Source of the DNA: Mycobacterium sp. Marseille-P9652
GTDB lineage: Bacteria > Actinomycetota > Actinomycetes > Mycobacteriales > Mycobacteriaceae
Assembly (NCBI RefSeq): GCF_902652685.1
Contig: NZ_CACRUY010000005.1
Coordinates: forward strand, 62,001-126,000
Direction: 5' to 3'
Length of the DNA stretch: 64,000 nt
The position numbers and the translations under genes are program-made. Below are positions 1-64,000 of the stretch, in pieces. The first letter of the stretch is position 1. Each line of letters begins with the position of its first letter. A model generated the notes under the pieces. It was not told the DNA's origin, made no database searches, and saw only the letters and a list, made by a program, of their open reading frames with translations.

Positions 1-1094
1 AGTGGCGTGTCGGAGCGGTTGGCCAGCTGGATGAACTGCGTGGCCTTCTGCGACTCCTCGCTGAACAGCACGCCGCGGGCGTTGGCCAGGATGCCGAGCG
101 GGTAGCCGTGCAGCCGGGCCCAGCCGGTCACCAGCGACGAGCCGTACATCGGCTTGAACTCGTCGAATTCCGAGCCGTCGACGATGCGGGCGATCACCTC
201 GCGCGGGTCGAACGGGATGCGCAGATCGGCCGGCACGATGCCGATCAGTTCCTCGGCGTCGAACAGCGGCTCGGTGACCGGGCCGGGGGCGGGTCCCTGT
301 TTGGTCCAGTTCAGGCGCGCCACGATGCGGCGGCCGATACGGATGGCGTCGAGTTCGTCGACGGCGAAGTAGTCGGCCAGACCCGAGATGCGGGCGTGCA
401 TTTCGGCGCCGCCCAACGACTCGTCGTCGGACTCCTCGCCGGTGGCCATCTTCACCAGCGGCGGCCCGGCGAGGAACACCTTGGAGCGCTCCTTGATCAT
501 CACGACGTGATCGGACATCCCGGGAACGTAGGCGCCGCCCGCGGTGGAGTTGCCGAAGACCAGCGCGACGGTGGGGATTCCGGCGGCCGACAGCCGCGTG
601 AGGTCGCGGAACATCTGGCCGCCGGGGATGAACACCTCTTTCTGGGTGGGCAGGTCGGCACCGCCGGACTCCACCAGCGAGATCACCGGCAACCGGTTCT
701 CGAATGCGATCTTGTTGGCGCGCAATATCTTCCGCAGTGTCCACGGGTTGCTGGTGCCGCCCTTGACCGTGGGGTCGTTGGCCACGACCATGCACTCGAC
801 GCCGCAGACCGCGCCGATCCCGGTGACGATGCTGGCGCCGACCTGGAATTGGCTGCCGTAGGCGGCGAGCGGGCACAGCTCGAGGAAGGGGGAGTCGGGG
901 TCGACGAGCAGCTCGATGCGTTCGCGCGCGGTGAGCTTGCCGCGGGCGTGGTGCCGCTCGACGTACTTGGGCCCGCCGCCCGCGAGCGCCTTCGCGAGCT
1001 CGCCCTCGATCTCGGTGAGCTTCGCCGCGCACGCCGACGCTGCCTCGTCGTAGGCGGACGCGTTCGCGTCGAGGGTGGAGCGCAGGACGGTCAC
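1..1094 (-). CDS. accD2: Acyl-CoA carboxylase beta (carboxyltransferase) subunit, 3' part missing
   Basis: The reading frame is open from a GTG at 1094 to the left edge, about 364 codons of a protein normally near 530 residues. The N-terminus reads VTVLRSTLDANASAYDEAAS, which closely matches mycobacterial AccD2, and the rest keeps the biotin-dependent carboxyltransferase pattern. It would transfer CO2 from the biotinylated alpha subunit to an acyl-CoA in the cytoplasm. Its GTG overlaps the TGA of the upstream fadE13 (GTGA), so the two are translationally coupled. In M. tuberculosis the order is accA2-accD2-fadE13-Rv0976c, so accA2 should lie just beyond the left edge. The substrate is not shown by sequence; branched-chain acyl-CoA breakdown is an inference from the operon. 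Confidence 0.88.
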   Translation of the reverse strand, partial: MTVLRSTLDANASAYDEAASACAAKLTEIEGELAKALAGGGPKYVERHHARGKLTARERIELLVDPDSPFLELCPLAAYGSQFQVGASIVTGIGAVCGVECMVVANDPTVKGGTSNPWTLRKILRANKIAFENRLPVISLVESGGADLPTQKEVFIPGGQMFRDLTRLSAAGIPTVALVFGNSTAGGAYVPGMSDHVVMIKERSKVFLAGPPLVKMATGEESDDESLGGAEMHARISGLADYFAVDELDAIRIGRRIVARLNWTKQGPAPGPVTEPLFDAEELIGIVPADLRIPFDPREVIARIVDGSEFDEFKPMYGSSLVTGWARLHGYPLGILANARGVLFSEESQKATQFIQLANRSDTP

Positions 1095-2239
1095 GACTGA
1101 TACCCCAGGGTTTTCGCGGCCAGGGAGGTGAGGATCTCGGTGGTTCCGCCCCCGATGCCCAGGATCCGCATGTCCCGGTATTGGCGCTCGACCTCGGACT
1201 CGGCCATGTACCCCATCCCCCCGAACAGTTGGACGGCCTGGTTGGCCACCCATTCGCCGGCCTCGACGGCGGTGTTCTTGGCGAAGCACACCTCCGCGAT
1301 CAGATTGGTCTCGCCTGCGAGCTCGCGCTCGACCACGTGACGGGCGTACACCCGCGCGACGTCGATGCGGCGAGCCATCTCGGCCAGGGTGTTCTGCACC
1401 GACTGGCGCGATATCAGGGGGCGCCCGAACGTCTCCCGGTCGCGGCACCACTGCACCGTCAGGTCCAGACAGCGCTGGGCGCTCGAATACGCCTGCGCGG
1501 CAAGGCCGATGCGCTCGGAGACGAACGCGCGCGCGATTTGGAGGAATCCGCTGTTCTCCGCGCCGACCAGGTTGGCCGCCGGCACGCGCACGTCGGTGAA
1601 CGACAGCTCCGCGGTGTCCGAGGAGCGCCACCCCATCTTGTCCAGCTTGCGGCTCACCTCGAAGCCCGGCGTGCCCTTCTCGACGACGAGCAGCGAAACC
1701 CCGCCCGCCCCGGGGCCTCCGGTGCGTACCGCGGTGACGACGAAGTCGGCGCGCACGCCGGAGGTGATGTAGGTCTTGGCGCCGTTGACGACGTAGTGGT
1801 CGCCGTCCTTGACCGCCGAGGTGCGCAGGTGTCCGACGTCCGAGCCGCCGCCGGGCTCGGTGATGGCGAGCGCGCCGATCTTCTCGCCGGCCAGCGTCGG
1901 GCGCACGAACTCGTCGATCAGCCGCGCGTCGCCGGAGGCGATCATGTGGGGCACCGCGATGCCGCAGGTGAACAGCGACGCGAAAACGCCTCCGGGAGCG
2001 CCGGACTGGTGCACCTCCTCACAGATGATCACCGAGTCGGCGCCGTCGCCTCCGCCGCCGCCGACCGCCTCGGGGAAGCCCGCGCCGAGCAGCCCCGCCG
2101 CCCCGGCGCGCCGGTGCAGGTCGCGCGGCAGCTCACCGGCGTGTTCCCACTCGTCGACGTGGGGCAGGATCTCGCGTTCGGTGAAGGAGCGCACTGTCTT
2201 TCGCAGTTGCTCGCGCTCCGGCGTGGTCCACAGGTTCAT
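1091..2239 (-). CDS. fadE13: Acyl-CoA dehydrogenase
   Basis: This 382-residue FAD flavoenzyme has the usual acyl-CoA dehydrogenase length and layout. The N-terminal helical part starts MNLWTTPEREQLRKTVRSF. The middle flavin-binding segment has ALAITEPGGGSDVGHLRTSA, and the C-terminal helical bundle ends QLFGGMGYMAESEVERQYRD, which includes the substrate/FAD loop. It would introduce a trans-2 double bond into an acyl-CoA. The ATG overlaps the stop of the upstream AtuA-like gene (ATGA), and its own TGA overlaps the accD2 start, so the three genes form one tightly coupled operon. Synteny with Rv0975c supports the symbol. Chain length and branching of the substrate cannot be read from the sequence. 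Confidence 0.9.
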   Translation of the reverse strand: MNLWTTPEREQLRKTVRSFTEREILPHVDEWEHAGELPRDLHRRAGAAGLLGAGFPEAVGGGGGDGADSVIICEEVHQSGAPGGVFASLFTCGIAVPHMIASGDARLIDEFVRPTLAGEKIGALAITEPGGGSDVGHLRTSAVKDGDHYVVNGAKTYITSGVRADFVVTAVRTGGPGAGGVSLLVVEKGTPGFEVSRKLDKMGWRSSDTAELSFTDVRVPAANLVGAENSGFLQIARAFVSERIGLAAQAYSSAQRCLDLTVQWCRDRETFGRPLISRQSVQNTLAEMARRIDVARVYARHVVERELAGETNLIAEVCFAKNTAVEAGEWVANQAVQLFGGMGYMAESEVERQYRDMRILGIGGGTTEILTSLAAKTLGYQS

Positions 2240-3939
2240 GACAGCAGGCTCTCCGGAATGTCGAGGTGGCGGCTGCGCAGCCATTCGCCCAGCCCCTTGG
2301 CTTGCGGGTCGAAACGCGCCTGGTAGGCGACCCCCTGGCCGAGGATGCCGTCGATGACGAAGTTGACCGCGCGCAGGTTGGGCAAAAGATGACGGGTGAC
2401 CTCGAGGTCGGCGGCCTCTGGCAGGAGTTCTTTGAGCAGCTCGACGGTCAGCGTGTTGGCCAGCCAGCGCCACTGGTCGTCGGTGCGGACCCAGACCCCG
2501 ACGTTGGCCGAGCCGCCCTTGTCGCCGCTGCGGGCCCCTGCGATGCGGCCCAGCGGGACGCGCCGCGTCGGCTCGGCGGGTAGCGGTTCCGGCGGTGCCG
2601 GGTCCCCGGCCGGCTTCAGCGCCAGAGTGTCCGTGGCGCAGGGGATTTCGACGCGGGTGCCGTCGGCGTGCACCGCGACGTGCGGGACGTCGTGCGCGTC
2701 GACGTAGCCGGGGCTGAACACCCCGTATACCTGGCCGTCGCCCGGCGGGGCCGTCACGTGGAAGCCCGGATAGCTCGCGAGCGCCAGTTCGACCGCCGCG
2801 GAGGAGAATTGGCGGCCGACGTTCGCGGGGTCGGGGTCGCGGACCACGCAGTGCAGCAGCGCGCTCGCGGCCTCCTCGGTGTCGGCGTCGGCGTGGTCGG
2901 TGCGGGCCAGCGACCACTGCAGCTCGGCGGGCTTCACCGTCAAGGCGGATTCCAGCTGCCGGCGCACCAGTTCGGCCTTGGCCTCGATGTCCAATCCCGT
3001 CAGCACGAACGTCATGGAGTTGCGGAACCCACCGATGCTGTTGAGCGACACCTTGAGCGTGGGTGGCGGCGGTTCGCCGCGCACGCCGGTGATGCGCACG
3101 CGGTCGGTGCCGTCCGAGGCCAATTGGATCGAGTCCATCCGCGCGGTCACGTCGGGGTTGGCGTAGCGCGCGCCGGTGATCTCGTAGAGCAGTTGCGCGG
3201 TGACCGTGTCGACGCTGACGAGGCCACCGGTGCCGGGGTGCTTGGTGATCACCGAGGAGCCGTCGGCGTGCACCTCGGCCAGCGGGAAGCCGGCGTGCGT
3301 CAGGTCCGGAACCTCGGTGAAGAACGAGTAGTTGCCGCCGGTGGCCTGCACGCCGCATTCGATGACGTGGCCGGCGACCACCGCTCCGGCCAGCGCGTCG
3401 TAGTCCGTGGGTACCCAGCCGAAGTGCGCCGCCGCGGCGCCGACGATCACCGAGGCGTCGGTCACCCGGCCGGTGACGACGACGTCGGCGCCGTCGTTCA
3501 GGCAGTCGACGATGCCCCACGCCCCCAGGTAGGCGTTCGCGGTCAGCGGGGAGCCCAGGCCGAGGTCGGCCGCGCGGGCCAGCAGGTCGTCGCCCTCGAC
3601 GTGGGCGACGCGGGCGTCGACGCCGAGGCGTTCGGCCAGCGCGCGGATCGCGTCGGCCAGCCCGGCCGGGTTGAGGCCGCCGGCGTTTGCGACGATGCGC
3701 ACGCCGCGGTCGCGCGCCTCGCCCAGGCAGTCCTCGAGCTGGTTTAGGAAGGTCTTGGCGTAGCCGCGCTCGGGATGCTTCATCCGGTCGCGGCCAAGGA
3801 TCAGCATGGTCAGTTCGGCCAGGTAATCGCCGGTGAGGAAGTCGACGTCACCGCCGGTGAGCATCTCGCGCATCGCCGAGAGGCGGTCGCCGTAGAAGCC
3901 CGAGCAGTTCGCGATCCGGACGGCGTCGAGTGACGCCAT
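2236..3939 (-). CDS. AtuA-like (DUF1446) acyclic terpene/acyl utilisation protein, Rv0976c homolog
   Basis: This protein of about 567 residues begins MASLDAVRIANCSGFYGDRL and resembles the AtuA/DUF1446 family. That family is found with acyl-CoA carboxylases and dehydrogenases in citronellol/geraniol and leucine-type degradation; its exact reaction is unknown. Glycine-rich stretches such as VANAGGLNPAGLADAIRALA and VVTGRVTDASVIVGAAAAHF are typical. A GGAGG sits six bases before the ATG at 3939, which supports this start over ATGs further upstream. It is the first gene of a coupled operon with fadE13 and accD2, overlapping the next start by ATGA. A palindrome about 40 bases upstream may be its operator. 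Confidence 0.82.
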   Translation of the reverse strand: MASLDAVRIANCSGFYGDRLSAMREMLTGGDVDFLTGDYLAELTMLILGRDRMKHPERGYAKTFLNQLEDCLGEARDRGVRIVANAGGLNPAGLADAIRALAERLGVDARVAHVEGDDLLARAADLGLGSPLTANAYLGAWGIVDCLNDGADVVVTGRVTDASVIVGAAAAHFGWVPTDYDALAGAVVAGHVIECGVQATGGNYSFFTEVPDLTHAGFPLAEVHADGSSVITKHPGTGGLVSVDTVTAQLLYEITGARYANPDVTARMDSIQLASDGTDRVRITGVRGEPPPPTLKVSLNSIGGFRNSMTFVLTGLDIEAKAELVRRQLESALTVKPAELQWSLARTDHADADTEEAASALLHCVVRDPDPANVGRQFSSAAVELALASYPGFHVTAPPGDGQVYGVFSPGYVDAHDVPHVAVHADGTRVEIPCATDTLALKPAGDPAPPEPLPAEPTRRVPLGRIAGARSGDKGGSANVGVWVRTDDQWRWLANTLTVELLKELLPEAADLEVTRHLLPNLRAVNFVIDGILGQGVAYQARFDPQAKGLGEWLRSRHLDIPESLLS

Positions 3940-3976
3940 GCGCATCCTCCCTTCAGGGATCACCATGAGCGCAACC

Positions 3977-3992
3977 AACCAACCGGTAGGTT
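3977..3992. promoter_or_regulatory. Candidate TetR-type operator AACCAACCGGTAGGTT
   Basis: This 16-base palindrome is symmetric at 14 of 16 positions around a central ACCGGT. It lies 38 bases upstream of the AtuA-like gene, in the divergent region shared with rpmF. Size, symmetry and placement before a fadE/acc operon fit a TetR-family lipid-catabolism repressor site. The repressor is not encoded nearby, so its identity is open. Confidence 0.5.
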
Positions 3993-4217
3993 AGCCGGTG
4001 TCGCCGGTGCCGCGTCAAGGTGCCCGGCGTCGCCGCCGAGATTGCCGCCAGGGTCGCGCCAAGCGCCCCGAGCGCGATCCCCAGGGCACTGTCGGCGAAG
4101 CGCGGTTTTGGCCGCAACCAGGTCACCGACTATTCTGGAAGGCAATCGTCGCCGTTCGGCCTCACGGCCATGCCGCGCGACACACCGACCCAACCCCCCG
4201 AGGAGTTAGGCCCGACC

Positions 4218-4391
4218 ATGGCCGTACCCAAGCGCAGAATGTCGCGCGCGAACACCCGAAGCCGTCGCGCGCAGTGGAAGGCCAAGCCGACCGAGCTCGT
4301 CGGCGTCACGGTCGCGGGTCAGAAGCACAAGGTGCCCCGGAGGCTGCTCAAGGCTGCCCGGCTTGGTCTCATCGACCTCGACCGCCGTTAA
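4218..4391 (+). CDS. rpmF: 50S ribosomal protein L32, zinc-free form
   Basis: This 57-residue protein begins [20 protein letters not shown] and ends [15 protein letters not shown], the usual length and shape of mycobacterial L32. It is a basic protein of the large subunit. The CxxC pairs of zinc-binding L32 are absent: there is no cysteine at all, so this is a C-minus type. An AGGAG lies 12 bases before the ATG. It stands alone between the catabolic operon and mprA and is followed by a GC-rich hairpin. Confidence 0.95.
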
Positions 4392-4412
4392 GCAGACTGC
4401 CCGACTTCTCCT

Positions 4413-4428
4413 CGGGCCGTTCGGCCCG
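4413..4428 (+). terminator. GC hairpin after rpmF
   Basis: A perfect 7-bp stem (CGGGCCG / CGGCCCG) with a TT loop lies 21 bases after the rpmF stop. It is nested inside a second pair, GCCCGAC at 4399-4405 and GTCGGGC at 4436-4442. There is no U-tract, which is common for mycobacterial terminators. It could insulate rpmF from mprA. Confidence 0.45.
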
Positions 4429-4467
4429 CATCGTCGTCGGGCGGATCTCGGCAAACTTGCGGCGCGC

Positions 4468-4487
4468 CTCTCAGGCCGCTCTCAGGC
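4468..4487 (+). promoter_or_regulatory. MprA box upstream of mprA
   Basis: Two direct copies of CTCTCAGGC (4468-4476 and 4479-4487) start 11 bases apart, one helical turn, and end 15 bases before the mprA GTG. MprA is known to bind loosely conserved tandem repeats of this kind upstream of its own gene. The same spacing and core recur before pepD in this window, so autoregulation is the likely role. Confidence 0.7.
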
Positions 4488-4502
4488 GCTAGGACGAAAC
4501 TA

Positions 4503-5195
4503 GTGGCCGTGCGCATACTTGTCGTCGATGACGATCGCGCGGTGCGCGAGTCGCTGCGCCGGTCGCTCTCCTTCAACGGCTACTCCGTCGAGTTGGCCCA
4601 CGACGGCCTCGAGGCCCTCGAGATGATCGCCAGCGACCGGCCCGACGCGCTCGTGCTGGACGTGATGATGCCGCGGCTGGACGGGCTGGAGGTGTGTCGG
4701 CAGCTCCGCAGCACCGGCGACGACCTGCCGATCCTCGTGCTGACCGCCCGCGATTCGGTGTCCGAGCGGGTCGCCGGGCTGGACGCCGGCGCCGACGACT
4801 ACCTGCCGAAGCCGTTCGCCCTCGAGGAACTGCTGGCCCGCATGCGCGCCCTGCTGCGTCGCACCAAGCCCGACGACGACGCCGAATCCGTGGCCATGAC
4901 GTTCTCCGACCTGACCCTGGATCCGGTCACCCGCGAAGTCACCCGCGGGCAGCGCCGGATCAGCCTCACCCGCACCGAGTTCTCGTTGCTCGAGATGCTG
5001 ATCGCCAACCCGCGCCGCGTGTTGACCCGCAGCCGCATCCTCGAAGAGGTGTGGGGCTTCGACTTCCCCACGTCGGGCAACGCCCTTGAGGTCTACGTGG
5101 GCTACCTGCGCCGCAAGACCGAGGCCGACGGCGAGCCGCGGCTGATCCACACCGTGCGCGGGGTGGGATACGTCCTGCGGGAGACGCCGCCGTAA
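4503..5195 (+). CDS. mprA: Response regulator MprA
   Basis: This OmpR-family regulator of 230 residues is nearly identical in sequence to M. tuberculosis MprA. The receiver domain spans about residues 1-120, with the acidic pocket DDD at 9-11, the phospho-acceptor Asp53 in [13 protein letters not shown] and the conserved Lys in LPKPF. The C-terminal winged-helix domain has the [10 protein letters not shown] and [10 protein letters not shown] motifs. With MprB it controls the envelope-stress response, including sigE and pepD. The start is a GTG. Its TAA overlaps the mprB ATG (TAATG), so the two are coupled. Tandem MprA boxes lie just upstream. Confidence 0.96.
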
Positions 5196-6724
5196 TGATC
5201 CGCTTCGACCGGCGCCGGCGCCCCCCGCGGCGGGCCAGCACGTCATTGTCCCTGCGGTGGAGGGTGATGCTGCTGGCGATGTCCATGGTGGCGATGGTCG
5301 TCGTGTTGATGTCCTTCGCCGTCTACGCCGTGATCGCCGCCGCGCTCTACAGCGACATCGACAACCAACTGCAGAGCCGGGCGCAACTGCTGATCGCCAG
5401 CGGTTCGCTGGCCGCCGATCCCGGAAAGGCCATCGAGGGCACGGCCTATTCGGACGTCAACGCGATGCTCGTGAACCCGGGGCATTCCGTCTACACGGCC
5501 CAGCAACCGGGCCAGACGCTGCCGATGGGCGACCCGGAGAAGGCGGTCATCCGCGGCGACCTGTTCATGTCTCGGCGCACGGCGGGCGACCAGCGGATCC
5601 TGGCCGTCCACCTGCCCAACGGCTGTTCGTTGCTGATCTCCAAGAGCCTCAGGCCCACCGAGGCGGTGATGACCAGGCTGCGCTGGGTGCTGTTGATCGT
5701 CGGCGGGGTCGGCGTCGCGGTGGCCGCCGTGGCGGGCGGCATGGTGACCCGGGCCGGGCTGCGGCCCGTGGCCCGCTTGACCGAGGCCGCCGAGCGGGTG
5801 GCCCGCACCGACGACCTGCGCCCCATCCCGGTCTTCGGCAGTGACGAATTGGCAAGGCTCACCGAGGCTTTCAACCTGATGCTGCGCGCTTTGGCCGAAT
5901 CCCGGGAGCGGCAGGCGCGACTGGTCACCGACGCCGGGCACGAGCTGCGTACCCCGCTGACGTCGCTGCGCACCAACGTCGAACTGCTGATGGCGGCGAT
6001 GGAGCCCGGCGCGCCGCGGCTGCCCGAGCAGGAGATGGTCGGGCTGCGTGAGGACGTGCTCGCCCAGATCGAGGAATTGTCCACGCTGGTGGGCGATTTG
6101 GTGGACCTGACGCGCGACGACGCCGGCCAGGTGGTGCACGAGCCGGTCGACATGTCCGAGGTGATCGACCGCAGCCTGGAGCGAGTCAAGCGGCGGCGCA
6201 ACGACATTCACTTCGACGTCGAGGCGATCCCCTGGCAGGTCTACGGCGACGCGGCGGGGCTGTCGCGCGCGGTGCTGAACCTGATGGACAACGCCGCGAA
6301 GTGGAGTCCGGCCGGCGGCCGCGTCGGCGTCACGATGCGCCAACTCGATTCGTCGCACGCCGAACTGGTGGTGTGCGACCAAGGCCCGGGGATCCCGCTG
6401 CACGAGCGGCGCCTGGTGTTCGAGCGGTTCTATCGATCGACCACGGCGCGCGCGATGCCCGGCTCGGGCCTGGGGCTGGCGATCGTCAAGAAGGTGGTGC
6501 TCAACCACGGCGGGATGATCCGGATCGAGGACACCGTGCCGGGCGGGCAGCCCCCGGGTACGTCCATCTACGTTCTCCTGCCGGGCCGCCGGATCCCGGC
6601 TCCGGCGTACCGGCCCTCCGAGGCGCCGGACGCCATGACCGAGCCGTTCGATTCGGCCCCCGAGAACTCTCGGGAACCAGCGAACGTTGTCTCAGTGGAC
6701 TCTCAGTCCGCGCAGGCAACGTAG
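5195..6724 (+). CDS. mprB: Sensor histidine kinase MprB
   Basis: This 509-residue membrane kinase has a first transmembrane helix at about residues 22-50, an extracytoplasmic sensor of about 110 residues and a second helix at about 163-183. A HAMP linker follows, then the HisKA box VTDAGHELRTPLTSLRTNVE with the phospho-histidine at His249. The HATPase domain shows the N box NLMDNAAKWSP, G1 CDQGPGIP and G2 GSGLGLAIVKK. The family senses envelope damage and interacts with DnaK; that is known from M. tuberculosis and not visible here. Its last codons contain the pepD MprA box, so the 3' end of this gene doubles as promoter DNA. Confidence 0.96.
   Translation: MIRFDRRRRPPRRASTSLSLRWRVMLLAMSMVAMVVVLMSFAVYAVIAAALYSDIDNQLQSRAQLLIASGSLAADPGKAIEGTAYSDVNAMLVNPGHSVYTAQQPGQTLPMGDPEKAVIRGDLFMSRRTAGDQRILAVHLPNGCSLLISKSLRPTEAVMTRLRWVLLIVGGVGVAVAAVAGGMVTRAGLRPVARLTEAAERVARTDDLRPIPVFGSDELARLTEAFNLMLRALAESRERQARLVTDAGHELRTPLTSLRTNVELLMAAMEPGAPRLPEQEMVGLREDVLAQIEELSTLVGDLVDLTRDDAGQVVHEPVDMSEVIDRSLERVKRRRNDIHFDVEAIPWQVYGDAAGLSRAVLNLMDNAAKWSPAGGRVGVTMRQLDSSHAELVVCDQGPGIPLHERRLVFERFYRSTTARAMPGSGLGLAIVKKVVLNHGGMIRIEDTVPGGQPPGTSIYVLLPGRRIPAPAYRPSEAPDAMTEPFDSAPENSREPANVVSVDSQSAQAT
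6690..6707 (+). promoter_or_regulatory. MprA box upstream of pepD, inside the mprB 3' end
   Basis: Direct repeats TCTCAGT at 6690-6696 and 6701-6707 are spaced 11 bases start to start, exactly as in the mprA promoter. They lie within the last codons of mprB and 33 bases before the proposed pepD TTG. This predicts separate MprA-dependent transcription of pepD in addition to read-through from mprAB. Confidence 0.65.
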
Positions 6725-6739
6725 GCCTGCACGTTACTG

Positions 6740-8260
6740 TTGGATCAGCAAGTCGAGCCCGACGACGAGCCGAATGCCGAAATAGAGGAAGAGCGACGTA
6801 GCGACATGACGAATGACCCGAGGTATTCGCCACCGCCGCAGCAGCCGGGATATCCGGCGGCGCCGAGCCAGGCCCCCGGACACGCGACGTCCCCTGGGTA
6901 TGCCCAGGGGCGCCCGCAGCCCTATGGCCAGCAGTACGACTGGCGCTACCAGTCGTCGCAGCAGGCGCAGGCGGGTCCCTACCGTCAGCCCTACGAGCCG
7001 TTCGGTGGCACGGGGCCCGGGCGGATCCCCGGGGGCACCGGCCCCATCCCCGGTGGCACCGGGACGGGCCCGATCACCGGGATGATGCCGCCGCTGGGTC
7101 CGCCACCGCACGGGCCGCAAAGGCGTTCGCGCGCAGGGCTTTTGACGGTGGGTGCGCTGGCCATCGCCGTCGTCTCGGCGGGCATCGGCGGCGTTGCCGC
7201 CACCGCCGTCGAATTGGGCACGCACACGCAGGGCGGCAAGAACGGCGGGATCATCGCGGGCGCGCCGAGTGTCCCTGCGGCGAACATGCCTCCGGGCAGC
7301 GTCGAGCAGGTCGCCTCGAAGGTGGTGCCCAGCGTGGTGATGCTGGAGACCGACCTGGGCCGCCAGTCCGAAGAGGGCTCGGGCATCGTGCTCTCGGCCG
7401 ACGGCCTGATCCTGACCAACAACCACGTGGTGGCCGCGGCCGCGAAGCCGGGCGGCCCGCCGGGCGGCCCGCCCGGTGCGCCCGCCGGCTCGCCGCCGCC
7501 GAAGACGACGGTCACGTTCTCCGACGGCCGCACGGCGCCGTTCACGGTCGTCGGCGCCGACCCCACGAGCGACATCGCGGTGATCCGCGTGCAGGGCGTC
7601 TCCGGCCTCACCCCGATATCGCTGGGATCCTCGTCGGACCTGCGGGTGGGCCAGCCGGTGGTCGCCATCGGCTCGCCGTTGGGACTGTCGGGCACGGTGA
7701 CCACCGGCATCGTCAGCGCGCTCAACCGTCCGGTGTCCACCACCGGTGAGTCGGGTAACCAGAACACCGTGCTGGACGCGATCCAGACCGACGCCGCGAT
7801 CAACCCCGGTAACTCGGGCGGCGCGTTGGTCAACATGAGCGGTCAGCTGGTGGGGGTCAACTCGGCGATCGCCACCCTGGGCGCCGACTCGCCGGACGCG
7901 CAGAGCGGCTCGATCGGGCTGGGCTTCGCCATTCCGGTCGACCAGGCCAAGCGCATCGCCGACGAGTTGATCAGCACGGGCAAGGCGACGCACGCCTCGC
8001 TGGGCGTGCAGGTGACCAACGACAAGGGCACCCCCGGCGCCAAGGTGGTCGACGTCGTGCCGAACGGCGCGGCCGCGGCCGCCGGCGTGCCCAAGGGCGT
8101 CGTGGTCACTAAGTGTGACGATCGCCCGATCAGCAGCGCCGACGCGCTGGTCGCGGCCGTGCGTTCGAAATCGCCCGGCGACAAGGTGACGCTGACCTTC
8201 CAGGATCCCGCTGGTGGCAGCCGCACCCTTCCGGTCACCCTGGGGAAGGCGGATCAGTAG
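6740..8260 (+). CDS. pepD: HtrA-like serine protease PepD
   Basis: This membrane-anchored periplasmic protease/chaperone acts in the MprAB/SigE stress pathway. A proline- and glycine-rich cytoplasmic N-terminus leads to a transmembrane helix at about residues 135-157. The trypsin-like domain follows, with His229 in TNNHVVAA, Asp278 in TSDIAVIRV and Ser359 in NPGNSGGAL, and then a C-terminal PDZ domain. The TTG at 6740 gives an acidic 22-residue leader; an ATG at 6806 (MTNDPRYSPP) is the alternative. M. tuberculosis PepD also starts upstream of that MTN motif, so I kept the longer form. A run of Pro-Gly between the His and Asp residues (about 235-250) is longer than in M. tuberculosis. Confidence 0.93.
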   Translation: MDQQVEPDDEPNAEIEEERRSDMTNDPRYSPPPQQPGYPAAPSQAPGHATSPGYAQGRPQPYGQQYDWRYQSSQQAQAGPYRQPYEPFGGTGPGRIPGGTGPIPGGTGTGPITGMMPPLGPPPHGPQRRSRAGLLTVGALAIAVVSAGIGGVAATAVELGTHTQGGKNGGIIAGAPSVPAANMPPGSVEQVASKVVPSVVMLETDLGRQSEEGSGIVLSADGLILTNNHVVAAAAKPGGPPGGPPGAPAGSPPPKTTVTFSDGRTAPFTVVGADPTSDIAVIRVQGVSGLTPISLGSSSDLRVGQPVVAIGSPLGLSGTVTTGIVSALNRPVSTTGESGNQNTVLDAIQTDAAINPGNSGGALVNMSGQLVGVNSAIATLGADSPDAQSGSIGLGFAIPVDQAKRIADELISTGKATHASLGVQVTNDKGTPGAKVVDVVPNGAAAAAGVPKGVVVTKCDDRPISSADALVAAVRSKSPGDKVTLTFQDPAGGSRTLPVTLGKADQ

Positions 8261-8820
8261 TGAGGGTCGACGAGCCACTGAACGAATCGTTGTCGGAGCT
8301 GGGATATAGCGTGGCTCCCATGGAAGCGGGTGCGGAGCTGGTAGTCGGCCGCGCGCTGGTCGTGGTGGTCGACGACCGCACGGCCCACGGGGACGAAGAG
8401 GACCACAGCGGTCCGCTGGTCACCGAGCTGCTCACCGAGGCGGGCTTCGTCGTCGACGGGGTGGTGGCGGTCGCGGCGGACGAGGTCGAGATCCGCAATG
8501 CGCTGAATACGGCGGTGATCGGCGGGGTGGACCTGGTGGTGTCGGTGGGCGGCACGGGCGTCACCCCGCGCGACGTCACGCCCGAGGCCACGCGCGAGAT
8601 CCTGGACCGCGAGATCCTCGGCATCGCCGAGGCCATCCGGGCGTCGGGACTGGCCGCGGGCATCATCGACGCCGGCCTGTCGCGCGGCCTGGCCGGCGTG
8701 TCCGGAAGCACGTTGGTGGTCAACCTCGCCGGTTCCCGTTACGCGGTTCGCGACGGGATGGCGACGCTGAACCCGCTGGCCGCGCAGATCATCGGCCAGC
8801 TGTCCAGCCTGGAGATCTAG
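8260..8820 (+). CDS. moaB2: Molybdopterin adenylyltransferase-like protein MoaB2
   Basis: This 186-residue MoaB/Mog-fold protein carries the MPT-binding signature [20 protein letters not shown]. The family adenylylates molybdopterin before metal insertion; MoaB2 paralogs may be partly redundant or have diverged. The GTG at 8260 overlaps the TAG of pepD (TAGTG), so it is cotranslated with the stress protease, an arrangement also seen in M. tuberculosis. Its stop codon shares the CTAG with the convergent mscL stop. Why a molybdenum-cofactor gene sits in the mprAB-pepD operon is unknown. Confidence 0.88.
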
Positions 8821-9290
8821 CCCGCGCCGCCTTTCAGGCCTTCGGCGTCCGCGCGGGGTCCGTGTTCCGGAGGCGGCGTGGTGACCGCCGTGCCGTGCCG
8901 GCCGGAGGAGTCTCCATTGCTCTGCGCCAGCAGGTCGCGAATCTCGGTCAGCAGCACCACCTGGGCGTCGTCGGCCTGCTCGACTTCACCGCGTTTGCGC
9001 AGCGTGTTGTAGGGCAGCACGACGAAGAAGTACACGACGAACGCGATCAGGATGAAGTTGATCGCGGCCGACAGCAGGATGTTCAGGTCGATGGTCTGAC
9101 CGCCGCCGATGCTGATCTTCAGGATGCCGACGTCCGACTGTTGCTTGACGCCGACCCGGTTGATCAACGGCTGGATGATGCTGTCGGTGAACTTGGTGAC
9201 CAAGGCGGTGAAGGCCGTACCGATGACCACCGCGACCGCCAGGTCGACGATGTTGCCCCGGGCCAGAAACTCCTTGAATCCTTTGAGCAC
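8817..9290 (-). CDS. mscL: Large-conductance mechanosensitive channel MscL
   Basis: This 157-residue channel opens on membrane stretch and releases solutes during hypo-osmotic shock. It starts with GTG at 9290 ([20 protein letters not shown]). TM1 carries the pore-lining [13 protein letters not shown], a periplasmic loop follows, then TM2 around [20 protein letters not shown] and a charged cytoplasmic helix. The C-terminal tail is Gly/Pro/His-rich. Upstream in-frame codons exist but lack family similarity. The stop overlaps the moaB2 stop tail to tail through CTAG. It probably belongs to a minus-strand unit with the SAF protein and ruc. Confidence 0.95.
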
Positions 9291-9360
9291 TCTCCGAATG
9301 TCCTTCCTGGATTGGACAGAAGTTTGCTGCGGATCCCGGGACGAGATAGCGGTCAGGCGA

Positions 9361-10041
9361 TCAGTGCAGGGTGAGGGTGACCTCCTGACCCAGCGCCGCG
9401 CCCGCCACCGTGTTCGCCACGCGAGCCGGCAGCGCAACCAACACTACGCGGTCGCCGTCGGCGGCCTGGGCTTTTGGCCTGGCCGACACGAGGACGACGA
9501 CGGCGTCGGTGGCCACGACCCGCGGCGCGGGCGGGGTCGTCCCCGGCGTGTCGGAGGCTGGCGCGGCGAGCACGTCGACGACGTCACCGACGCGGAGCAG
9601 CTCGACGAGCGCGCCGTCGGCCAGGTGTAGCGGAACGATGCGCGCGCCCGGGCCCGCCTTGGATCCGATCGCGGCATCGGCCAGCCGGCTGCCCAGCAAC
9701 CGCACGTCGGTCAGCACCTCGCCGCGCCTGGCCGGCCCCGCCACCGTCGAGCCGACCACCGCGCCGACGTCGGCCCGCGCGCCGTCGGGAATCGTTGTGG
9801 CTGAACGGGTTTCGAGCTTGACATCCTCGGCGGTCAACGCGGTGCCGGGTCGCAGGTCGCGCGCGGCGACCACCACCTGCGCGTGATCGGCGGACGGGTT
9901 GGAACGTAGCGCCGCCACGCCGGCCAGGACGACGAGGCCGCCCGCGGCGAGTCGTCGGGCCAGGACGGTCCGGGTCCAGTCGGGCCGCAGCGACGTCGTC
10001 AACCGGCGCACCAGTGTGGGGTTCAGTGACGGTTCGCGCAC
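9361..10041 (-). CDS. SAF-domain membrane-anchored protein (CpaB/RcpC-like), Rv0990c position
   Basis: This protein of 226 residues starts with GTG. A short basic N-terminus precedes one transmembrane helix ([16 protein letters not shown], about residues 30-45). A SAF-like domain follows, with [18 protein letters not shown] and a later [11 protein letters not shown] segment. SAF domains occur in CpaB/RcpC pilus-assembly proteins and in flagellar P-ring chaperones; here no pilus genes are nearby, so the function is unknown. It lies between ruc and mscL on the same strand, as Rv0990c does. Length and single-anchor topology suggest an extracytoplasmic protein. Confidence 0.72.
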
Positions 10042-10107
10042 TCGGCCACGGTAGGCCGGGCGGCGCGCAGAACACGCCGGTCGCGGACCGGCGCTGTGGA
10101 TAACGCG

Positions 10108-10446
10108 TTACGTGGTGGCGGCGGCGGTGGACGGCGTGGACGTGCTGCTCGACTTGTCGGACGATGCCGGCTTGTCCGACGCTGCCGACTTCTCGGCCGA
10201 ACCGGACTTCTCGCTTGACCCGGAGGTGGATTCGCTCTTGGAGGAGCCGTTGGTGCCGGTCTTGGCGGACTCACGACTGTCCGTGCGGTAGAAGCCGCTG
10301 CCCTTGAACACCACACCGACCGAGTTGAAGAGCTTGCGCAGCCTGCCGGAGCACTGTTCGCAGGTGGTCAGCGCGTCATCGGTGAAGGACTGCACGATGT
10401 CGAAGCGGTTGCCGCACTCGGTGCACTGGTAGCTGTAAGTCGGCAC
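10108..10446 (-). CDS. ruc: Redox-regulated chaperone Ruc (Rv0991c family)
   Basis: This 112-residue protein has an N-terminal FmdB-type zinc ribbon with Cys8, Cys11, Cys29 and Cys32 (PTYSYQCTECGNRFD, TTCEQCSGRL). A long disordered Ser/Lys/Ala-rich tail follows from about residue 58. Its M. tuberculosis counterpart Rv0991c was shown to be an oxidation-activated chaperone working with the DnaK system, like Hsp33; that is prior knowledge. All four zinc cysteines are kept here, so the redox switch should be too. The GTG start has GGAGGT four bases upstream. A CIRCE-like element 28 bases upstream predicts HrcA heat-shock control. Confidence 0.9.
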   Translation of the reverse strand: MPTYSYQCTECGNRFDIVQSFTDDALTTCEQCSGRLRKLFNSVGVVFKGSGFYRTDSRESAKTGTNGSSKSESTSGSSEKSGSAEKSAASDKPASSDKSSSTSTPSTAAATT

Positions 10447-10474
10447 AAAAACCTCCGGAAGATCTGAAACCTGG

Positions 10475-10501
10475 TTAGCACTCTAACGTCTCAAGTGCTA
10501 G
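10475..10501. promoter_or_regulatory. CIRCE element (HrcA operator) upstream of ruc
   Basis: TTAGCACTC at 10475-10483 is separated by exactly nine bases from AAGTGCTAG at 10493-10501. The consensus is TTAGCACTC-N9-GAGTGCTAA, so only the two end bases of the right arm differ. It sits just upstream of the ruc GTG and fits reported co-regulation of Rv0991c with the groEL/dnaK chaperones. Confidence 0.85.
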
Positions 10502-10535
10502 AACCGCCACGTGACCTGTCGCATTCCCCGGCGCG

Positions 10536-11126
10536 TCACCCGCGAAACAGGGCAACCAGGCCGCCGCCCGGGGTGAGCGCGTGCGTCATCCGCACGTCGT
10601 GGGGTTCGCCCGGCAACTCGTCGAGCACCTCGTCGTCGCGCACGACCGCGATGAGCCGCGCCTGGGGATCCCTCGCGCCCAGTGACCGGTCGTAGAAGCC
10701 GCTGCCGCGCCCGAGCCGCACGCCGGACCGGTCGACCGCCAGGGTCGGGACGAGCACCATGGCCGCCTGCCCGACGGCCGATGGGGGCAGGTGCGGTTCG
10801 GGCGGCTCCAGCAGCCCCCAGCGCCCGCGTTCGAGCGCGCCACGCCGGTACTCGCCCCACCGCAGCGGCAACGGCGTGTTCGCCGGGTCGGTGCGGGCGA
10901 CGGGCAGCAGCACCCGCACCGACCGGCGCAGCAACATGTCGAGCATGTCTACCGATCCGGGCTCGGTGCCCACCGGCACGTAGGCGCAGACGGTGTCACC
11001 CCCGGTCACGGTCTCCTGCAGCGCGCCGGTGAGCCGTCGGGCCTCTTCGGCGCGGACGGCGTCGGCAACTCCGCGCCGGGCCGACAGCAGCCGTTCGCGG
11101 AGTTCCGCCTTGGTGATGGTCGGCAT
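10536..11126 (-). CDS. 5-formyltetrahydrofolate cyclo-ligase
   Basis: This 196-residue cytoplasmic enzyme converts 5-formyl-THF to 5,10-methenyl-THF using ATP. The N-terminal Lys/Arg motif TKAELRERLLSARRGV and the C-terminal GVRLGRGSGFYDRSLG phosphate-binding signature are both present, and the length is normal. The start MPTITK at 11126 is chosen because codons further upstream have no family similarity. It is divergent from galU across 76 bases, matching Rv0992c and Rv0993, and lies upstream of ruc on the same strand, separated by the CIRCE. Confidence 0.9.
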   Translation of the reverse strand: MPTITKAELRERLLSARRGVADAVRAEEARRLTGALQETVTGGDTVCAYVPVGTEPGSVDMLDMLLRRSVRVLLPVARTDPANTPLPLRWGEYRRGALERGRWGLLEPPEPHLPPSAVGQAAMVLVPTLAVDRSGVRLGRGSGFYDRSLGARDPQARLIAVVRDDEVLDELPGEPHDVRMTHALTPGGGLVALFRG

Positions 11127-11202
11127 GGTGTCAACGATGACAGGCGCGGCTTTGGCGCCGCCACATCGAGTTCGTGAGCCGTTGGCGGTTATCGTGTTAT
11201 CG

Positions 11203-12111
11203 ATGCGCCCAAATGTGGGGATTCCGCGGACGGCGATCGTCCCCGCCGCCGGACTTGGTACGCGCTTTCTGCCCGCGACCAAGACGGTGCCCAAGGAGTT
11301 GTTGCCGGTCGTCGACACTCCCGGCATCGAGCTGGTCGCCGCCGAGGCGGCCGAGGCCGGCGCGGAGCGGCTGGTGATCGTCACCTCCGAGGGCAAGGAC
11401 GGCGTGGTCGCGCATTTCGTCGAGGACCTGGTGCTGGAGGGCACGCTCGAGGCGCGCGGCAAGAAGGCGATGCTCGCGAAGGTGCGCCGGGCGCCGCAGC
11501 TGATCAAGGTGGAGTCCGTCGTGCAGTTCGAGCCCCTGGGGCTCGGGCACGCGATCGGCTGCGTGGAGCCGACGCTGTCGGCCGACGAGGACGCCGTGGC
11601 GGTGCTGTTGCCCGACGACCTGGTGCTGCCCACGGGTGTGCTCGAGACGATGTCGAAGGTGCGCGCCGACTACGGGGGCTCGGTGCTGTGCGCGATCGAG
11701 GTTCCGCGCGAGGAGATCAGCGCCTACGGAGTCTTCGATGTCGAGGCGGTGCCCGGTGACGACAACCCGGACGTCCTCAAGGTCAGGGGCATGGTCGAGA
11801 AGCCCAAGGCCGAGGACGCGCCGTCGCTGTACGCCGCCGCGGGCCGGTACATCCTCGACCGCGCCGTCTTCGGCGCGCTGCGCCGGATCGAGCGCGGGGC
11901 CGGCGGCGAGGTACAGCTGACCGACGCGATCGCCCTGCTCATCTCGGAGGGCCACCCGGTGCATGTCGTCGTGCATCGCGGGTCCCGACACGACCTGGGA
12001 AATCCCGGCGGCTATCTCAAGGCTGCGGTTGACTTTGCGTTGGACCGTGACGATTACGGCCCCGAATTGCGGCGGTGGTTGGTGGCGCGACTGGGCCTGG
12101 CCGAGCGCTAG
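11203..12111 (+). CDS. galU: UTP-glucose-1-phosphate uridylyltransferase GalU
   Basis: This 302-residue nucleotidyltransferase makes UDP-glucose from UTP and glucose-1-phosphate. The nucleotide-binding signature VPAAGLGTRFLPATKTVPKE is intact, with the substrate motifs AYGVFDVE, VRGMVEKPK and GNPGGYLKAAVDFAL. UDP-glucose feeds trehalose, glycolipid and glucan synthesis and could also feed the exopolysaccharide locus at the right of this window (inference). The start is the ATG at 11203, giving the usual length. It is followed by moeA1, rimJ and the sepX gene in the same direction, the conserved actinobacterial order. Confidence 0.95.
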   Translation: MRPNVGIPRTAIVPAAGLGTRFLPATKTVPKELLPVVDTPGIELVAAEAAEAGAERLVIVTSEGKDGVVAHFVEDLVLEGTLEARGKKAMLAKVRRAPQLIKVESVVQFEPLGLGHAIGCVEPTLSADEDAVAVLLPDDLVLPTGVLETMSKVRADYGGSVLCAIEVPREEISAYGVFDVEAVPGDDNPDVLKVRGMVEKPKAEDAPSLYAAAGRYILDRAVFGALRRIERGAGGEVQLTDAIALLISEGHPVHVVVHRGSRHDLGNPGGYLKAAVDFALDRDDYGPELRRWLVARLGLAER

Positions 12112-12171
12112 CCGACGGTACGCGGCCCGGGTACGCCCGTCAGGGCTTATGGAGGGCAGAGAGGCTCGCTT

Positions 12172-13461
12172 GTGCGTTCTGTGGAGGAGCAACAGGCCCG
12201 GATAACGGCCGCCGCGGTCGCCCCGCGGCCGATCCGCGTTGCGATCGCCGAGGCGCAGGGCCTGCTGTGCGCCGAGGAAGTGGTGACCGAGCGGCCGATG
12301 CCCGGGTTCGACCAGGCCGCGATCGACGGCTATGCGGTCCGCAGCGTGGATGTGCTCGGTGTCGGCGAGGTCGGGGTCGACGGGCTGCCGGCGCCAGTCG
12401 ACGACTCGGGCTCCGGTGAGGACGCGCGCGACGGCCTGGTCCTGCCGGTGATGGGGACCATCGAGGCGGGCGCGCGGACACCGAGTCGGCTGCAGCCGCG
12501 CCAGGCCGTCCGGGTGCAGACCGGCGCGCCGCTGCCCACGCTCGCCGACGCCGTCCTGCCCCTGCGGTGGACCGACGGCGGGACGAAGCAGGTGCGGATC
12601 TATCGCGGGGCCCCGTCGGGGGCCTATGTGCGCCGCACCGGGGACGACGTGCAGCCCGGGGACGTCGCGGTGCGCGCCGGCACGGTCGTCGGCGCCGCGC
12701 AGGTGGGGCTGCTGGCGGCGGTCGGGCGCGAGCGCGTCCTCGTGCATCCCCGCCCGCGGGTGTCGGTGATGGCGGTCGGCGGCGAGCTCGTCGACATCTC
12801 GCGCACCCCCGGCAACGGGCAGGTCTACGACGTCAACTCCTACGCCCTGGCCGCCGCGGCCCGCGATGCCGGCGCGGAGGTGAACCGCATTGGCATCGTC
12901 AGCAAGGACCCCAAGGAGCTGCGCGAGATCGTCGAGGGGCAGATCAGCCGCGCCGAGGTGGTCGTGATCGCCGGCGGCGTCGGGGGCGCGGCGGCCGAGG
13001 CGGTGCGGTCGGTGCTTTCCGACCTCGGCGACATGGAAGTCGTCCGCGTCGCCATGCATCCCGGCTCCGTCCAGGGGTTCGGGCAGCTGGGCCGCGACGG
13101 CGTGCCGACGTTTCTGCTGCCGGCCAACCCCGTCAGCGCCCTGGTGGTGTTCGAGGTCATGGTCCGGCCGCTGATCCGGCTCTCGCTGGGCAAGCGCCAG
13201 CCCATGCGCCGGGTCATTCAGGCGCGCACCCTGTCGCCGATCACGTCGGTCGCCGGGCGCAAGGGCTACCTGCGCGGTCAGCTGATGCGCGACCAGGAGA
13301 CCGGCGAGTATCTGGTGCAGGCGCTGGGGGGAGCCCCCGGCGCGTCGCACCTGCTGGCGACGCTGGCCGAGGCCAACTGTCTGGTGGTGGTTCCCACCGG
13401 CGCCGAGCAGATCCGCACCGGGGAGATCGTCGACGTCGCATTCCTGGCCCAGCGCGGCTGA
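12172..13461 (+). CDS. moeA1: MoeA-family molybdopterin molybdotransferase / gephyrin-like Glp
   Basis: This 429-residue MoeA-fold protein has the N-terminal signature MPGFDQAAIDGYAVRS, the central MoCF domain with VVVIAGGVGGAAAEAVR, and a C-terminal beta-barrel. Canonical MoeA has SGGVSxGxxD in the central motif; here it reads AGGVGGAAAEA, lacking the usual serine and aspartate, which argues against normal molybdate insertion. Its place between galU and rimJ-sepX matches the corynebacterial Glp, a gephyrin-like protein reported to bind FtsZ and the membrane receptor GlpR. I therefore read it as a divisome protein (inference), although most databases would call it MoeA. Confidence 0.88.
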   Translation: MRSVEEQQARITAAAVAPRPIRVAIAEAQGLLCAEEVVTERPMPGFDQAAIDGYAVRSVDVLGVGEVGVDGLPAPVDDSGSGEDARDGLVLPVMGTIEAGARTPSRLQPRQAVRVQTGAPLPTLADAVLPLRWTDGGTKQVRIYRGAPSGAYVRRTGDDVQPGDVAVRAGTVVGAAQVGLLAAVGRERVLVHPRPRVSVMAVGGELVDISRTPGNGQVYDVNSYALAAAARDAGAEVNRIGIVSKDPKELREIVEGQISRAEVVVIAGGVGGAAAEAVRSVLSDLGDMEVVRVAMHPGSVQGFGQLGRDGVPTFLLPANPVSALVVFEVMVRPLIRLSLGKRQPMRRVIQARTLSPITSVAGRKGYLRGQLMRDQETGEYLVQALGGAPGASHLLATLAEANCLVVVPTGAEQIRTGEIVDVAFLAQRG

Positions 13462-13470
13462 GGGGGACCG

Positions 13471-14136
13471 TTGTCCACGCTGGTGAACCTGTTGCGTTCC
13501 AATTCCCGTCATCCCGGCTGGCCGCAGAACGTGGGATCGTTGCGCGTCCCGGCGGGCGTGGTGCGGCTGCGCGCGGTCCGCATGCGGGACGGGGCGCAGT
13601 GGAGCCGGATCCGGCTGGCCGACCGCGCGCACCTGGAGCCGTGGGAACCGAGCGCCGAGGGTGACTGGACCATCCGGCACAGCGTGGCCGCGTGGCCGGC
13701 GCTGTGCTCGGGACTGCGATCCGAGGCGCGTCAGGGGCGCATGCTGCCGTACGTCATCGAGCTCAACGGGCAGTTCTGTGGCCAGCTGACCGTCGGCAAC
13801 GTCACCCACGGCGCGCTGCGGTCGGCGTGGATCGGCTACTGGGTGCCGAAGTCGGCGACCGGGGCTGGCGTGGCGACCGCCGCGCTCGCGCTCGGTCTCG
13901 ACCACTGCTTCGGACCGGTCATGCTGCACCGCGTCGAGGCCACCGTGCGCCCGGAGAACGCCGCCAGCCGGGCCGTGCTGGCAAAGGTGGGCTTTCGGCA
14001 GGAGGGGCTGCTGCTGCGCTATCTCGAAGTCGACAAGGCCTGGAGGGACCACCTGCTGATGGCGATCACGGCCGAGGAAGTGCAGGGGTCGGTGGCGTCG
14101 TCGCTGGTCCGGGCCGGGCACGCGCGCTGGGCGTAG
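13471..14136 (+). CDS. rimJ: GNAT acetyltransferase, RimJ-like
   Basis: This protein of about 221 residues carries a GNAT acetyltransferase fold, with WIGYWVPKSATGAGVATAAL as the acetyl-CoA-binding motif A and NAASRAVLAKVGFRQEG as motif B. RimJ-type enzymes acetylate N-terminal residues such as those of ribosomal protein S5. The TTG start has an AGGGGGA about five bases upstream; M. tuberculosis uses a start somewhat further downstream, so the first roughly 20 residues are uncertain. It is the third gene of the galU-moeA1-rimJ-sepX run. The native target is unknown. Confidence 0.85.
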   Translation: MSTLVNLLRSNSRHPGWPQNVGSLRVPAGVVRLRAVRMRDGAQWSRIRLADRAHLEPWEPSAEGDWTIRHSVAAWPALCSGLRSEARQGRMLPYVIELNGQFCGQLTVGNVTHGALRSAWIGYWVPKSATGAGVATAALALGLDHCFGPVMLHRVEATVRPENAASRAVLAKVGFRQEGLLLRYLEVDKAWRDHLLMAITAEEVQGSVASSLVRAGHARWA

Positions 14137-14191
14137 TCGTCCGGGCTGTGGTTGCCGCGACACGAGTGACGAGTGGTGCTTGTGAGAGGCA

Positions 14192-14209
14192 AATTACAGG
14201 TGTGTAATT
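14192..14209. promoter_or_regulatory. Inverted repeat AATTAC-N6-GTAATT
   Basis: A perfect 6-bp dyad with a 6-base centre lies in the 150-base gap between rimJ and the sepX-like gene, 78 bases before its ATG. It is unusually AT-rich for this genome and may be an operator or part of a promoter of its own for the division gene. The binding protein is unknown. Confidence 0.4.
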
Positions 14210-14286
14210 GTGCTGGTCACACGACCCGGCCGCCCCTGCCACCAATCGGCCTCGCGGGGAGCCGGGACCAGTAAGGAGCAGGTCAC

Positions 14287-15315
14287 ATGCCCAGCATCCC
14301 GCAATCGCTGTTGTGGATATCGCTCGTGGTGCTCTGGCTGTTCGTCTTGGTTCCCATGCTCATCAGCAAACGGGACGCGGTGCGGCGCACCAGCGACGTG
14401 GCGTTGGCGACGCGGGTTCTCAACGGCGGGGCCGGGTCTCGGCTGATCAAGCGCAGCGGTCCGGCGGCCGGGCACCGCAGCGACCCGAACTGGAAGCCGG
14501 AGGACGAGCCGGTCGACGACGAGTTGGCCGACGCCGAAACTCAGGACCTGCGGGCCGCGGCCGCTGCCGACGCCGCCACGGACTCCGACGAACGGGCGCC
14601 GGTCGCGATGAAGATGGCGGCGCCCGAGAATTCGGAGCCCGACTACCTCGACGTCGACGTGATCGAAGACTCGGCGGCCCTGCCTGCGGCGGCCAGCGAG
14701 GCGGACTCCGCGTTGGTGGCGGTGGACGAGGAGGACTCTGGTCGCGACGAAAACGATTCGGCCGCAGACGAATACGAGTACGTCGACGACTCGTCCGGCC
14801 TGGAGCCCGAGGCGGACGCCGACGAGCACGCGGAGGAGGACGACGGCGCCTGGGCAAACGTGCCCCACCGCTCGCGGCGGCGCCGCTTCGACCCCAAGAA
14901 GGCCGCCGCGATCGACGCCCGCAAGTACGCGTTCCGCAAGCGCGTGCTGATGGTGATGGCCGTCGTGCTCGTCGGCTCGGCGACGGCGGCGTTCGAGGTC
15001 TCACCGACCGCGTGGTGGCTCTGCGGCACCGCCACCGCGGTGACCGTCCTGTACCTGGCCTACCTGCGCCGGCAGACGCGCATCGAGGAACGGATACGTC
15101 GTCGCCGGATGCAGCGGATGGCCCGCGCGCGGCTCGGTGTGGAGAACGCCTACGACCGCGACTACGACGTGGTGCCGTCGCGGCTGCGGCGCCCGGGCGC
15201 CGTGGTGCTGGAGATCGACGACGAGGACCCGATCTTCGAGCACCTGGACGACGTGGCGGCGATGCGGGCCTACGGCGGCTGGCCGCGGGACTTGCCACGG
15301 GCCGTCGGGCAGTAG
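14287..15315 (+). CDS. sepX: SepX/GlpR-type divisome membrane protein (Rv0996 homolog)
   Basis: This 342-residue protein has an N-terminal transmembrane helix (SLLWISLVVLWLFVLVPMLI) and a long acidic disordered middle of about 100-200 residues rich in Asp/Glu/Ala. A basic RRRRFDPKKAAAIDARKYAF segment precedes two more helices (about 222-262), and a short cytoplasmic tail ends GWPRDLPRAVGQ. This architecture matches actinobacterial SepX/GlpR, which places FtsZ and binds the gephyrin-like Glp; both known partners sit together here. An AAGGAG precedes the ATG. A tRNA-Ala gene follows 47 bases downstream. Confidence 0.75.
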   Translation: MPSIPQSLLWISLVVLWLFVLVPMLISKRDAVRRTSDVALATRVLNGGAGSRLIKRSGPAAGHRSDPNWKPEDEPVDDELADAETQDLRAAAAADAATDSDERAPVAMKMAAPENSEPDYLDVDVIEDSAALPAAASEADSALVAVDEEDSGRDENDSAADEYEYVDDSSGLEPEADADEHAEEDDGAWANVPHRSRRRRFDPKKAAAIDARKYAFRKRVLMVMAVVLVGSATAAFEVSPTAWWLCGTATAVTVLYLAYLRRQTRIEERIRRRRMQRMARARLGVENAYDRDYDVVPSRLRRPGAVVLEIDDEDPIFEHLDDVAAMRAYGGWPRDLPRAVGQ

Positions 15316-15362
15316 TCACGTTTCGGCGGTTGGGCCCGCGGCTGGTAGCCTGCTAGCGATCA

Positions 15363-15435
15363 GGGGCTATGGCGCAGTTGGTAGCGCGACTCGTTCGCAT
15401 CGAGTAGGTCAGGGGTTCGAATCCCCTTAGCTCCA
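15363..15435 (+). tRNA. tRNA-Ala (CGC)
   Basis: The 73-base cloverleaf can be folded by eye. The acceptor stem is GGGGCTA with TAGCTCC. The D arm is GCGC-AGTTGGTA-GCGC. The anticodon stem is ACTCG/CGAGT with loop TTCGCAT, anticodon CGC. The T arm is AGGGG-TTCGAAT-CCCCT, and the discriminator is A. CCA is not encoded. It stands at the junction where M. tuberculosis-like synteny breaks. Confidence 0.95.
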
Positions 15436-15508
15436 CAGGAATGGCGCCCTCGCCGCCTGCCCTGACTCATGCTCCTGCGGGCGTCGAGTCGGCCTCAGGG
15501 GAATGCTG

Positions 15509-15856
15509 CTATCCGACGGATCGGGCGTTGCGTCTCTTCAGGTAATCCGCCCACGACACAACCCCGGGGTTCTGTTTGAGCAGAGCCCTGCGCTGGCGCT
15601 CAGTCATGCCACCCCAGACACCGAACTCGACTTTGCTGTCGAGCGCGTCGGCCAAACATTCCCGTATCACCGGGCACTGCCTGCACAGGACGGCAGCCTC
15701 GCGTTGTTTGGGCCCGCGCACGAACATTTCGTCGGGATCGGTTCGGCGACATAGCGCTTCGGAGGTCCAAGCGCGCTGCTCCGCGGTCAATGGGCGCGCA
15801 GTGCTGTTTGCGGGCACCAGACTTACAGGCCGAACGGCCCGTTTAGTTCCTGACAA
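15509..15856 (-). CDS. WhiB-family iron-sulfur regulator, WhiB4-like
   Basis: This 115-residue Wbl protein has the four cluster cysteines Cys36, Cys58, Cys61 and Cys67 (C-x21-C-x2-C-x5-C) and the beta-turn EFGVWGGMTERQRRALLKQN. The closest remembered relative is WhiB4: the segment from DPDEMFVRG to VVSWADYL matches it almost position for position. WhiB4 itself lies elsewhere in M. tuberculosis (Rv3681c), so this is probably an extra paralog brought in with the insert behind tRNA-Ala. Such proteins bind a 4Fe-4S cluster, sense O2 or NO, and bind DNA or SigA. Target genes are not evident. Confidence 0.85.
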   Translation of the reverse strand: MSGTKRAVRPVSLVPANSTARPLTAEQRAWTSEALCRRTDPDEMFVRGPKQREAAVLCRQCPVIRECLADALDSKVEFGVWGGMTERQRRALLKQNPGVVSWADYLKRRNARSVG

Positions 15857-16404
15857 CGAGCTAATCCTTTGTCACAGGCGGCCGCAAACTCGTGCGACCG
15901 CTTCCCCTGCCACTGGGATGTGCGCCACATCGGCCCGTACGTGTGACGTGAATCCCCCCGATGACCAAGTTAGCGATCGGGTATCGATTCCGCAACTTTC
16001 TGGCACAGCCGTACCTTTAAGTGGTCGCCGTCCAGCGCGGCCTATGGCCTGCACGCAGGGATCATCCTGCCGTTGCCCGACGGTCGCCCGGTCGCTCCGG
16101 GGCGTTGCCCGCGGTCACCGCGCCGTGCGCGTCGGTCCCAGAGGGATTGGGGGGCAGAAGGACGGCGGCACCGCAGCGCGGGAGTTCATTGAGTGATCTG
16201 AAGATCCTGGAGTCGGCACTTTGAGCGAATCAGCTAATGAGAAGCGGCGGATGGCCGGGCGAACCGGCTGACCCCTGTTCCGGTTGCGTTGGGGCGAGGA
16301 TGTGGAGCTGACGGCCTAGCTTGGCGCCACTGACCGCAAGCCGGTATAGCAGCGGCCGCACCCGTCCTGATTAGGTCTCGACCAGCCGGCAAGTGCTTTG
16401 AGAA
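15857..16404. other. 548-base noncoding stretch
   Basis: This lies between the WhiB-like gene start and the amidohydrolase stop. Short open frames exist on both strands but none has a recognisable protein pattern or a good ribosome site. The part next to 15857 must hold the whiB promoter. I see no tRNA, repeat or insertion-sequence end; it could be decayed DNA at the insert junction. Confidence 0.5.
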
Positions 16405-17631
16405 TCAGACCGGGACCGTCGGCAGTGCCTCAGGCAAGCCGAGCATCTCGATGGCGTTGCCCCGGATGATCCTGTAAATCTCCTCCGCGGATAAACCTTC
16501 GAGCGCTTTCTGCGCGTAGGCGCGCGAATTGGGGAACGTCGAGTCGTTGTGTGGGTAGTCCGTTTCGAAAGTGATCTGATCGACGCCGATGTAGTCGCGC
16601 ACTTTGACACCGAAGTCGTCGGCGAAGAAGCACCCGTACACCCGCCCGCGGACGTAGCTGCTCGGCGGTTGGGTGATGGAGGGGTCCAACCGATCCGTCG
16701 CGGTGTTGCGGTGAAAGATGCGGTCCATCCGCTCCAGAAGGAAGGGCATCCAGCCGATCTGGCTCTCGGACAACGCCATCTTCAGGCGCGGAAACCGCGC
16801 CATCACCCCCGACATCAACCAATCGGCAAGCGCCATCTGGCTATTCAGGTTGGTCAGCGAAACGGTGACAGCGGGTGGGGCGTCCGGGGAGCTCGTCGGG
16901 AATTGCGACGACGAACCGATATGTATGCAGACCACGGTGCCGGTGTCGTCGCATGCCTGGAAGACGGGATCCCAATACCGCTTGGCGTCGTGGATACTCG
17001 GCAGCCCGATCGCCGCCGGCATCTCCGAGAATGACACGGCTCGTACACCCCGTGCAGCGTTGCGATAGATCTCGGCCGCGGCGGCCCGCGGGTCCCACAA
17101 CGGGATGAGGCAGAGCGGGATCATGCGTCCGCCGCTGTCGCCACACCACTCCTCGACCATCCAGTCGTTGTAGGCGATCACGCATGCCATGGCCAGCTCT
17201 TTGTCGTGTGCTTCGTTGAACGTCTGACCACAGAACCGGGGAAAGGTGGGGAAGCACAACGAACGCTCGACGTGGTTGGTGTCCATATCGGCCAGCCGTT
17301 CCGGCAGCGAGAAGTAACCGCGCCGCATCTCCGCGAAACGCACTGGGGCGCTGCTCATCTCCGCGGGCGGCTTACCCGCGCACGCCGTTGCCCCGCAGAT
17401 GACGACCCGCAGATCTTCGAAAGCCCAGAAGTCGGTGTGAGGGCCGTCGGCCGCGGGCCGAAACGGCCAGTGCCGACCCTCGGGGTGGTATTCCCACGGC
17501 AGGCTCACCACATGGGGTGCGGATTCGCGGAACCTGGAGGGCAACCAACGCAGGAACAGGTCAGGGGGTTCGACGACGTGGTCGTCGACCGAGATGATCG
17601 GCGGGATTTCCGGAAGCTCGGTCTCCGTCAT
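16405..17631 (-). CDS. Amidohydrolase-2 family metal-dependent hydrolase/decarboxylase
   Basis: This 408-residue TIM-barrel protein is of the amidohydrolase-2 type. It starts ISVDDHVVEPPDLF, where the usual metal-binding DxHxxE is replaced by DDHVVEP as in many mycobacterial members. FETDYPHNDSTFPNS near the C-terminus holds the conserved catalytic Asp and DYPH motif. Related enzymes hydrolyse or decarboxylate aromatic or cyclic acids; the substrate here is unknown. AGGAGGG precedes the ATG by a few bases. It is divergent from a class II aldolase gene over an AT-rich promoter, suggesting joint control and a shared catabolic route (inference). Confidence 0.82.
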   Translation of the reverse strand: MTETELPEIPPIISVDDHVVEPPDLFLRWLPSRFRESAPHVVSLPWEYHPEGRHWPFRPAADGPHTDFWAFEDLRVVICGATACAGKPPAEMSSAPVRFAEMRRGYFSLPERLADMDTNHVERSLCFPTFPRFCGQTFNEAHDKELAMACVIAYNDWMVEEWCGDSGGRMIPLCLIPLWDPRAAAAEIYRNAARGVRAVSFSEMPAAIGLPSIHDAKRYWDPVFQACDDTGTVVCIHIGSSSQFPTSSPDAPPAVTVSLTNLNSQMALADWLMSGVMARFPRLKMALSESQIGWMPFLLERMDRIFHRNTATDRLDPSITQPPSSYVRGRVYGCFFADDFGVKVRDYIGVDQITFETDYPHNDSTFPNSRAYAQKALEGLSAEEIYRIIRGNAIEMLGLPEALPTVPV

Positions 17632-17693
17632 GTTCCCTCCTTCGAGCCGGTTCAGCGTCCCGAACGCGGCTCAGGATCGGACAGCGCTTACCC

Positions 17694-17710
17694 CTATTTC
17701 TATAAAATAG
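17694..17710. promoter_or_regulatory. AT-rich dyad CTATTT-N5-AAATAG between divergent genes
   Basis: The arms at 17694-17699 and 17705-17710 are perfect complements in an A+T block (17692-17724) that is rare in this GC-rich region. It lies between the divergent amidohydrolase (start 17631) and aldolase (start 17775), where a common operator or overlapping -10 elements would be expected. Confidence 0.45.
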
Positions 17711-17774
17711 TTATTATTAGCTTTCATGGCTACCGTGATGCGGATGCTGACCGGCCGAACCCCGGGGGTGATCC

Positions 17775-18539
17775 ATGGGATCCGTTGAAACGCTGCGACA
17801 AACCGGCCCCGAAGCGGCCAAGGCGATCGCGCCGCCGTTGCCCGACCTCACACCGGCGCAGGAGTTGGCGCTGCTCGCACGGTGCCTGTTCTCGGAGGGT
17901 TACGACGATCACCTGGCGGGACACATCACCTACAAGCAGCCCGACGGAACACTGCTGGTCAATCCCTTCGGCCTGACCTGGGACGAGTTGCGGGCCAGCG
18001 ACGTGATGCGGATAGACGCCCAGGGCAATGAGATCGAAGGCAAGTGGACGGTCACACCGGCGATCACGCTGCATCTAGCCATCCACGCCGTGCGAGGTGA
18101 CATCACGTTTGCCGTTCACAACCACCCCCGCTGGTCGACGATCTGGGCTGACCTGGGACGCGCGCCGGACATCTTCGACCAAACGGGTGCGCAGTACGGC
18201 GGCGACGTCGCCGTCTATTCCGAATACGACGGTCCCGTCAACGATCCCGCCAATGCGGCCGCGGCGGCGAGGGCGATCGGTGACGCCAACGTGTGTCTGC
18301 TGGCCAATCACGGCGTGATCGTGCTCGGCTCCAGCGTGCAGGAAGTGTATTTGCGCGCGATGTCGTTCGAGTGGCGCTGCCGCCGCGCCTGGGAGGTGGC
18401 GGTGGCCGGAGGCGGACGGCCCATGGACGCTCGCATGGCCGCGCAGTTTGGGGCGCTGTTCTCGAAAACCTCGTTCCCTGGCCTCTTTGCGGCGATGTCG
18501 CGCCGCGAGCTGCGACGTGACCCGATGCTGCTGGACTGA
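17775..18539 (+). CDS. Class II aldolase/adducin-family protein
   Basis: This 254-residue protein of the aldolase-II fold has the zinc-site pattern FAVHNHPRWSTIWADLG (HxH) and LLANHGVIVLGSSVQEVYLR, with the third histidine in ANHG. The N-terminal FSEGYDDHLAGHITYKQPDG fits the family's GHIS motif. Members act as sugar-phosphate aldolases, dehydratases or decarboxylases; the exact reaction is not predictable. A GGGGGTG sits shortly before the ATG. It is divergently paired with the amidohydrolase, and the two may process one substrate in sequence. Confidence 0.8.
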   Translation: MGSVETLRQTGPEAAKAIAPPLPDLTPAQELALLARCLFSEGYDDHLAGHITYKQPDGTLLVNPFGLTWDELRASDVMRIDAQGNEIEGKWTVTPAITLHLAIHAVRGDITFAVHNHPRWSTIWADLGRAPDIFDQTGAQYGGDVAVYSEYDGPVNDPANAAAAARAIGDANVCLLANHGVIVLGSSVQEVYLRAMSFEWRCRRAWEVAVAGGGRPMDARMAAQFGALFSKTSFPGLFAAMSRRELRRDPMLLD

Positions 18540-18655
18540 GAGAACTGGTTGCCCCGTCGGCCCAGGTGGTGAATTGCCTACACCCGCGTTTCCCGGTGGG
18601 GCAGGATGATCCCGACCGAACGGGGGCTGGCCCCCCGCCCTGACGGGAGGCGACC

Positions 18656-20593
18656 ATGTGCGGATTCGTAGCCGGTCTGCTTCGCGACGCGGCGGACCCC
18701 GAGCGCGTCGACCGCGCGCTCGAGACGCTCCACCACCGGGGCCCGGACGCCGTCGGCCAATGGATGTCGCCTGATCGGCGCTGGTTCCTCGGCCACACGC
18801 GCCTCTCGATCATCGGACTGAACAACGGAGACCAGCCGATCGCCAACGCGGCCGGTGACGTCCAGATCGTCGTGAACGGCGAGCTCTATGGATACCGCGC
18901 GATTCGCGACCGCCTTCGCGCAGAGGGCTGCGCGTTCACCACCGAATCCGACAGCGAAATCGCGCTGCACCTCTACCTGCGCGAGGGCATGACCATGGCG
19001 CGCCACCTGCGCGGCGAGTTCGCGGTCGTCATCGCCGACCGCCGCAACCGGGCGATGCTCGCAATCCGCGACCGCTTCGGGATCAAGCCGCTCTTCTACA
19101 CCGTGCACCGCGGGAACGTGTACTTCGCGTCAGAGGTGAAGGCGCTGCTCGCGCTCGGCATTCCCGCGCGGTGGAACCGCGAGGCGGTGCTCGGCGAATG
19201 CTTCCACTTCCGCCCGCACTCGCGCTCGGTCTTCGACGGCATCTACTCGGTTCCGCCGGGCCACTATGCGATCGCGCAACACGGCGAGGTGAGCACTTAC
19301 CCGTACTGGGACCTGGAATTTCCGACCGCGGCCGAGATCGCGGCCGACGACCGGACCGACGCCGAGGTCGTCGCGGGCTTCCGCGACGTGCTCGACGACG
19401 CCGTGCGCGAGCGCCTGATCGCCGACGTCGAGGTCGCAAGCTATCTGTCGGGCGGGATCGACTCCTGCTCGGTGCTGGGCCTGGCCCAGCTGCACCTGGA
19501 CCGTCCCATCCGCGCGTTCACGCTCTGCTTCGAGGACGCGGCCTACGACGAGTCGGGGTTCGCGCGTGCGCAGGCCGAGCGCTCGGGATCGAGCTTTCAC
19601 CCGGTGCCCGTGCCCCCGCGCGCCCTTGCCGAGGCGTATTCCGACGCCGTCTGGCACGCGGAGACGCCGTTTGTGAACGCCCACGGTGTGGCGAAATTCC
19701 TCCTGTCGCGCGCGGTGCGTGACGCGGGCATCAAGGTGGTGTTCACGGGCGAGGGGTCGGACGAGATGCTCGCGGGTTATGCGCCCTTTCGCCGGGACGT
19801 CCTCCTCTACAACAGCGCGAGCCAGGAACCCGAGATCGTCGCGAAGCTCCTCGCGGAGATGCGGGAGTCGAGCTCGAACCGCGCCGTGCCGATGCTCACC
19901 CCGACCGAAGACGCACCGATCCCGCAGCTGGATACCGTCGCGCGCCGGCTCGGCTGGATTCCATCCTGGATCAAGACGTTCGGCGCGACGGGCGCGCAGG
20001 CGACCGAGTTCTTCAGCGCGGGCATGGCCGAGAGCGTCGCCGGGATCGATCCCTACGAGCTGACGCTCTCCCGGCTGCCGGTCGACGAGCGGCTCGCGGG
20101 CCGCGATCCACTCAACCAGGCGCTCTACCTCTGGTCGCGGATCCATCTGCCGAACTTCATCCTGACCTTCCTCTCCGACCGCATGGAGATGGCCCACTCG
20201 GTCGAGGGCCGCCTCCCGTTCCTCGACCACCGCGTCGCCGAGTACGCAGCCGGCCTGCCGATCCACATGAAGATCAACGGCATGCGCGAGAAGCACGTCC
20301 TGCGGGAGGCGACGCGCGACGTGCTGATCGAGCCCGTCTACAACCGCGAGAAGCACCCGTTCGTGACGCCGCCCGCCAAGGTCGGCGAAGAGGACGCGAT
20401 GCTCGAGCTGATGGGCGACGTCTTCGCCTCCCGGCTGCTCGACGAGCAGCCGATCTTCGATGCGGCCGCGGTCCGCAAGCTGTTCGCCTCGCTGCCCGAG
20501 CGCACCCCGGATGAGCGCACGGCCCTCGACGGGCTGTGGAACCGCGTGCTGAGCTTCACATTGATGCACCAACGGTTCTCAATGACGGGTTGA
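18656..20593 (+). CDS. asnB: Asparagine synthetase B-type glutamine amidotransferase
   Basis: This 645-residue protein has an N-terminal Ntn glutaminase domain whose nucleophile is Cys2 (MCGFVAGLLR). RDRFGIKPLFY and ASEVKALL are typical of the class. The C-terminal AMP-forming synthetase domain has the PP-loop SYLSGGIDSCSVLGLA and FTGEGSDEMLAGYAPFRRD. It would transfer glutamine ammonia to an activated carboxylate, normally aspartate. Length and sequence fit the secondary AsnB group often found in peptide or polysaccharide clusters rather than the housekeeping enzyme, so it may amidate something else (inference). GGAGG lies five bases before the ATG. Leucine is often CTC, unlike flanking genes, hinting at transfer. 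Confidence 0.85.
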   Translation: MCGFVAGLLRDAADPERVDRALETLHHRGPDAVGQWMSPDRRWFLGHTRLSIIGLNNGDQPIANAAGDVQIVVNGELYGYRAIRDRLRAEGCAFTTESDSEIALHLYLREGMTMARHLRGEFAVVIADRRNRAMLAIRDRFGIKPLFYTVHRGNVYFASEVKALLALGIPARWNREAVLGECFHFRPHSRSVFDGIYSVPPGHYAIAQHGEVSTYPYWDLEFPTAAEIAADDRTDAEVVAGFRDVLDDAVRERLIADVEVASYLSGGIDSCSVLGLAQLHLDRPIRAFTLCFEDAAYDESGFARAQAERSGSSFHPVPVPPRALAEAYSDAVWHAETPFVNAHGVAKFLLSRAVRDAGIKVVFTGEGSDEMLAGYAPFRRDVLLYNSASQEPEIVAKLLAEMRESSSNRAVPMLTPTEDAPIPQLDTVARRLGWIPSWIKTFGATGAQATEFFSAGMAESVAGIDPYELTLSRLPVDERLAGRDPLNQALYLWSRIHLPNFILTFLSDRMEMAHSVEGRLPFLDHRVAEYAAGLPIHMKINGMREKHVLREATRDVLIEPVYNREKHPFVTPPAKVGEEDAMLELMGDVFASRLLDEQPIFDAAAVRKLFASLPERTPDERTALDGLWNRVLSFTLMHQRFSMTG

Positions 20594-20732
20594 AAAGTCG
20601 GTCAGGTCGCCCGGGGCGTAGAACCGCCAGAACCCGGGTATTGCTTGCTTACGGGTTTTGATATGCCCAAGTACGAGGAGCCGTCCAGGTGGGCTGGCGC
20701 GATGCAAACCGGGCGAGCGGTGGAACCAACAC

Positions 20733-21161
20733 ATGAACCGCGACGACGACCGAAGACTGACTGAAGCGGTCGGGGAAACCACTTCAGACTTCGGCGACCA
20801 GCTTCTTGACGATGTCGAAGACGGTTCGGCCGCACCCGTGGCGGAGACCGCGGAAGCGTTGCCGAGCGGGTCGGCGTTGCTGATTGTCAGACGTGGCCCT
20901 AACGCCGGTTCTCGATTTCTCCTCGATCAGCCAGTCACCTCGGCGGGACGCCATCCCGACAGCGACATTCTTCTCGATGACATCACCGTGAGCCGCCGTC
21001 ACGCCGAGTTCCGCCTCGACGAGGAGGGTAACTGGACCGTCGTCGACGTAGGCAGCCTCAACGGCACCTACGTCAACCGTCAACCGGCGGACTCAACGGT
21101 GCTGGCCAACAACGATCAGGTGCAGATCGGTACGTTCCGGCTGGTTTTTCTGACCGGATGA
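20733..21161 (+). CDS. GarA-like FHA-domain protein
   Basis: This 142-residue protein has a forkhead-associated domain from about residue 45 to the end, with the phospho-threonine-binding motifs TSAGRHPDSDILLDD, VSRRHAEF and DVGSLNGTYVN. It resembles GarA (Rv1827), which when unphosphorylated inhibits 2-oxoglutarate metabolism. The N-terminal ETTSDF (15-20) keeps the Thr-Thr pair phosphorylated by PknG/PknB in GarA. Unlike GarA it stops right after the domain (RLVFLTG), without the C-terminal tail. It is likely a second copy. The gene follows asnB by 139 bases and ends before a strong hairpin. Confidence 0.82.
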   Translation: MNRDDDRRLTEAVGETTSDFGDQLLDDVEDGSAAPVAETAEALPSGSALLIVRRGPNAGSRFLLDQPVTSAGRHPDSDILLDDITVSRRHAEFRLDEEGNWTVVDVGSLNGTYVNRQPADSTVLANNDQVQIGTFRLVFLTG

Positions 21162-21176
21162 TCCTCGCGTGTGTGC

Positions 21177-21203
21177 GGGCCGTCGGTTCGCGGCCGACGG
21201 CCC
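21177..21203. terminator. Bidirectional hairpin terminator
   Basis: A perfect 10-bp stem (GGGCCGTCGG / CCGACGGCCC) with a 7-base loop stands between the stops of the convergent FHA gene (21161) and the hypothetical gene (21209). No U-tract follows. The position between converging genes supports a shared terminator. Confidence 0.6.
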
Positions 21204-21208
21204 CTCAT

Positions 21209-21817
21209 CTAGGGCGCGATGTACCCCCGCGGCAGCACGGAGAAGTCGACGCACGCCGCGGCCAGCAGATCCCCGAGCTGCGCCGACACCGGCGCCCGCA
21301 GTTGCAGCAACGCGCCCGCCGACGGCGCCTTCAGGCTTGCGACGTTGCGGTTGAACATCAGGTTGAGGGCGTCGGACTCGATGTCACTCCAGCCGGTGTG
21401 CACCGTCATCAACGTCAGCACCCCGATCTCGTCGCCGCCGGGGGAGAGGATCGGATGCCGCCAGGCGGAGTCCGCCTTGAACCCGGTGTGCGGACGGATC
21501 ACCGCGAGCACGGCGCCCGCGCCGTCCTCGATGCGCGCCGCGCCGTCGGCCGGGGCGATGCGCCCCACCGGCCTGCCCTGGCTGGCGACCGTGGTCGTCG
21601 AGGCCACCGCGATCGCGAGTTCGTCGCCCGCAGCGCCGGTCAGGGTGTAGTCGCTTTTGCCGCCGTTCTTGAACCCGAGAAGCACAGCGGCGCCGCCCTT
21701 TTGCTGCGCGTGCGCGAGCTCGGTGCCGTCGGGGGTGGTGAGCTGCAGACGCAGCGCGTTGGACATCGACCTGCTCACCTGCGCGGCGACCGCGACCGCG
21801 TTCCCGAGAATCGGCAT
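21209..21817 (-). CDS. Hypothetical protein, beta-rich, unknown function
   Basis: I do not recognise this 202-residue protein. It starts MPILGNAVAVAAQVSRSMSN and has alternating hydrophobic/glycine stretches such as YTLTGAAGDELAIAVASTTT and AGAVLAVIRPHTGFKADS, suggesting a beta-sheet fold. The C-terminal ALNLMFNRNVASLK is more helical. There are no cysteine pairs, signal peptide or transmembrane helix; a single Cys is near the end. Codon use is typical of a real mycobacterial gene. It is divergent from the M42 peptidase across about 108 bases. Confidence 0.6.
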   Translation of the reverse strand: MPILGNAVAVAAQVSRSMSNALRLQLTTPDGTELAHAQQKGGAAVLLGFKNGGKSDYTLTGAAGDELAIAVASTTTVASQGRPVGRIAPADGAARIEDGAGAVLAVIRPHTGFKADSAWRHPILSPGGDEIGVLTLMTVHTGWSDIESDALNLMFNRNVASLKAPSAGALLQLRAPVSAQLGDLLAAACVDFSVLPRGYIAP

Positions 21818-21925
21818 GGCGGCATAGTAGGCGCGCGGCGGCGGCCATGCACCCACGACGAGTCGCGCCCCGCCTTTCGGGGTACTGCTGCCGGTGTCCG
21901 CACGGCGACGAAGGGAAGGGAACCC

Positions 21926-23044
21926 ATGGCCGACTCCACCGATGGCCTGCTGCAGGAACTGCTGTGGGCCTACGGGCCGTGCGGCCAGGAGGAAGCGGTG
22001 CGGCAGGTGTGCGCCCGCGAACTGCAACCGTTCGTCGACGACATCTGGATCGACGCCGCGGGAAACCTGATCGGCTACATCGCCGCGGACGAATCAGCGA
22101 TGACGAACGATCAGCATCACCGGTCGACCGTCACGGCCGGGTTGGGGGGCGCCACCCGGGTGATGGCGCACATGGACGAGCTGTCCATGCTCGTCAAGCG
22201 GGTCGAGCCCGACGGCTCGCTGCACGTCACGCAGCTGGGCACCATGTATCCCGGCAACTTCGGCCTCGGCCCGGTCGCGGTGCTCGGGGAGCACGAGACG
22301 TTCACCGCGGTGCTCACCCTCGGGTCCGAGCACACCACCAAGGAGAGCCCGCGGATCTGGCAGACCAAGCCCGATCAGGGCGACCAGGCGCTCGACTGGA
22401 GCCACGTCTACGTCTTCACCGGACGCAGCCGCGAGGAGCTCGACGCCGCCGGGGTGCGGCCCGGCACCCGGGTGTGCGTCGACCGCAGCAAGAGAACGCT
22501 CGTCGAGTTCGGCGACTACGTGGGCTGCTACTTTCTCGACGACCGGGCCGCCGCGACCGCCCTGCTGCGTGCCGCCCGCCGACTGCGCGAAGGCGGCCAG
22601 CGTCCGGCCGAGGACGTCTTTCTGGCGTTCACCACCAGCGAGGAGATCGGCGGTGTCGGCGGAACCTATGCCAGCGCCACGCTGCCCGGCAGCCTCACGC
22701 TCGCCCTGGAGGTCGGACCCACCGAGCAGGAGTACGCGACCACCGTCAGCGGCGGCCCGATCGTCGGCTACAGCGACGCCCTGTGCATCTACGACAAGGA
22801 CGTGGCCGACCGGCTGATGCAGATCGCCACCGACCGCGGGCTGTCCCCGCAGGCGGCGGTGCTGGGCGCCTTCGAGTCGGACGCGTCGCACTCCAAGGCC
22901 AACGGCGTGACGCCGCGCGCGGGGCTGCTGTGCCTGCCGACGCTGAGCACGCACGGCTATGAGGTCATCGCCCGCCGGGCGATCGACGACATGGCCACCG
23001 TGATCGTCGACTTCCTTCTGGATCCGACGCGGAATACGCCGTAA
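21926..23044 (+). CDS. M42-family aminopeptidase/endoglucanase-type metallopeptidase
   Basis: This 372-residue protein resembles the M42/M20 zinc peptidase clan. Metal ligands are visible as AHMDELSML (His), CYFLDDRAAATALLRAA (bridging Asp), FTTSEEIGGVGG (Glu-Glu), EVGPT (Asp position replaced by Glu) and a late LSTHGYEV (His). The family removes N-terminal residues from peptides in the cytoplasm and often forms large dodecamers. The ATG has GAAGGGA about nine bases upstream. It stands alone, and its role in this insert is not clear. Confidence 0.78.
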   Translation: MADSTDGLLQELLWAYGPCGQEEAVRQVCARELQPFVDDIWIDAAGNLIGYIAADESAMTNDQHHRSTVTAGLGGATRVMAHMDELSMLVKRVEPDGSLHVTQLGTMYPGNFGLGPVAVLGEHETFTAVLTLGSEHTTKESPRIWQTKPDQGDQALDWSHVYVFTGRSREELDAAGVRPGTRVCVDRSKRTLVEFGDYVGCYFLDDRAAATALLRAARRLREGGQRPAEDVFLAFTTSEEIGGVGGTYASATLPGSLTLALEVGPTEQEYATTVSGGPIVGYSDALCIYDKDVADRLMQIATDRGLSPQAAVLGAFESDASHSKANGVTPRAGLLCLPTLSTHGYEVIARRAIDDMATVIVDFLLDPTRNTP

Positions 23045-23253
23045 ACGTCGCCATTTATACCAGTCGATTTCGAGCTGTCAAGAAATTCTCAATGCAAATT
23101 TAGATTGCGCGGCATCGGCCGCGCCCACCGTCTCCACCAGCGGCGCAGGGCTTTTCGCGCGACGCTGATGCCGGCCCAATAACTGCCTGAATATTCACTG
23201 AAGACCGGCGTGGCGCTATCAATATCGCCGCGCGCCGCTTCTACTGTCGATGC

Positions 23254-23496
23254 ATGCATACCGAGTACTACTTGCAACGAATTCCCGTCGAATCGGTGCG
23301 GCCCGGCTTTTCCCTGGCCATGCCGCAAGACGGCGACTACCGCCTCTTCCGCGTCGACTGCAAACAGATGTCCGAGCGCGCCGGACGACCGGTGATGGTC
23401 ACGCTGACGGCGGAAGGCGGCCGCCCCTGGGTCGTCGAGCTCGAGGCGGGCACGCCGGTGGTCCGCCTGCTCGCCGTCTGCAAGGCGGCGTCCTAG
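23254..23496 (+). CDS. Small hypothetical protein (80 aa)
   Basis: This compact protein begins MHTEYYLQRIPVESVRPGFS and contains VTLTAEGGRPWVVELEAGTP, suggesting a small beta-barrel fold. No family is recognised. Its stop overlaps the stop of the convergent methyltransferase by four bases, and the coding bias looks genuine. No strong ribosome-binding site is seen, so the start is uncertain. Confidence 0.5.
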   Translation: MHTEYYLQRIPVESVRPGFSLAMPQDGDYRLFRVDCKQMSERAGRPVMVTLTAEGGRPWVVELEAGTPVVRLLAVCKAAS

Positions 23497-24248
23497 CCGG
23501 CGCCCTGCGGCTTCGTGGCCGCGACGAACTGCAGCGCGCGCTGCGTCTGCTGTTCGATGTCGCCCAGGCCGGCGCCCGTGAACAGGTCGACGAACGCGTG
23601 GCGGTCGAACATCGTCAGCCCGATCACGCGCGCGCCGGAGGTCAGTGCGTACCGGACCGGCGGCAGGTCCGGGGCGAAGCTCGTCAGGATCGCGATGCGC
23701 CCCCCGGGCCGGAGCACCCGCACCATCTCCCGGGCGACGCCGAACGGTTCGGGTATGAGGTACAGCGCACCGAAGCAGCAGACGGCGTCGAACGTCGCGT
23801 CGGCGAACGGCAGGCTGCGCGCGTCGCCGCGCACGTAACAGGTCCGCGGCCCGCTGTTGTCGTGCACCGCGCGCGTCAGCATCGGCTCGGAGATGTCGAA
23901 CCCGACCGCCAGGCCGCCGTCCGGCAGCTCTTCGGCCAGCGGCCCGGTGAAATTGCCGGGGCCGCAGGCGACGTCGAGTAGCCGCCGCGCCGTCGACAGG
24001 CGCAGGGCCGTCGCCGCGCGGCGCTGTTCGGCGCCGGTGGTGACGCCGCTGGCGACGTAGAACGACGTCGGGCGCCACAGCCGCTCGTAGACGGTCGCGA
24101 CGAACGGACTGTTCATCGCGCGCTGGGCGAACGTCGGCACCGGAGCGCTCGTCGATTCCCCGAGCACGTCGAGGAAACCGTGGCGCAGCGCGGCGGACTC
24201 GGTGAGCAGACCGCGGGTTGACTCGACCGGATCGGGGCTCAATGGCAT
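23493..24248 (-). CDS. Class I SAM-dependent methyltransferase
   Basis: This 251-residue cytoplasmic methyltransferase has motif I LLDVACGPGNFTGPLAEELP, motif II AVGFDISEPMLTRAV, ARSLPFADATFDAVCCFGAL as motif IV, and VLRPGGRIAI as motif VI. This is the UbiE/Methyltransf_11 pattern. An N-terminal segment of about 85 residues (PTFAQRAMNSPFVATVYERL) occurs in mycobacterial lipid and quinone-like methyltransferases. The substrate is unknown. It is divergent from hddA by 97 bases. Confidence 0.82.
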   Translation of the reverse strand: MPLSPDPVESTRGLLTESAALRHGFLDVLGESTSAPVPTFAQRAMNSPFVATVYERLWRPTSFYVASGVTTGAEQRRAATALRLSTARRLLDVACGPGNFTGPLAEELPDGGLAVGFDISEPMLTRAVHDNSGPRTCYVRGDARSLPFADATFDAVCCFGALYLIPEPFGVAREMVRVLRPGGRIAILTSFAPDLPPVRYALTSGARVIGLTMFDRHAFVDLFTGAGLGDIEQQTQRALQFVAATKPQGAG

Positions 24249-24345
24249 GGCTTTCGTTGCGGCCGCTTCGTGCGCGGGTGACCTCTGGGCAGGCTAGCGG
24301 ATCGCCGAAAGTCCGCTGGTAAAACTGTTATTCTGTGCCGGTTCT

Positions 24346-25422
24346 GTGATGGACGCTGAATCACCGACGATGGGGATTGCACGTGGCGCGTCGGAAGCCG
24401 ACCCGGTGACACGCCCGCGCATTCGCGCCCGCGCCCCGCTGCGAATCTCGTTCGCGGGCGGCGGCACCGACGTCCCCCCGTTTCCGGCCACCGAGGGTGG
24501 CTGCGTCCTGTCGGCGACCATCGACCGCTACGCGCAGGGATCGCTCTCCCCGCGCACCGACCGCATGGTCACCATCGAGTCGGTGGACTTCAAGACCACC
24601 CACGAGATGACCCTCGACAGCGAAATCCTGTACGACGGCAGCCTCGACCTGATCAAGGCCGCGGTGCGCCGGTTCGGCCGAGAGGGCACCGAGGGTTACG
24701 ACCTGGTGTTGCGGTCCAGCGCGCCGCCCGGCTCGGGGTTGGGTTCGTCGTCGACCATGATGGTCGCCCTTACCGGCCTGCTCGCCGACCACTACGGCGT
24801 GCCGCTGGGGGAGTACGAGACCGCGCAGCTGGCGTGCGCCATCGAGCGCGAGGACCTGGGCATCACGGGCGGCATGCAGGACCTCTACGCCGCCACGTTC
24901 GGCGGATTCAACTTCATCGAGTTCACCGACCACGTCATCGTCAACCCGCTGCGCATTCGTGACGAGATCGCCTTCGAGCTCGAGCTCAGCCTGCTGCTGT
25001 GCTTCACGGGCATCACCCGTGACTCCGCGCGGGTGATCGAGGACCAGACGCGCCGCGCCACCAGCGGCGCCGACGACACCCTCGCCGGGCTGCGCGCGCA
25101 GAAGGAACTGGCGGTCGCGATGAAGGCCGCGCTGCTGCGCGGAAAGCTCAACGACTTCGGCGCCCTGCTGGGCGAGGCGTGGATCCAGAAGAAACGCATG
25201 TCGCCCTACATCAGCAACGAGCGCATCGACGAGCTGTACGACCTGGCCCTGCGCAACGGCGCGCTGGGCGGCAAGATCACCGGCGCCGGCGGTGGCGGCT
25301 ACATCCTGCTGTTCTGCGACTTCGCCCGGAAGCACCGCCTGATCGAGAGCCTCGAGGCCGCGGGGGGCACGATCACCGAATTCGCCTTCGAGAGCAAGGG
25401 ATTGACCACATGGGTGGCATGA
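24346..25422 (+). CDS. hddA: D-glycero-D-manno-heptose-7-phosphate kinase
   Basis: This 358-residue GHMP kinase phosphorylates C1 of heptose-7-phosphate for GDP-heptose synthesis. The N-terminal RAPLRISFAGGGTDVPPFP, the ATP-binding loop SSAPPGSGLGSSSTMMVALT and the C-terminal ITGAGGGGYILLF are all intact. The start is the ATG at 24346; a second at 24349 or 24370 is possible. Its TGA overlaps the gmhA start. In M. tuberculosis the equivalents are Rv0113-Rv0115 with different surroundings; here the genes are in the order hddA-gmhA-gmhB. A nucleotidyltransferase (hddC) is not in the window. Confidence 0.9.
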   Translation: MMDAESPTMGIARGASEADPVTRPRIRARAPLRISFAGGGTDVPPFPATEGGCVLSATIDRYAQGSLSPRTDRMVTIESVDFKTTHEMTLDSEILYDGSLDLIKAAVRRFGREGTEGYDLVLRSSAPPGSGLGSSSTMMVALTGLLADHYGVPLGEYETAQLACAIEREDLGITGGMQDLYAATFGGFNFIEFTDHVIVNPLRIRDEIAFELELSLLLCFTGITRDSARVIEDQTRRATSGADDTLAGLRAQKELAVAMKAALLRGKLNDFGALLGEAWIQKKRMSPYISNERIDELYDLALRNGALGGKITGAGGGGYILLFCDFARKHRLIESLEAAGGTITEFAFESKGLTTWVA

Positions 25423-26027
25423 GCAGCTCGGACGTCGTGACGCCGAGCGTGGAGCTGGTTCAGGAAAGGCTCGCGCAGGCGATCGCGGTCAAGCAGGAGA
25501 TGCTCGCCGGCGCGTGCCTGGCGCAAACCGTCGACGTCGCGCAGCGGATGCTCGACTCGCTGCGCGCGGGTGGGAAGGTGATCTTCTTCGGCAACGGCGG
25601 GTCGGCCCAGGACGCCGGGCATCTGGCCGCCGAGCTCATGGGCCGCTTCGCCTTCGACCGCCCGGGCCTGGCCGCGTTCAGCCTTCCGGACGCCACCGCG
25701 GCCATGACGGCGATCGGCAACGACTACTCCTACGACGAGGTGTTCGCCCGCCAGGTGCTGGCCGCCGGCCGCCCCGGCGACGTCGTCGTCGGGCTCACCA
25801 CGTCGGGCAACTCGCCCAACGTCGTGCGGGCGCTCGAGGCGGCCGGCCGGGCCGGCATGACCACGGTGGCCCTGACCGGTGCGCGCGGCGGCAAGGTGGC
25901 CGACGTCGCCGAGATCTGTATCCGGGTGCCCAGTGAGGACACCGGGCGAATCCAGGAAGCCTGCCTGCACCTGGGCCATTCGATGTGCGAGATGGTCGAG
26001 GCGGCCCTGTTCCCGCGACCGTCGTAA
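25419..26027 (+). CDS. gmhA: Sedoheptulose-7-phosphate isomerase
   Basis: This protein of about 202 residues has a SIS fold and converts sedoheptulose-7-phosphate to D-glycero-D-manno-heptose-7-phosphate, the first step of the heptose pathway. The signatures GGKVIFFGNGGSAQDAGHLA and VVVGLTTSGNSPNVVRAL bind the phosphate, and TGRIQEACLHLGHSMCEMVE carries the conserved Glu/His. Two starts are possible: ATG at 25419, coupled to hddA by ATGA and used here, or ATG at 25410, with AAGGG nine bases upstream and three extra residues. The next gene starts immediately after the TAA. Confidence 0.9.
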   Translation: MSSSDVVTPSVELVQERLAQAIAVKQEMLAGACLAQTVDVAQRMLDSLRAGGKVIFFGNGGSAQDAGHLAAELMGRFAFDRPGLAAFSLPDATAAMTAIGNDYSYDEVFARQVLAAGRPGDVVVGLTTSGNSPNVVRALEAAGRAGMTTVALTGARGGKVADVAEICIRVPSEDTGRIQEACLHLGHSMCEMVEAALFPRPS

Positions 26028-26559
26028 ATGGCGCCTCTCGCCCTGCGCGGGGTGAGCACCGTCTTCCTCGACCGGGACGGGACCATCAACGTCAAGGCCC
26101 CCGAAGGCGAGTACATCCGGTCACCGGAGGAAATGGTCCTCCTGCCCGGGGCGGCCGGGGCGGTGGCCGCCCTGAACGCCGCCGGCCTGCGCACGATCCT
26201 GATCACCAACCAGCGGTGGCTTTCTCAACCGTCCGCGGACCCGGCCCGCTACGCCGCCACCCACGATCGCCTGGCGGAACTCCTCGCCACAGAGGGCGCG
26301 CGACTCGACGCGGCCTACCACTGTCCCCATGCGGCGGACAGCTGCGACTGCCGCAAGCCGCTGGCCGGCATGTTGCTGCGCGCTGCGGCCGAACACGGCG
26401 TGGACCTCGGCCGCTCGGTGATGATCGGCGACAGCCCCGCCGACGTGGCGGCGGGCCGGGCGGCCGGGGCGGCGACCATCCTGCTGGGCCCGGCCGGCAC
26501 GCCGACCGACGGGGCCGACTTCGTGGTCCCAGACCTCGCCGCCGCCGCGCGACTGATCC

Positions 26560-26588
<29 letters not shown>
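26028..26588 (+). CDS. gmhB: D-glycero-D-manno-heptose-1,7-bisphosphate 7-phosphatase
   Basis: This 186-residue HAD-family phosphatase has motif I VFLDRDGTINVKAPEGEYIR with the nucleophile and acid Asp pair, motif II ILITNQRW and motif IV MIGDSPADVAAG. A zinc knuckle CPHAADSCDCRKP, of the type seen in GmhB/HisB-N, is also intact. It removes the 7-phosphate from heptose-1,7-bisphosphate. It directly abuts gmhA with no gap. Its 3' end overlaps the convergent WecG-type gene by 29 bases. Confidence 0.9.
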
Positions 26589-28563
<1,975 letters not shown>

Positions 28564-28583
28564 GCCGGCGGGAGGACCGACGA

Positions 28584-29258
28584 ATGCGGCCGTTCGGGGC
28601 TGGTTTCGCGGCGTGCCTGGCGCTGGCCGCATGCACGCACGCGCCCGCACCCGCGCGGCCGTCGCCCGCGTCGAAATCGCCGCGCGCGCAGCACGTTGCC
28701 GTCAACCCGGCGCGGATCAAGCGCGTCGTCGGCGACATGCCGCCCGGCTACGAGGTGACCACCGGCGTGCCGGACGCCGCATCGCCGACGGTGATCTGGA
28801 GCCTGCCGGGCGCGGCGGCCACCCCGCCGCAGTGCGCCGCGCTCGCCGACCCGGGCGACGGCCGTGGGCACTCCGCCCAGGGCGTGTCCGCCTCGGGCGC
28901 GGGCGGCATCGTCCACGCGGTCGTCGTGGCCGTGCCCGCGCCGGCGCAACTGGACCGCGACCTACTCCCGGCGTGCGGTCAGTGGTCGATGGCCGCCGGG
29001 CGCACCACCGCCGATGTCCGCCTCGTCGACGCCCCGCACGTCGACGACGCGGACACCGTGGGCATGGTGGCCGAGATCAGGTCATCGGTCGAATCGGGCA
29101 CCGAAATCGGCTCGCGCACATGGACATTCGTCGCCTACCTGGGTGACTACTACGCCTTCACGACGCTGACCACCGACCCGGGGTCGGCGCTGCCCGCGCT
29201 GCCGGCGAGCTACGCCGCCGACTTGCTCGTCAAAACGGTGTCCACGTTGCGCGGCTGA
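28584..29258 (+). CDS. DUF5642-type lipoprotein (Rv0999-like)
   Basis: This 224-residue protein has a lipoprotein signal peptide MRPFGAGFAACLALAAC, with lipobox LAAC and lipidation Cys17, followed by a Pro/Ser-rich linker. The globular part includes RVVGDMPPGYEVTTGVPDA and PPQCAALADP, resembling mycobacterial DUF5642 exported proteins. Function is unknown. GGAGGA lies about eight bases before the ATG. A related lipoprotein follows 27 bases later, and both end with a similar YAADLLVKTVSTLR / LARDLLVKAVSAVR helix, so they are a diverged tandem pair. Confidence 0.75.
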   Translation: MRPFGAGFAACLALAACTHAPAPARPSPASKSPRAQHVAVNPARIKRVVGDMPPGYEVTTGVPDAASPTVIWSLPGAAATPPQCAALADPGDGRGHSAQGVSASGAGGIVHAVVVAVPAPAQLDRDLLPACGQWSMAAGRTTADVRLVDAPHVDDADTVGMVAEIRSSVESGTEIGSRTWTFVAYLGDYYAFTTLTTDPGSALPALPASYAADLLVKTVSTLRG

Positions 29259-29285
29259 GCCCCCGCCTTGGGTAGATTGGCCACG

Positions 29286-29939
29286 ATGTTCAAGCTGCCG
29301 CTCGCGCTCGCGTCCGTGTGCGCGCTCGCCGGCTGCTCGTCGGGCTCCGATCCCGCGGTGAAGGCCGACATCGCCAAGGTCAGCGAGGTGAAGTCGAGCT
29401 TCGGGCCCGAATTCAAGGTCACCGACACCAGCGAGCGGGCGATCGACCCGAAACTGTTCTCGGCCCGGAAGCTGCCCGACGGGCTCACCTTCGACCCGCC
29501 CAACTGCGGTAAGGCGGCGGTGGGCCCGGACATGCCGCCTGACGTGCAGGGCAACATGGCCGCCGTCTCGGCCGAGGGCAAGGGCAACCGCTTCGTCGTC
29601 ATCGCCGTGGAGACCTCAAAAGCCTTGCCCTTCAACGACCCCGGCAAGGAGTGCGCGAAGATCGCGTTCACCGGAGGGGGGGTCCGCGGCGGCATCGAGG
29701 TGGTCGACGCGCCGCGCATCGACGGGGCGCGCACCCTCGGCGTGCACCGGGTGTTGCAGGCGGTCCTGCCCGGCGGCGCCCGGACCGGCGAACTGTACGA
29801 CTACTCCGCGCAATTCGGGGACTACCAGGTGATCGTGATCGCCAATCCGCTGGTGGTGCCCGACCAGCCCGTCGCCCACGTCGACACCGGGCTGGCGCGC
29901 GACCTGCTCGTCAAGGCCGTGAGCGCGGTCAGGAGTTAG
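29286..29939 (+). CDS. DUF5642-type lipoprotein, second copy
   Basis: This 217-residue exported protein has a short signal MFKLPLALASVCALAGC, lipobox LAGC, and Cys17 for lipid attachment. The mature part starts SSGSDPAVKADIAKVSEVKS and contains PPNCGKAAVGPDMP and CAKIAFTGG, a probable disulfide pair. It ends VAHVDTGLARDLLVKAVSAV, similar to the previous lipoprotein. Its role is unknown; surface exposure is likely. The stop is immediately next to the convergent AlkB-like gene. Confidence 0.75.
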   Translation: MFKLPLALASVCALAGCSSGSDPAVKADIAKVSEVKSSFGPEFKVTDTSERAIDPKLFSARKLPDGLTFDPPNCGKAAVGPDMPPDVQGNMAAVSAEGKGNRFVVIAVETSKALPFNDPGKECAKIAFTGGGVRGGIEVVDAPRIDGARTLGVHRVLQAVLPGGARTGELYDYSAQFGDYQVIVIANPLVVPDQPVAHVDTGLARDLLVKAVSAVRS

Positions 29940-30545
29940 CTAACGCACGCCGCGGGGCCGGAATTGGATGCTGACGCGCGGCCCCGTCGGCGCCGACGTC
30001 TTGGGCACCGAGTGCTCCCAGGTGCGCTGGCACGACCCGCCCATCACCAGCAGGTCGCCGTGCGCCTGCGGCAACCGCAACGACGGCCCACCGCCCCGCC
30101 GCCTCATCGCGAAAGTGCGTGTGGCGCCGAGGCTGACGATCGCGACCATGGTGTCCTCGGTGCTGCTGCGGCCGATCGTGTCGCCGTGCCAGGCCACGCT
30201 GTCCGATCCGTCGCGGTAGCAGCACAACCCGACCGTGGTGAACGGCTCACCGAGCTCGCCGGCGTAGATGTCGTTGAGCCGCCGGCGCAGCCGCGCCAGC
30301 ATCGGGTGCGGTGGCTCCTCGACCGTCAGGTCGTGGAAGCTGACCAGCCTGGGCACGTCGACCACGCGGTCGTACATCTGGCGACGCTCGGCCCGCCAGG
30401 GCACCTGCTGCAGCAGCGCCTCGAGCAGCTCGTCGGCGCACGTCAGCCAGCCGGCGCGCATCTCGACGAAGGCGCCGTCGCCGAGCTGCCTGCGCTCGGT
30501 GTGCTGGAAGAGGGAGCCCTGGACCGCGATCTCCACGCCACCCAC
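29940..30545 (-). CDS. AlkB-like Fe(II)/2-oxoglutarate dioxygenase (Rv1000c homolog)
   Basis: This protein of about 201 residues has the dioxygenase fold of AlkB. The iron ligands are His and Asp in [10 protein letters not shown] and His in RTWEHSVPK, and RVSIQFRPR carries the 2-oxoglutarate-binding arginines. The family repairs alkylated bases in DNA or RNA. The start is taken as GTG at 30545; another GTG at 30536 is possible. It is divergent from arcA across only 58 bases, so their promoters overlap. Confidence 0.83.
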
Positions 30546-30603
30546 CTTATCGCACACTCGTTCGATCCCCGGGCCGGCGGAGCGAGCCGCTACGGTTTGT
30601 CGT

Positions 30604-31815
30604 GTGGGTGTCGTCGAGCTGAGCACCAATTCCGAAGTGGGCGCGCTGCGCGTCGTGATCCTGCATCGCCCCGGCGCCGAGTTGCGCCGACTGCATCCGC
30701 GCAACGTGGATCAGCTGCTGTTCGACGGGCTGCCCTGGGTCGCCCGCGCGCAGGAGGAACACGACCAGTTCGCCGAGCTGCTGCGGTCGCGCGGCGTCGA
30801 GGTGCTGCTGCTGGCGGACCTGCTGACCGAGGCGCTCAACCACAGCGGGGCCGCCCGCATGCAGGGCGTCGCCGCCGCGGTCGACGCGCGTCGGCTGGGA
30901 GTGCCGCTGGCGCAGGAACTCTCGGCCTACCTGCGGAGCCTGGAGCCGGGCAGGCTCGCCGAGGTGCTGATGGCCGGCATGACGTTCAACGAGCTGCCGG
31001 CCGACACGCGCACCGACGTGTCCCTGGTGCTGCGCATGCACCACGGGGCGGATTTCGTCATCGAACCGCTGCCCAACCTGGTGTTCACCCGCGACTCGTC
31101 GATATGGATCGGCCCGCGGGTGGTGATCCCGACGCTGGCGCTGCGGGCCCGTGCCCGCGAGGCGTCGCTGACCGACCTGATCTACGCGCACCACCCGCGG
31201 TTCACCGGGGTGCGCCGCGCGTACGAGTCGCGGACCGCCCCCGTCGAGGGCGGTGACGTGCTGCTGCTGGCTCCGGGCGTCGTGGCCGTCGGCGTGGGGG
31301 AGCGGACGACGCCGGCCGGCGCGGAGGCGTTGGCGCGCAGCTTGTTTGACGACGACCTCGCGCACACGGTGCTGGCCGTGCCCATCGCGCAGCGGCGGGC
31401 GCAGATGCACCTGGACACGGTGTGCACGATGGTCGACGTCGACACCGTGGTGATGTACGCCAACGTCGTCGACACGCTCTCCGCGTTCACGATCCAGCGC
31501 ACGCCCGACGGCGTGACCATCGGCGACGAGGCGCCCTTCCGCGAGGCGGCGGCCAGGGCGATGGGGATCGACAAGTTGCGGGTGATCGACACCGGCCTGG
31601 ATCCGCTGGTCGCCGAGCGCGAGCAATGGGACGACGGCAACAACACGCTCGCGCTGTCGCCGGGCGTCGTCGTCGCCTACGAGCGCAACGTGCAGACCAA
31701 TGCGCGCCTCGAGGACGCCGGCATCGAAGTGCTGACGATCGCGGGGTCCGAACTGGGGACGGGTCGCGGCGGACCCCGCTGCATGTCGTGTCCCGTCGCC
31801 CGCGACGCCGTGTAG
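30604..31815 (+). CDS. arcA: Arginine deiminase
   Basis: This 403-residue enzyme hydrolyses arginine to citrulline and ammonia. The catalytic residues are visible: Asp in [11 protein letters not shown], Glu in [12 protein letters not shown], His in [11 protein letters not shown], and the nucleophile Cys near the end in [15 protein letters not shown]. The sequence is very close to M. tuberculosis Rv1001. The start is a GTG. No arcB, arcC or arcD is adjacent, so a complete ADI pathway is not encoded here; a role in pH or arginine balance is an inference. Confidence 0.95.
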
Positions 31816-31924
31816 CGTCGGCTCGCCGAGTCTGCAGTGGTGGCATCGATCCTGCGCTCAGCGCGGACAAATGGGCGTTTGACGCGCACTGGATGCAGTC
31901 TCGATGAGACGAGATGAGAAGAAC

Positions 31925-33484
31925 TCAACGCCAGCTGGGCAGCCAGATCTCCATGTTCCACGTCTCCTGCGAAATGGGCAGACCGGTGAGGACGGGATAC
32001 AACCACGCGAAGTTCGTCACCACCAACGCGACGTAGCAGGACACGGCGATCAGCCCCAGCGTGCGGCGCTCCCGGCCTTGCCCACGCGCGAAGAGGATGT
32101 CGCCGCAGATCAAGGCGATGGCCATGGTCAGAAAGGGCCCCATTGTCGCCGCGTAGAAGAAGTACATCTGCCGGTCGATGTCGGCGAACCAGGGCAGCCA
32201 CCCGGCGCAATACCCGGTCAGGACCACCGCGTAGCGCCAGTCGCGCCGCACCAGCATGCGCCACGCCGAGTACAGCAGCACCGGAACGGCCAGCCACCAC
32301 ATCGCCGGAGTGCCGACCATCATCTCGGCCTTGACGCACGACTGAGCGCCGCAACCCGGCACGTTCTGCTGGTCGATGGCGTAGAGCACCGGCCGCAACG
32401 ACATCGGCCAGCTCCAGGGCTTGGATTCCCAAGGGTGGTAGTTGCCGGCGGAATTCGTCAGTCCCGCATGGAATTCGAACGCCTTGGCGGTGTAGTGCCA
32501 CAGCGAGCGGATCGCGTCGGGCACGGGGACCAACGAGTGCGGGCCGATCGACTGGCCCACCTCGTGCCTGTCGATGGCGGTCTCCGACGCGAACCACGGC
32601 GCGTAGCTGGCGAGGTAGACCCCCAGGGGGATCAGCGCGAGCGCGTACGCGGTGGGGAGCAGGTCGCGCCGCAGCACACCCAGCCACGGCCGGGTGACCT
32701 GGTACTGCCGCCGCGCCGCCAGGTCGAACGCCAACGACATGGCGCCGAAGAACACCACGAAGTACAGCCCGGACCACTTTGTGCCGCAAGCCAATCCGAG
32801 CATCAGTCCCGCGAGGAAGCGCCACCAGCGCACACCGAGCCGCGGACCCCAGACGGTGTCGGCGTTGCGGCCCTCCATCAGGGCGACGTGCAGGCGTAGA
32901 CGCACCTGGTCGCGGTCAACGATCAACGCGCCGAAGGCGGCGACCACGAAAAAGGTGAGGATGCCGTCGAGCAACGCCGTCCGGGCCGCGACGAAGCTCA
33001 CGCCGTCGCAGATGACCAGCACGCCGGCGATCGCGCCGACCAGCGTCGAGCGGCTGATCCGCCGCACGATCCGCATCACCAGCGTCACCAGCACCACGCC
33101 CAGCAGCGCGCCGGTGAATCGCCAGCCGACCCCGTCGTAGCCGAAGATCGCCTCGCCGACGGCGATCAGCTGTTTGCCGACGGGCGGGTGGACGACCAGG
33201 CCGAAGCCGGGGTTGTCCTCCACGCCGTGGTTGTGCAGCACCTGCCAGGCCTGCGGGGCGTAGTGCTTCTCGTCGAAGATCGGCGTGCCGGCGTCGGTCG
33301 GCGAGCCGAGGTTCAAGAACCGCGTCACGGCGGCCAGCAGCGTGATCACGCCGGTGACGACCCAGCCCCGGATGGTGTCCGTGGGCCCGAAGTCCGGCAC
33401 GGGGACGAGCGGTCCCGGCGTGACGACGGGGACGACGCGCTCCTCCTCGTGGGCGACGGAGGCTTCGCGGGGCGGGGCGGACAT
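31925..33484 (-). CDS. pmt: Dolichyl-phosphate-mannose protein O-mannosyltransferase
   Basis: This 519-residue multi-spanning GT39 enzyme (Rv1002c family) mannosylates Ser/Thr of secreted proteins using polyprenyl-phospho-mannose during Sec export. The first periplasmic loop holds TPIFDEKHYAPQAW with the essential Asp-Glu pair and VVHPPVGKQLIAVGE. About ten hydrophobic helices follow, with YRYAVVLTGYCAGWLPWFAD-type loops near the C-terminus. The start at 33484 (MSAPPREAS) is preferred for length. A further ATG at 33511 would overlap the divergent rsmI start codon. Confidence 0.93.
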   Translation of the reverse strand: MSAPPREASVAHEEERVVPVVTPGPLVPVPDFGPTDTIRGWVVTGVITLLAAVTRFLNLGSPTDAGTPIFDEKHYAPQAWQVLHNHGVEDNPGFGLVVHPPVGKQLIAVGEAIFGYDGVGWRFTGALLGVVLVTLVMRIVRRISRSTLVGAIAGVLVICDGVSFVAARTALLDGILTFFVVAAFGALIVDRDQVRLRLHVALMEGRNADTVWGPRLGVRWWRFLAGLMLGLACGTKWSGLYFVVFFGAMSLAFDLAARRQYQVTRPWLGVLRRDLLPTAYALALIPLGVYLASYAPWFASETAIDRHEVGQSIGPHSLVPVPDAIRSLWHYTAKAFEFHAGLTNSAGNYHPWESKPWSWPMSLRPVLYAIDQQNVPGCGAQSCVKAEMMVGTPAMWWLAVPVLLYSAWRMLVRRDWRYAVVLTGYCAGWLPWFADIDRQMYFFYAATMGPFLTMAIALICGDILFARGQGRERRTLGLIAVSCYVALVVTNFAWLYPVLTGLPISQETWNMEIWLPSWR

Positions 33485-33509
33485 CGGTGTCGATCGTAGG
33501 CTGTCCGTC

Positions 33510-34346
33510 ATGACCTCCGGTCGCCTATTGCTGGCCGCGACCCCGTTGGGCCAGCCGGCGGACGCATCACCGCGCCTCGTTGACGCCCTGACGCGCGCCG
33601 ACGTGGTGGCCGCCGAGGACACCCGCCGGATCCGGACGCTGGCCCGCGCGCTCGAGGTGCGGATCACCGGCCGGGTGGTCAGCCTGTTCGATCGGGTCGA
33701 GTCGGCGCGGGTGGATCCCCTGATCGAGGCGATCCACGCCGGGGCGACGGTGCTGGTGGTCAGCGATGCCGGCATGCCGTTGATCAGCGACCCGGGCTAC
33801 CGGCTGGTGGCGGCGTGCGTGGACGCCGGTCTGCCGGTGCAGTGCCTGCCCGGTCCGTCGGCGGTGACGACGGCGCTCGCGGTGTCGGGCCTGCCGTCGG
33901 AGCGGTTCTGCTTCGAGGGGTTCGCGCCGCGGAAGAAGTCGGCGCGTCGCACCTGGCTCGCCGCCCTGGCTGACGAGCCGCGGACGTGCGTGTTCTTCGA
34001 GTCGCCGCGCCGGTTGCCCGCGTGCCTGCGGGACGCCGCCGAGCAGCTCGGCGGTTCGCGCCGGGCCGCAGTCTGCCGCGAGTTGACCAAGGTGCACGAG
34101 GAGGTGGTGCGCGGTTCGCTGGACGAGCTCGCCGCCTGGGCGGCCGACGGCGTGCTCGGCGAGGTCACCGTGGTGCTGGCGGGGGCGACCCCGCGCGCCG
34201 ACGTTCCGTCGCTGGTCGCGAAGGTGCAGCATCTCGTCGACGCGGGCGCCCGCGTCAAGGACGCGTGCGGCGAGGTGGCCGCGGCGAACCCGGGCGTGCG
34301 GACGCGGGAACTCTACGAGGCGGTCCTGCAGTCGCGCAGGGACTGA
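33510..34346 (+). CDS. rsmI: 16S rRNA 2'-O-ribose C1402 methyltransferase RsmI
   Basis: This 278-residue tetrapyrrole-methylase-fold enzyme begins MTSGRLLLAATPLGQPADAS. The usual family motif TPIGN is changed to TPLGQ. VVSDAGMPLISDPGYRLV and LPGPSAVTTALAVSGLP are the SAM-pocket signatures. It methylates C1402 in the decoding centre together with RsmH. The start codon is only 25 bases from that of pmt, which points the other way. M. tuberculosis has the same pair (Rv1003/Rv1002c). Confidence 0.92.
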   Translation: MTSGRLLLAATPLGQPADASPRLVDALTRADVVAAEDTRRIRTLARALEVRITGRVVSLFDRVESARVDPLIEAIHAGATVLVVSDAGMPLISDPGYRLVAACVDAGLPVQCLPGPSAVTTALAVSGLPSERFCFEGFAPRKKSARRTWLAALADEPRTCVFFESPRRLPACLRDAAEQLGGSRRAAVCRELTKVHEEVVRGSLDELAAWAADGVLGEVTVVLAGATPRADVPSLVAKVQHLVDAGARVKDACGEVAAANPGVRTRELYEAVLQSRRD

Positions 34347-34350
34347 GCCG

Positions 34351-35475
34351 TTACAGGTGCGGCAGGCCCGGAATCGGCGGCGGTCCGGGCAACGCCGACA
34401 GCGGCGGCGGTCCCGGCAGCGGCGGCAACGCGGGCAGCGGGGGCGGTCCCGGCAGCGGCGGCAGACCGGCCGGCAGCGCCGGCAACGCGGGTAGCGCCGG
34501 CAACGGCGGCAGACCGGCCGGCAGTGCCGGCAACGCGGGCAGCGGCACAGCTCCCGGCAGCGGGGGCAGGCCCGCCGGAAGCCCGGCCGCGGGCAACGAG
34601 CCGATCAACGGCAGCGCCAACGCGGCGAGCGTCGCGGGGTCGACACCCGGCAAGCCCGGCAGCGCGGGCATGCCCGGTAGCGAGGGGAGGCCGATCGCGG
34701 GCAGGCTCGGTAGCGCGGGAAGGCCGACCGCCGCGGGGAGGCCCGGTATCGAAGGGAGCCCCATCGCGGGGATGGCCGGCAGTGCGGGCATCGCGAACCC
34801 GGGGAGCGCCGCGGCGGGCACTCCGGGGAGGCCGGGAATCCCTGGCAGCGTCGGCAGGGTGACGCCCGGAAGGCCGAGGTTCTTCGGCAGGAAGCCGATC
34901 TGCTGCAGGTAGGCGATCGCGATCGCGGCGCTGGTGACGGTGCCCACGGCGGCGCTCGCCACGCCGACGACGCTGCCGCCCACGCCGACGACGCCGTTGA
35001 CGACCGAGTAGGCGGCGTTTATCCCGTAGGGCGCGGCCATGGCCCCGGCGAGTCCGGGCAGCAGGGTGCCCGGGTCAAGCGGGCCGGAGCTTCCGGTGTC
35101 CGGTACGCCGACGTCCGGCAGGGCGGGCAGGGTCGCGCCCTGGCCGCCCGCGGCCGGGGCGCCACCGCCGCCGCCACCGCCACCCACGAATCCGGGGCTC
35201 GTGCCCGCTCCGGCCGCCGCTGCCGCGTCGGCGCCGGGAGCCGCAGGTCCGGGCGGTGTCACGTTGGACGCGTCGGAGAATCCCGGCTGCGTTCCCGCGT
35301 CGGGGGCGGCCTTGGGTGCCTCGGGCATCAGGACCGAGTCGACACGCTCGCATTTTGCGCCGATTCCGCACGATCCCGAGGTCGGGATCGGCGTGCTGAC
35401 CGAGGTCAGCGGCGTCACCGCCAGCGTCCCACCGAGCAGGGCGGATGCCGCGGCGCCCAGGAGAGCGATTCTCAT
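34351..35475 (-). CDS. Secreted low-complexity Pro-Leu repeat protein (Rv1004c position)
   Basis: This 374-residue protein has a signal peptide MRIALLGAAASALLGGTLAV and a short cysteine-containing region SGSCGIGAKCERVDSV. A Gly/Ala/Pro linker and a hydrophobic helix (about 150-190, VVNGVVGVGGSVVGVASAAV) follow. The last roughly 170 residues are dominated by LPxLP units such as LPALPALPAGLPPLPALPAL, probably a polyproline-rich rod. No known domain is recognised. The position fits Rv1004c but sequence conservation is uncertain. It is likely exported and anchored at the envelope; Pmt, encoded nearby, may glycosylate such proteins (inference). Confidence 0.7.
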   Translation of the reverse strand: MRIALLGAAASALLGGTLAVTPLTSVSTPIPTSGSCGIGAKCERVDSVLMPEAPKAAPDAGTQPGFSDASNVTPPGPAAPGADAAAAAGAGTSPGFVGGGGGGGGAPAAGGQGATLPALPDVGVPDTGSSGPLDPGTLLPGLAGAMAAPYGINAAYSVVNGVVGVGGSVVGVASAAVGTVTSAAIAIAYLQQIGFLPKNLGLPGVTLPTLPGIPGLPGVPAAALPGFAMPALPAIPAMGLPSIPGLPAAVGLPALPSLPAIGLPSLPGMPALPGLPGVDPATLAALALPLIGSLPAAGLPAGLPPLPGAVPLPALPALPAGLPPLPALPALPALPAGLPPLPGPPPLPALPPLPGPPPLSALPGPPPIPGLPHL

Positions 35476-35610
35476 GACTGAAGCCCCATCTTGCAGTCGA
35501 CACGCGATCGGCGCGGGTCAATGGTCGAAAGCTTAGACGCAACCGGAATGTGATGCGGGTGTAATGCGAAATCCGGGGGCCCTATCCTGCGGTTTCCGGC
35601 GTCAACGCGG

Positions 35611-36864
35611 CTAGCGAGGCGTTCCCGCGGTGGCGATGCACGGCACGTCCACGACGGGGGCGGCCTTGTGCAGACATTCCGCCCACTCGGCGTCGGGCTC
35701 GGAGTCGGCGGTGATGCCCCCGCCGACCCCGAGCACGGCGTTGCCCGTGGCGTCGAATTCGACGGTGCGGATCGCGACATTGAGCTCGGTACCGGCCACC
35801 GGCGAGGCCAATCCCATTGTGCCGCAATAAATTCCGCGCCTCCTAGTCTCCCAGCCCGAAATCAGCTGGCGGGCCCGGGCTTTCGGCGTCCCGGTGACCG
35901 ACGCCGGCGGAAACGTGGCGTCGAGCAGCGCGGACGTCCGCAGCTCGGCGGGAACGCGCGCCGACACCGTCGACACCAGGTGCCACACGCCCGGCGCACG
36001 CCGCACGACCAGCAGTTCGGGCACCGTGACGGTACCGGTCACCGCGACCCGGCCGAGGTCGTTGCGGACCAGGTCCACGATCATGATGTTCTCCGCCACG
36101 TCCTTCGCGGACGCCCGCAGCGCCGACGGCCAGGCGTACAGGGGCAGGGTGCCCTTGATGGGGCTGGAGGTCACCACCGTTCCGTTTCGCCGCAGGAACA
36201 GCTCCGGGGACAGCGACGCGACCGCGCCCCACGGCCCGGCCAGAAAGGCGGCCCGAGCCGGCGACGTGCGGGCGACGCCGTCGACGAAAAAGTCGAGCGG
36301 GGCGCCGTCGACCGTCCCGGCGAACTGCGTGCACACGCACGCCTGATACACCTCGCCGGCGGCGATCGCCTCGAGGCAGGCCAGCACGCCGTCACGGTGC
36401 GCGGCCCGGTCGGCGGTGTCCCAGTCGATCCGGCACTCGCGCGCCGGGACCGGCCGTGCCGCCAGCGCGGCAGCGAGCCACTCCGGCATCGGCGTGCCGG
36501 AAAGGCTTTCGTACCACCAGCATCCGGCGCCGTCGCAGCGCAGCACGCAGTCGGTCCACCCGCCGGCTGCCTCGGGGATCCGGGGCGGTCGCCCGTCGGC
36601 TCCCGGGTCGGGGTAGGACAGGTAACCGATCCAGCCGCCGCCCACCGCTTCCGGACGGGGCGACGGGCGGTCCTGCGGGACCGCGAACGCCTCGCCGACG
36701 GGCACCGGCCGCACCGGCACGCTCGGAGCGATCACCGCCGACGCGCCGAACCACTCGCCCGTCAGCGCGGCGGGTGGCGGCGCGCAGAGCCGCTCGGTGG
36801 CGTCGCCGACGGCGCGCAGCACGCTGGGCGCGGTGCCGAGGTTGCCGAGCCGGTCGATTCGCAC
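35611..36864 (-). CDS. pabB: Aminodeoxychorismate synthase component I
   Basis: This 417-residue chorismate-utilising enzyme aminates chorismate to 4-amino-4-deoxychorismate for folate synthesis. The core motifs are present: GEVYQACVCTQF, SSPIKGTLP with the catalytic Lys, ENIMIVDLVRNDLGRVAV, and FPPASVTGTPKARARQLI. The N-terminal part has WIGYLSYPDPGA. A partner glutaminase (pabA) is elsewhere. The gene lies 34 bases downstream of an ECF sigma factor on the same strand and may be partly cotranscribed with it. Confidence 0.92.
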   Translation of the reverse strand: MRIDRLGNLGTAPSVLRAVGDATERLCAPPPAALTGEWFGASAVIAPSVPVRPVPVGEAFAVPQDRPSPRPEAVGGGWIGYLSYPDPGADGRPPRIPEAAGGWTDCVLRCDGAGCWWYESLSGTPMPEWLAAALAARPVPARECRIDWDTADRAAHRDGVLACLEAIAAGEVYQACVCTQFAGTVDGAPLDFFVDGVARTSPARAAFLAGPWGAVASLSPELFLRRNGTVVTSSPIKGTLPLYAWPSALRASAKDVAENIMIVDLVRNDLGRVAVTGTVTVPELLVVRRAPGVWHLVSTVSARVPAELRTSALLDATFPPASVTGTPKARARQLISGWETRRRGIYCGTMGLASPVAGTELNVAIRTVEFDATGNAVLGVGGGITADSEPDAEWAECLHKAAPVVDVPCIATAGTPR

Positions 36865-36898
36865 CGCCCTAGCTTGGCAGAGCCGGCGAAGGAGATCG

Positions 36899-37810
36899 CT
36901 AGCCGCGGCTGATGTCGCGGGCGATGGTGAGGTTGGTCAGCTTGTCGGGATTGCGCATCACGTAGAAGTTGGTGATCTTGCCCTCGACGATCTCGACGGT
37001 GATCACACCCTCGAGGTGGTCGCCGAGGTAGAGCAAGACCGCCGGAGCGCTGTTGCAGGTCACCGGGTCCAGGCGCAGGTATGCGCCGGCCCGGCTCATC
37101 AGGCCCGCGATCGCCCGGGCCACCCGATCGGCGCCGACCACGGGCCTGCGGGCGGCGCTCGCCTTGCCGCCGCTGTCGGCGGTCCACGTGACATCCGGGG
37201 CGAGCATCGTCATCAGCGCCTGCACGTCGCCGCTGACCGCGCTCCGCAGGAATTGCTCGGTGAGCTCGGCGTTGCGTTGCGGATCCGTCGCGTCGAACCT
37301 CTTGCGCCGGGCCCGCACGTGCTCGCGTGCGCGGTGCGCGACCTGCCGCACGGTGGGCACCGGCTTGCCCACCGCGTCGGCGATTTCGTCGTAGTCGAAG
37401 CCGAACACCTCGCGGAGCACGAACACGGCCCGCTCGTCGGGGCTCAGCGTTTCGAGCAGCACCAGCATGGCCGTCGAAACCGATTCGGCGAGAACGATAT
37501 CCGCCGACGGGTCATGCTCTTCGAGCAAAAGCGGCTCGGGCAGCCACGGGCCCACGTAGTCCTCGCGCCGGCGGGCGCCGGCCCGCAGCGTGTTCAACGC
37601 CTGGCGGGTGACGAGCCGGGCCAGGTAGGACTTGGTGTCCTGCACCGTGGTCAGGTCGACCGCCGCCCAGCGCAGGTAGCTGTCCTGCAACACGTCGTCG
37701 GCCTCGGTCGCCGAGCCCAGGATCTCGTAGGCGATCGTGAACAGCAGCGGCCGGAGCAGGGTGAACCGTTCCGCGTGCTCGCTGCCCGCCCCCTGGCCGG
37801 CCCGCGTCAT
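36899..37810 (-). CDS. ECF41-family RNA polymerase sigma factor (SigJ-like)
   Basis: This 303-residue protein has sigma region 2 (about 15-80, ILGSATEADDVLQDSYLRWA) and region 4 (about 115-165, FVLREVFGFDYDEIADAVGK). A C-terminal SnoaL-like extension of roughly 120 residues follows. The extension carries TADSGGKASA at the place of the DGGGK motif and RNPDKLTNL, the NPDKL motif typical of ECF41, which acts as a built-in anti-sigma module. The ATG overlaps the stop of the flavoprotein gene (ATGA), so both form one unit. The ECF41-type promoter upstream of that unit suggests autoregulation. Confidence 0.92.
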   Translation of the reverse strand: MTRAGQGAGSEHAERFTLLRPLLFTIAYEILGSATEADDVLQDSYLRWAAVDLTTVQDTKSYLARLVTRQALNTLRAGARRREDYVGPWLPEPLLLEEHDPSADIVLAESVSTAMLVLLETLSPDERAVFVLREVFGFDYDEIADAVGKPVPTVRQVAHRAREHVRARRKRFDATDPQRNAELTEQFLRSAVSGDVQALMTMLAPDVTWTADSGGKASAARRPVVGADRVARAIAGLMSRAGAYLRLDPVTCNSAPAVLLYLGDHLEGVITVEIVEGKITNFYVMRNPDKLTNLTIARDISRG

Positions 37811-38994
37811 CGGACGCCGACCGGTTCGGCGGCTGCCAGGCGCGCGGCCCGCCGTCCGCCCTTGAGCCAGAAGTACGAGCCGGGTTTGGCCGCCTCGCGC
37901 CGGATCGACCACAGCGTCCCCTTGCAGATCGTTTCCTTGAGCGAGGCGGCGGCGCGGCCGCCCAGCACCAGGTTCATCGGGGTGTCGTCGGTGTGAGCGA
38001 CCTGGTACGCGGCATCGGAGCGCCCCAGGCTGATGCACTGACCCACGAACGCCTGGTTCAGGGCCGCCGGCGCCTTCCCGGCGAGGCGGCTAAGCACGGT
38101 GTCGGCGGCCTGGGCGCCCAGCGGGCCGGCGGCCTGGCAGCTCATCCGCAGCGGCTGGCCCGACGGGGCGGCGGCGTCACCCGCGGCGACAATCCGGTCG
38201 TCGTCGATGCTCGTGAGCGTCTCGTCGGTGAGCAGGCGGCCCAGGGCGTCGGTGCGCAACCCGCTGCGCGTGGCCAGGTCGGGCACCGCGAACCCCGCCG
38301 TCCACACGGTGAGCCCGCTGGGCAGCACCCCGCCGTCGGAAAGCACCACCGCATCCCACCGGACCTCGCGGGCGGCCACGGATTCCACCACGTTGACGCC
38401 CAGCCTGCGCAGCCGCCTCGCGACCGACCGCCGGCCCCGGCCGCTGAGCGACGGGCCCAGGACGTCGCCGCACAGCAGGGTCACCGGCCGTCCATACCCG
38501 GCCAGTTCGGCCGCCGTCTCGATGCCGGTCAGTCCGCCGCCGACCACGGTGACGGGAGCGGCGGTCGGCAGGTCGGCCAGCGCATACCGCAGCCGCTGCG
38601 CCCCTTCCAGATCGGCGACGGAGTACGCGAATTCGGCCGCGCCCGGCACGGACGCGGGGATCGCGCCGGTGCTGCCGACGGCGTAGATGAGGAAGTCGTA
38701 ATCCAGCCCCGCGCCCGACGCGAGCTGTACGTGCCGGTCGGCGGGCGCGATGCGGTCGACGGAGTCGACGACCAGCCGGATGCCCTCGCCCAGCAGCGTG
38801 TCGTAGTCGGCGGTCGCGGCGCCGGTGTCGGCGGCCCACTGGTGCAGCCGAATTCGCTCGACGAACACCGGGCGGGGATTCACCAGGGTGATGTCGACGT
38901 CCGGGTGCTGCCGCAGACGGTTCGCCGCCAGGGTCCCGGCGTATCCGCCGCCGATGACAACGACATGAGTTCTCTGGGTGCCCGCCTCGGTCAT
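37807..38994 (-). CDS. FAD/NAD(P)-dependent oxidoreductase linked to ECF41 sigma factor
   Basis: This 395-residue pyridine-nucleotide-disulfide-type flavoprotein resembles NDH-2. The FAD Rossmann motif HVVVIGGGYAGTLAANRLRQ is at the N-terminus, the NAD motif VTVVGGGLTGIETAAELAG is near residue 150, and IVAAGDAAAPSGQPLRMSCQ binds FAD near the C-terminus. It lacks an obvious membrane anchor. ECF41 sigma genes usually neighbour an oxidoreductase, epimerase or carboxymuconolactone decarboxylase, which this pair obeys. AGGAGGAG lies just before the ATG. The electron acceptor is unknown. Confidence 0.85.
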   Translation of the reverse strand: MTEAGTQRTHVVVIGGGYAGTLAANRLRQHPDVDITLVNPRPVFVERIRLHQWAADTGAATADYDTLLGEGIRLVVDSVDRIAPADRHVQLASGAGLDYDFLIYAVGSTGAIPASVPGAAEFAYSVADLEGAQRLRYALADLPTAAPVTVVGGGLTGIETAAELAGYGRPVTLLCGDVLGPSLSGRGRRSVARRLRRLGVNVVESVAAREVRWDAVVLSDGGVLPSGLTVWTAGFAVPDLATRSGLRTDALGRLLTDETLTSIDDDRIVAAGDAAAPSGQPLRMSCQAAGPLGAQAADTVLSRLAGKAPAALNQAFVGQCISLGRSDAAYQVAHTDDTPMNLVLGGRAAASLKETICKGTLWSIRREAAKPGSYFWLKGGRRAARLAAAEPVGVR

Positions 38995-39030
38995 TTCTCC
39001 TCCTGCTCTCGTTCGGACTTGTGCCCTTCA

Positions 39031-39057
39031 GACACCGCCCGACCGCGAAGCGTGACA
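39031..39057 (-). promoter_or_regulatory. ECF41-type promoter (TGTCACG-N16-TGTC)
   Basis: Read on the minus strand, TGTCACG (39057-39051) is followed after exactly 16 bases by TGTC (39034-39031), 37 bases before the flavoprotein ATG. The published ECF41 consensus is TGTCACA-N16-CGTC, so each box differs at one base. It should be recognised by the sigma factor encoded in the same operon. Confidence 0.65.
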
Positions 39058-39167
39058 GCGCCGGCGGGAGTGTGACCCGTCTCACTCATAGTGCGACTTC
39101 CCGCCGGTCGCGGGCCTCGCTGCACCCATTGCGGGCGAGCCGCACATGTTAAGCTCCGCTCTACCGA

Positions 39168-39179
39168 TCAGTTAGCTGA
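39168..39179. promoter_or_regulatory. Short dyad TCAGTTAGCTGA before the c-di-GMP gene
   Basis: A 4-bp inverted repeat (TCAG / CTGA) around TTAG lies about 120 bases before the GTG of the GGDEF-EAL gene, in the 301-base divergent region. It may be an operator. Apart from this and the ECF41 promoter I see nothing else in that gap. Confidence 0.3.
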
Positions 39180-39295
39180 CGGGGCCACTCACGCCCATAC
39201 CGAACCCCCGAAGGATGGAGCTTCGCCGGTGCGCACGGGAGTGCATCCGGAGAAGCGCACAGAACGACGAGGATCCCCGCACATGGGAGGAGCCC

Positions 39296-41170
39296 GTGCC
39301 GCGCAGCCTCGATCTCGTCATCACGTCGGTCGCCACCCAACTGATGGAGGCGACCGGCGCCACCGCCACCCGGGTGAGTGAACGGGTTCTCGAGCAACTC
39401 GTCGAACAGTTCAACCTCGACGCCGCCTTCTTGCGGCACCACGATCACGACATCCGGGCGTCGGTGCTGGTCGCCGAATGGCCGCGCCGGGTGGACGTTC
39501 CCGACCCGGATCCGATGGCCGTCATCCACTTCACCAGTGTCGACGCGGTTTTCGGGGATGGTGAGCACGGCAGGAAACCGGTCGTGATCCGGCCGGATCA
39601 GGCGACTCGCTCCTTCGCCCTCTGGTCGGGACCCAGGGCGGCGACCAAGCAGCCCGCCGCGCCGTCGGTGGCCGCCGCGCCGCTGGTCTCGGGCGAGGCG
39701 ACCACCGGTGTGCTCGGCTTCGTCAGGTACGGCGCCCGCAAGTGGAAGCAGGAGGAGATCAACACGCTCGAGGCGGCGGCCGCGCTCTTCGCCCAGTTGC
39801 AGGCCCGGATCGCGGCCGAGGAAAAGCTCCGCTACCTCGCCGAGCACGACGACCTGACCGGCCTGTACAACCGTCGGGCCCTGGTCGCCCACCTCACCGA
39901 GAGGCTGATCGCGGGCAGCCCCGGCCCGGTCTCCGTTTTGTACCTCGACCTGGACCGGCTCAAGCCGATCAACGATTACCTCGGCCACACCGCCGGCGAC
40001 TGGTTCATCAGGGTCTTCGCGCAACGGCTCCGGGCCTGCGCCGGCATCCGCAGCATGATCGCCCGGCTGGGCGGTGACGAGTTCGTCGTCATCCCCGAAC
40101 AGCCGATGTCGACCGCGACGGCGGAGTCACTCGCTCGGCGGCTGTGCGCGACGCTGCGCGAGCGACTGGCCATCGGGGGGCACATGATCACCCGCACCGT
40201 CAGCATCGGCGTCGCGGTGGGCGTCCCGGGCCGGGACAACAGCACCGACCTCCTGCGCCGGGCCGACGAGGCCGTGCTGACCGCCAAGCGTGGCGGCGGC
40301 AACCAGGTCGCGATGTCCACCGACGACATGTCGCTGAAAAGCGCGTTCCGCAACGACATCGAGCTGCATCTGCAGGGCGACATCGACAGCGAAGCGCTGC
40401 TGTTGCACTACCTTCCCGAGGTCGACCTGTGGACCGGCGCCATCGTCGCCGCCGAGGCGCTGGTCCGGTGGCGGCACCCGATCTGGGGGCTGCTGCTGCC
40501 GGACTCGTTCATCGGGGTGGCCGAGTCGACGAACCTGGCCGGTGAGTTGGGCCGATGGGTGATGCGAACCGCCTGTGCCGATTTCAGCCGCTGGCGGTCG
40601 AAAGGCATCGGGCTGAGCGCCACCCTGCGGATCAACGTGTCGCCCGTGCAGTTGATCACCCGGGGCTTCGTGCGCAGCGTCGCCGACACCATCGACGAGT
40701 TCGGCATCGACGCCGGGTCGGTGTGCCTCGAGATCACCGAGCGCGCCGTGGTGCACGACATGGAAACCACCCGCAAGACGTTGTCGGAACTCAAAGACGT
40801 CGGCGTGCAGATCGCGATCGACGACTTCGGCACCGGCTATGCCGTTCTGTCGCACCTGAAGTCGTTGCCGGTCGACACGCTCAAGATCGACACCGCGTTC
40901 GTGCGCGACCTGGGCACGAACGCCGGCGACCTGGCCATCGTCCGCGCGATCATCGGTCTCGCCGAGGCGTTCGGCCTGCAACTGGTCGCCGAGGGCGTCG
41001 AGACACCCGCCGCCGCACTGACTTTGATGCAGCACGGCTGCCACCGGGCCCAGGGATTCCTGCTGTCGCGGCCCGTGCCGGCCGGCGCGATGGAGGCCCT
41101 GCTGGCCGCCCGCTGGATGCCCATGCCGTTCCTCGCCGATCGCGAGGCCCTGTCGTTAGGCGCGATCTAG
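39296..41170 (+). CDS. GAF-GGDEF-EAL bifunctional c-di-GMP enzyme (DcpA/Rv1354c-like)
   Basis: This cytoplasmic protein of about 624 residues has a GAF domain (about 10-170), then GGDEF (motif intact at about residues 259-263 in ARLGGDEFVVIP) and EAL (motif intact at about 387-389 in VAAEALVRWRHP). The EAL metal and substrate residues are kept in LRINVSPVQL, CLEITERAV, AIDDFGTGYAVL and LKIDTAFVRDL. The RxxD inhibitory site before GGDEF is not conserved, so product inhibition may be lost. The GTG start is chosen because GGAGGAG precedes it by about five bases and the length then equals Rv1354c; an ATG at 39215 is the alternative. It stands at the head of the exopolysaccharide locus. Confidence 0.92.
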   Translation: MPRSLDLVITSVATQLMEATGATATRVSERVLEQLVEQFNLDAAFLRHHDHDIRASVLVAEWPRRVDVPDPDPMAVIHFTSVDAVFGDGEHGRKPVVIRPDQATRSFALWSGPRAATKQPAAPSVAAAPLVSGEATTGVLGFVRYGARKWKQEEINTLEAAAALFAQLQARIAAEEKLRYLAEHDDLTGLYNRRALVAHLTERLIAGSPGPVSVLYLDLDRLKPINDYLGHTAGDWFIRVFAQRLRACAGIRSMIARLGGDEFVVIPEQPMSTATAESLARRLCATLRERLAIGGHMITRTVSIGVAVGVPGRDNSTDLLRRADEAVLTAKRGGGNQVAMSTDDMSLKSAFRNDIELHLQGDIDSEALLLHYLPEVDLWTGAIVAAEALVRWRHPIWGLLLPDSFIGVAESTNLAGELGRWVMRTACADFSRWRSKGIGLSATLRINVSPVQLITRGFVRSVADTIDEFGIDAGSVCLEITERAVVHDMETTRKTLSELKDVGVQIAIDDFGTGYAVLSHLKSLPVDTLKIDTAFVRDLGTNAGDLAIVRAIIGLAEAFGLQLVAEGVETPAAALTLMQHGCHRAQGFLLSRPVPAGAMEALLAARWMPMPFLADREALSLGAI

Positions 41171-41181
41171 CCCTGGGCACG

Positions 41182-42849
41182 ATGTTCGGTTCGGGGAGCA
41201 AGGCCGTGCTGGCGGTCGCCTGTGCGACGGCGACGCTCATCGGCTGTGGTCGACACGTCGACCCGGGACCGCTGTCGGCGATGGCCTTCCCGGCCGTGCC
41301 GCCCACCGTTCAGGAGATCGCCAACCCGCTGCGCGGGCAGTACGAGGATCTGCTCAATCCTCTTTTCCCGCAGGGAAACCCGGCCGATCGGCAGTACCAG
41401 CCGTGGCCGGCGTCCTACGACGCCAGCCTGCGGGTGTCGTGGCGTCAGCTGCAGCCCACGGATCCCGGCTCGCTGCCGCCCGACGCCCCCGACGATCGCA
41501 AGTACGACTTCGGTGTGATCGACGACGCGCTGGCGAAACTGGGCAACCGCAACATGCGGTTGATCCTGGGCGTGTACTCCTACCGGTCCTGCTGCGGCGA
41601 CTCGTCCGGCGGCGACGGGAACATCGCGATACCCGACTGGATGCGCCCCGCCGCCACCACCTATCCGGGTGCGCCCGACGGCGGCGGGGTGGCGCAGGTG
41701 GTGCCGAACTGGAACGACCCGCGCTACCTCGACGGCTTCGGCCGGCTGCTCGCCGCGCTGGGCCGCCGATACGACGCCGACGAGCGGCTGAGCGTCTTCG
41801 AGTTCTCCGGATACGGCGACTTCAACGAGAACCAAGTGGCCTACCTGCGCGACAAGCTGGCCGCGGCGGGTCCGGCGCCGGACGACAGCGCCGCGGCGCT
41901 GGGGTACTACAGCCAGTACCGCGACCAGAGCATCACCGCGGCATCGATACGCCGGCTCGTCGCCGCCAACGCCGACGCCTTCCGGCACACCCAACTGGTG
42001 GTGACGCCACAGAATCCCGAGATCGTGCGTCAGCTGCTCGCCGACGACGTCACCAAGAAGCTGTCCGCGCCGGTGGGCATCCGCTCGGACTGCCTCGGCG
42101 TCCAGTCGCCGCTGCCCGGCTGGGCGGACACCGCCGACTCGCACTACGTGCGGACCAACGACGGCGTCGTCGATGCGCTGAAGCGGCGGCTCTCCGCGGC
42201 GCCGGTGATCACCGAGTGGTGCCCACTGCCCAGCGGGGCCGACCCGCGGTCGTACTACGAGAAGGGCTTGCACGACGTGGTTCGGTATCACGTGTCGATG
42301 ACGTCGAGCTCCAACTTTCCCGACCGCGACTTCGCCTCCGCAATGGACCGCACCTTGTATCCTCTGTGGGCGCAGGCCAATACGGAGGCCGGGTACCGGT
42401 ATTCCGTGGAGGCCCGCCCGGGATCGCAATCCAGACGGGGCAAGGTGGCGACGATAGGGGTGGTGTGGACCAACTACGGCTCGGCGGCCGCGACCGAGAA
42501 TTGGGCACCCGGCTACAAGCTGGTCGATTTCTCCGGCGCGGTGGTGCGGACCGTTCCCGCCACGGTGAACCTCAGGACACTGACGCCCGAGGACTCGAGC
42601 CAATCCCGCGAGGGGGCCGTCCCTACGTCGTCCACCGACGACGTGCACGTCGACGTGTCGGGGCTGGCGCCGGGCCACTACACGCTCTGCGCATCCGTCG
42701 AGTGGCAGCAGCACAAGCCGGGCGCATCGCACGCGGTCAACTACGGCCCGATGGCACTGGCCCGTTACGGCCGCGACGCCTCCGGGATGTATCCCATTGC
42801 CTCCCTTGACCTCCCGCGTGACGACGCGGTGCCGGCCGGCGGTCACTGA
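41182..42849 (+). CDS. Large lipoprotein, DUF4832/DUF4874-like (first copy)
   Basis: This 555-residue exported protein has signal peptide MFGSGSKAVLAVACATATLI and lipobox IGC with lipidation Cys22. The central part looks like a glycoside-hydrolase-type TIM barrel (YDASLRVSWRQLQP, RKYDFGVIDDALAKLGNRNM, LSVFEFSGYGDFNE, PVITEWCPL), followed by a beta-sandwich C-terminus. The fit to DUF4874/DUF4832 is from memory of that layout. Placed just before the chain-length and polymerase genes, it may trim or bind the polymer outside the cell (inference). M. tuberculosis Rv1006, in the same relative position after pabB, may be the ortholog. Confidence 0.7.
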   Translation: MFGSGSKAVLAVACATATLIGCGRHVDPGPLSAMAFPAVPPTVQEIANPLRGQYEDLLNPLFPQGNPADRQYQPWPASYDASLRVSWRQLQPTDPGSLPPDAPDDRKYDFGVIDDALAKLGNRNMRLILGVYSYRSCCGDSSGGDGNIAIPDWMRPAATTYPGAPDGGGVAQVVPNWNDPRYLDGFGRLLAALGRRYDADERLSVFEFSGYGDFNENQVAYLRDKLAAAGPAPDDSAAALGYYSQYRDQSITAASIRRLVAANADAFRHTQLVVTPQNPEIVRQLLADDVTKKLSAPVGIRSDCLGVQSPLPGWADTADSHYVRTNDGVVDALKRRLSAAPVITEWCPLPSGADPRSYYEKGLHDVVRYHVSMTSSSNFPDRDFASAMDRTLYPLWAQANTEAGYRYSVEARPGSQSRRGKVATIGVVWTNYGSAAATENWAPGYKLVDFSGAVVRTVPATVNLRTLTPEDSSQSREGAVPTSSTDDVHVDVSGLAPGHYTLCASVEWQQHKPGASHAVNYGPMALARYGRDASGMYPIASLDLPRDDAVPAGGH

Positions 42850-42850
42850 C

Positions 42851-44530
42851 GTGGCGCGGGGTGTCCGCCGCGCGCTGCTCGTCGTCGCCTGCGCGTCGCT
42901 GTTGCTCTGCGGGTGCGGCCGTCCGGCCGACCCCGGTCCGTTGGTCGCGCTGGACCGCCCGCCCATACCGATGAACGTCCAGGAGATTGCGAACCCCTTG
43001 CGCGGGCAGTACGAGGACCTGTTGGAACCGCTTTTCCCGCAACGCAATCCCGCGCAGAAGCGGTACCCGCCGTGGCCCGCCTCCTACGATGCCAGCGTGC
43101 GTGTCTCGTGGCGGCAGCTGCAGCCCACCGACCTCCGCAGGCTTCCCCCCGACGCGCCCGACGACCGGAAGTACGACTTCAGCGTCATCGACGATGCGCT
43201 CGCCAAGCTGGCGAGCCGGAACATGCGGTTGACGCTGCGCGTGTTCGCCTACAACTCCTGTTGCGACGCAACGTATCCGAACAACACCAACATCGCGATT
43301 CCGGAGTGGATGCGCTCGGCGGCCACCGACTATGTCGGGCCCGTGCGGTACTGGTGGGGCCCGGGTCTGACGCAGGTGGTGCCGAATTGGAACGACCCGC
43401 ACTACCTGGACGCCTTCGGCGACCTGCTGGCGGCGCTGGGCCGCCGCTACGACGGCGACGAGCGGCTCAGCGTGTTCGAGTTCTCCGGGTACGGCGACTT
43501 CAGCGAGAACCACATCGCTTTCCTGCGGGACAAGCTCGGTGCGCCGGGGCCCGCGCCGGACGACAGCGTGGCGGCGCTGGGGTATTACAGCCAGTTCCGC
43601 GACCAGAGCATCACCGCCGCCTCGGTACGCCGGCTGGTTGCCGCGAACGTCAGCGCCTTCCCGCACACCCAGCTGGTGACCACCGCGCTCAATCCCGAGA
43701 TCGTGCGTCAGCTGCTGGCGGACGACGTGACCGCGCGGCTGTCCGCGCCGGTGGGCATCCGGTCGGACTGCCTGGGCGTGTACGCGCCGCTGCCCGTCTG
43801 GGCCGAATCCGACCAGTCGCACTACGTCCAGACCAAGGATCCGCTCGTCGGCGAGCTCAAGGACCGCCTCGCCACGGCGTTGGTGATCTCCGAGTGGTGC
43901 CAGCTGATGAACGGCATCGATCCCCGGTCCTATTACGAGAAGGCGCTGCGCGACGTCATCCGCTACCACGTGGCGATGACCGCGAGTTTCAACTTCCCGG
44001 ATGCGGACTCCACCACCGCGATGGATCCGGCCCTCTACCTGTTGTGGGCCCAGGCCAACGTTTCGGCGGGCTACCGGTACTCGGTGCAGGCCCGGCGGGG
44101 ATCGGAGACAGTGCGCGACGGCGTGGCGTCGGTGGCGGTGACCTGGACCAACTACGGCTCGGCGGCCGCCACGGAGAAGTGGGTTCCCGGCTACCGGCTG
44201 GTGGATTTCTCCGGAACGGTGGTCCGGACCGTGCCGGCGACGGTCAACCTGCGAACGCTGGTCCACAACGAATCCGGCGACTCCTCGGCGAAGGAACCGG
44301 TTCCGTCGTCGGCCGGCGAATCGATCCGCGTCGACGTGGCCGGATTGCCGCCCGGGCAGTACACGCTTCGGGCGTCCGCGGATTGGCAGCAACACAAGCC
44401 CGGCGCCACTCAGACCGTCAACTATCCGCCCATGCAGCTGGCTCGCGACGGGCGCGACGAATCGGGCTCGTACGCGATCGCGACGCTCGATATTCCGCGC
44501 GCCGGGCTCACCCCCGCCCCGGGACAGTGA
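42851..44530 (+). CDS. Large lipoprotein, DUF4832/DUF4874-like (second copy)
   Basis: This protein of about 559 residues is clearly a tandem duplicate of the preceding gene. Long blocks such as VQEIANPLRGQYEDLL, DAPDDRKYDF, VFEFSGYGDF and DPRSYYEKALRDVIRYHV are shared. The GTG start lies one base after the previous TGA; an upstream ATG at 42797 is less likely. The signal ALLVVACASLLLCGC contains a lipobox. Differences cluster in the loop after the second strand (NSCCDATYPNNTN versus RSCCGDSSGGDGN), which may alter ligand choice. It belongs to the same transcription unit. Confidence 0.72.
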   Translation: MARGVRRALLVVACASLLLCGCGRPADPGPLVALDRPPIPMNVQEIANPLRGQYEDLLEPLFPQRNPAQKRYPPWPASYDASVRVSWRQLQPTDLRRLPPDAPDDRKYDFSVIDDALAKLASRNMRLTLRVFAYNSCCDATYPNNTNIAIPEWMRSAATDYVGPVRYWWGPGLTQVVPNWNDPHYLDAFGDLLAALGRRYDGDERLSVFEFSGYGDFSENHIAFLRDKLGAPGPAPDDSVAALGYYSQFRDQSITAASVRRLVAANVSAFPHTQLVTTALNPEIVRQLLADDVTARLSAPVGIRSDCLGVYAPLPVWAESDQSHYVQTKDPLVGELKDRLATALVISEWCQLMNGIDPRSYYEKALRDVIRYHVAMTASFNFPDADSTTAMDPALYLLWAQANVSAGYRYSVQARRGSETVRDGVASVAVTWTNYGSAAATEKWVPGYRLVDFSGTVVRTVPATVNLRTLVHNESGDSSAKEPVPSSAGESIRVDVAGLPPGQYTLRASADWQQHKPGATQTVNYPPMQLARDGRDESGSYAIATLDIPRAGLTPAPGQ

Positions 44531-44570
44531 CGTGGTGAGCGGCGAACCATTTCGATTTCCGGCCACACGA

Positions 44571-44606
44571 CGCGCTGCGTACTATGCAGGATTATTGCGC
44601 AGCGCG
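44571..44606 (+). promoter_or_regulatory. Stem-loop in the leader of the polysaccharide genes
   Basis: CGCGCTGCG (44571-44579) and CGCAGCGCG (44598-44606) form a perfect 9-bp stem around an AT-rich 18-base loop. It lies after the second lipoprotein and 60 bases before the wzz/wzc-like ATG. It could end the lipoprotein transcript, be an operator, or fold in the leader RNA; there is no U-tract. Confidence 0.4.
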
Positions 44607-44665
44607 CCTTTAAGTGAATAAAAGGACGAATTCTCCCGCTGCGTTCTCAGAAAGGTCTTCAGCCG

Positions 44666-46126
44666 ATGGATTTCCGTACCTTTGTCCGGATACTCCTCGC
44701 GCACTGGAAGCTCGCCGTCGGCGCGCTGCTGGCGTGCACGATCGGTGCCGCCGCACTGACGGCGGTGCAAACAAAGCACTACCAGTCGTCGGCCACGATC
44801 CTGATCTCCTTCCCGGGCGCCACCGACCTGACCGAGCTGTACAACGGCACGCTGGCGGCCCAGGAACGGCTGTCGTCGTACGCCCAGATCGCGGGCGGCC
44901 GCACCGTGGCCGAACGCGCGGTGAACCAGGTGCAGGCGCCCATGAGCGCCGACTACCTGGTGACCCAGACCCAGGTCAAGTACACCGCGAAGTCCCTGCT
45001 GTTCACGATCACCGTCAAGGACACCGATGCCAGGCGCGCCGCGGCGCTGGCCGGGGCGATGGCGGATCAGTTCGCGGCGATCGTGCCGACGCTGGGAGCC
45101 ACCGTCGGGTCCACCGGTCCTTCGGCTCCCGCCACCGCCGGGCCGCGGACCGAACCGGGCGAGACGACCCCGGCCCCCGGTCAGCCGCCCGAAGCCGCCC
45201 CCGGGCAGCCGGCCGGCAAGACGCTGGCGGTGGCCCGGGCGAAGGTGGTTGAACCGCCCCGGGTACCCGACCACCCGATCACGCCGGTGCCGGCCCGCAA
45301 CATGGTGATGGGCTTCGCCGCCGGACTGCTGCTCGGCATCGCCGTGGCCCTGGTCCGCGAGGCCACCGACCGCAGCGTGCGCACGCGCGAGAAGCTGGAG
45401 GAGCTGTCCGGGCTGCCGACCCTGGCCGAGCTGCCCGGAAAGCGCGGCGCGGCACCGAGATTCGGTACGGACGTCACGTTCGACGACGGTGTGCGCGGCA
45501 TGCGGGCCCGGCTGCGCCGAGCCGTCGGACCCGACGCCCGCCGGTTGCTCCTGGCGGCCCCTTTCGGCGGCGAGGGAACGACGACGACGGTGCTGAACCT
45601 CTCGCGGGCGCTCGCCGAGATCGGCGAGGACGTGCTGCTCGTCGAGGGTGACACGCGCCGGCCGGTGGTCGCGGGCCTGCTGAACGTCGAATCGGGGGAG
45701 GGCCTGGCCAACGCGCTGGGCAACCCCGACATCGCCGCGGAGGCCGTGAAGCCGACCGCGATCGCGAACCTGTTCATCCTCGCCGCTCGGTCGGCCCGCC
45801 GCGAGGCCCTGCCGTGCAGCGCGTATGCCCCCGAGGCGATCGACCGGGTGCTCGGCGAGCTGTCGTCGCGGTTCGACCGCGTGGTGGTCGACGGTCCACC
45901 GATCCTGGCCACGGCCGACAGCGTCCTGCTGGCCGGCGCCGTGCAAGCCACGGTGCTGGTGGTCCGGGCGAGGCGCACGACCGTCGACGAGCTCACCGAC
46001 GCCTTGACCGCGCTGCGCGCGGGCGGCGCGAACGTCGTCGGCACCGTGCTGACCGACGCCCGGCCGTCGGTGCGCAGCCGGGCCTCGGCACGCGCGTACC
46101 GCGGAAAGGTGCGGGGGACGGCGTGA
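44666..46126 (+). CDS. Wzz/Wzc-like polysaccharide chain-length protein with ATPase domain
   Basis: This 486-residue protein is of the co-polymerase type. A first transmembrane helix (about 13-33) leads to an extracytoplasmic Wzz-like domain, a Pro/Ala-rich linker (about 150-190) and a second helix (about 213-230). A cytoplasmic BY-kinase-like ATPase follows. Its P-loop near residue 300 reads APFGGEGTTTTVLNL: the lysine normally before Ser/Thr is a threonine. Walker A' LLVEGDTRRPVV and Walker B FDRVVVDGPPIL are kept. The C-terminus has only one Tyr (SARAYRGKVRG) instead of a Tyr cluster. It likely sets polymer length, possibly without kinase activity. GTGA overlap with the next gene. Confidence 0.85.
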   Translation: MDFRTFVRILLAHWKLAVGALLACTIGAAALTAVQTKHYQSSATILISFPGATDLTELYNGTLAAQERLSSYAQIAGGRTVAERAVNQVQAPMSADYLVTQTQVKYTAKSLLFTITVKDTDARRAAALAGAMADQFAAIVPTLGATVGSTGPSAPATAGPRTEPGETTPAPGQPPEAAPGQPAGKTLAVARAKVVEPPRVPDHPITPVPARNMVMGFAAGLLLGIAVALVREATDRSVRTREKLEELSGLPTLAELPGKRGAAPRFGTDVTFDDGVRGMRARLRRAVGPDARRLLLAAPFGGEGTTTTVLNLSRALAEIGEDVLLVEGDTRRPVVAGLLNVESGEGLANALGNPDIAAEAVKPTAIANLFILAARSARREALPCSAYAPEAIDRVLGELSSRFDRVVVDGPPILATADSVLLAGAVQATVLVVRARRTTVDELTDALTALRAGGANVVGTVLTDARPSVRSRASARAYRGKVRGTA

Positions 46127-47598
46127 TCTTCGAGCTGCGGGGCCGACATCGCCTGGCGATGGACGGAGCCGCGCTTGCCCTCTTCCTGTTCGGGTGCTTC
46201 GTGTTCGGCGTGCTCTCGGTGCGCCGAACGACCGAGGGCGTGCTGCTCATCGCGGCGCTGTTCTGCCTGGTCGTGTACTGGGTGAAGCCCGAAGGGATGA
46301 CGGCGGTCATGCTGTTCGGGGCGTTCGCCGCGCTGCCCGAAGGGCTGCACATCGGCAAGGTGTTCGGGCCGGTGGCGGTCTACGCCTACCAGGTGGCCGC
46401 GATCCTCGCGATCTGCTACCTGCTCCCGATCGTCAAGCTCCGGTCCTACGACTGGCTGCTACCGGGGATGTTCGCGTTCACGGTCGTGGTCTTCACCGTC
46501 GTCGGGTTCCAGATGGGGCACGACGCCACGATGGTGATGCGCGAATCGACGACCTTGTTCGAAATGATCGTCGGGTTCGTGCTGGCGTTGCTGCTCGTGT
46601 ACGGCGGCTACGTCCGCTGGATCATCCGCGTGATGGTGCCCATCCTGTGGTTCTCGGCGGGCATGGCGATCGTGAGTTCGTTGCACGCCATCCGGCTGGC
46701 CGGGCGCGCCGAAAGCCTGGAAGAGTCGACCGGCGCGGGCCAGGCCCTGCGCATCGTCCTGTCCACCCAGACACCGGCGACCGCCGTGCTCAGCGGACTC
46801 GTCGCCGCCGCGATCATCGGCCGCGTCAGGCCGGCCGTCTACCTGTCCCTCGGGCCGCCCGCGCTCGTCATCTCGCTCCTGTCGTTCGCCCGCAACACGC
46901 TGATCGCCGTGGCCGTCGCGGCCCTGGTCGCCTTCCTCACCAGCTTCGGCTGGGCGGCCCTGCGCCGGACGGCCATGGTGGCCGTCTTCAGCGCCGCGGT
47001 CTTCGCGGTGACGGTGCCGGGGTCGCTGTTCGTGCTGCAGCATTCCGAGGCGGGGGCGTGGCTCAGCGACCAGTTCACCGCGTTCAACCAGCGCGTGCTG
47101 GGCGGGGTTTCGGCGAGTGCGCTGGCCACCGACGAATCCACGCTCGACCGGCTGCGGGAGGTCGCGCGGCTCAACGAGGCCATCGCCCAGGCGCCGGTGT
47201 TCGGGCACGGCCTCGGCTACGCCTACCAGCTGCCGTCCGGCAAGGACCCGAACTCCTTCGCCTGGAAGCTGGGGCCCACCTACTCGCACCTCTTCTACCA
47301 GTGGTTCCTGGCGAAGGCCGGGGCGGTGGGCCTGGCGGCGTTCGCGTGGTTCGCGCTGACGCCGGTGGTTCGTGCGGTGCGCTGCGCGACGGTGCCGGCC
47401 AAGATCAGCGCGGCCGTCAGCGCGGGCCTGCTGGCGATCACCGCCGTCTGGCCGTTGCCGGAAATGCCGATGGACGCCTTGGCGCTGGGGCTGTGCCTGG
47501 GGGCCGCGATGGGATTCGCCGGCCTGCGGCGCCGGGAGCGCGAAGCGGCTCCCGCCGGCGCTTCGCCGGCTCAGGCCGGGGCGCCGGGTGTCCGCTGA
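46123..47598 (+). CDS. Wzy-like O-antigen/polysaccharide polymerase
   Basis: This 491-residue membrane protein has about 12 hydrophobic helices and a large loop near residues 310-390 (APVFGHGLGYAYQLPSGKDP, YSHLFYQWFLAKAGAVGLAA) that matches the O-antigen ligase/polymerase signature. It would link repeat units on a polyprenyl carrier outside the membrane. The GTG at 46123 overlaps the TGA of the chain-length gene, and its own TGA overlaps the next ATG (TGATG), so the genes are tightly coupled. Ligase and polymerase activities cannot be told apart from sequence. Confidence 0.82.
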   Translation: MIFELRGRHRLAMDGAALALFLFGCFVFGVLSVRRTTEGVLLIAALFCLVVYWVKPEGMTAVMLFGAFAALPEGLHIGKVFGPVAVYAYQVAAILAICYLLPIVKLRSYDWLLPGMFAFTVVVFTVVGFQMGHDATMVMRESTTLFEMIVGFVLALLLVYGGYVRWIIRVMVPILWFSAGMAIVSSLHAIRLAGRAESLEESTGAGQALRIVLSTQTPATAVLSGLVAAAIIGRVRPAVYLSLGPPALVISLLSFARNTLIAVAVAALVAFLTSFGWAALRRTAMVAVFSAAVFAVTVPGSLFVLQHSEAGAWLSDQFTAFNQRVLGGVSASALATDESTLDRLREVARLNEAIAQAPVFGHGLGYAYQLPSGKDPNSFAWKLGPTYSHLFYQWFLAKAGAVGLAAFAWFALTPVVRAVRCATVPAKISAAVSAGLLAITAVWPLPEMPMDALALGLCLGAAMGFAGLRRREREAAPAGASPAQAGAPGVR

Positions 47599-48617
47599 TG
47601 GCGCCCCTCGCGGTCACCCACGTGGGGCCGGACATGTACAGCTTCGGCGGCACGCAGTCCGTCATCCGGGTGATCCGCGACAACCAGATCGGCGCCGACG
47701 AGATCCGCGTCCTCTCGACGTGGGACGGGCGCCGGCACCTGAAGAACCTGCTCCTCACCGGGGGCGCGGGGACGGCGCTGGCCCGAACCCCGCGCACCAC
47801 GATCGTGCACTTTCACATGTCCAACGGCGGAGCGTGGCTGCGTGAGGGACCGCTGATCCGGCTGGCCGACGCACGCGGACTGCGCGTCGTCATCACGATC
47901 CACGGATCCGACTTTCACCGGTTCGCCTGGTCCCACAAGCATTTCGTGGGCGCGATCCTGAGTCATGCGGACCACCTGATCCTGCTGTCGGAGGAGGCGC
48001 GCGCCGCGGCCGCGTGGGTGGCGCCCTACGTCCCCACCTCGGTGGTGGCCAACCCGATCCCGATCGACCGCGACGCCCCCGGCGCGAGCACGACGCCTCC
48101 CGTCGTGCTGTTCGCCGGGACCATCGGCTTACGCAAAGGGGTCGACAAGCTCGTCGCGGCGTGGCGGCTGCTGCTCGCCGAGGGCATCGAAGGGCAGTGT
48201 CGCATCGTCGGTCCCATCGACGACTACTCCCCGCCGCCAACCGAACGCCTGTCGGTCGAACCGCCGGTCCACCCCGACCGGGTGCGCGAACTGCTCCGGA
48301 CCGTGCGGGTGGTGACGCTGCCGTCGTTCGCCGAGGGCATGCCGATGATCCTCACCGAGGCGCTGGCCGGCGCGCGCCCGATCGTGGCGACGCCCGTCGG
48401 CGGCACGACGGAAATCGCCTCCGACCCGCACATGCTCGTGCCCGTCGGCGACGTCCCCGCGCTGGCCCGCGGCATCGCCCGTTACCTGCGCCACCCGGAC
48501 CTCGCCGAGCGCGACGGGCTGCGCGGCCAGCAGCACATCGCGGCCACCCGCAGCCCCGAGGTCATCGGCGCGGAGCTCCGGCGGATCTACGAGAGCTGCC
48601 TCGATGCGGCGAGTTGA
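47598..48617 (+). CDS. Glycosyltransferase family 4 protein
   Basis: This 339-residue GT-B glycosyltransferase shows an N-terminal acceptor domain with VTHVGPDMYSFGGTQSVIRV and a C-terminal donor domain with VVLFAGTIGLRKGVDKLVAA. The GT4 donor signature FAEGMPMILTEALAGARPIV contains the conserved E-x7-E. It adds a sugar from a nucleotide donor to a growing lipid-linked oligosaccharide on the cytoplasmic side. It is coupled to the polymerase gene by TGATG and overlaps the next gene by 14 bases. The donor sugar is unknown. Confidence 0.87.
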   Translation: MAPLAVTHVGPDMYSFGGTQSVIRVIRDNQIGADEIRVLSTWDGRRHLKNLLLTGGAGTALARTPRTTIVHFHMSNGGAWLREGPLIRLADARGLRVVITIHGSDFHRFAWSHKHFVGAILSHADHLILLSEEARAAAAWVAPYVPTSVVANPIPIDRDAPGASTTPPVVLFAGTIGLRKGVDKLVAAWRLLLAEGIEGQCRIVGPIDDYSPPPTERLSVEPPVHPDRVRELLRTVRVVTLPSFAEGMPMILTEALAGARPIVATPVGGTTEIASDPHMLVPVGDVPALARGIARYLRHPDLAERDGLRGQQHIAATRSPEVIGAELRRIYESCLDAAS

Positions 48618-49560
48618 GCTCCCGGGACCGGGGCTGACGGTCAGCGCGGTCGGCTTCGGGTGCGGCGGCCTGCTGCAGTCGCCGTCGCGCAGGGAGCGGA
48701 TGGCGGTGCTGGGCGCCGCCGTCGCCAACGGCATCACCCACTTCGACACCGCGCGCATGTACGGCCTCGGACGGGCGGAGTCGGAGCTCGGGGCGTTCCT
48801 GCGCACGGTCGACCGCGACTCCGTGACCATCGCGACCAAGTTCGGCATCAACGTGGGCGGCGCCGTGGCGAGGCTCGCGCGATTCCAGGCGCCGGCGCGG
48901 GCGCTGCTCCGCGCGGCGCCGGCGCTGCGCCGCGCCGTCAAGCGGCGGCAGGGATCGCCGGAGGCACCGCGGGTCTACGACGCGGCGGCCGCCGCGCGCG
49001 GCCTGGACCAGAGCCTGGCGGCGCTGGGCGTCGACCACGTCGACATCCTGTTCGTGCACGGCCCGCGGCCCGGCGACACGGTCGCGGCCGGCGAGTTGCG
49101 CGAGTTCTTCGAACGCGCCCACCGGCAGGGCAAGATCCGGGCGTGGGGCGTCTCGCAGGACGAGGGGCTCGACACCGACTTCGCCGCGGAGTTCGCCCCC
49201 CAGGGGGTGAGCCAGGTGCGCGGCGACCTGCTCGGTCCGCCGCCGCGCCCGGCCGATCTCGTCTTCGGGGTGCTCAACCGGTCGTATGCCACCTTGTCGG
49301 GCGCGCTGCACGCCGACGCGCGGCTGGCGGCCCACTGGCGCGAGGCACTCCAGCTCGATCCGCTGGCCGCCGGTGCGCTGCCCAAGCTGATCCTCGGCTC
49401 GTCCGCGGCGGCGACGGGGTGCCGCGCCATCCTGTACAGCACCACCCGTCCGCGCCGCGTCGCCGAGGCGGCGGACGCCGTGGACGCCCCGGTGGACGCC
49501 GACACCCTGACCCGATTCCTGGCTTTGGTCAAGGAGTTTCGAGAGGGCACCGCCGCGTGA
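48604..49560 (+). CDS. Aldo/keto reductase family protein
   Basis: This 318-residue NADPH-dependent reductase has the full catalytic tetrad: Asp48 and Tyr53 in THFDTARMYGLG, Lys79 in IATKFG, and His152 in ILFVHGP. The protein starts inside the preceding glycosyltransferase gene and overlaps the next start by GTGA. Its position beside a GMC oxidoreductase within a polysaccharide operon suggests oxidation/reduction of a sugar or alditol residue (inference). The C-terminal NADPH loop is somewhat shortened compared with classic members. Confidence 0.83.
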   Translation: MRRVELPGPGLTVSAVGFGCGGLLQSPSRRERMAVLGAAVANGITHFDTARMYGLGRAESELGAFLRTVDRDSVTIATKFGINVGGAVARLARFQAPARALLRAAPALRRAVKRRQGSPEAPRVYDAAAAARGLDQSLAALGVDHVDILFVHGPRPGDTVAAGELREFFERAHRQGKIRAWGVSQDEGLDTDFAAEFAPQGVSQVRGDLLGPPPRPADLVFGVLNRSYATLSGALHADARLAAHWREALQLDPLAAGALPKLILGSSAAATGCRAILYSTTRPRRVAEAADAVDAPVDADTLTRFLALVKEFREGTAA

Positions 49561-51257
49561 TCCGCGCCCCGCAGGACTTCGCCGCGGGCGCGACGATCGA
49601 GACCGACGTCGTGGTGGTCGGCGCCGGCCCGATCGGGATCGCCACGGCGCTCGAACTGGCGCGCGCGGGCGTGCGGGTCGCGCTGATCGAAAGCGGTCTT
49701 TCGCGCATCGACCACGCGGCGCAAAAGTTGGCGTCTTTCGACTCGCGGCAGGACGACTACTTCCATTCGCGCAGCGAGCTCATGGTGCGCCGGCAGGTCG
49801 GGGGCACGTCGGCGCTGTGGGGCGGGCGCTGTGTCCCCTACGACCCCATCGACTTCGAGGACCGTCCGATCACCGCGCAGGCGCGCTGGCCGATCCGGTA
49901 CGAGGATGTCGAGCCCTACCTGCAGCGGGCCTGCGACTGGGCCGCGTGCGGCAGGGCGGCGTTCAACGCGCGGGACATCCCCGAGATCGCGGGCCACGAC
50001 ATGGTTCCCGGCCTGCCCGACGGAGCGCTGCGCACGACCGACCTCGAACGGTGGGCGCTGCCAACGCGTTTCGGGCGCGCGTACCGCGACGACCTGCGCG
50101 ACGCCACCCGCCTCACCGTGTGGACCGGCCTGACGTGCACGGAGATCGTCACGACCGACACCGGCGATTCGGTCGACCATCTCGTCGTGAAAGCCCTCGA
50201 CGGCCGGGAAGGCAGGGTGGTCGCGACCGACTACGTGATCGCGACCGGCGGCGTGGAGGCGACCCGGCTGCTGCTGGCGTCGGACCGGCACCATCCCGCG
50301 GGGCTCGGCAACGCCGGCGGACACCTGGGGCGCTGGTACATGTCGCACGTCGAGGGGCGGGTCGCGCGGGTGCATTTCACCGCGGACCCGGTCATCCACG
50401 AGCACGAGCGGGACGACGAGGGGGTGTACGTCCGCCGGCGCTTCACGCTCAGTGCCGAGGCCCAGCGTGAGCTGGGGGTGCCGAATGCCGCCGTCTGGCT
50501 GGTGAATCCACCGATCAGCGACCCGGGCCACGGCAGCGGGATCCTCTCCGGGGTCTACCTGACGCTGATCTCGCCGCTCGGCCGCTTCCTGCTTGCCCAG
50601 GCCATCCGCGAGACGCACACGAAGACGGACGGCCCGCCACGCGTGCTGGCGCACCTGCGCAACATCGTGCGAGACCTGTTGCCGTCCATCCGGTTCGCGG
50701 TCGCCTTCACGTATGCACGCTTCCTGCGCAGGGGCCGCAAGGCGCCCGGGTTCTTCGTGAAGAGCGCCGACAACAGCTACCTGCTGCACTTTCACGGCGA
50801 GCACCTGCCGCACCGGGAGAGCCGGATCGAGCTCACCGACGAGCGGGACGCCCTGGGCATGCGCAGGGTGCGCACGCACATGCACTTCTCCGAGGCCGAC
50901 TACGCGAGCGTGCGCACGGTCATCGGCGTGATCGACGAGCACCTGCGGCGCCACGGCGTCGGGTACGTCGAGTGGCTCACCGACGACGTCGAGGGTTCGG
51001 TGCGCGCGTTCATGAAGGGCTACGCCGGCTACCACCAGGCCGGGACGACGCGGATGGCCGCCACGCCGGACGGCGGCGTGGTGGATCCGGACCTCCAGGT
51101 CCACGGGGTGCGCGGCCTCTACGTGGCCAGCACGTCGGTGCTGCCCACGTCCAGTCAGGCCAATCCGACGCTGCTGGGGATCGCGCTGGGGGTGCGCCTG
51201 GCCGATCACCTGGCGGACGCTCGAAAGGCGTGCAAGCCAACGAGTTCGGCGGGTTAA
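49557..51257 (+). CDS. GMC-type FAD-dependent oxidoreductase
   Basis: This 566-residue flavoenzyme carries the dinucleotide motif VVVVGAGPIGIATALELARA at residues 18-37, VRRQVGGTSALWGGRCVPYD as the GMC flavin loop, and the C-terminal signature LYVASTSVLPTSSQANPTLL with GYHQAGTTRMA. Such enzymes oxidise sugar or alcohol hydroxyl groups. The GTG overlaps the TGA of the aldo/keto reductase gene. It ends the plus-strand operon, its TAA interlocking tail to tail (TTAA) with the opposite glycosyltransferase gene. There is no signal peptide, so it is probably cytoplasmic. Confidence 0.84.
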   Translation: MIRAPQDFAAGATIETDVVVVGAGPIGIATALELARAGVRVALIESGLSRIDHAAQKLASFDSRQDDYFHSRSELMVRRQVGGTSALWGGRCVPYDPIDFEDRPITAQARWPIRYEDVEPYLQRACDWAACGRAAFNARDIPEIAGHDMVPGLPDGALRTTDLERWALPTRFGRAYRDDLRDATRLTVWTGLTCTEIVTTDTGDSVDHLVVKALDGREGRVVATDYVIATGGVEATRLLLASDRHHPAGLGNAGGHLGRWYMSHVEGRVARVHFTADPVIHEHERDDEGVYVRRRFTLSAEAQRELGVPNAAVWLVNPPISDPGHGSGILSGVYLTLISPLGRFLLAQAIRETHTKTDGPPRVLAHLRNIVRDLLPSIRFAVAFTYARFLRRGRKAPGFFVKSADNSYLLHFHGEHLPHRESRIELTDERDALGMRRVRTHMHFSEADYASVRTVIGVIDEHLRRHGVGYVEWLTDDVEGSVRAFMKGYAGYHQAGTTRMAATPDGGVVDPDLQVHGVRGLYVASTSVLPTSSQANPTLLGIALGVRLADHLADARKACKPTSSAG

Positions 51258-52312
51258 CGTCGGCGCGCCAGCACCTCGGCGATGATTTCGAGGAACCGTT
51301 CGGCCACCAGGTCGACGGCGCACCGCCGGGCGTAATGCTGCGCCGCCGCGGCGCCTTGGCGCGCCGCCACGGCCGGGTCGGCCAGCAGGTCGAACGCGGC
51401 GGCGAGGCCGGCGACGTCGTCGATGCCGATCGGCGGGCACTCCGTGGGCTGATACTCCGGCAGGGCGCCGGCCGTGGATACGATCGGCATCACGCCCAGC
51501 TGCATCGAGAGCACCTGGACCCCGCTCTGCGACGCGCGTCGGTAGTGCGAGACCGATCCCTTGGCGGCGGCCAGAATCGGGATGACGTCGGCGTAGCGGT
51601 AACTGCCCCGGCGCCAGACCGTGTGCTCGGGCAGGGCGCCGGCGTCCAGGGTGCCGTCCCCGATGAGCACCAGGTTGTCCCCGCGCCAGCCTCCGCCGGT
51701 GACGTGCCGCTGCCACGCCCGCAATACCACATCGGCGTTCTTGTACGGGTTGAGCCGGCCGAACATCACGAAGTCCCGGCGCCCGTCGGCGCCCACCAGT
51801 GGGGGCACGCGGTGCGGGTCGATGTCACTGGCCAGTGGGACCACGTGCACGGGCGTGCCCGCGACGTCACGGTTCCCGGCGACGGCTTCCGCCACGTAGC
51901 GGCTGTAGGTGATGGTGGCCGCCGAGCGGGCGCCCCAGCGGTCGAACACCGCCACCTCGTAGGCGGGCCGCTGCTCGCCGGGGTCGTGCGGGCGGTCGTC
52001 GTGCACCACCTGGATGCGTGGCGCCCGGCCCGCCAGCGCGATCCACCGGGGATCGCGGACGATCTCGGCGATCACGACGTCCGGCCGGTAACTGCGGATC
52101 CGGCGCCAGGCCCGCAACGTCGGCGGCCACGTCGAAGCGGTGCGAAAGCTCGGTTCGAGCACCAGCTCGTAGTCGCGGGCGGCGTCGGACTCGGGGTGCC
52201 GATCCGACGTCACCAGCAGCACGTCGGCCCCGTGCCGGATCAGCGCTTCGGCCTGCACCCGCACGGCCGGCCGCGTCCACGGCGAAAGCCACAGCACGCG
52301 AGGCGAATTCAC
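51254..52312 (-). CDS. Glycosyltransferase (GT-B, family 4-like)
   Basis: This 352-residue protein starts with GTG as VNSPRVLWLSPWTRPAVRVQ. The donor half shows DFVMFGRLNPYKNADVVLRA and VLSMQLGVMPIVSTAGALPE, a GT-B fold with a weak GT4 signature lacking the usual E-x7-E. A short loop KGSVSHYRRASQSGVQVLSM replaces the usual donor pocket, so donor preference may be unusual. It is coupled by GTGA to the upstream methyltransferase gene and is the last gene of the minus-strand polysaccharide operon. Confidence 0.78.
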   Translation of the reverse strand: MNSPRVLWLSPWTRPAVRVQAEALIRHGADVLLVTSDRHPESDAARDYELVLEPSFRTASTWPPTLRAWRRIRSYRPDVVIAEIVRDPRWIALAGRAPRIQVVHDDRPHDPGEQRPAYEVAVFDRWGARSAATITYSRYVAEAVAGNRDVAGTPVHVVPLASDIDPHRVPPLVGADGRRDFVMFGRLNPYKNADVVLRAWQRHVTGGGWRGDNLVLIGDGTLDAGALPEHTVWRRGSYRYADVIPILAAAKGSVSHYRRASQSGVQVLSMQLGVMPIVSTAGALPEYQPTECPPIGIDDVAGLAAAFDLLADPAVAARQGAAAAQHYARRCAVDLVAERFLEIIAEVLARRR

Positions 52313-53130
52313 CGTTCCCCGTCGGCGTGCAGGAAGATGTCCGCGTCGGTCCACATCCGGGTCTCGAGCGCGCGGCGGGGCACCCCCTGCAGGAGGTTCG
52401 TCACCCGCGGCGAGGCGAGCAACCGCCAGGCCACGGGATTGACGTCCGCCCGCGTCCAGATGTGCAGGCCCATGCCGCCGAGGAACCACCAGCGGGTCTT
52501 GGAGGTGTGAAAGCGCATGCCGAACCGCTTCCCGATCAGTTCCAGCGTCGAGCGCTGGTAGAAGGTGATGTGCTGCCCGGTCGCGAAGGCGTAGTACATC
52601 CACTCCTCCGGCGGCGGGGGCTGCCCGTCGAAGATCTCGGTCGTGAAGACGATCGTGTCGGTGCCGGTGCTCTGCAGTAACTCGTCCACGAATGCGACGG
52701 GGTCGGCGAGATGCTCCATCACCTCGAAAGCGGTGACCGCGGTGTACGGCCGGCCGGGGCCCGCGTCGGCCTCGAAGCCCCGCGCTGTCAGGTTGGGGGA
52801 GTGCTTGTCCGCCCAGTAGTAGTCGAAGCCGATGTCGCGCATCATGCGGGTGAAAAGCCCGTAGCCGCCGGCGGCGTCGAGGTAGCGGCCGCGGCGGTCG
52901 AACAGAAAGAACAACAGCACCGACATCGCGCGCGCCAGGTACTGGTTGCGCCACACCAGGGTCGTGTCCGCCGCCGCCACCGGGCTCGCGTAGGCCTCGT
53001 CCAGCCAGAAGGGTTCTTCGGTCTGCAGGCCCCCGCAGTTGCCGCAGAAGTAGTACTTGCAGTCGTACTTCCCGAGCAGCTGGTGAGTGAACGCCAGACT
53101 GGTGCCGGAACTGCAGATGCGGCACAGCAC
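52309..53130 (-). CDS. SAM-dependent methyltransferase with N-terminal zinc motif
   Basis: This protein of about 273 residues opens with a zinc-ribbon-like VLCRICSSG plus CGNCGGLQTEEPFW, as in sugar C- or O-methyltransferases. The Rossmann domain RYLDAAGGYGLFTRMMRDIG follows, with TAFEVMEHLADPVAFVDELL as the conserved post-motif. It probably methylates a sugar of the repeat unit or a nucleotide sugar. The start is uncertain: a TTG at 53139 sits right against an AGGAGG, whereas the GTG at 53130 has better spacing and is used. It couples to the glycosyltransferase by GTGA. Confidence 0.8.
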   Translation of the reverse strand: MLCRICSSGTSLAFTHQLLGKYDCKYYFCGNCGGLQTEEPFWLDEAYASPVAAADTTLVWRNQYLARAMSVLLFFLFDRRGRYLDAAGGYGLFTRMMRDIGFDYYWADKHSPNLTARGFEADAGPGRPYTAVTAFEVMEHLADPVAFVDELLQSTGTDTIVFTTEIFDGQPPPPEEWMYYAFATGQHITFYQRSTLELIGKRFGMRFHTSKTRWWFLGGMGLHIWTRADVNPVAWRLLASPRVTNLLQGVPRRALETRMWTDADIFLHADGER

Positions 53131-53341
53131 GTTACTCAACCCTCCTCAGCGAAAGGACAATGCCGAAGCTACGGCACCGCGCGCGCGGGGAGCAAGCCCG
53201 CGCCGCCGATGTCGCCGGCGAGCGGGAAGTCATTGGGGCGGCGGGACGTTCGGACGTTTCTCGGTACCGGCCGCGACGTGGCGTGGTAGCTTTGATCGTC
53301 CCGCATCGGTTTGCTCGAGAGACGCCCCGGATGACCGCCTG

Positions 53342-54229
53342 ATGGCCACAAGCACAACACCGCCCTTCAGGACGCTCAAGCAGAAGATCCGGCGAATCCT
53401 CGGCGGCGAAACGCGCGACCAGCTCAAGGATCTCGTTCTCCACGATCACTCCCAGTGGCTGAAGGCCAACCACGTCAACCCGCTGAACCGGGCCGGCAAG
53501 AGGTGTTTCTCCGCGACCGACGAGGACGGGATCACGCTGGAGATCCTGCGCCGGATCGGCCGCCTCGACGACGGGGTGTTCGCCGAGTTCGGGGTGGGCG
53601 ACGGCACCCAGAACAACACCCTGATCCTGGCCGCGCTGGGGTGGAAGGGATTTTGGGTCGGCGGTCAGGATCTGGCGGTCACGTTCGAACCCGGCCCCCG
53701 TTTCACCTACGAGAAGGCGTGGATCACCGCCGAGAACATCCTCGCGCTCAGCCGATCCTGCCTGCAGAGAATCGACGCCACGCACGTCGACGTCGTGTCG
53801 CTGGACCTCGACGGCAACGACATCTACCTCGTCGAGAAGCTCCTGGCGGACGGCATGCGCCCGAGCCTCTTCATCGTCGAGTACAACGGCAAGTTCCCGC
53901 CGCCGGTGAAGTTCCAGATCGCCTACGATCCCGGTCACGTCTGGCAGTCCGACGACTACTTCGGCGCTTCGCTCGCGAGTTTCGCCGAACTCTTCGCGCG
54001 CCACGACTACCGCCTGGTGTGCTGCAATTCCCACTCCGGCTCCGACGCCTTCTTCGTCGATGCGGCGCTGGCAGGCCATTTCGCGGACGTGCCGACCGAC
54101 ATCGGCGACATCTACGTCGAGCCCCGATACTTCCTCTACGGCAACTTCGGACAGCACCCGACGTCCCCCCGCACGGTGTCGAAAATTTTGGGCGGCGCCG
54201 CGGCCGGGCGCCAAACCGGCGGAGCCTGA
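53342..54229 (+). CDS. FkbM-like methyltransferase-fold protein
   Basis: This 295-residue protein has a SAM-type glycine motif VFAEFGVGDGTQNNTLILAA. VDVVSLDLDGNDIYLVEKLL and IVEYNGKFPPP follow, a pattern seen in FkbM-like and capsular methyltransferases. It ends GRQTGGA without a membrane segment. It is the only plus-strand gene inside the otherwise minus-strand half and is divergent from the zinc-motif methyltransferase across about 200 bases. Sugar O-methylation is the simplest guess; the substrate is not known. Confidence 0.68.
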   Translation: MATSTTPPFRTLKQKIRRILGGETRDQLKDLVLHDHSQWLKANHVNPLNRAGKRCFSATDEDGITLEILRRIGRLDDGVFAEFGVGDGTQNNTLILAALGWKGFWVGGQDLAVTFEPGPRFTYEKAWITAENILALSRSCLQRIDATHVDVVSLDLDGNDIYLVEKLLADGMRPSLFIVEYNGKFPPPVKFQIAYDPGHVWQSDDYFGASLASFAELFARHDYRLVCCNSHSGSDAFFVDAALAGHFADVPTDIGDIYVEPRYFLYGNFGQHPTSPRTVSKILGGAAAGRQTGGA

Positions 54230-54236
54230 GGCTGAT

Positions 54237-56195
54237 TCACAGCACGGCATTGATCGCGTCGAGATAGGCGTCGGTCATCGCCTCGACCGTGTAGTGCTTG
54301 CGCATGCGCTCGAAGCCGCGCCGGCCGACCGCGGGCAGCGCGTCGGGATCCGCCAGGATCCCGGCGAGGTGCTCCCGCCACCCGGACACCGTGACCGGCT
54401 CGACGAGAAACCCGGCCCGGCCGTGGTCGAGCATCTCGGGAACGGCGCAAATCGCCGACGCCGCAACGGGCACCGCCCGGGCCATGGCCTCGAGAATCAC
54501 CAACGGGAACGCCTCCGAACGGCTGGGGACGCACAGCAGGTCGGCGTCGGCCAGCGCCGGTCCCGGCCCGGCCGACCACCCACGCCACCGCACCCGGCTC
54601 TGCAGGTGCGCGGGCGTCAGCGCCTCCAGCCTCTCCCGGTCCGGGCCGTCACCGAAAATCGAGAGCCGCCAGGGCATGTCGCCGAGCGCGGCCAGCGCCT
54701 CGATGAGCAGGTGCGGGTTCTTGTGCTCCACGATGCGCGACAGCATCACCAGGTGCGGCGGCGCCCCCGCCGCGCGTACGCGCGGGGCCGGTTCACCGGT
54801 CAGCACGACGCCGTTGGGTGCGATGAACCGGCGCCCCCAGAGCCGGTGCTGGGCGGCCAGCATGTCCCAATGCCGTTGCGCGAGAACGATGAAACCGTCG
54901 GCGCGGCGCATCGCGGCCGTCAGCGCCCGCGAATAGATGGGCCGGTCGGTCTCGGGGGGGACGTGGGGGGCGACCAGCCAGCGCCGGCCGGGGGAGGCCG
55001 CGCGCCACAGCGTGGCGAACCCGGCCTCGGTGTTGGTGTCGGCGGTGACGAGCACCGCCGGTCCGTCGGGAAGGTCGACGGCCGGCGCCCACCAGGGCTG
55101 GCGCACGACGCGGACGCTGGGCGGGATCTCCCGGATCAGCGGGCCGAACCGCTGCACGCACACCACGGTGACGCGGTACCCGCGGCGGTCCAATTCCGTT
55201 GCCAGCAACGCCTTTTGCCGCTCGGCACCACCGTAGACCAGTCGGTTGGTGGTGATCACGATGGCCGGCAGGTCCCGTCGCCCGGTTCCGCCCCGCGCCT
55301 TCGCCTTGGGCCGCCGCAGGCGATCCAGCGCGGTGGTGGCCGCCAGGTAGGCGTCGGCGTGGTGGACGCCGCGCTGATGCTCGAGGAGCAGCGCGGTGCC
55401 GGCGCGAGCCAGGTCGCGGTTGCGGCGCCGGTCGTCGGCCGCGGCGGTCACCGGTCGGGTGCGGCGCACGCCGAGTTCGTCGGCCAGCAGCACCCGCCAG
55501 CCCGCCGCGCGCGCCCGCGCCGGCCAGTCGGCGGCCCCGCCGTAGCGGTAGAACTCCTCGTCGAAGCCGCCCACCGTGTTCCAGGCCGCGCGGCTGATCG
55601 CCACGCACGTGCTGCCCACATGGCCGAGGCCGCGGCGCTCGGCGGGCCGTCGGGCATACAGCGGCGAAAGCGGGCTGGCGCGAAGGGGATTCGAATAGCC
55701 AGCCGCCTCGGCCAGCGACCGGGTGAGCGTCGCGGGGCGCGTCGCGGTGTCCCACGGCGCCCAGCCGGGCGCCGTGTCGTCGGCAACCAGCGGCGAGACG
55801 GCCGCCACGCGGGGCCGGCGGAGCAGCTCCCGGGTGCGCGTCAGCGGCCCCAGCAACCGCGCGTCGGCGTCGAGCAGCAGCAGGTCGGCGTCGCCGGGGA
55901 CGTGCTCCACGAGCGTGTTGACCGCCGCGGCGTAGCCGAGATCCGCCGGGCCGGACACCCAGTGGACCGACGGGTGCCGGGCCGCCAATCCTTCGCCGGC
56001 GCAACCCTCTTCGCCGGCGAGGTAGACATAGACGTCGATGCCGGGCAGGTGCTCGGCGACGCTCGCCAGGCAGGGGTCGAGCGGCTGGTGGGCGCAATCG
56101 GTTGCGATGAGCACCACGAGCGGGCGCGTGGACGGCAGTCGGGTCGCCCCGCCGACCGGGCGCTTGAGGTAGGCCCGGTCCAACTCCCGCGTCAT
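54237..56195 (-). CDS. Two-domain glycosyltransferase (GT2-like plus GT4)
   Basis: This 652-residue protein joins an N-terminal GT2-like GT-A domain (about 20-270) to a C-terminal GT4 domain (about 295-650). The N-terminal half shows LLLLDADARLLGPLTRTREL as the DxD region and GGFDEEFYRYGGAADWPARA. The C-terminal half shows TTNRLVYGGAERQKALLATE, VMLSRIVEHKNPHLLIEALA and PSRSEAFPLVILEAMARAVP with E-x7-E. One chain could therefore add two consecutive sugars. The ATG overlaps the stop of the flippase gene (ATGA). Its end faces the FkbM-like gene with a 7-base gap. Confidence 0.86.
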   Translation of the reverse strand: MTRELDRAYLKRPVGGATRLPSTRPLVVLIATDCAHQPLDPCLASVAEHLPGIDVYVYLAGEEGCAGEGLAARHPSVHWVSGPADLGYAAAVNTLVEHVPGDADLLLLDADARLLGPLTRTRELLRRPRVAAVSPLVADDTAPGWAPWDTATRPATLTRSLAEAAGYSNPLRASPLSPLYARRPAERRGLGHVGSTCVAISRAAWNTVGGFDEEFYRYGGAADWPARARAAGWRVLLADELGVRRTRPVTAAADDRRRNRDLARAGTALLLEHQRGVHHADAYLAATTALDRLRRPKAKARGGTGRRDLPAIVITTNRLVYGGAERQKALLATELDRRGYRVTVVCVQRFGPLIREIPPSVRVVRQPWWAPAVDLPDGPAVLVTADTNTEAGFATLWRAASPGRRWLVAPHVPPETDRPIYSRALTAAMRRADGFIVLAQRHWDMLAAQHRLWGRRFIAPNGVVLTGEPAPRVRAAGAPPHLVMLSRIVEHKNPHLLIEALAALGDMPWRLSIFGDGPDRERLEALTPAHLQSRVRWRGWSAGPGPALADADLLCVPSRSEAFPLVILEAMARAVPVAASAICAVPEMLDHGRAGFLVEPVTVSGWREHLAGILADPDALPAVGRRGFERMRKHYTVEAMTDAYLDAINAVL

Positions 56196-57679
56196 GCCAA
56201 CAGCGGGTTCGGGCGCGACGCGGTGCGCAACGACGCCAGGTCCGACAAACGCAGCGGGCCGAACGCGGCGCTGACGACCAAGTAGGCCGCGGCGGCGGCG
56301 GCCAGAACGAGCACCACGTGCTGACCCGAGAGCAGCAGCGTCACGACGACGCTCGCCCCCGTCGGAATCAGCAGCCGCACCAGGAACCTCACCGGCGTAC
56401 GGTAACCGCACCGCCGGCGCAGCCACCAGCTGCCGACGACCATGTTGAAGAATTCCGTGCACACCAGCGCGACGCCGCGGCCGACGGCGCCGAACCGACC
56501 CGCGAGGGCGACGTTGAGCGCGACGTTGAGCACGAGCGTGGCCATCGTCAGCCAGAACAGCACGCGCTGGTGATGGCTGGCGACCAGGCCCTGTCCCAGG
56601 GTGCCGCTGACGAACCGCAGGGCGGCCGCGACGAACAACAGCGCCAGCACCGGCGTTCCGCGCGCCATGAACGCCTTGTCACCGAACAACCCGATCAGCG
56701 GGCCGGCCAGCAGCGCGCCGACCACCGCGACGGGGACCGCCACGAAGTACATCAGCTCGACGCTGCGGCGCAGGAAGCCGGCGAAGGCGGCGACGTCCCG
56801 CGCGAACAGCTCGTTGGCCGTCGAGAGCGTCGACTTGAGGAAGATCAGCGACACCACGATCGTGTTGAACGCGATCGTGAAGGCCAGGCCGTACACACCG
56901 ACCTCCGACTGCGTGCTCAGCAGCGAGAGGATGACACCGTCGGCGCGGCAGTACATCAGCCCCACCACCAGAAAACCGATGAGCGGCAGGCTTTCCCGCA
57001 GCAGGTCGGCGGCCTCGCGGGGCGCGAAGACGGGGCGCACCGAGATGTGCCGCGTGGCCGCGGCGCCCTGGATCACCAGCTGCAGCGCGGGCGGGATGAG
57101 TTGCGCGACGGCGAACCAGACGACGTCGGCGCGCGCCGCGACCAGGCAGGCCACCATGCCCAGGGCGGCCAGGCGGGCGGCGACGTCGGAGATTGCGACC
57201 GCGGTGAACCGCACGGTGGCGAGGAACACCGGCTCGAACCGCGTCGTCATGGTCTGCATGAGCAGAGCCCCCGACAGCACGACGAGCATGACGCGCACGT
57301 TGTGGTCGTGGTAGACGAACAGCCCCGACACCGCGGCCAGCGCGGCCAGCGGAAGGCAGTACACCAGGGCCATGCCGCTGTTCACCCGCACCAGCCGCTC
57401 GAGGTCGCCTCGCCCGGACGTCACGCGGCGCACGATCACGGTGGCGATACCGAGGTCGGCGAGGCTCGCCCACATGGCGATGAACATCACCGCGATGGAC
57501 AGCTGGCCGTAGTGCCCGGGTCCCAGGTAGCGCGCGGTCATCGCCACCGAGATCACTGAGGCCAGCATCCCCAGCGCCCGGCAGATCAGCTGGATGGAGA
57601 ACGCGTGGGCCATCCGCGCAACCGGGACCGACGAACCGAGCGCGCCGGGTGCCGTCGGCTCAGTCATGGCCGGTGGCAC
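56192..57679 (-). CDS. Wzx-type polysaccharide flippase
   Basis: This protein of about 495 residues has 12-14 hydrophobic helices and belongs to the MATE/MOP polysaccharide exporter group. Typical features are ARYLGPGHYGQLSIAVMFIA near the start and VGVYGLAFTIAFNTIVVSLI in the middle. It would flip the lipid-linked repeat unit across the membrane. The GTG at 57679 abuts the stop of the sugar transferase gene; an ATG at 57667 (MTEPTAPGAL) with AGGTG nine bases upstream is a good alternative start. The next gene overlaps by ATGA. Confidence 0.88.
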   Translation of the reverse strand: MPPAMTEPTAPGALGSSVPVARMAHAFSIQLICRALGMLASVISVAMTARYLGPGHYGQLSIAVMFIAMWASLADLGIATVIVRRVTSGRGDLERLVRVNSGMALVYCLPLAALAAVSGLFVYHDHNVRVMLVVLSGALLMQTMTTRFEPVFLATVRFTAVAISDVAARLAALGMVACLVAARADVVWFAVAQLIPPALQLVIQGAAATRHISVRPVFAPREAADLLRESLPLIGFLVVGLMYCRADGVILSLLSTQSEVGVYGLAFTIAFNTIVVSLIFLKSTLSTANELFARDVAAFAGFLRRSVELMYFVAVPVAVVGALLAGPLIGLFGDKAFMARGTPVLALLFVAAALRFVSGTLGQGLVASHHQRVLFWLTMATLVLNVALNVALAGRFGAVGRGVALVCTEFFNMVVGSWWLRRRCGYRTPVRFLVRLLIPTGASVVVTLLLSGQHVVLVLAAAAAAYLVVSAAFGPLRLSDLASLRTASRPNPLLA

Positions 57680-59311
57680 CTAGTACGCCCCGTGGCTCGT
57701 CAATACGGCTTTCACGGTCTTGGCGATGATCATCAGGTCACCCGACATGGACCAATTGTCGACATACGACAGGTCCAGCCGCACGGATTCTTCCCAAGAA
57801 AGATCGGAACGGCCGCTCACCTGCCACAGCCCGCTGACGCCCGGCTTCACCAGCAGCCGCCGGTGGACGTCGCCGTCGTAGTTCTCGACCTCGCGCCGCA
57901 GCGGGGGGCGCGGGCCGACGACGCTCATGTCGCCCTTGAGCACGTTGATGAACTGAGGCAGCTCGTCGATGCTGAACCGGCGCAGCATCCGGCCGACGGG
58001 AGTGACGCGGGGGTCCTGGCGCAGCTTGAACAGCACGCCGCCCGCGCCTTCGTTCATCGACATCAGGTGGTCGAGCTGCTTGTCCGCCCCGTCGGTCATC
58101 GTGCGGAACTTGAGCATCGTGAACGGCTTGCCATCAATGCCGATGCGCTCGGAGTGGTAGAAGACCGGACCCTTGCTCGTCAGCTTCACGGCGAGGGCGG
58201 CCACCAACAGGACCGGCGCCGTCGCGATCAGGGCGGCCAGTGAGAAGCAGAAGTCGAAAGCCTGCTTCTGGAACCGCTGCGTGCCCTCGTATTGCGGCTT
58301 CTCGACGTGCAGCAGGGGCACGCCGGCGGTGAGGCGCAGGGCCAGCCGCGCCTCCGCGACGTCCATCACGCCGGGCGACACCACCAGGTCGATGTCCATG
58401 GTCTCCAGCTGCCACATCAGCTCCCTGATGGCGTGCATGCCGAAGTCGGTGGTCTGCGCGATGGCGACCGTGTCCGCGCCGCACCTCTCGATCGCCGCCG
58501 CCGCGTAGGTTTCGTCACCGAGAATCGGGACCCGGCGGCCGCCGACCTTCAGCGTGTTGCCGCGCGGCCCCCCGTAGCCGGGGATGCACACGCCGACTAC
58601 GACGCACCCGTCACTGGGATTGCGGCCGAACTCGTGCGCGAGGTGGGACACCGCCTGCCGGTCCCCGATCGCCAGCACCCGGGTCAGGCAACGGCCGCGA
58701 GCGCGCTGACGGCGGATGTACGTGCGCCACAGGCTGCGGCTGGTCAGCAGACCCAAGGTGCCGGCGGGCAGCGCGATCGCCAGGTAGCCGCGTGCGAGGT
58801 CGACCTTTGCCAGCATCGTGACCATCGCGATGATGCCGAACGTCCAGAACGACGCCGTGCCGATGCGACGGTACTCCTCGATCCCGGCGCCGATTACCCG
58901 CGGCGACCGCGTCTGCATGATGGCCAGCGACGAAAGCCACAGCGCGGCGAAGATAAATGAGTACAGCGTGATGACGGGGTCCGAGTAGCCCGACGTGTTC
59001 TGGAAGTCGCCGAACCGGACCGATTGAGCCAGGATTACCGCGGCGAACACGATCACCGCGTCGCTGATGCGGAGCCAGCGTGAGTACTGGTACTGCCAGC
59101 GCCGCAGGGTGGTGGCACCGGACAACGGTGCCGGACGGGCGGGGGCCGGCACCCCCGCGGTGCGGACGCGCGGCATGGGCGTCGGCGTCGATTTGATCGG
59201 TGGAATCGCCTGCGGCAGAGCGACCTTCGCCGTGAGGCGGGCCGCCGGGGCGATCAGCCGTCCGGCGGCAACCGCCTTTGACTTCCGGGGAATCACCTGC
59301 TCGGTCGTCAT
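57680..59311 (-). CDS. Polyprenyl-phosphate sugar-1-phosphate transferase (WbaP/ExoY-type initiating enzyme)
   Basis: This 543-residue membrane enzyme starts repeat-unit assembly. A basic, proline-rich N-terminal region (about 75 residues) precedes four or five transmembrane helices (about 80-200), a Rossmann-like CoA-binding domain and another helix (about 350-375). The catalytic bacterial sugar transferase domain follows, with PVFYHSERIGIDGKPFTMLK, LRRFSIDELPQFINVLKGDM and SVVGPRPPLRREVENYD. It transfers glucose- or galactose-1-P (inferred) to the lipid carrier. It follows a PPE gene by nine bases. Confidence 0.93.
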   Translation of the reverse strand: MTTEQVIPRKSKAVAAGRLIAPAARLTAKVALPQAIPPIKSTPTPMPRVRTAGVPAPARPAPLSGATTLRRWQYQYSRWLRISDAVIVFAAVILAQSVRFGDFQNTSGYSDPVITLYSFIFAALWLSSLAIMQTRSPRVIGAGIEEYRRIGTASFWTFGIIAMVTMLAKVDLARGYLAIALPAGTLGLLTSRSLWRTYIRRQRARGRCLTRVLAIGDRQAVSHLAHEFGRNPSDGCVVVGVCIPGYGGPRGNTLKVGGRRVPILGDETYAAAAIERCGADTVAIAQTTDFGMHAIRELMWQLETMDIDLVVSPGVMDVAEARLALRLTAGVPLLHVEKPQYEGTQRFQKQAFDFCFSLAALIATAPVLLVAALAVKLTSKGPVFYHSERIGIDGKPFTMLKFRTMTDGADKQLDHLMSMNEGAGGVLFKLRQDPRVTPVGRMLRRFSIDELPQFINVLKGDMSVVGPRPPLRREVENYDGDVHRRLLVKPGVSGLWQVSGRSDLSWEESVRLDLSYVDNWSMSGDLMIIAKTVKAVLTSHGAY

Positions 59312-59320
59312 CGGGCGGCC

Positions 59321-60496
59321 CTATGCGTATCCGCCGGCCGGCGGCCGCGTCATGATCGTCGGGACGATGCCGTAGCGCGGCCCCAGCGACTTGGTCGCCG
59401 ACGCCAGCCGCGGCAGCGAGCCCAGCATGGTCGGGGGCACGGCCGGCGTGCCGAGGGCGTTGGGCAGCGCGGCGGCGGCGCTCACCGGCGCCGTCGGGAT
59501 CACGCTGGTCCAGCTGGCGGGCACGGACAGGGGACCCAGCGCGCTGGCGGTGCCGAGGCTGCCGAACACGCTGGAGCCGAGCGCTCCGGCCGAGCCGGCC
59601 GCGCTCGCCACTCCCGACGCCGCCCCCGCGGCGGCCGCGGCAACCCCGTCGCCGGCGGCCTTGGCCAGACCTTGGACAGTCTGGGCGATCCCGAGCACCG
59701 AGGACAGTCCGTACAGCGGCGTCGCCCCGGCCATCAGCCAGGTCGGCAGGGAGTAGGGCAGGTTGGTCGTGAAGCTCGAGATCGTCGACGACAGGGTGCT
59801 GGACAGGGCCGCCGAGGAGGTCGAGGTGCCCAGCATCGCCGTGGCCGGCGTCGTGAGCGCCTGCAAGGTGGCCGGGACGGAGGACACCAGGCTCGCCAGG
59901 GAGAACTGGCTCTCCGCCGAGACGGAGGCCGCCTGGGTGACCGCCGCGGCCTGCTGGCCCAGGCCCGCCGGGCTGGTGACCTCCGGCGGCGAGGCGAACG
60001 GCGTGACCTCGGTGGCCGCCGCCGCGTGCGCCGCGTACTGGTACATGGCCGCCGCGTCCTGGGCCCACATCTCGCCGTATTCGGCTTCGGTGGCCGCGAT
60101 GGCGGGCAGGTTCTGGCCGAAGAAGTTGGTGGCGATCAGCGCCGCGAGTTGGGCCCGGTTGGCGGCGACAGCGGGCGGGGGCACGGTCATGGCGAACGCG
60201 GCCTCGTAGATCTCCACGGAGAGCCGCGCGTGGCTGGCCGACTCGGCGGCCCGCGCGGCGGCCCCGGACACCCACGCGACGTACGGTCCGAACGCCGATG
60301 CCATGGCCAGCGACGTCGGGCCCATCCAGCGGTTGGTCACCAGTCCGGCGATCACCGACTTGTACAGGCTGGCGGCGGTGTGCAGTTCCGCGGCCAGGCC
60401 GTCCCACGCTACGGCAGCCGCGACGAGCGATCCCGGGCCGGGACCGGCATACATTCGTGCGGAGTTGATCTCCGGCGGGAGCGCACCAAAGTCCAC
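59321..60496 (-). CDS. PPE family protein (PPE-SVP type)
   Basis: This 391-residue protein begins [20 protein letters not shown], with the PPE motif at residues 7-9 and the WDGLAAEL and [20 protein letters not shown] helices of the roughly 180-residue PPE domain. The C-terminal part is Ala/Ser-rich and has GPLSVPASW, the SVP subfamily signature. It ends [11 protein letters not shown] proteins are exported by ESX systems, often with a PE partner, but no PE gene is adjacent here. It is the first gene of the minus-strand polysaccharide operon, nine bases before the initiating transferase. Confidence 0.93.
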
Positions 60497-60990
60497 GACT
60501 CAGCCCCTCGCCCGCACGGGGACGTGGCCGCGTGCCCGTCGTTCGCCGCCGAGCGGGTGCCCGTCGGTGCCGGCGGATGCCGCAGAAGCGACCGGCTGGG
60601 TGGTGACCATCGAAACGTGCCTCTCGTGAGGGGGTGGAGAGTGCCGGACCAGCGGAACCGCTGAGACCAACAGACGTATAATAGCGGATGAAACATACCT
60701 TTAGTACGTCTATTCTGTGTGTTCCGTATTACAGGTTTACGTAGCCTTACCTGTGCTACTAGGGCCTTACGTCCCTTCGTTCGCGAAAACTGTTAGTCTC
60801 CAAAAATCGGTGTGAACGTCGCCCGCGACTTCGGTGCGCGTTCGCGCCGGACCGCTGAACACCGCATGAACACCATTTGAAGCTGGCCGGGCAGAACCGA
60901 GGTGCGCGCCCTGAAGGTCACATGCATGTCGTCGCCGGCCGGCGGTGACCACGATGTTCCGGCAGTTAGAGAGCAGATTTCTCAGTTGCA
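60497..60990. promoter_or_regulatory. 494-base control region between PPE and first TetR, with AT-rich dyads
   Basis: The PPE and TetR genes diverge from here. Around 60661-60760 the base composition drops sharply in GC and holds two hyphenated dyads: AGACGTA (60672-60678) with TACGTCT (60705-60711), and ACAGGT (60731-60736) with ACCTGT (60749-60754). The second spans 24 bases, the size of gamma-butyrolactone-receptor operators. GTTAGTCTC at 60792-60800 recurs before the second TetR. A -10-like TATAAT occurs at 60677-60682. I see no gene in this stretch. Confidence 0.5.
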
Positions 60991-61662
60991 ATGACGACCC
61001 ACTCGACCGACGGACGCGCGGACGCGACACGGCGCCAGATTCTTCGCGCCGCCGCGCACCAGTTCGCGCGCCGCGCCTATCACGAGGTGGGTCTCGACGA
61101 CATCCTCGCCGATGCCGGACTGACCAAGGGCGCGATGTACTTCCACTTCAAATCGAAGTACGCGCTGGCGGTGGCGATCATCGATCACGAGACATCAGAC
61201 GGCGCCATCGTCGTGGAAGACCTCCTGAGCAGGGGTTTGTCGGGACTCGAGACCCTGATCGACTTCTCCTACCTGATCGCCGTCCAGGACATCACGACCG
61301 ACGAGGTCAGGGCCGGGCTCAACCTCATCGAATCGGTCGGCCTGTCCGAGGGGCTGCAGGAGCGGCTGCTGGGCAGCTGGGCGAAGGCCCTGGCCGGGGT
61401 CGTCGAGCAAGCCATCGCCGAGGGCGACATCGGCGAACAGTGGGACCCGCAGGATGTGGGGCGCTTCATCGTGTCGCTGCACATGGGCCTGCGGAAGACC
61501 AGCTCCCTCGATCAGCCGGAACAATTTCTGCTCGACCTGGAGAAGAGCTGGGCGCTCATCCTGGCGGGCATCCTGCAACCGGAGCGCGCTGACTATTTCC
61601 GGCAGTTCCTCCGGCGGCGCGCGTCGCTCGCGATCAACGCGAATTCCCACGGGGAGCACTAG
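60991..61662 (+). CDS. TetR-family regulator, gamma-butyrolactone-receptor-like (first)
   Basis: This 223-residue repressor has an N-terminal helix-turn-helix (RRQILRAAAHQFARRAYHEV, then LDDILADAGLTKGAMYFHFK). The HTH closely resembles ArpA/ScbR-type receptors (TKGALYFHF). The ligand domain of about 150 residues ends ADYFRQFLRRRASLAINANS. In Streptomyces such proteins sense gamma-butyrolactone autoregulators; whether this ligand exists in mycobacteria is unknown. The second TetR is a paralog 114 bases downstream with the same YFRQFLRR ending. Likely targets are itself and the divergent PPE/polysaccharide operon. Confidence 0.87.
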   Translation: MTTHSTDGRADATRRQILRAAAHQFARRAYHEVGLDDILADAGLTKGAMYFHFKSKYALAVAIIDHETSDGAIVVEDLLSRGLSGLETLIDFSYLIAVQDITTDEVRAGLNLIESVGLSEGLQERLLGSWAKALAGVVEQAIAEGDIGEQWDPQDVGRFIVSLHMGLRKTSSLDQPEQFLLDLEKSWALILAGILQPERADYFRQFLRRRASLAINANSHGEH

Positions 61663-61724
61663 CGCCTGACGAGGACCGGCCGTTTTCGAGCGCCGAGCGG
61701 GCGCGGGCCGCGGTCGTTTACGTT

Positions 61725-61758
61725 AGTCTCTCGCCGGGCACGTTGCCCGGCCGAGACT
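61725..61758. promoter_or_regulatory. 34-base hyphenated palindrome before second TetR
   Basis: AGTCTC (61725-61730) pairs with GAGACT (61753-61758), and inside it CCGGGCA (61734-61740) pairs with TGCCCGG (61744-61750). The element lies 18 bases before the ATG of the second TetR gene. Its left arm is part of the GTTAGTCTC that is also found upstream of the first TetR. An operator is likely; a terminator for the first TetR is the alternative. Confidence 0.55.
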
Positions 61759-61776
61759 TCCGGGAGGACACAAGCG

Positions 61777-62490
61777 ATGGCGCGTCAGGTTCGATCTGAA
61801 GCCACTCGGCGGAAGATCTTCGACGCGGCAATCGATGTGTTCGGCGACGTCGGATTCGCCGCCGCCGGCTGGGGGACGATCATCGAGCGCACCGGCATGA
61901 CGAAGGGCGCCCTCTACCACCACTTCGATTCGAAGGAAGCGCTGGCATCGGCCGTCATCCAGGAGGGTTCGCAATCGCTGCTGAACGCGTTCCGGAACGT
62001 CTGCGGGGCGTCGTCGCCGGGTCTCGAGAACATGGTGCACGGCACATTCACCGTCGTGAAAACGCTGAATTCGGACAAGATGGCCCGCACGGCCGTGCAA
62101 CTGGCGTCCGGGCTGAGCGGGTACAACGAGGCGGTCTCGCGCTTCTACGCGAGCCTGGTGGCCGAGATGGCCGACCAGGCCCGGCGCGCGGTCGCCGAGG
62201 GCGATGTGCGCGACGACGTCGACCCCGAAGTGGTCAGTGAGTCGATCGTCGGCGCCGTCTTCGGAACGCTGTTGCTTTCGGACGCGGTGTCGCGCAACGG
62301 CGCGGCCCCGAACGGTGACGCGGACGAGCCCACCGTGCGGCTGCGGCACCTCTGGGAGCTGTTGCTCCCCGGCGTCGTCTCGGACGCCTCACTGGCGTAC
62401 TTCCGGCAGTTCCTGCGCCGGGAGGCCGTGCGCCACACCCCGGTCGCCGCCGCCCGCGAGGGTGCCGGCGCGGAGCCCACTACCACCTAG
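61777..62490 (+). CDS. TetR-family regulator, gamma-butyrolactone-receptor-like (second)
   Basis: This 237-residue paralog of the preceding regulator has HTH residues RRKIFDAAIDVFGDVGFAAA and IIERTGMTKGALYHHFDSKE. The ligand-binding half ends ASLAYFRQFLRREAVRHTPV. The N-terminus MARQVRSEATRRKIFDA is the standard entry to this family. Shared C-terminal wording with the first copy, also visible at DNA level, shows tandem duplication. A GGGAGGA lies about ten bases before the ATG, within reach of the large palindrome, so autorepression is likely. It may sense a different ligand from the first copy. Confidence 0.87.
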   Translation: MARQVRSEATRRKIFDAAIDVFGDVGFAAAGWGTIIERTGMTKGALYHHFDSKEALASAVIQEGSQSLLNAFRNVCGASSPGLENMVHGTFTVVKTLNSDKMARTAVQLASGLSGYNEAVSRFYASLVAEMADQARRAVAEGDVRDDVDPEVVSESIVGAVFGTLLLSDAVSRNGAAPNGDADEPTVRLRHLWELLLPGVVSDASLAYFRQFLRREAVRHTPVAAAREGAGAEPTTT

Positions 62491-62576
62491 CAGTCCCTGA
62501 CCGCCCGCTCGAGGCGCGCCGCGCAGTGATTTTCGATTGATTTCGGCGACCTACTCGAAGACTGCATACTGTTGCC

Positions 62577-64000
62577 GTGAAGTACCTGAAGTATGTGGCC
62601 AGAGTTGTCGCCGTGGCCGCTGTGCTCGCCGCCTCGACCCTCAGCGCCCCGCCGTCCTGGGGGGCGCCCGGCGACCCGGTGACGTCCGCGGACTCGACGA
62701 CCCTGTCCCTGGCCGATCTCGGGTCTTCGCCCATGCTGGAATTCTGGGGGCTCACCAGCAGCCAGCAGCTGACCGTGCCGGTGCTGCACGGGCTGACACC
62801 GACGGCACTCAACGCGACCGTCGAGCTGCCCATCAACCTGCGGTCGGGGCTGCTCACCGTCACGCAGGGCGAACGCACTCTTGCCCGGATCAACCTGCCG
62901 ACGGCCGATCAGACGCCGATCGTCATTCCGCTCACGGGGGCGGAGGTGGACGACGACTGGCTGACGGTGACCATGCGCGCGTACCTCGTGCCCCAGGAGG
63001 GATTCTGCCTCTACCCGGAGAGCCCGTTGCGCCTCGTCGGCGGGACGATCAGCTACACCGGGGTCGAGCAGCCGCCCAACACGGTCGCCCATTTCCTGCC
63101 GCCGGTGCTGCGCAAGCTGAGCATCTATCTGCCGCAGTCGCCGTCGCCCGCCGAATCCGACACGGCCGTCCGGCTGGCCACCTCCGCCGCCGCCCACTAC
63201 GGCAAACAGACTCCCGACATCGTGGTGGTGCCCCTCGGGGAGGGGCAGGCGGCCCCGCCCGCACCGCCGCAGCCCATGGAGCGCCAGATCGTCGTCAAGG
63301 AGGGGCCGGACAACGGGATGTCGATCCAGGGCTCCGGCGGAGTGCCCTACCTGTTGATGTCGGGGCCCCTCGGGCAGGCCGACGAATCCGACATCGCCAT
63401 GCTGTTCAACGACCTGTCGCAGCTGGCCGTCTCGACCAAGGCCTCGGTCGAGACGCTCAAGCCGAACGTGCAACTGCCCGGTGACACGGCGTCGATGCGC
63501 GACGTAGGGCAGCCGTTCGCGAACGCGACGTCGCTGCAGCCGCGCGTGTCGATCGGCTTGGACCAGACGCGGTTCGGCAGATCCTTCCACTCGGTGCGGG
63601 TGCACCTCGTGGGCTCGTACACCCCGACGCCCGGCAACATCGGCGGCCAGATCACCGCGGCGGTCGGCGCCGAGACCATCGACCACTGGGCGACCGACGG
63701 CCACGGCAACATCGACCGCTGGATCGACGTGCCCGACCGGTTACTGCAGCGCTACACCAGCCTTGATCTGGTGCTCGACGTCGCGAGCAACGTCGGTCAT
63801 TGCGGCGACTTCTACACCGCCGGGCCGGGAAATCAGCTCCTGACGCTGAACATCAACGGCGACACCACCATTCAGACGAGCCCCGCCTCGCCGCCCATAC
63901 CCGACGGCTTCCAGTCCGTGCCGCAGACGTTGATGCCGCGCGTCCAGGTGGGGATCGAACCGCACTCGCTGATCGACACGATCCGGGCGATCAACATCCT
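62577..64000 (+). CDS. BcsB-like cellulose synthase regulatory subunit, 3' end missing
   Basis: The frame is open from a GTG at 62577 to the right edge, about 474 codons. The first residues form a Sec signal peptide (VKYLKYVARVVAVAAVLAAS, ending PPSWGA). The mature part has QEGFCLYPESPLRLVGGTIS, VAHFLPPVLRKLSIYLPQSP and NVGHCGDFYTAGPGNQLL, which resemble the periplasmic carbohydrate-binding and flavodoxin-like parts of BcsB. BcsB guides a glucan out of BcsA, a c-di-GMP-activated synthase. bcsA is not in the window and would be expected to the right. The start lacks a clear ribosome site. It ends incomplete because the window ends. Confidence 0.72.
   Translation, partial: MKYLKYVARVVAVAAVLAASTLSAPPSWGAPGDPVTSADSTTLSLADLGSSPMLEFWGLTSSQQLTVPVLHGLTPTALNATVELPINLRSGLLTVTQGERTLARINLPTADQTPIVIPLTGAEVDDDWLTVTMRAYLVPQEGFCLYPESPLRLVGGTISYTGVEQPPNTVAHFLPPVLRKLSIYLPQSPSPAESDTAVRLATSAAAHYGKQTPDIVVVPLGEGQAAPPAPPQPMERQIVVKEGPDNGMSIQGSGGVPYLLMSGPLGQADESDIAMLFNDLSQLAVSTKASVETLKPNVQLPGDTASMRDVGQPFANATSLQPRVSIGLDQTRFGRSFHSVRVHLVGSYTPTPGNIGGQITAAVGAETIDHWATDGHGNIDRWIDVPDRLLQRYTSLDLVLDVASNVGHCGDFYTAGPGNQLLTLNINGDTTIQTSPASPPIPDGFQSVPQTLMPRVQVGIEPHSLIDTIRAINI

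What the first reader, a model, noticed from the sequence alone, without database searches (positions are those of the whole stretch)
41182..64000. Complete Wzx/Wzy-type exopolysaccharide assembly locus in a mycobacterium
Two convergent operons together supply an initiating sugar-1-P transferase (57680-59311), a Wzx-like flippase, a Wzy-like polymerase and a Wzz/Wzc-like chain-length protein. They also hold three glycosyltransferase proteins with four catalytic domains, two methyltransferase-like proteins and an AKR/GMC redox pair. Almost every junction overlaps by ATGA, GTGA or TGATG, so they are built as units. Mycobacteria are not usually credited with such a pathway; M. tuberculosis, to my knowledge, has nothing like it at this position after pabB. 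The gene set predicts a secreted or surface repeat-unit polymer with methylated and oxidised sugars.
Basis: partly seen in the sequence, partly recalled or inferred. Interest (0 to 1): 0.85.

Follow-up and report, generated by a model that had tools for sequence, protein, structure and literature searches.

The report
Mycobacterial polysaccharide locus with PPE protein
Many mycobacteria carry a gene set that looks able to build a repeat-unit surface polysaccharide, and in one large group of them a gene for a PPE protein, a family reported only from mycobacteria, nearly always travels with it.

Summary
The locus is real. On the pabB-metG interval lie an initiating phosphoglycosyltransferase (PHPT), Wzx-like flippase, Wzy-like polymerase, Wzz/Wzc-like co-polymerase, three glycosyltransferases and modifying enzymes. 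It is not a lone case: the flippase matched 92 of 297 sampled Mycobacterium genomes, and published gene names and peptides place the locus in M. avium subsp. paratuberculosis. My paper searches found none that treats it as one system.

(1) A PPE gene lies 9 nt upstream of PHPT; in relatives it is upstream and co-directional wherever both were seen (32 of 32 named loci; 70 of 70 unnamed, overlapping species). Its close orthologue was found in 70 genomes, all with the flippase, and in 0 of 205 without. A second Wzy-type cluster in this genome also begins PPE-PHPT. (2) A DcpA-like c-di-GMP enzyme and two lipoproteins head the + operon. (3) Rv1006 of M. tuberculosis belongs to that lipoprotein family and looks like a remnant.

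Corrections: 4 of 12 junctions overlap, not almost all; one gene of the - set lies on the + strand; the co-polymerase lacks the Walker-A lysine in 24 of 24 rows. Boldest reading: the PPE protein carries the polymer across the mycomembrane.

The parts
39215..41170 (+). GAF-GGDEF-EAL c-di-GMP enzyme (gene caller prefers start 39296)
   Evidence: Pfam; GGDEF and EAL motifs intact in 5 of 5 rows; beside a D gene on the same strand in 19 of 20 chosen neighbourhoods
41182..42849 (+). D1, DUF4832-like protein, lipobox read by eye
   Evidence: Pfam E 6.5e-5, 23.2 bits, below the 29.2 cut-off
42851..44530 (+). D2, paralogue of D1 (69% identity)
   Evidence: Pfam E 8.4e-4, 19.6 bits, below cut-off; D family in 105 of 297 genomes
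44666..46126 (+). Wzz/Wzc-like co-polymerase with degenerate P-loop
   Evidence: no Walker-A lysine in 24 of 24 rows
46123..47598 (+). Wzy-like polymerase or ligase
   Evidence: Wzy_C; about 12 hydrophobic segments
47598..48617 (+). GTa, GT4 glycosyltransferase
   Evidence: (in the longer frame scanned)
48700..49560 (+). aldo-keto reductase (start may be 48604)
49557..51257 (+). GMC oxidoreductase, weakly pyranose-oxidase-like
51254..52297 (-). GTb, GT4 glycosyltransferase
52309..53130 (-). methyltransferase (Methyltransf_23)
53342..54229 (+). conserved protein, no family hit; methyltransferase-like motif by eye only
54237..56195 (-). GT2-GT4 fusion glycosyltransferase
56192..57667 (-). Wzx-like MOP flippase
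57680..59311 (-). initiating polyprenyl phosphoglycosyltransferase (PHPT)
59321..60496 (-). PPE protein, PPE-SVP subgroup
60991..61662 (+). TetR regulator 1
61837..62490 (+). TetR regulator 2 (start may be 61777)
62577..64000 (+). 655-aa exported protein, continues to 64544 beyond the window; no family hit

Best explanation
The locus assembles a repeat-unit surface polysaccharide by a Wzx/Wzy route. PHPT puts the first sugar-phosphate on the polyprenyl carrier; the GT2-GT4 fusion, GTb and GTa extend the unit; the methyltransferase and AKR/GMC enzymes modify it; Wzx flips it; Wzy polymerises it under the Wzz-like co-polymerase, whose kinase part is degenerate. In one large clade a PPE protein was recruited into the cassette and acts after polymerisation, at the mycomembrane or cell surface, in export or retention of the polymer. 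The D lipoproteins bind or trim polymer outside the membrane, and the DcpA-like enzyme tunes output through c-di-GMP. Shown: gene content, frames, conservation, linkage, joint absence of PPE and core where flanks are kept. Inferred: every catalytic step, and the roles of PPE, D and c-di-GMP.
For: Family matches for each assembly step. Flippase in 92 of 297 genus genomes. PPE upstream of PHPT, same strand, in 32 of 32 named and 70 of 70 unnamed loci with both, species overlapping. PPE hits of 313 bits or more in 70 genomes, all Wzx+, 0 of 205 Wzx- (only up to 6 PPE candidates per genome were scored). On the Wzx tree the PPE label needs 3 changes against a shuffled mean of 19.1. Three loci that keep GGDEF-EAL, D and TetR genes lack both core and PPE, and nest among carriers. 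PPE median dN/dS 0.17. Second PPE-PHPT-Wzy cluster in the same genome. In M. avium subsp. paratuberculosis MAP0963c-MAP0966c are down together in a regulator mutant.
Against: No polymer, transcript or enzyme activity is shown. Wzy_C is shared with ligases. No Wza-like exporter was hit. PPE is absent from 21 of 92 Wzx+ loci, 3 of them in the clade of 74 that holds all PPE+ rows (L092, L125, L151), so the core can do without it. No PE partner was seen at the locus. PPE51's authors argue against a porin-like channel for that PPE. MAP0952 and MAP0966c were reported changed in different conditions and in opposite directions.
Confidence: 0.7

Rival explanations
1. The locus makes a short oligosaccharide that a Wzy_C-type ligase moves to a lipid or protein (a lipooligosaccharide or glycoprotein route), not a polymer.
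For: Pfam's Wzy_C family is described as O-antigen ligase and covers ligases as well as polymerases (family breadth recalled).
Against: A Wzz-like co-polymerase gene abuts the Wzy gene, and the second cluster also holds a Wzz match (E 5e-4, below cut-off) with Wzy_C. No polyketide or MmpL gene was seen among the locus genes scanned.
Confidence: 0.18
2. The PPE gene is a passenger: it sits beside the locus by descent and works in something else, while the core makes the polymer without it.
For: 21 of 92 Wzx+ loci lack it. In L092 and L151 another gene, acyltransferase-like by eye, lies at the corresponding edge. One origin plus inheritance could give the linkage.
Against: Joint absence with the core while flanking TetR, GGDEF-EAL and D genes stay; purifying selection; a second, distant PPE before the genome's only other PHPT.
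Confidence: 0.25
3. The locus is decaying in this strain and makes nothing.
For: The RmlC-like gene of sister locus L034 is missing here, best own match 34% identity. D-only remnants exist (L164-L167). PPE falls below 500 bits in a few relatives, some with two-frame hits (L045/L104, L064/L139, L160).
Against: All window frames are open; dN/dS is low among close relatives (the window itself was not in those groups); genes of the MAP locus are expressed and regulated.
Confidence: 0.07

Closest known systems
Wzx/Wzy-dependent capsule and exopolysaccharide loci (E. coli group 1 capsule and colanic acid, Gram-positive CPS; recalled)
   Same: PHPT, flippase, Wzy_C protein, Wzz-like co-polymerase, several GTs
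   Different: no Wza-like exporter hit, degenerate kinase site, linked PPE protein, DUF4832-like lipoproteins
MAP0952-MAP0970 of M. avium subsp. paratuberculosis
   Same: same slot and order of named genes: kinase MAP0952, flippase MAP0963c, sugar transferase MAP0964c, epimerase MAP0965c, PPE MAP0966c; peptides of MAP0954, MAP0963c and MAP0970 match GTa, Wzx and the 655-aa protein
   Different: a transposase beside the PPE; an epimerase between PPE and sugar transferase; the full MAP sequence was not seen, and MAP0966c is equated with the window PPE by position only
PPE10 (capsule integrity, ESX-5; PMC4900558, abstract)
   Same: PPE protein linked to a surface glycan layer
   Different: not described there, as far as I read, as part of a polysaccharide gene set
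Gram-positive Pel clusters (PMC7112168, passages)
   Same: a DUF4832 gene or a dual diguanylate cyclase/phosphodiesterase next to polysaccharide genes
   Different: Pel is synthase-dependent, not Wzx/Wzy

Membership tests
Wzx/Wzy-dependent polysaccharide system | initiating phosphoglycosyltransferase | tested here: met
   catalytic segment conserved in 105 rows
Wzx/Wzy-dependent polysaccharide system | MOP-type flippase | tested here: met
Wzx/Wzy-dependent polysaccharide system | Wzy polymerase | tested here: inconclusive
   Wzy_C over cut-off, but ligases share the family
Wzx/Wzy-dependent polysaccharide system | Wzz/PCP co-polymerase | tested here: met
   Wzz over cut-off
Wzx/Wzy-dependent polysaccharide system | outer-membrane polysaccharide exporter (Wza/OPX) in diderms | tested here: inconclusive
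   no such family among locus proteins scanned; whole genome not searched for it
Wzx/Wzy-dependent polysaccharide system | repeat-unit polymer | not testable with these tools
   needs chemistry
BY-kinase (Wzc/CpsD) | Walker-A lysine | tested here: not met
   absent in 24 of 24 rows
BY-kinase (Wzc/CpsD) | tyrosine-rich C-terminal tail | tested here: not met
   window tail has one Tyr; tails of most other rows shown look alike by eye
PPE family, SVP subgroup | PPE domain and PPE-SVP C-terminal region | tested here: met
   PF00823 E 1.8e-64, PF12484 E 5.4e-11; best PDB match PPE15
PPE family, SVP subgroup | type VII secretion, usually with a PE partner | not testable with these tools
   no PE gene was called at the locus; secretion needs experiment
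DUF4832 (D1, D2, Rv1006) | score over Pfam's gathering cut-off | tested here: not met
   23.2 and 19.6 bits against 29.2: a distant relative at most
DcpA/Rv1354c-type c-di-GMP enzyme | GAF-GGDEF-EAL order with intact motifs | tested here: met
   EAL part 374 bits to PDB 5yrp, which I recall as M. smegmatis DcpA; orthology to Rv1354c not tested

The most novel reading that the evidence does not exclude
The PPE protein is the missing mycomembrane step of a Wzx/Wzy pathway: a dedicated, probably ESX-secreted exporter or anchor for the polymer, a mycobacterial stand-in for Wza. The second PPE-PHPT-Wzy cluster of this genome would make it a rule: each glycan assembly line of this kind brings its own PPE.
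Probability: 0.3. Interest if true: 0.92.

Novelty: new variant of a known kind. Interest (0 to 1): 0.72.

Why it matters
How mycobacteria send large polymers across the mycomembrane is open, and most PPE proteins have no known job (both recalled). A PPE gene tied to a polysaccharide assembly set, twice in one genome, gives a PPE protein a specific testable task. It would add a Wzx/Wzy polymer to the surface chemistry of many mycobacteria, including M. avium subsp. paratuberculosis, suggest an output for c-di-GMP there, and explain Rv1006 of M. tuberculosis as the leftover of a lost locus.

Tried and rejected
BcsB-like identity of the 655-aa protein (62577-64544): suggested by eye, not borne out by profile comparison with E. 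coli BcsB (probability 4%), nor by Pfam or PDB sequence search. Structure models of D2 and of the 655-aa family were too poor to search (mean pLDDT 38.8 and 33.4), so no fold search was run. PDB sequence searches with the D family and with the 53342-54229 gene gave no credible hit. The - strand frame 53132-54250 was rejected as a gene. A tyrosine-kinase role for the co-polymerase was rejected on Walker A. PMC3087520 lists Rv1006 as a horizontally acquired glycosyl transferase (passage), against my reading as a remnant; the D family in 105 of 297 genomes favours an older presence but does not exclude transfer of the locus. Paper searches showed no paper that treats this locus as a Wzx/Wzy system; the library holds open-licence papers only and I saw only the listed part of each result. 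The flippase of the second cluster is inferred: its candidate (466 aa, very hydrophobic) has no Pfam hit. The chance figure is post hoc and crude. The dN/dS figures use stop-to-stop frames and so include some upstream DNA; the groups were my choice. Named and unnamed loci share species, so the 32 and the 70 are not independent.
Full report
What is in the sequence. The window is C5:62001-126000 of a 5.70-Mb, 128-contig genome. Gene calling and family searches give, on the + strand, a GAF-GGDEF-EAL protein, two DUF4832-like lipoproteins (D1, D2), a Wzz/Wzc-like co-polymerase, a Wzy-like protein, a GT4, an aldo-keto reductase and a GMC oxidoreductase; on the - strand, a PPE protein, PHPT, a Wzx-like flippase, a GT2-GT4 fusion, a methyltransferase and a GT4. 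A conserved + strand gene at 53342-54229 interrupts the - set. The two sets converge at 51254-51257. Of 12 junctions 4 overlap, 6 are 1-82 nt apart, one is 135 nt and one 1106 nt.

Where it sits. Upstream lie pabB and an oxidoreductase. Downstream, beyond two TetR genes and a 655-aa exported protein, lie a polysaccharide deacetylase gene, a methionyl-tRNA synthetase gene and an rpfB-like gene. In M. tuberculosis this slot has Rv1005c pabB, Rv1006 and Rv1007 (PMC5393005 and PMC1660551, passages; that Rv1007c is the methionyl-tRNA synthetase is recalled). A 36-residue segment of Rv1006 printed in PMC8006519 (passage) matches D1 (score 97), D2 (85) and the D genes of four other genomes, L164-L167 (111-135), against a shuffle maximum of 64. 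In those four stretches the only window-locus genes found are pabB, its two neighbours and D, and these genomes had no flippase match. So Rv1006 is best read as the last remnant of this locus in M. tuberculosis; PMC3087520 instead lists it as a horizontally acquired glycosyl transferase (passage).

How widespread it is. The flippase has a match in 92 of 297 genus genomes and in 32 named loci, among them M. scrofulaceum, M. nebraskense, M. colombiense, M. europaeum, M. palustre and M. interjectum. Around a core of PHPT, Wzx, GT2-GT4 and GTb the rest varies: some loci share AKR, GMC and the methyltransferase with the window; L053, scanned as an example, has PIG-L, epimerase, RmlC-like, WecG-type and C-methyltransferase genes. 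That this is serotype-like diversity is inference. The GT2-GT4 fusion matched in 32 of 301 family genomes, 6 of 31 genera, so the core is probably older than the PPE link. D matched in 105 of 297; 81 of these are Wzx+, 24 are not, and 11 Wzx+ genomes have no D match (Fisher p 2e-38, not corrected for kinship).

Prior literature. In M. avium subsp. paratuberculosis MAP0952 is named an exopolysaccharide biosynthesis tyrosine-protein kinase (PMC3416667, passage). MAP0963c flippase (under 2-fold), MAP0964c sugar transferase, MAP0965c epimerase, MAP0966c PPE and a transposase are down in a MAP3773c mutant (PMC11026511, section). MAP0966c is placed between Rv1006 and Rv1007 and called absent from M. 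tuberculosis (PMC1660551, passage). Peptides of MAP0954, MAP0963c and MAP0970 match GTa, Wzx and the 655-aa protein (PMC10861761, passages). A MAP0957c peptide matched no window protein, but is exact in frames of at least ten sister stretches (list cut at ten), as expected of the variable part. MAP0952 went up in acid-nitrosative stress and MAP0966c down inside macrophages, so the two halves need not be co-regulated. Four paper searches showed no paper describing the set as one Wzx/Wzy system.

The PPE gene. It is 9 nt upstream of PHPT here. In 32 of 32 named loci and 70 of 70 unnamed loci with both genes it is upstream on the same strand; the two sets share species. In several loci looked at, one or more sugar-nucleotide or other genes lie between. 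Searching the genus with PPE alone, hits of 313 bits or more are in 70 genomes, all Wzx+, none of the 205 Wzx-; the next paralogue is at 285 bits (up to 6 candidates per genome were scored, so a miss is possible). On a 92-row Wzx tree (quick method) 71 rows are PPE+ and the label needs 3 changes against a shuffled mean of 19.1. The 21 PPE- rows are 14 low-identity rows in one group, then L077, L088, L089 and L162, and three rows within the clade of 74 that holds all PPE+ rows: L092, L125 and L151. In L092 and L151 an acyltransferase-like gene lies near that edge (name by eye). Three genomes (L168, L169, L172) keep GGDEF-EAL, D and TetR genes but show neither core nor PPE; on a TetR tree they need two changes and nest among carriers, L169 inside a well-supported set of eight. 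Median dN/dS is 0.17 for PPE, 0.14 Wzx, 0.22 PHPT, 0.29 GTb, 0.33 GT2-GT4 and 0.18 TetR1, in six chosen groups of relatives.

A second PPE-headed cluster. The genome has two PHPT matches and 36 PPE matches. The second PHPT, on contig C9, follows a PPE gene with 423 nt between; the proteins are 33% and 45% identical to those of the window over 285 and 411 residues. On the same strand follow an epimerase, a GDP-mannose-dehydratase-like gene, a Wzy_C protein, a double GT4, a GT2, a GNAT protein, a short Wzz-like protein (below cut-off), a GT4, a GH5-like protein and an acyltransferase, among genes without hits. The second PHPT matched 21 of 297 genomes: 24 places, 23 outside this genome. Only the region of G261 has the cluster, again with PPE before PHPT; the other 19 have neither PPE nor the cluster. 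G261 is also one of the three genomes without the first core. So the second pairing is seen in two genomes and is not a property of this PHPT subfamily as such.

Mechanism. The steps from PHPT to Wzy follow from family knowledge. The co-polymerase lacks the Walker-A lysine in 24 of 24 rows, so control by tyrosine phosphorylation as in Wzc is unlikely. GGDEF and EAL motifs are intact in 5 of 5 rows, and the gene lies beside a D gene on the same strand in 19 of 20 neighbourhoods chosen from the 81 genomes with both D and Wzx; c-di-GMP control is plausible, not shown. D proteins carry a lipobox by eye, and its Cys (C22) is invariant in 16 rows. DUF4832 genes occur in a Klebsiella oxytoca polysaccharide cluster (PMC6258164, passage) and in Gram-positive Pel clusters, where in bifidobacteria a dual diguanylate cyclase/phosphodiesterase takes that place (PMC7112168, passages); D itself is only a sub-threshold match to DUF4832. 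For the PPE, precedents are PPE10 in capsule integrity (PMC4900558, abstract) and PPE51 in uptake and membrane integrity, whose authors argue against a porin-like channel (PMC12607722, abstract and discussion). MAP0966c is in a surface-shaving list that also holds cytosolic proteins (PMC2859856, section), so that support is weak.

Verdict.

Noticed in passing
L194:12946-19901 and L195:1-10432 (own genome, contig C9): A second Wzy-type glycan cluster headed by a PPE gene and the genome's only other PHPT.
   Followed up: partly
window 62577-64000, continuing in L170 to 64544: A 655-aa protein with signal-like start and C-terminal hydrophobic segment, no family hit; a homologue was found in 47 of 91 fetched Wzx regions, inside the locus in some, and the MAP0970 peptide matches it.
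   Followed up: partly
window 44666-46126: Wzc-like protein with conserved loss of the Walker-A lysine (24 of 24 rows), although its MAP counterpart is annotated as a tyrosine kinase.
   Followed up: partly
G075 and G115: Two 3.3-Mb single-contig genomes keep only weak D matches (E 2e-30 and 1.9e-43), perhaps decayed copies in leprosy-type genomes (guess from size).
   Followed up: no
L197-L215: Relatives of the second PHPT (64-71% identity) occur without the second cluster's other genes in 19 regions, so this transferase has another setting there.
   Followed up: no
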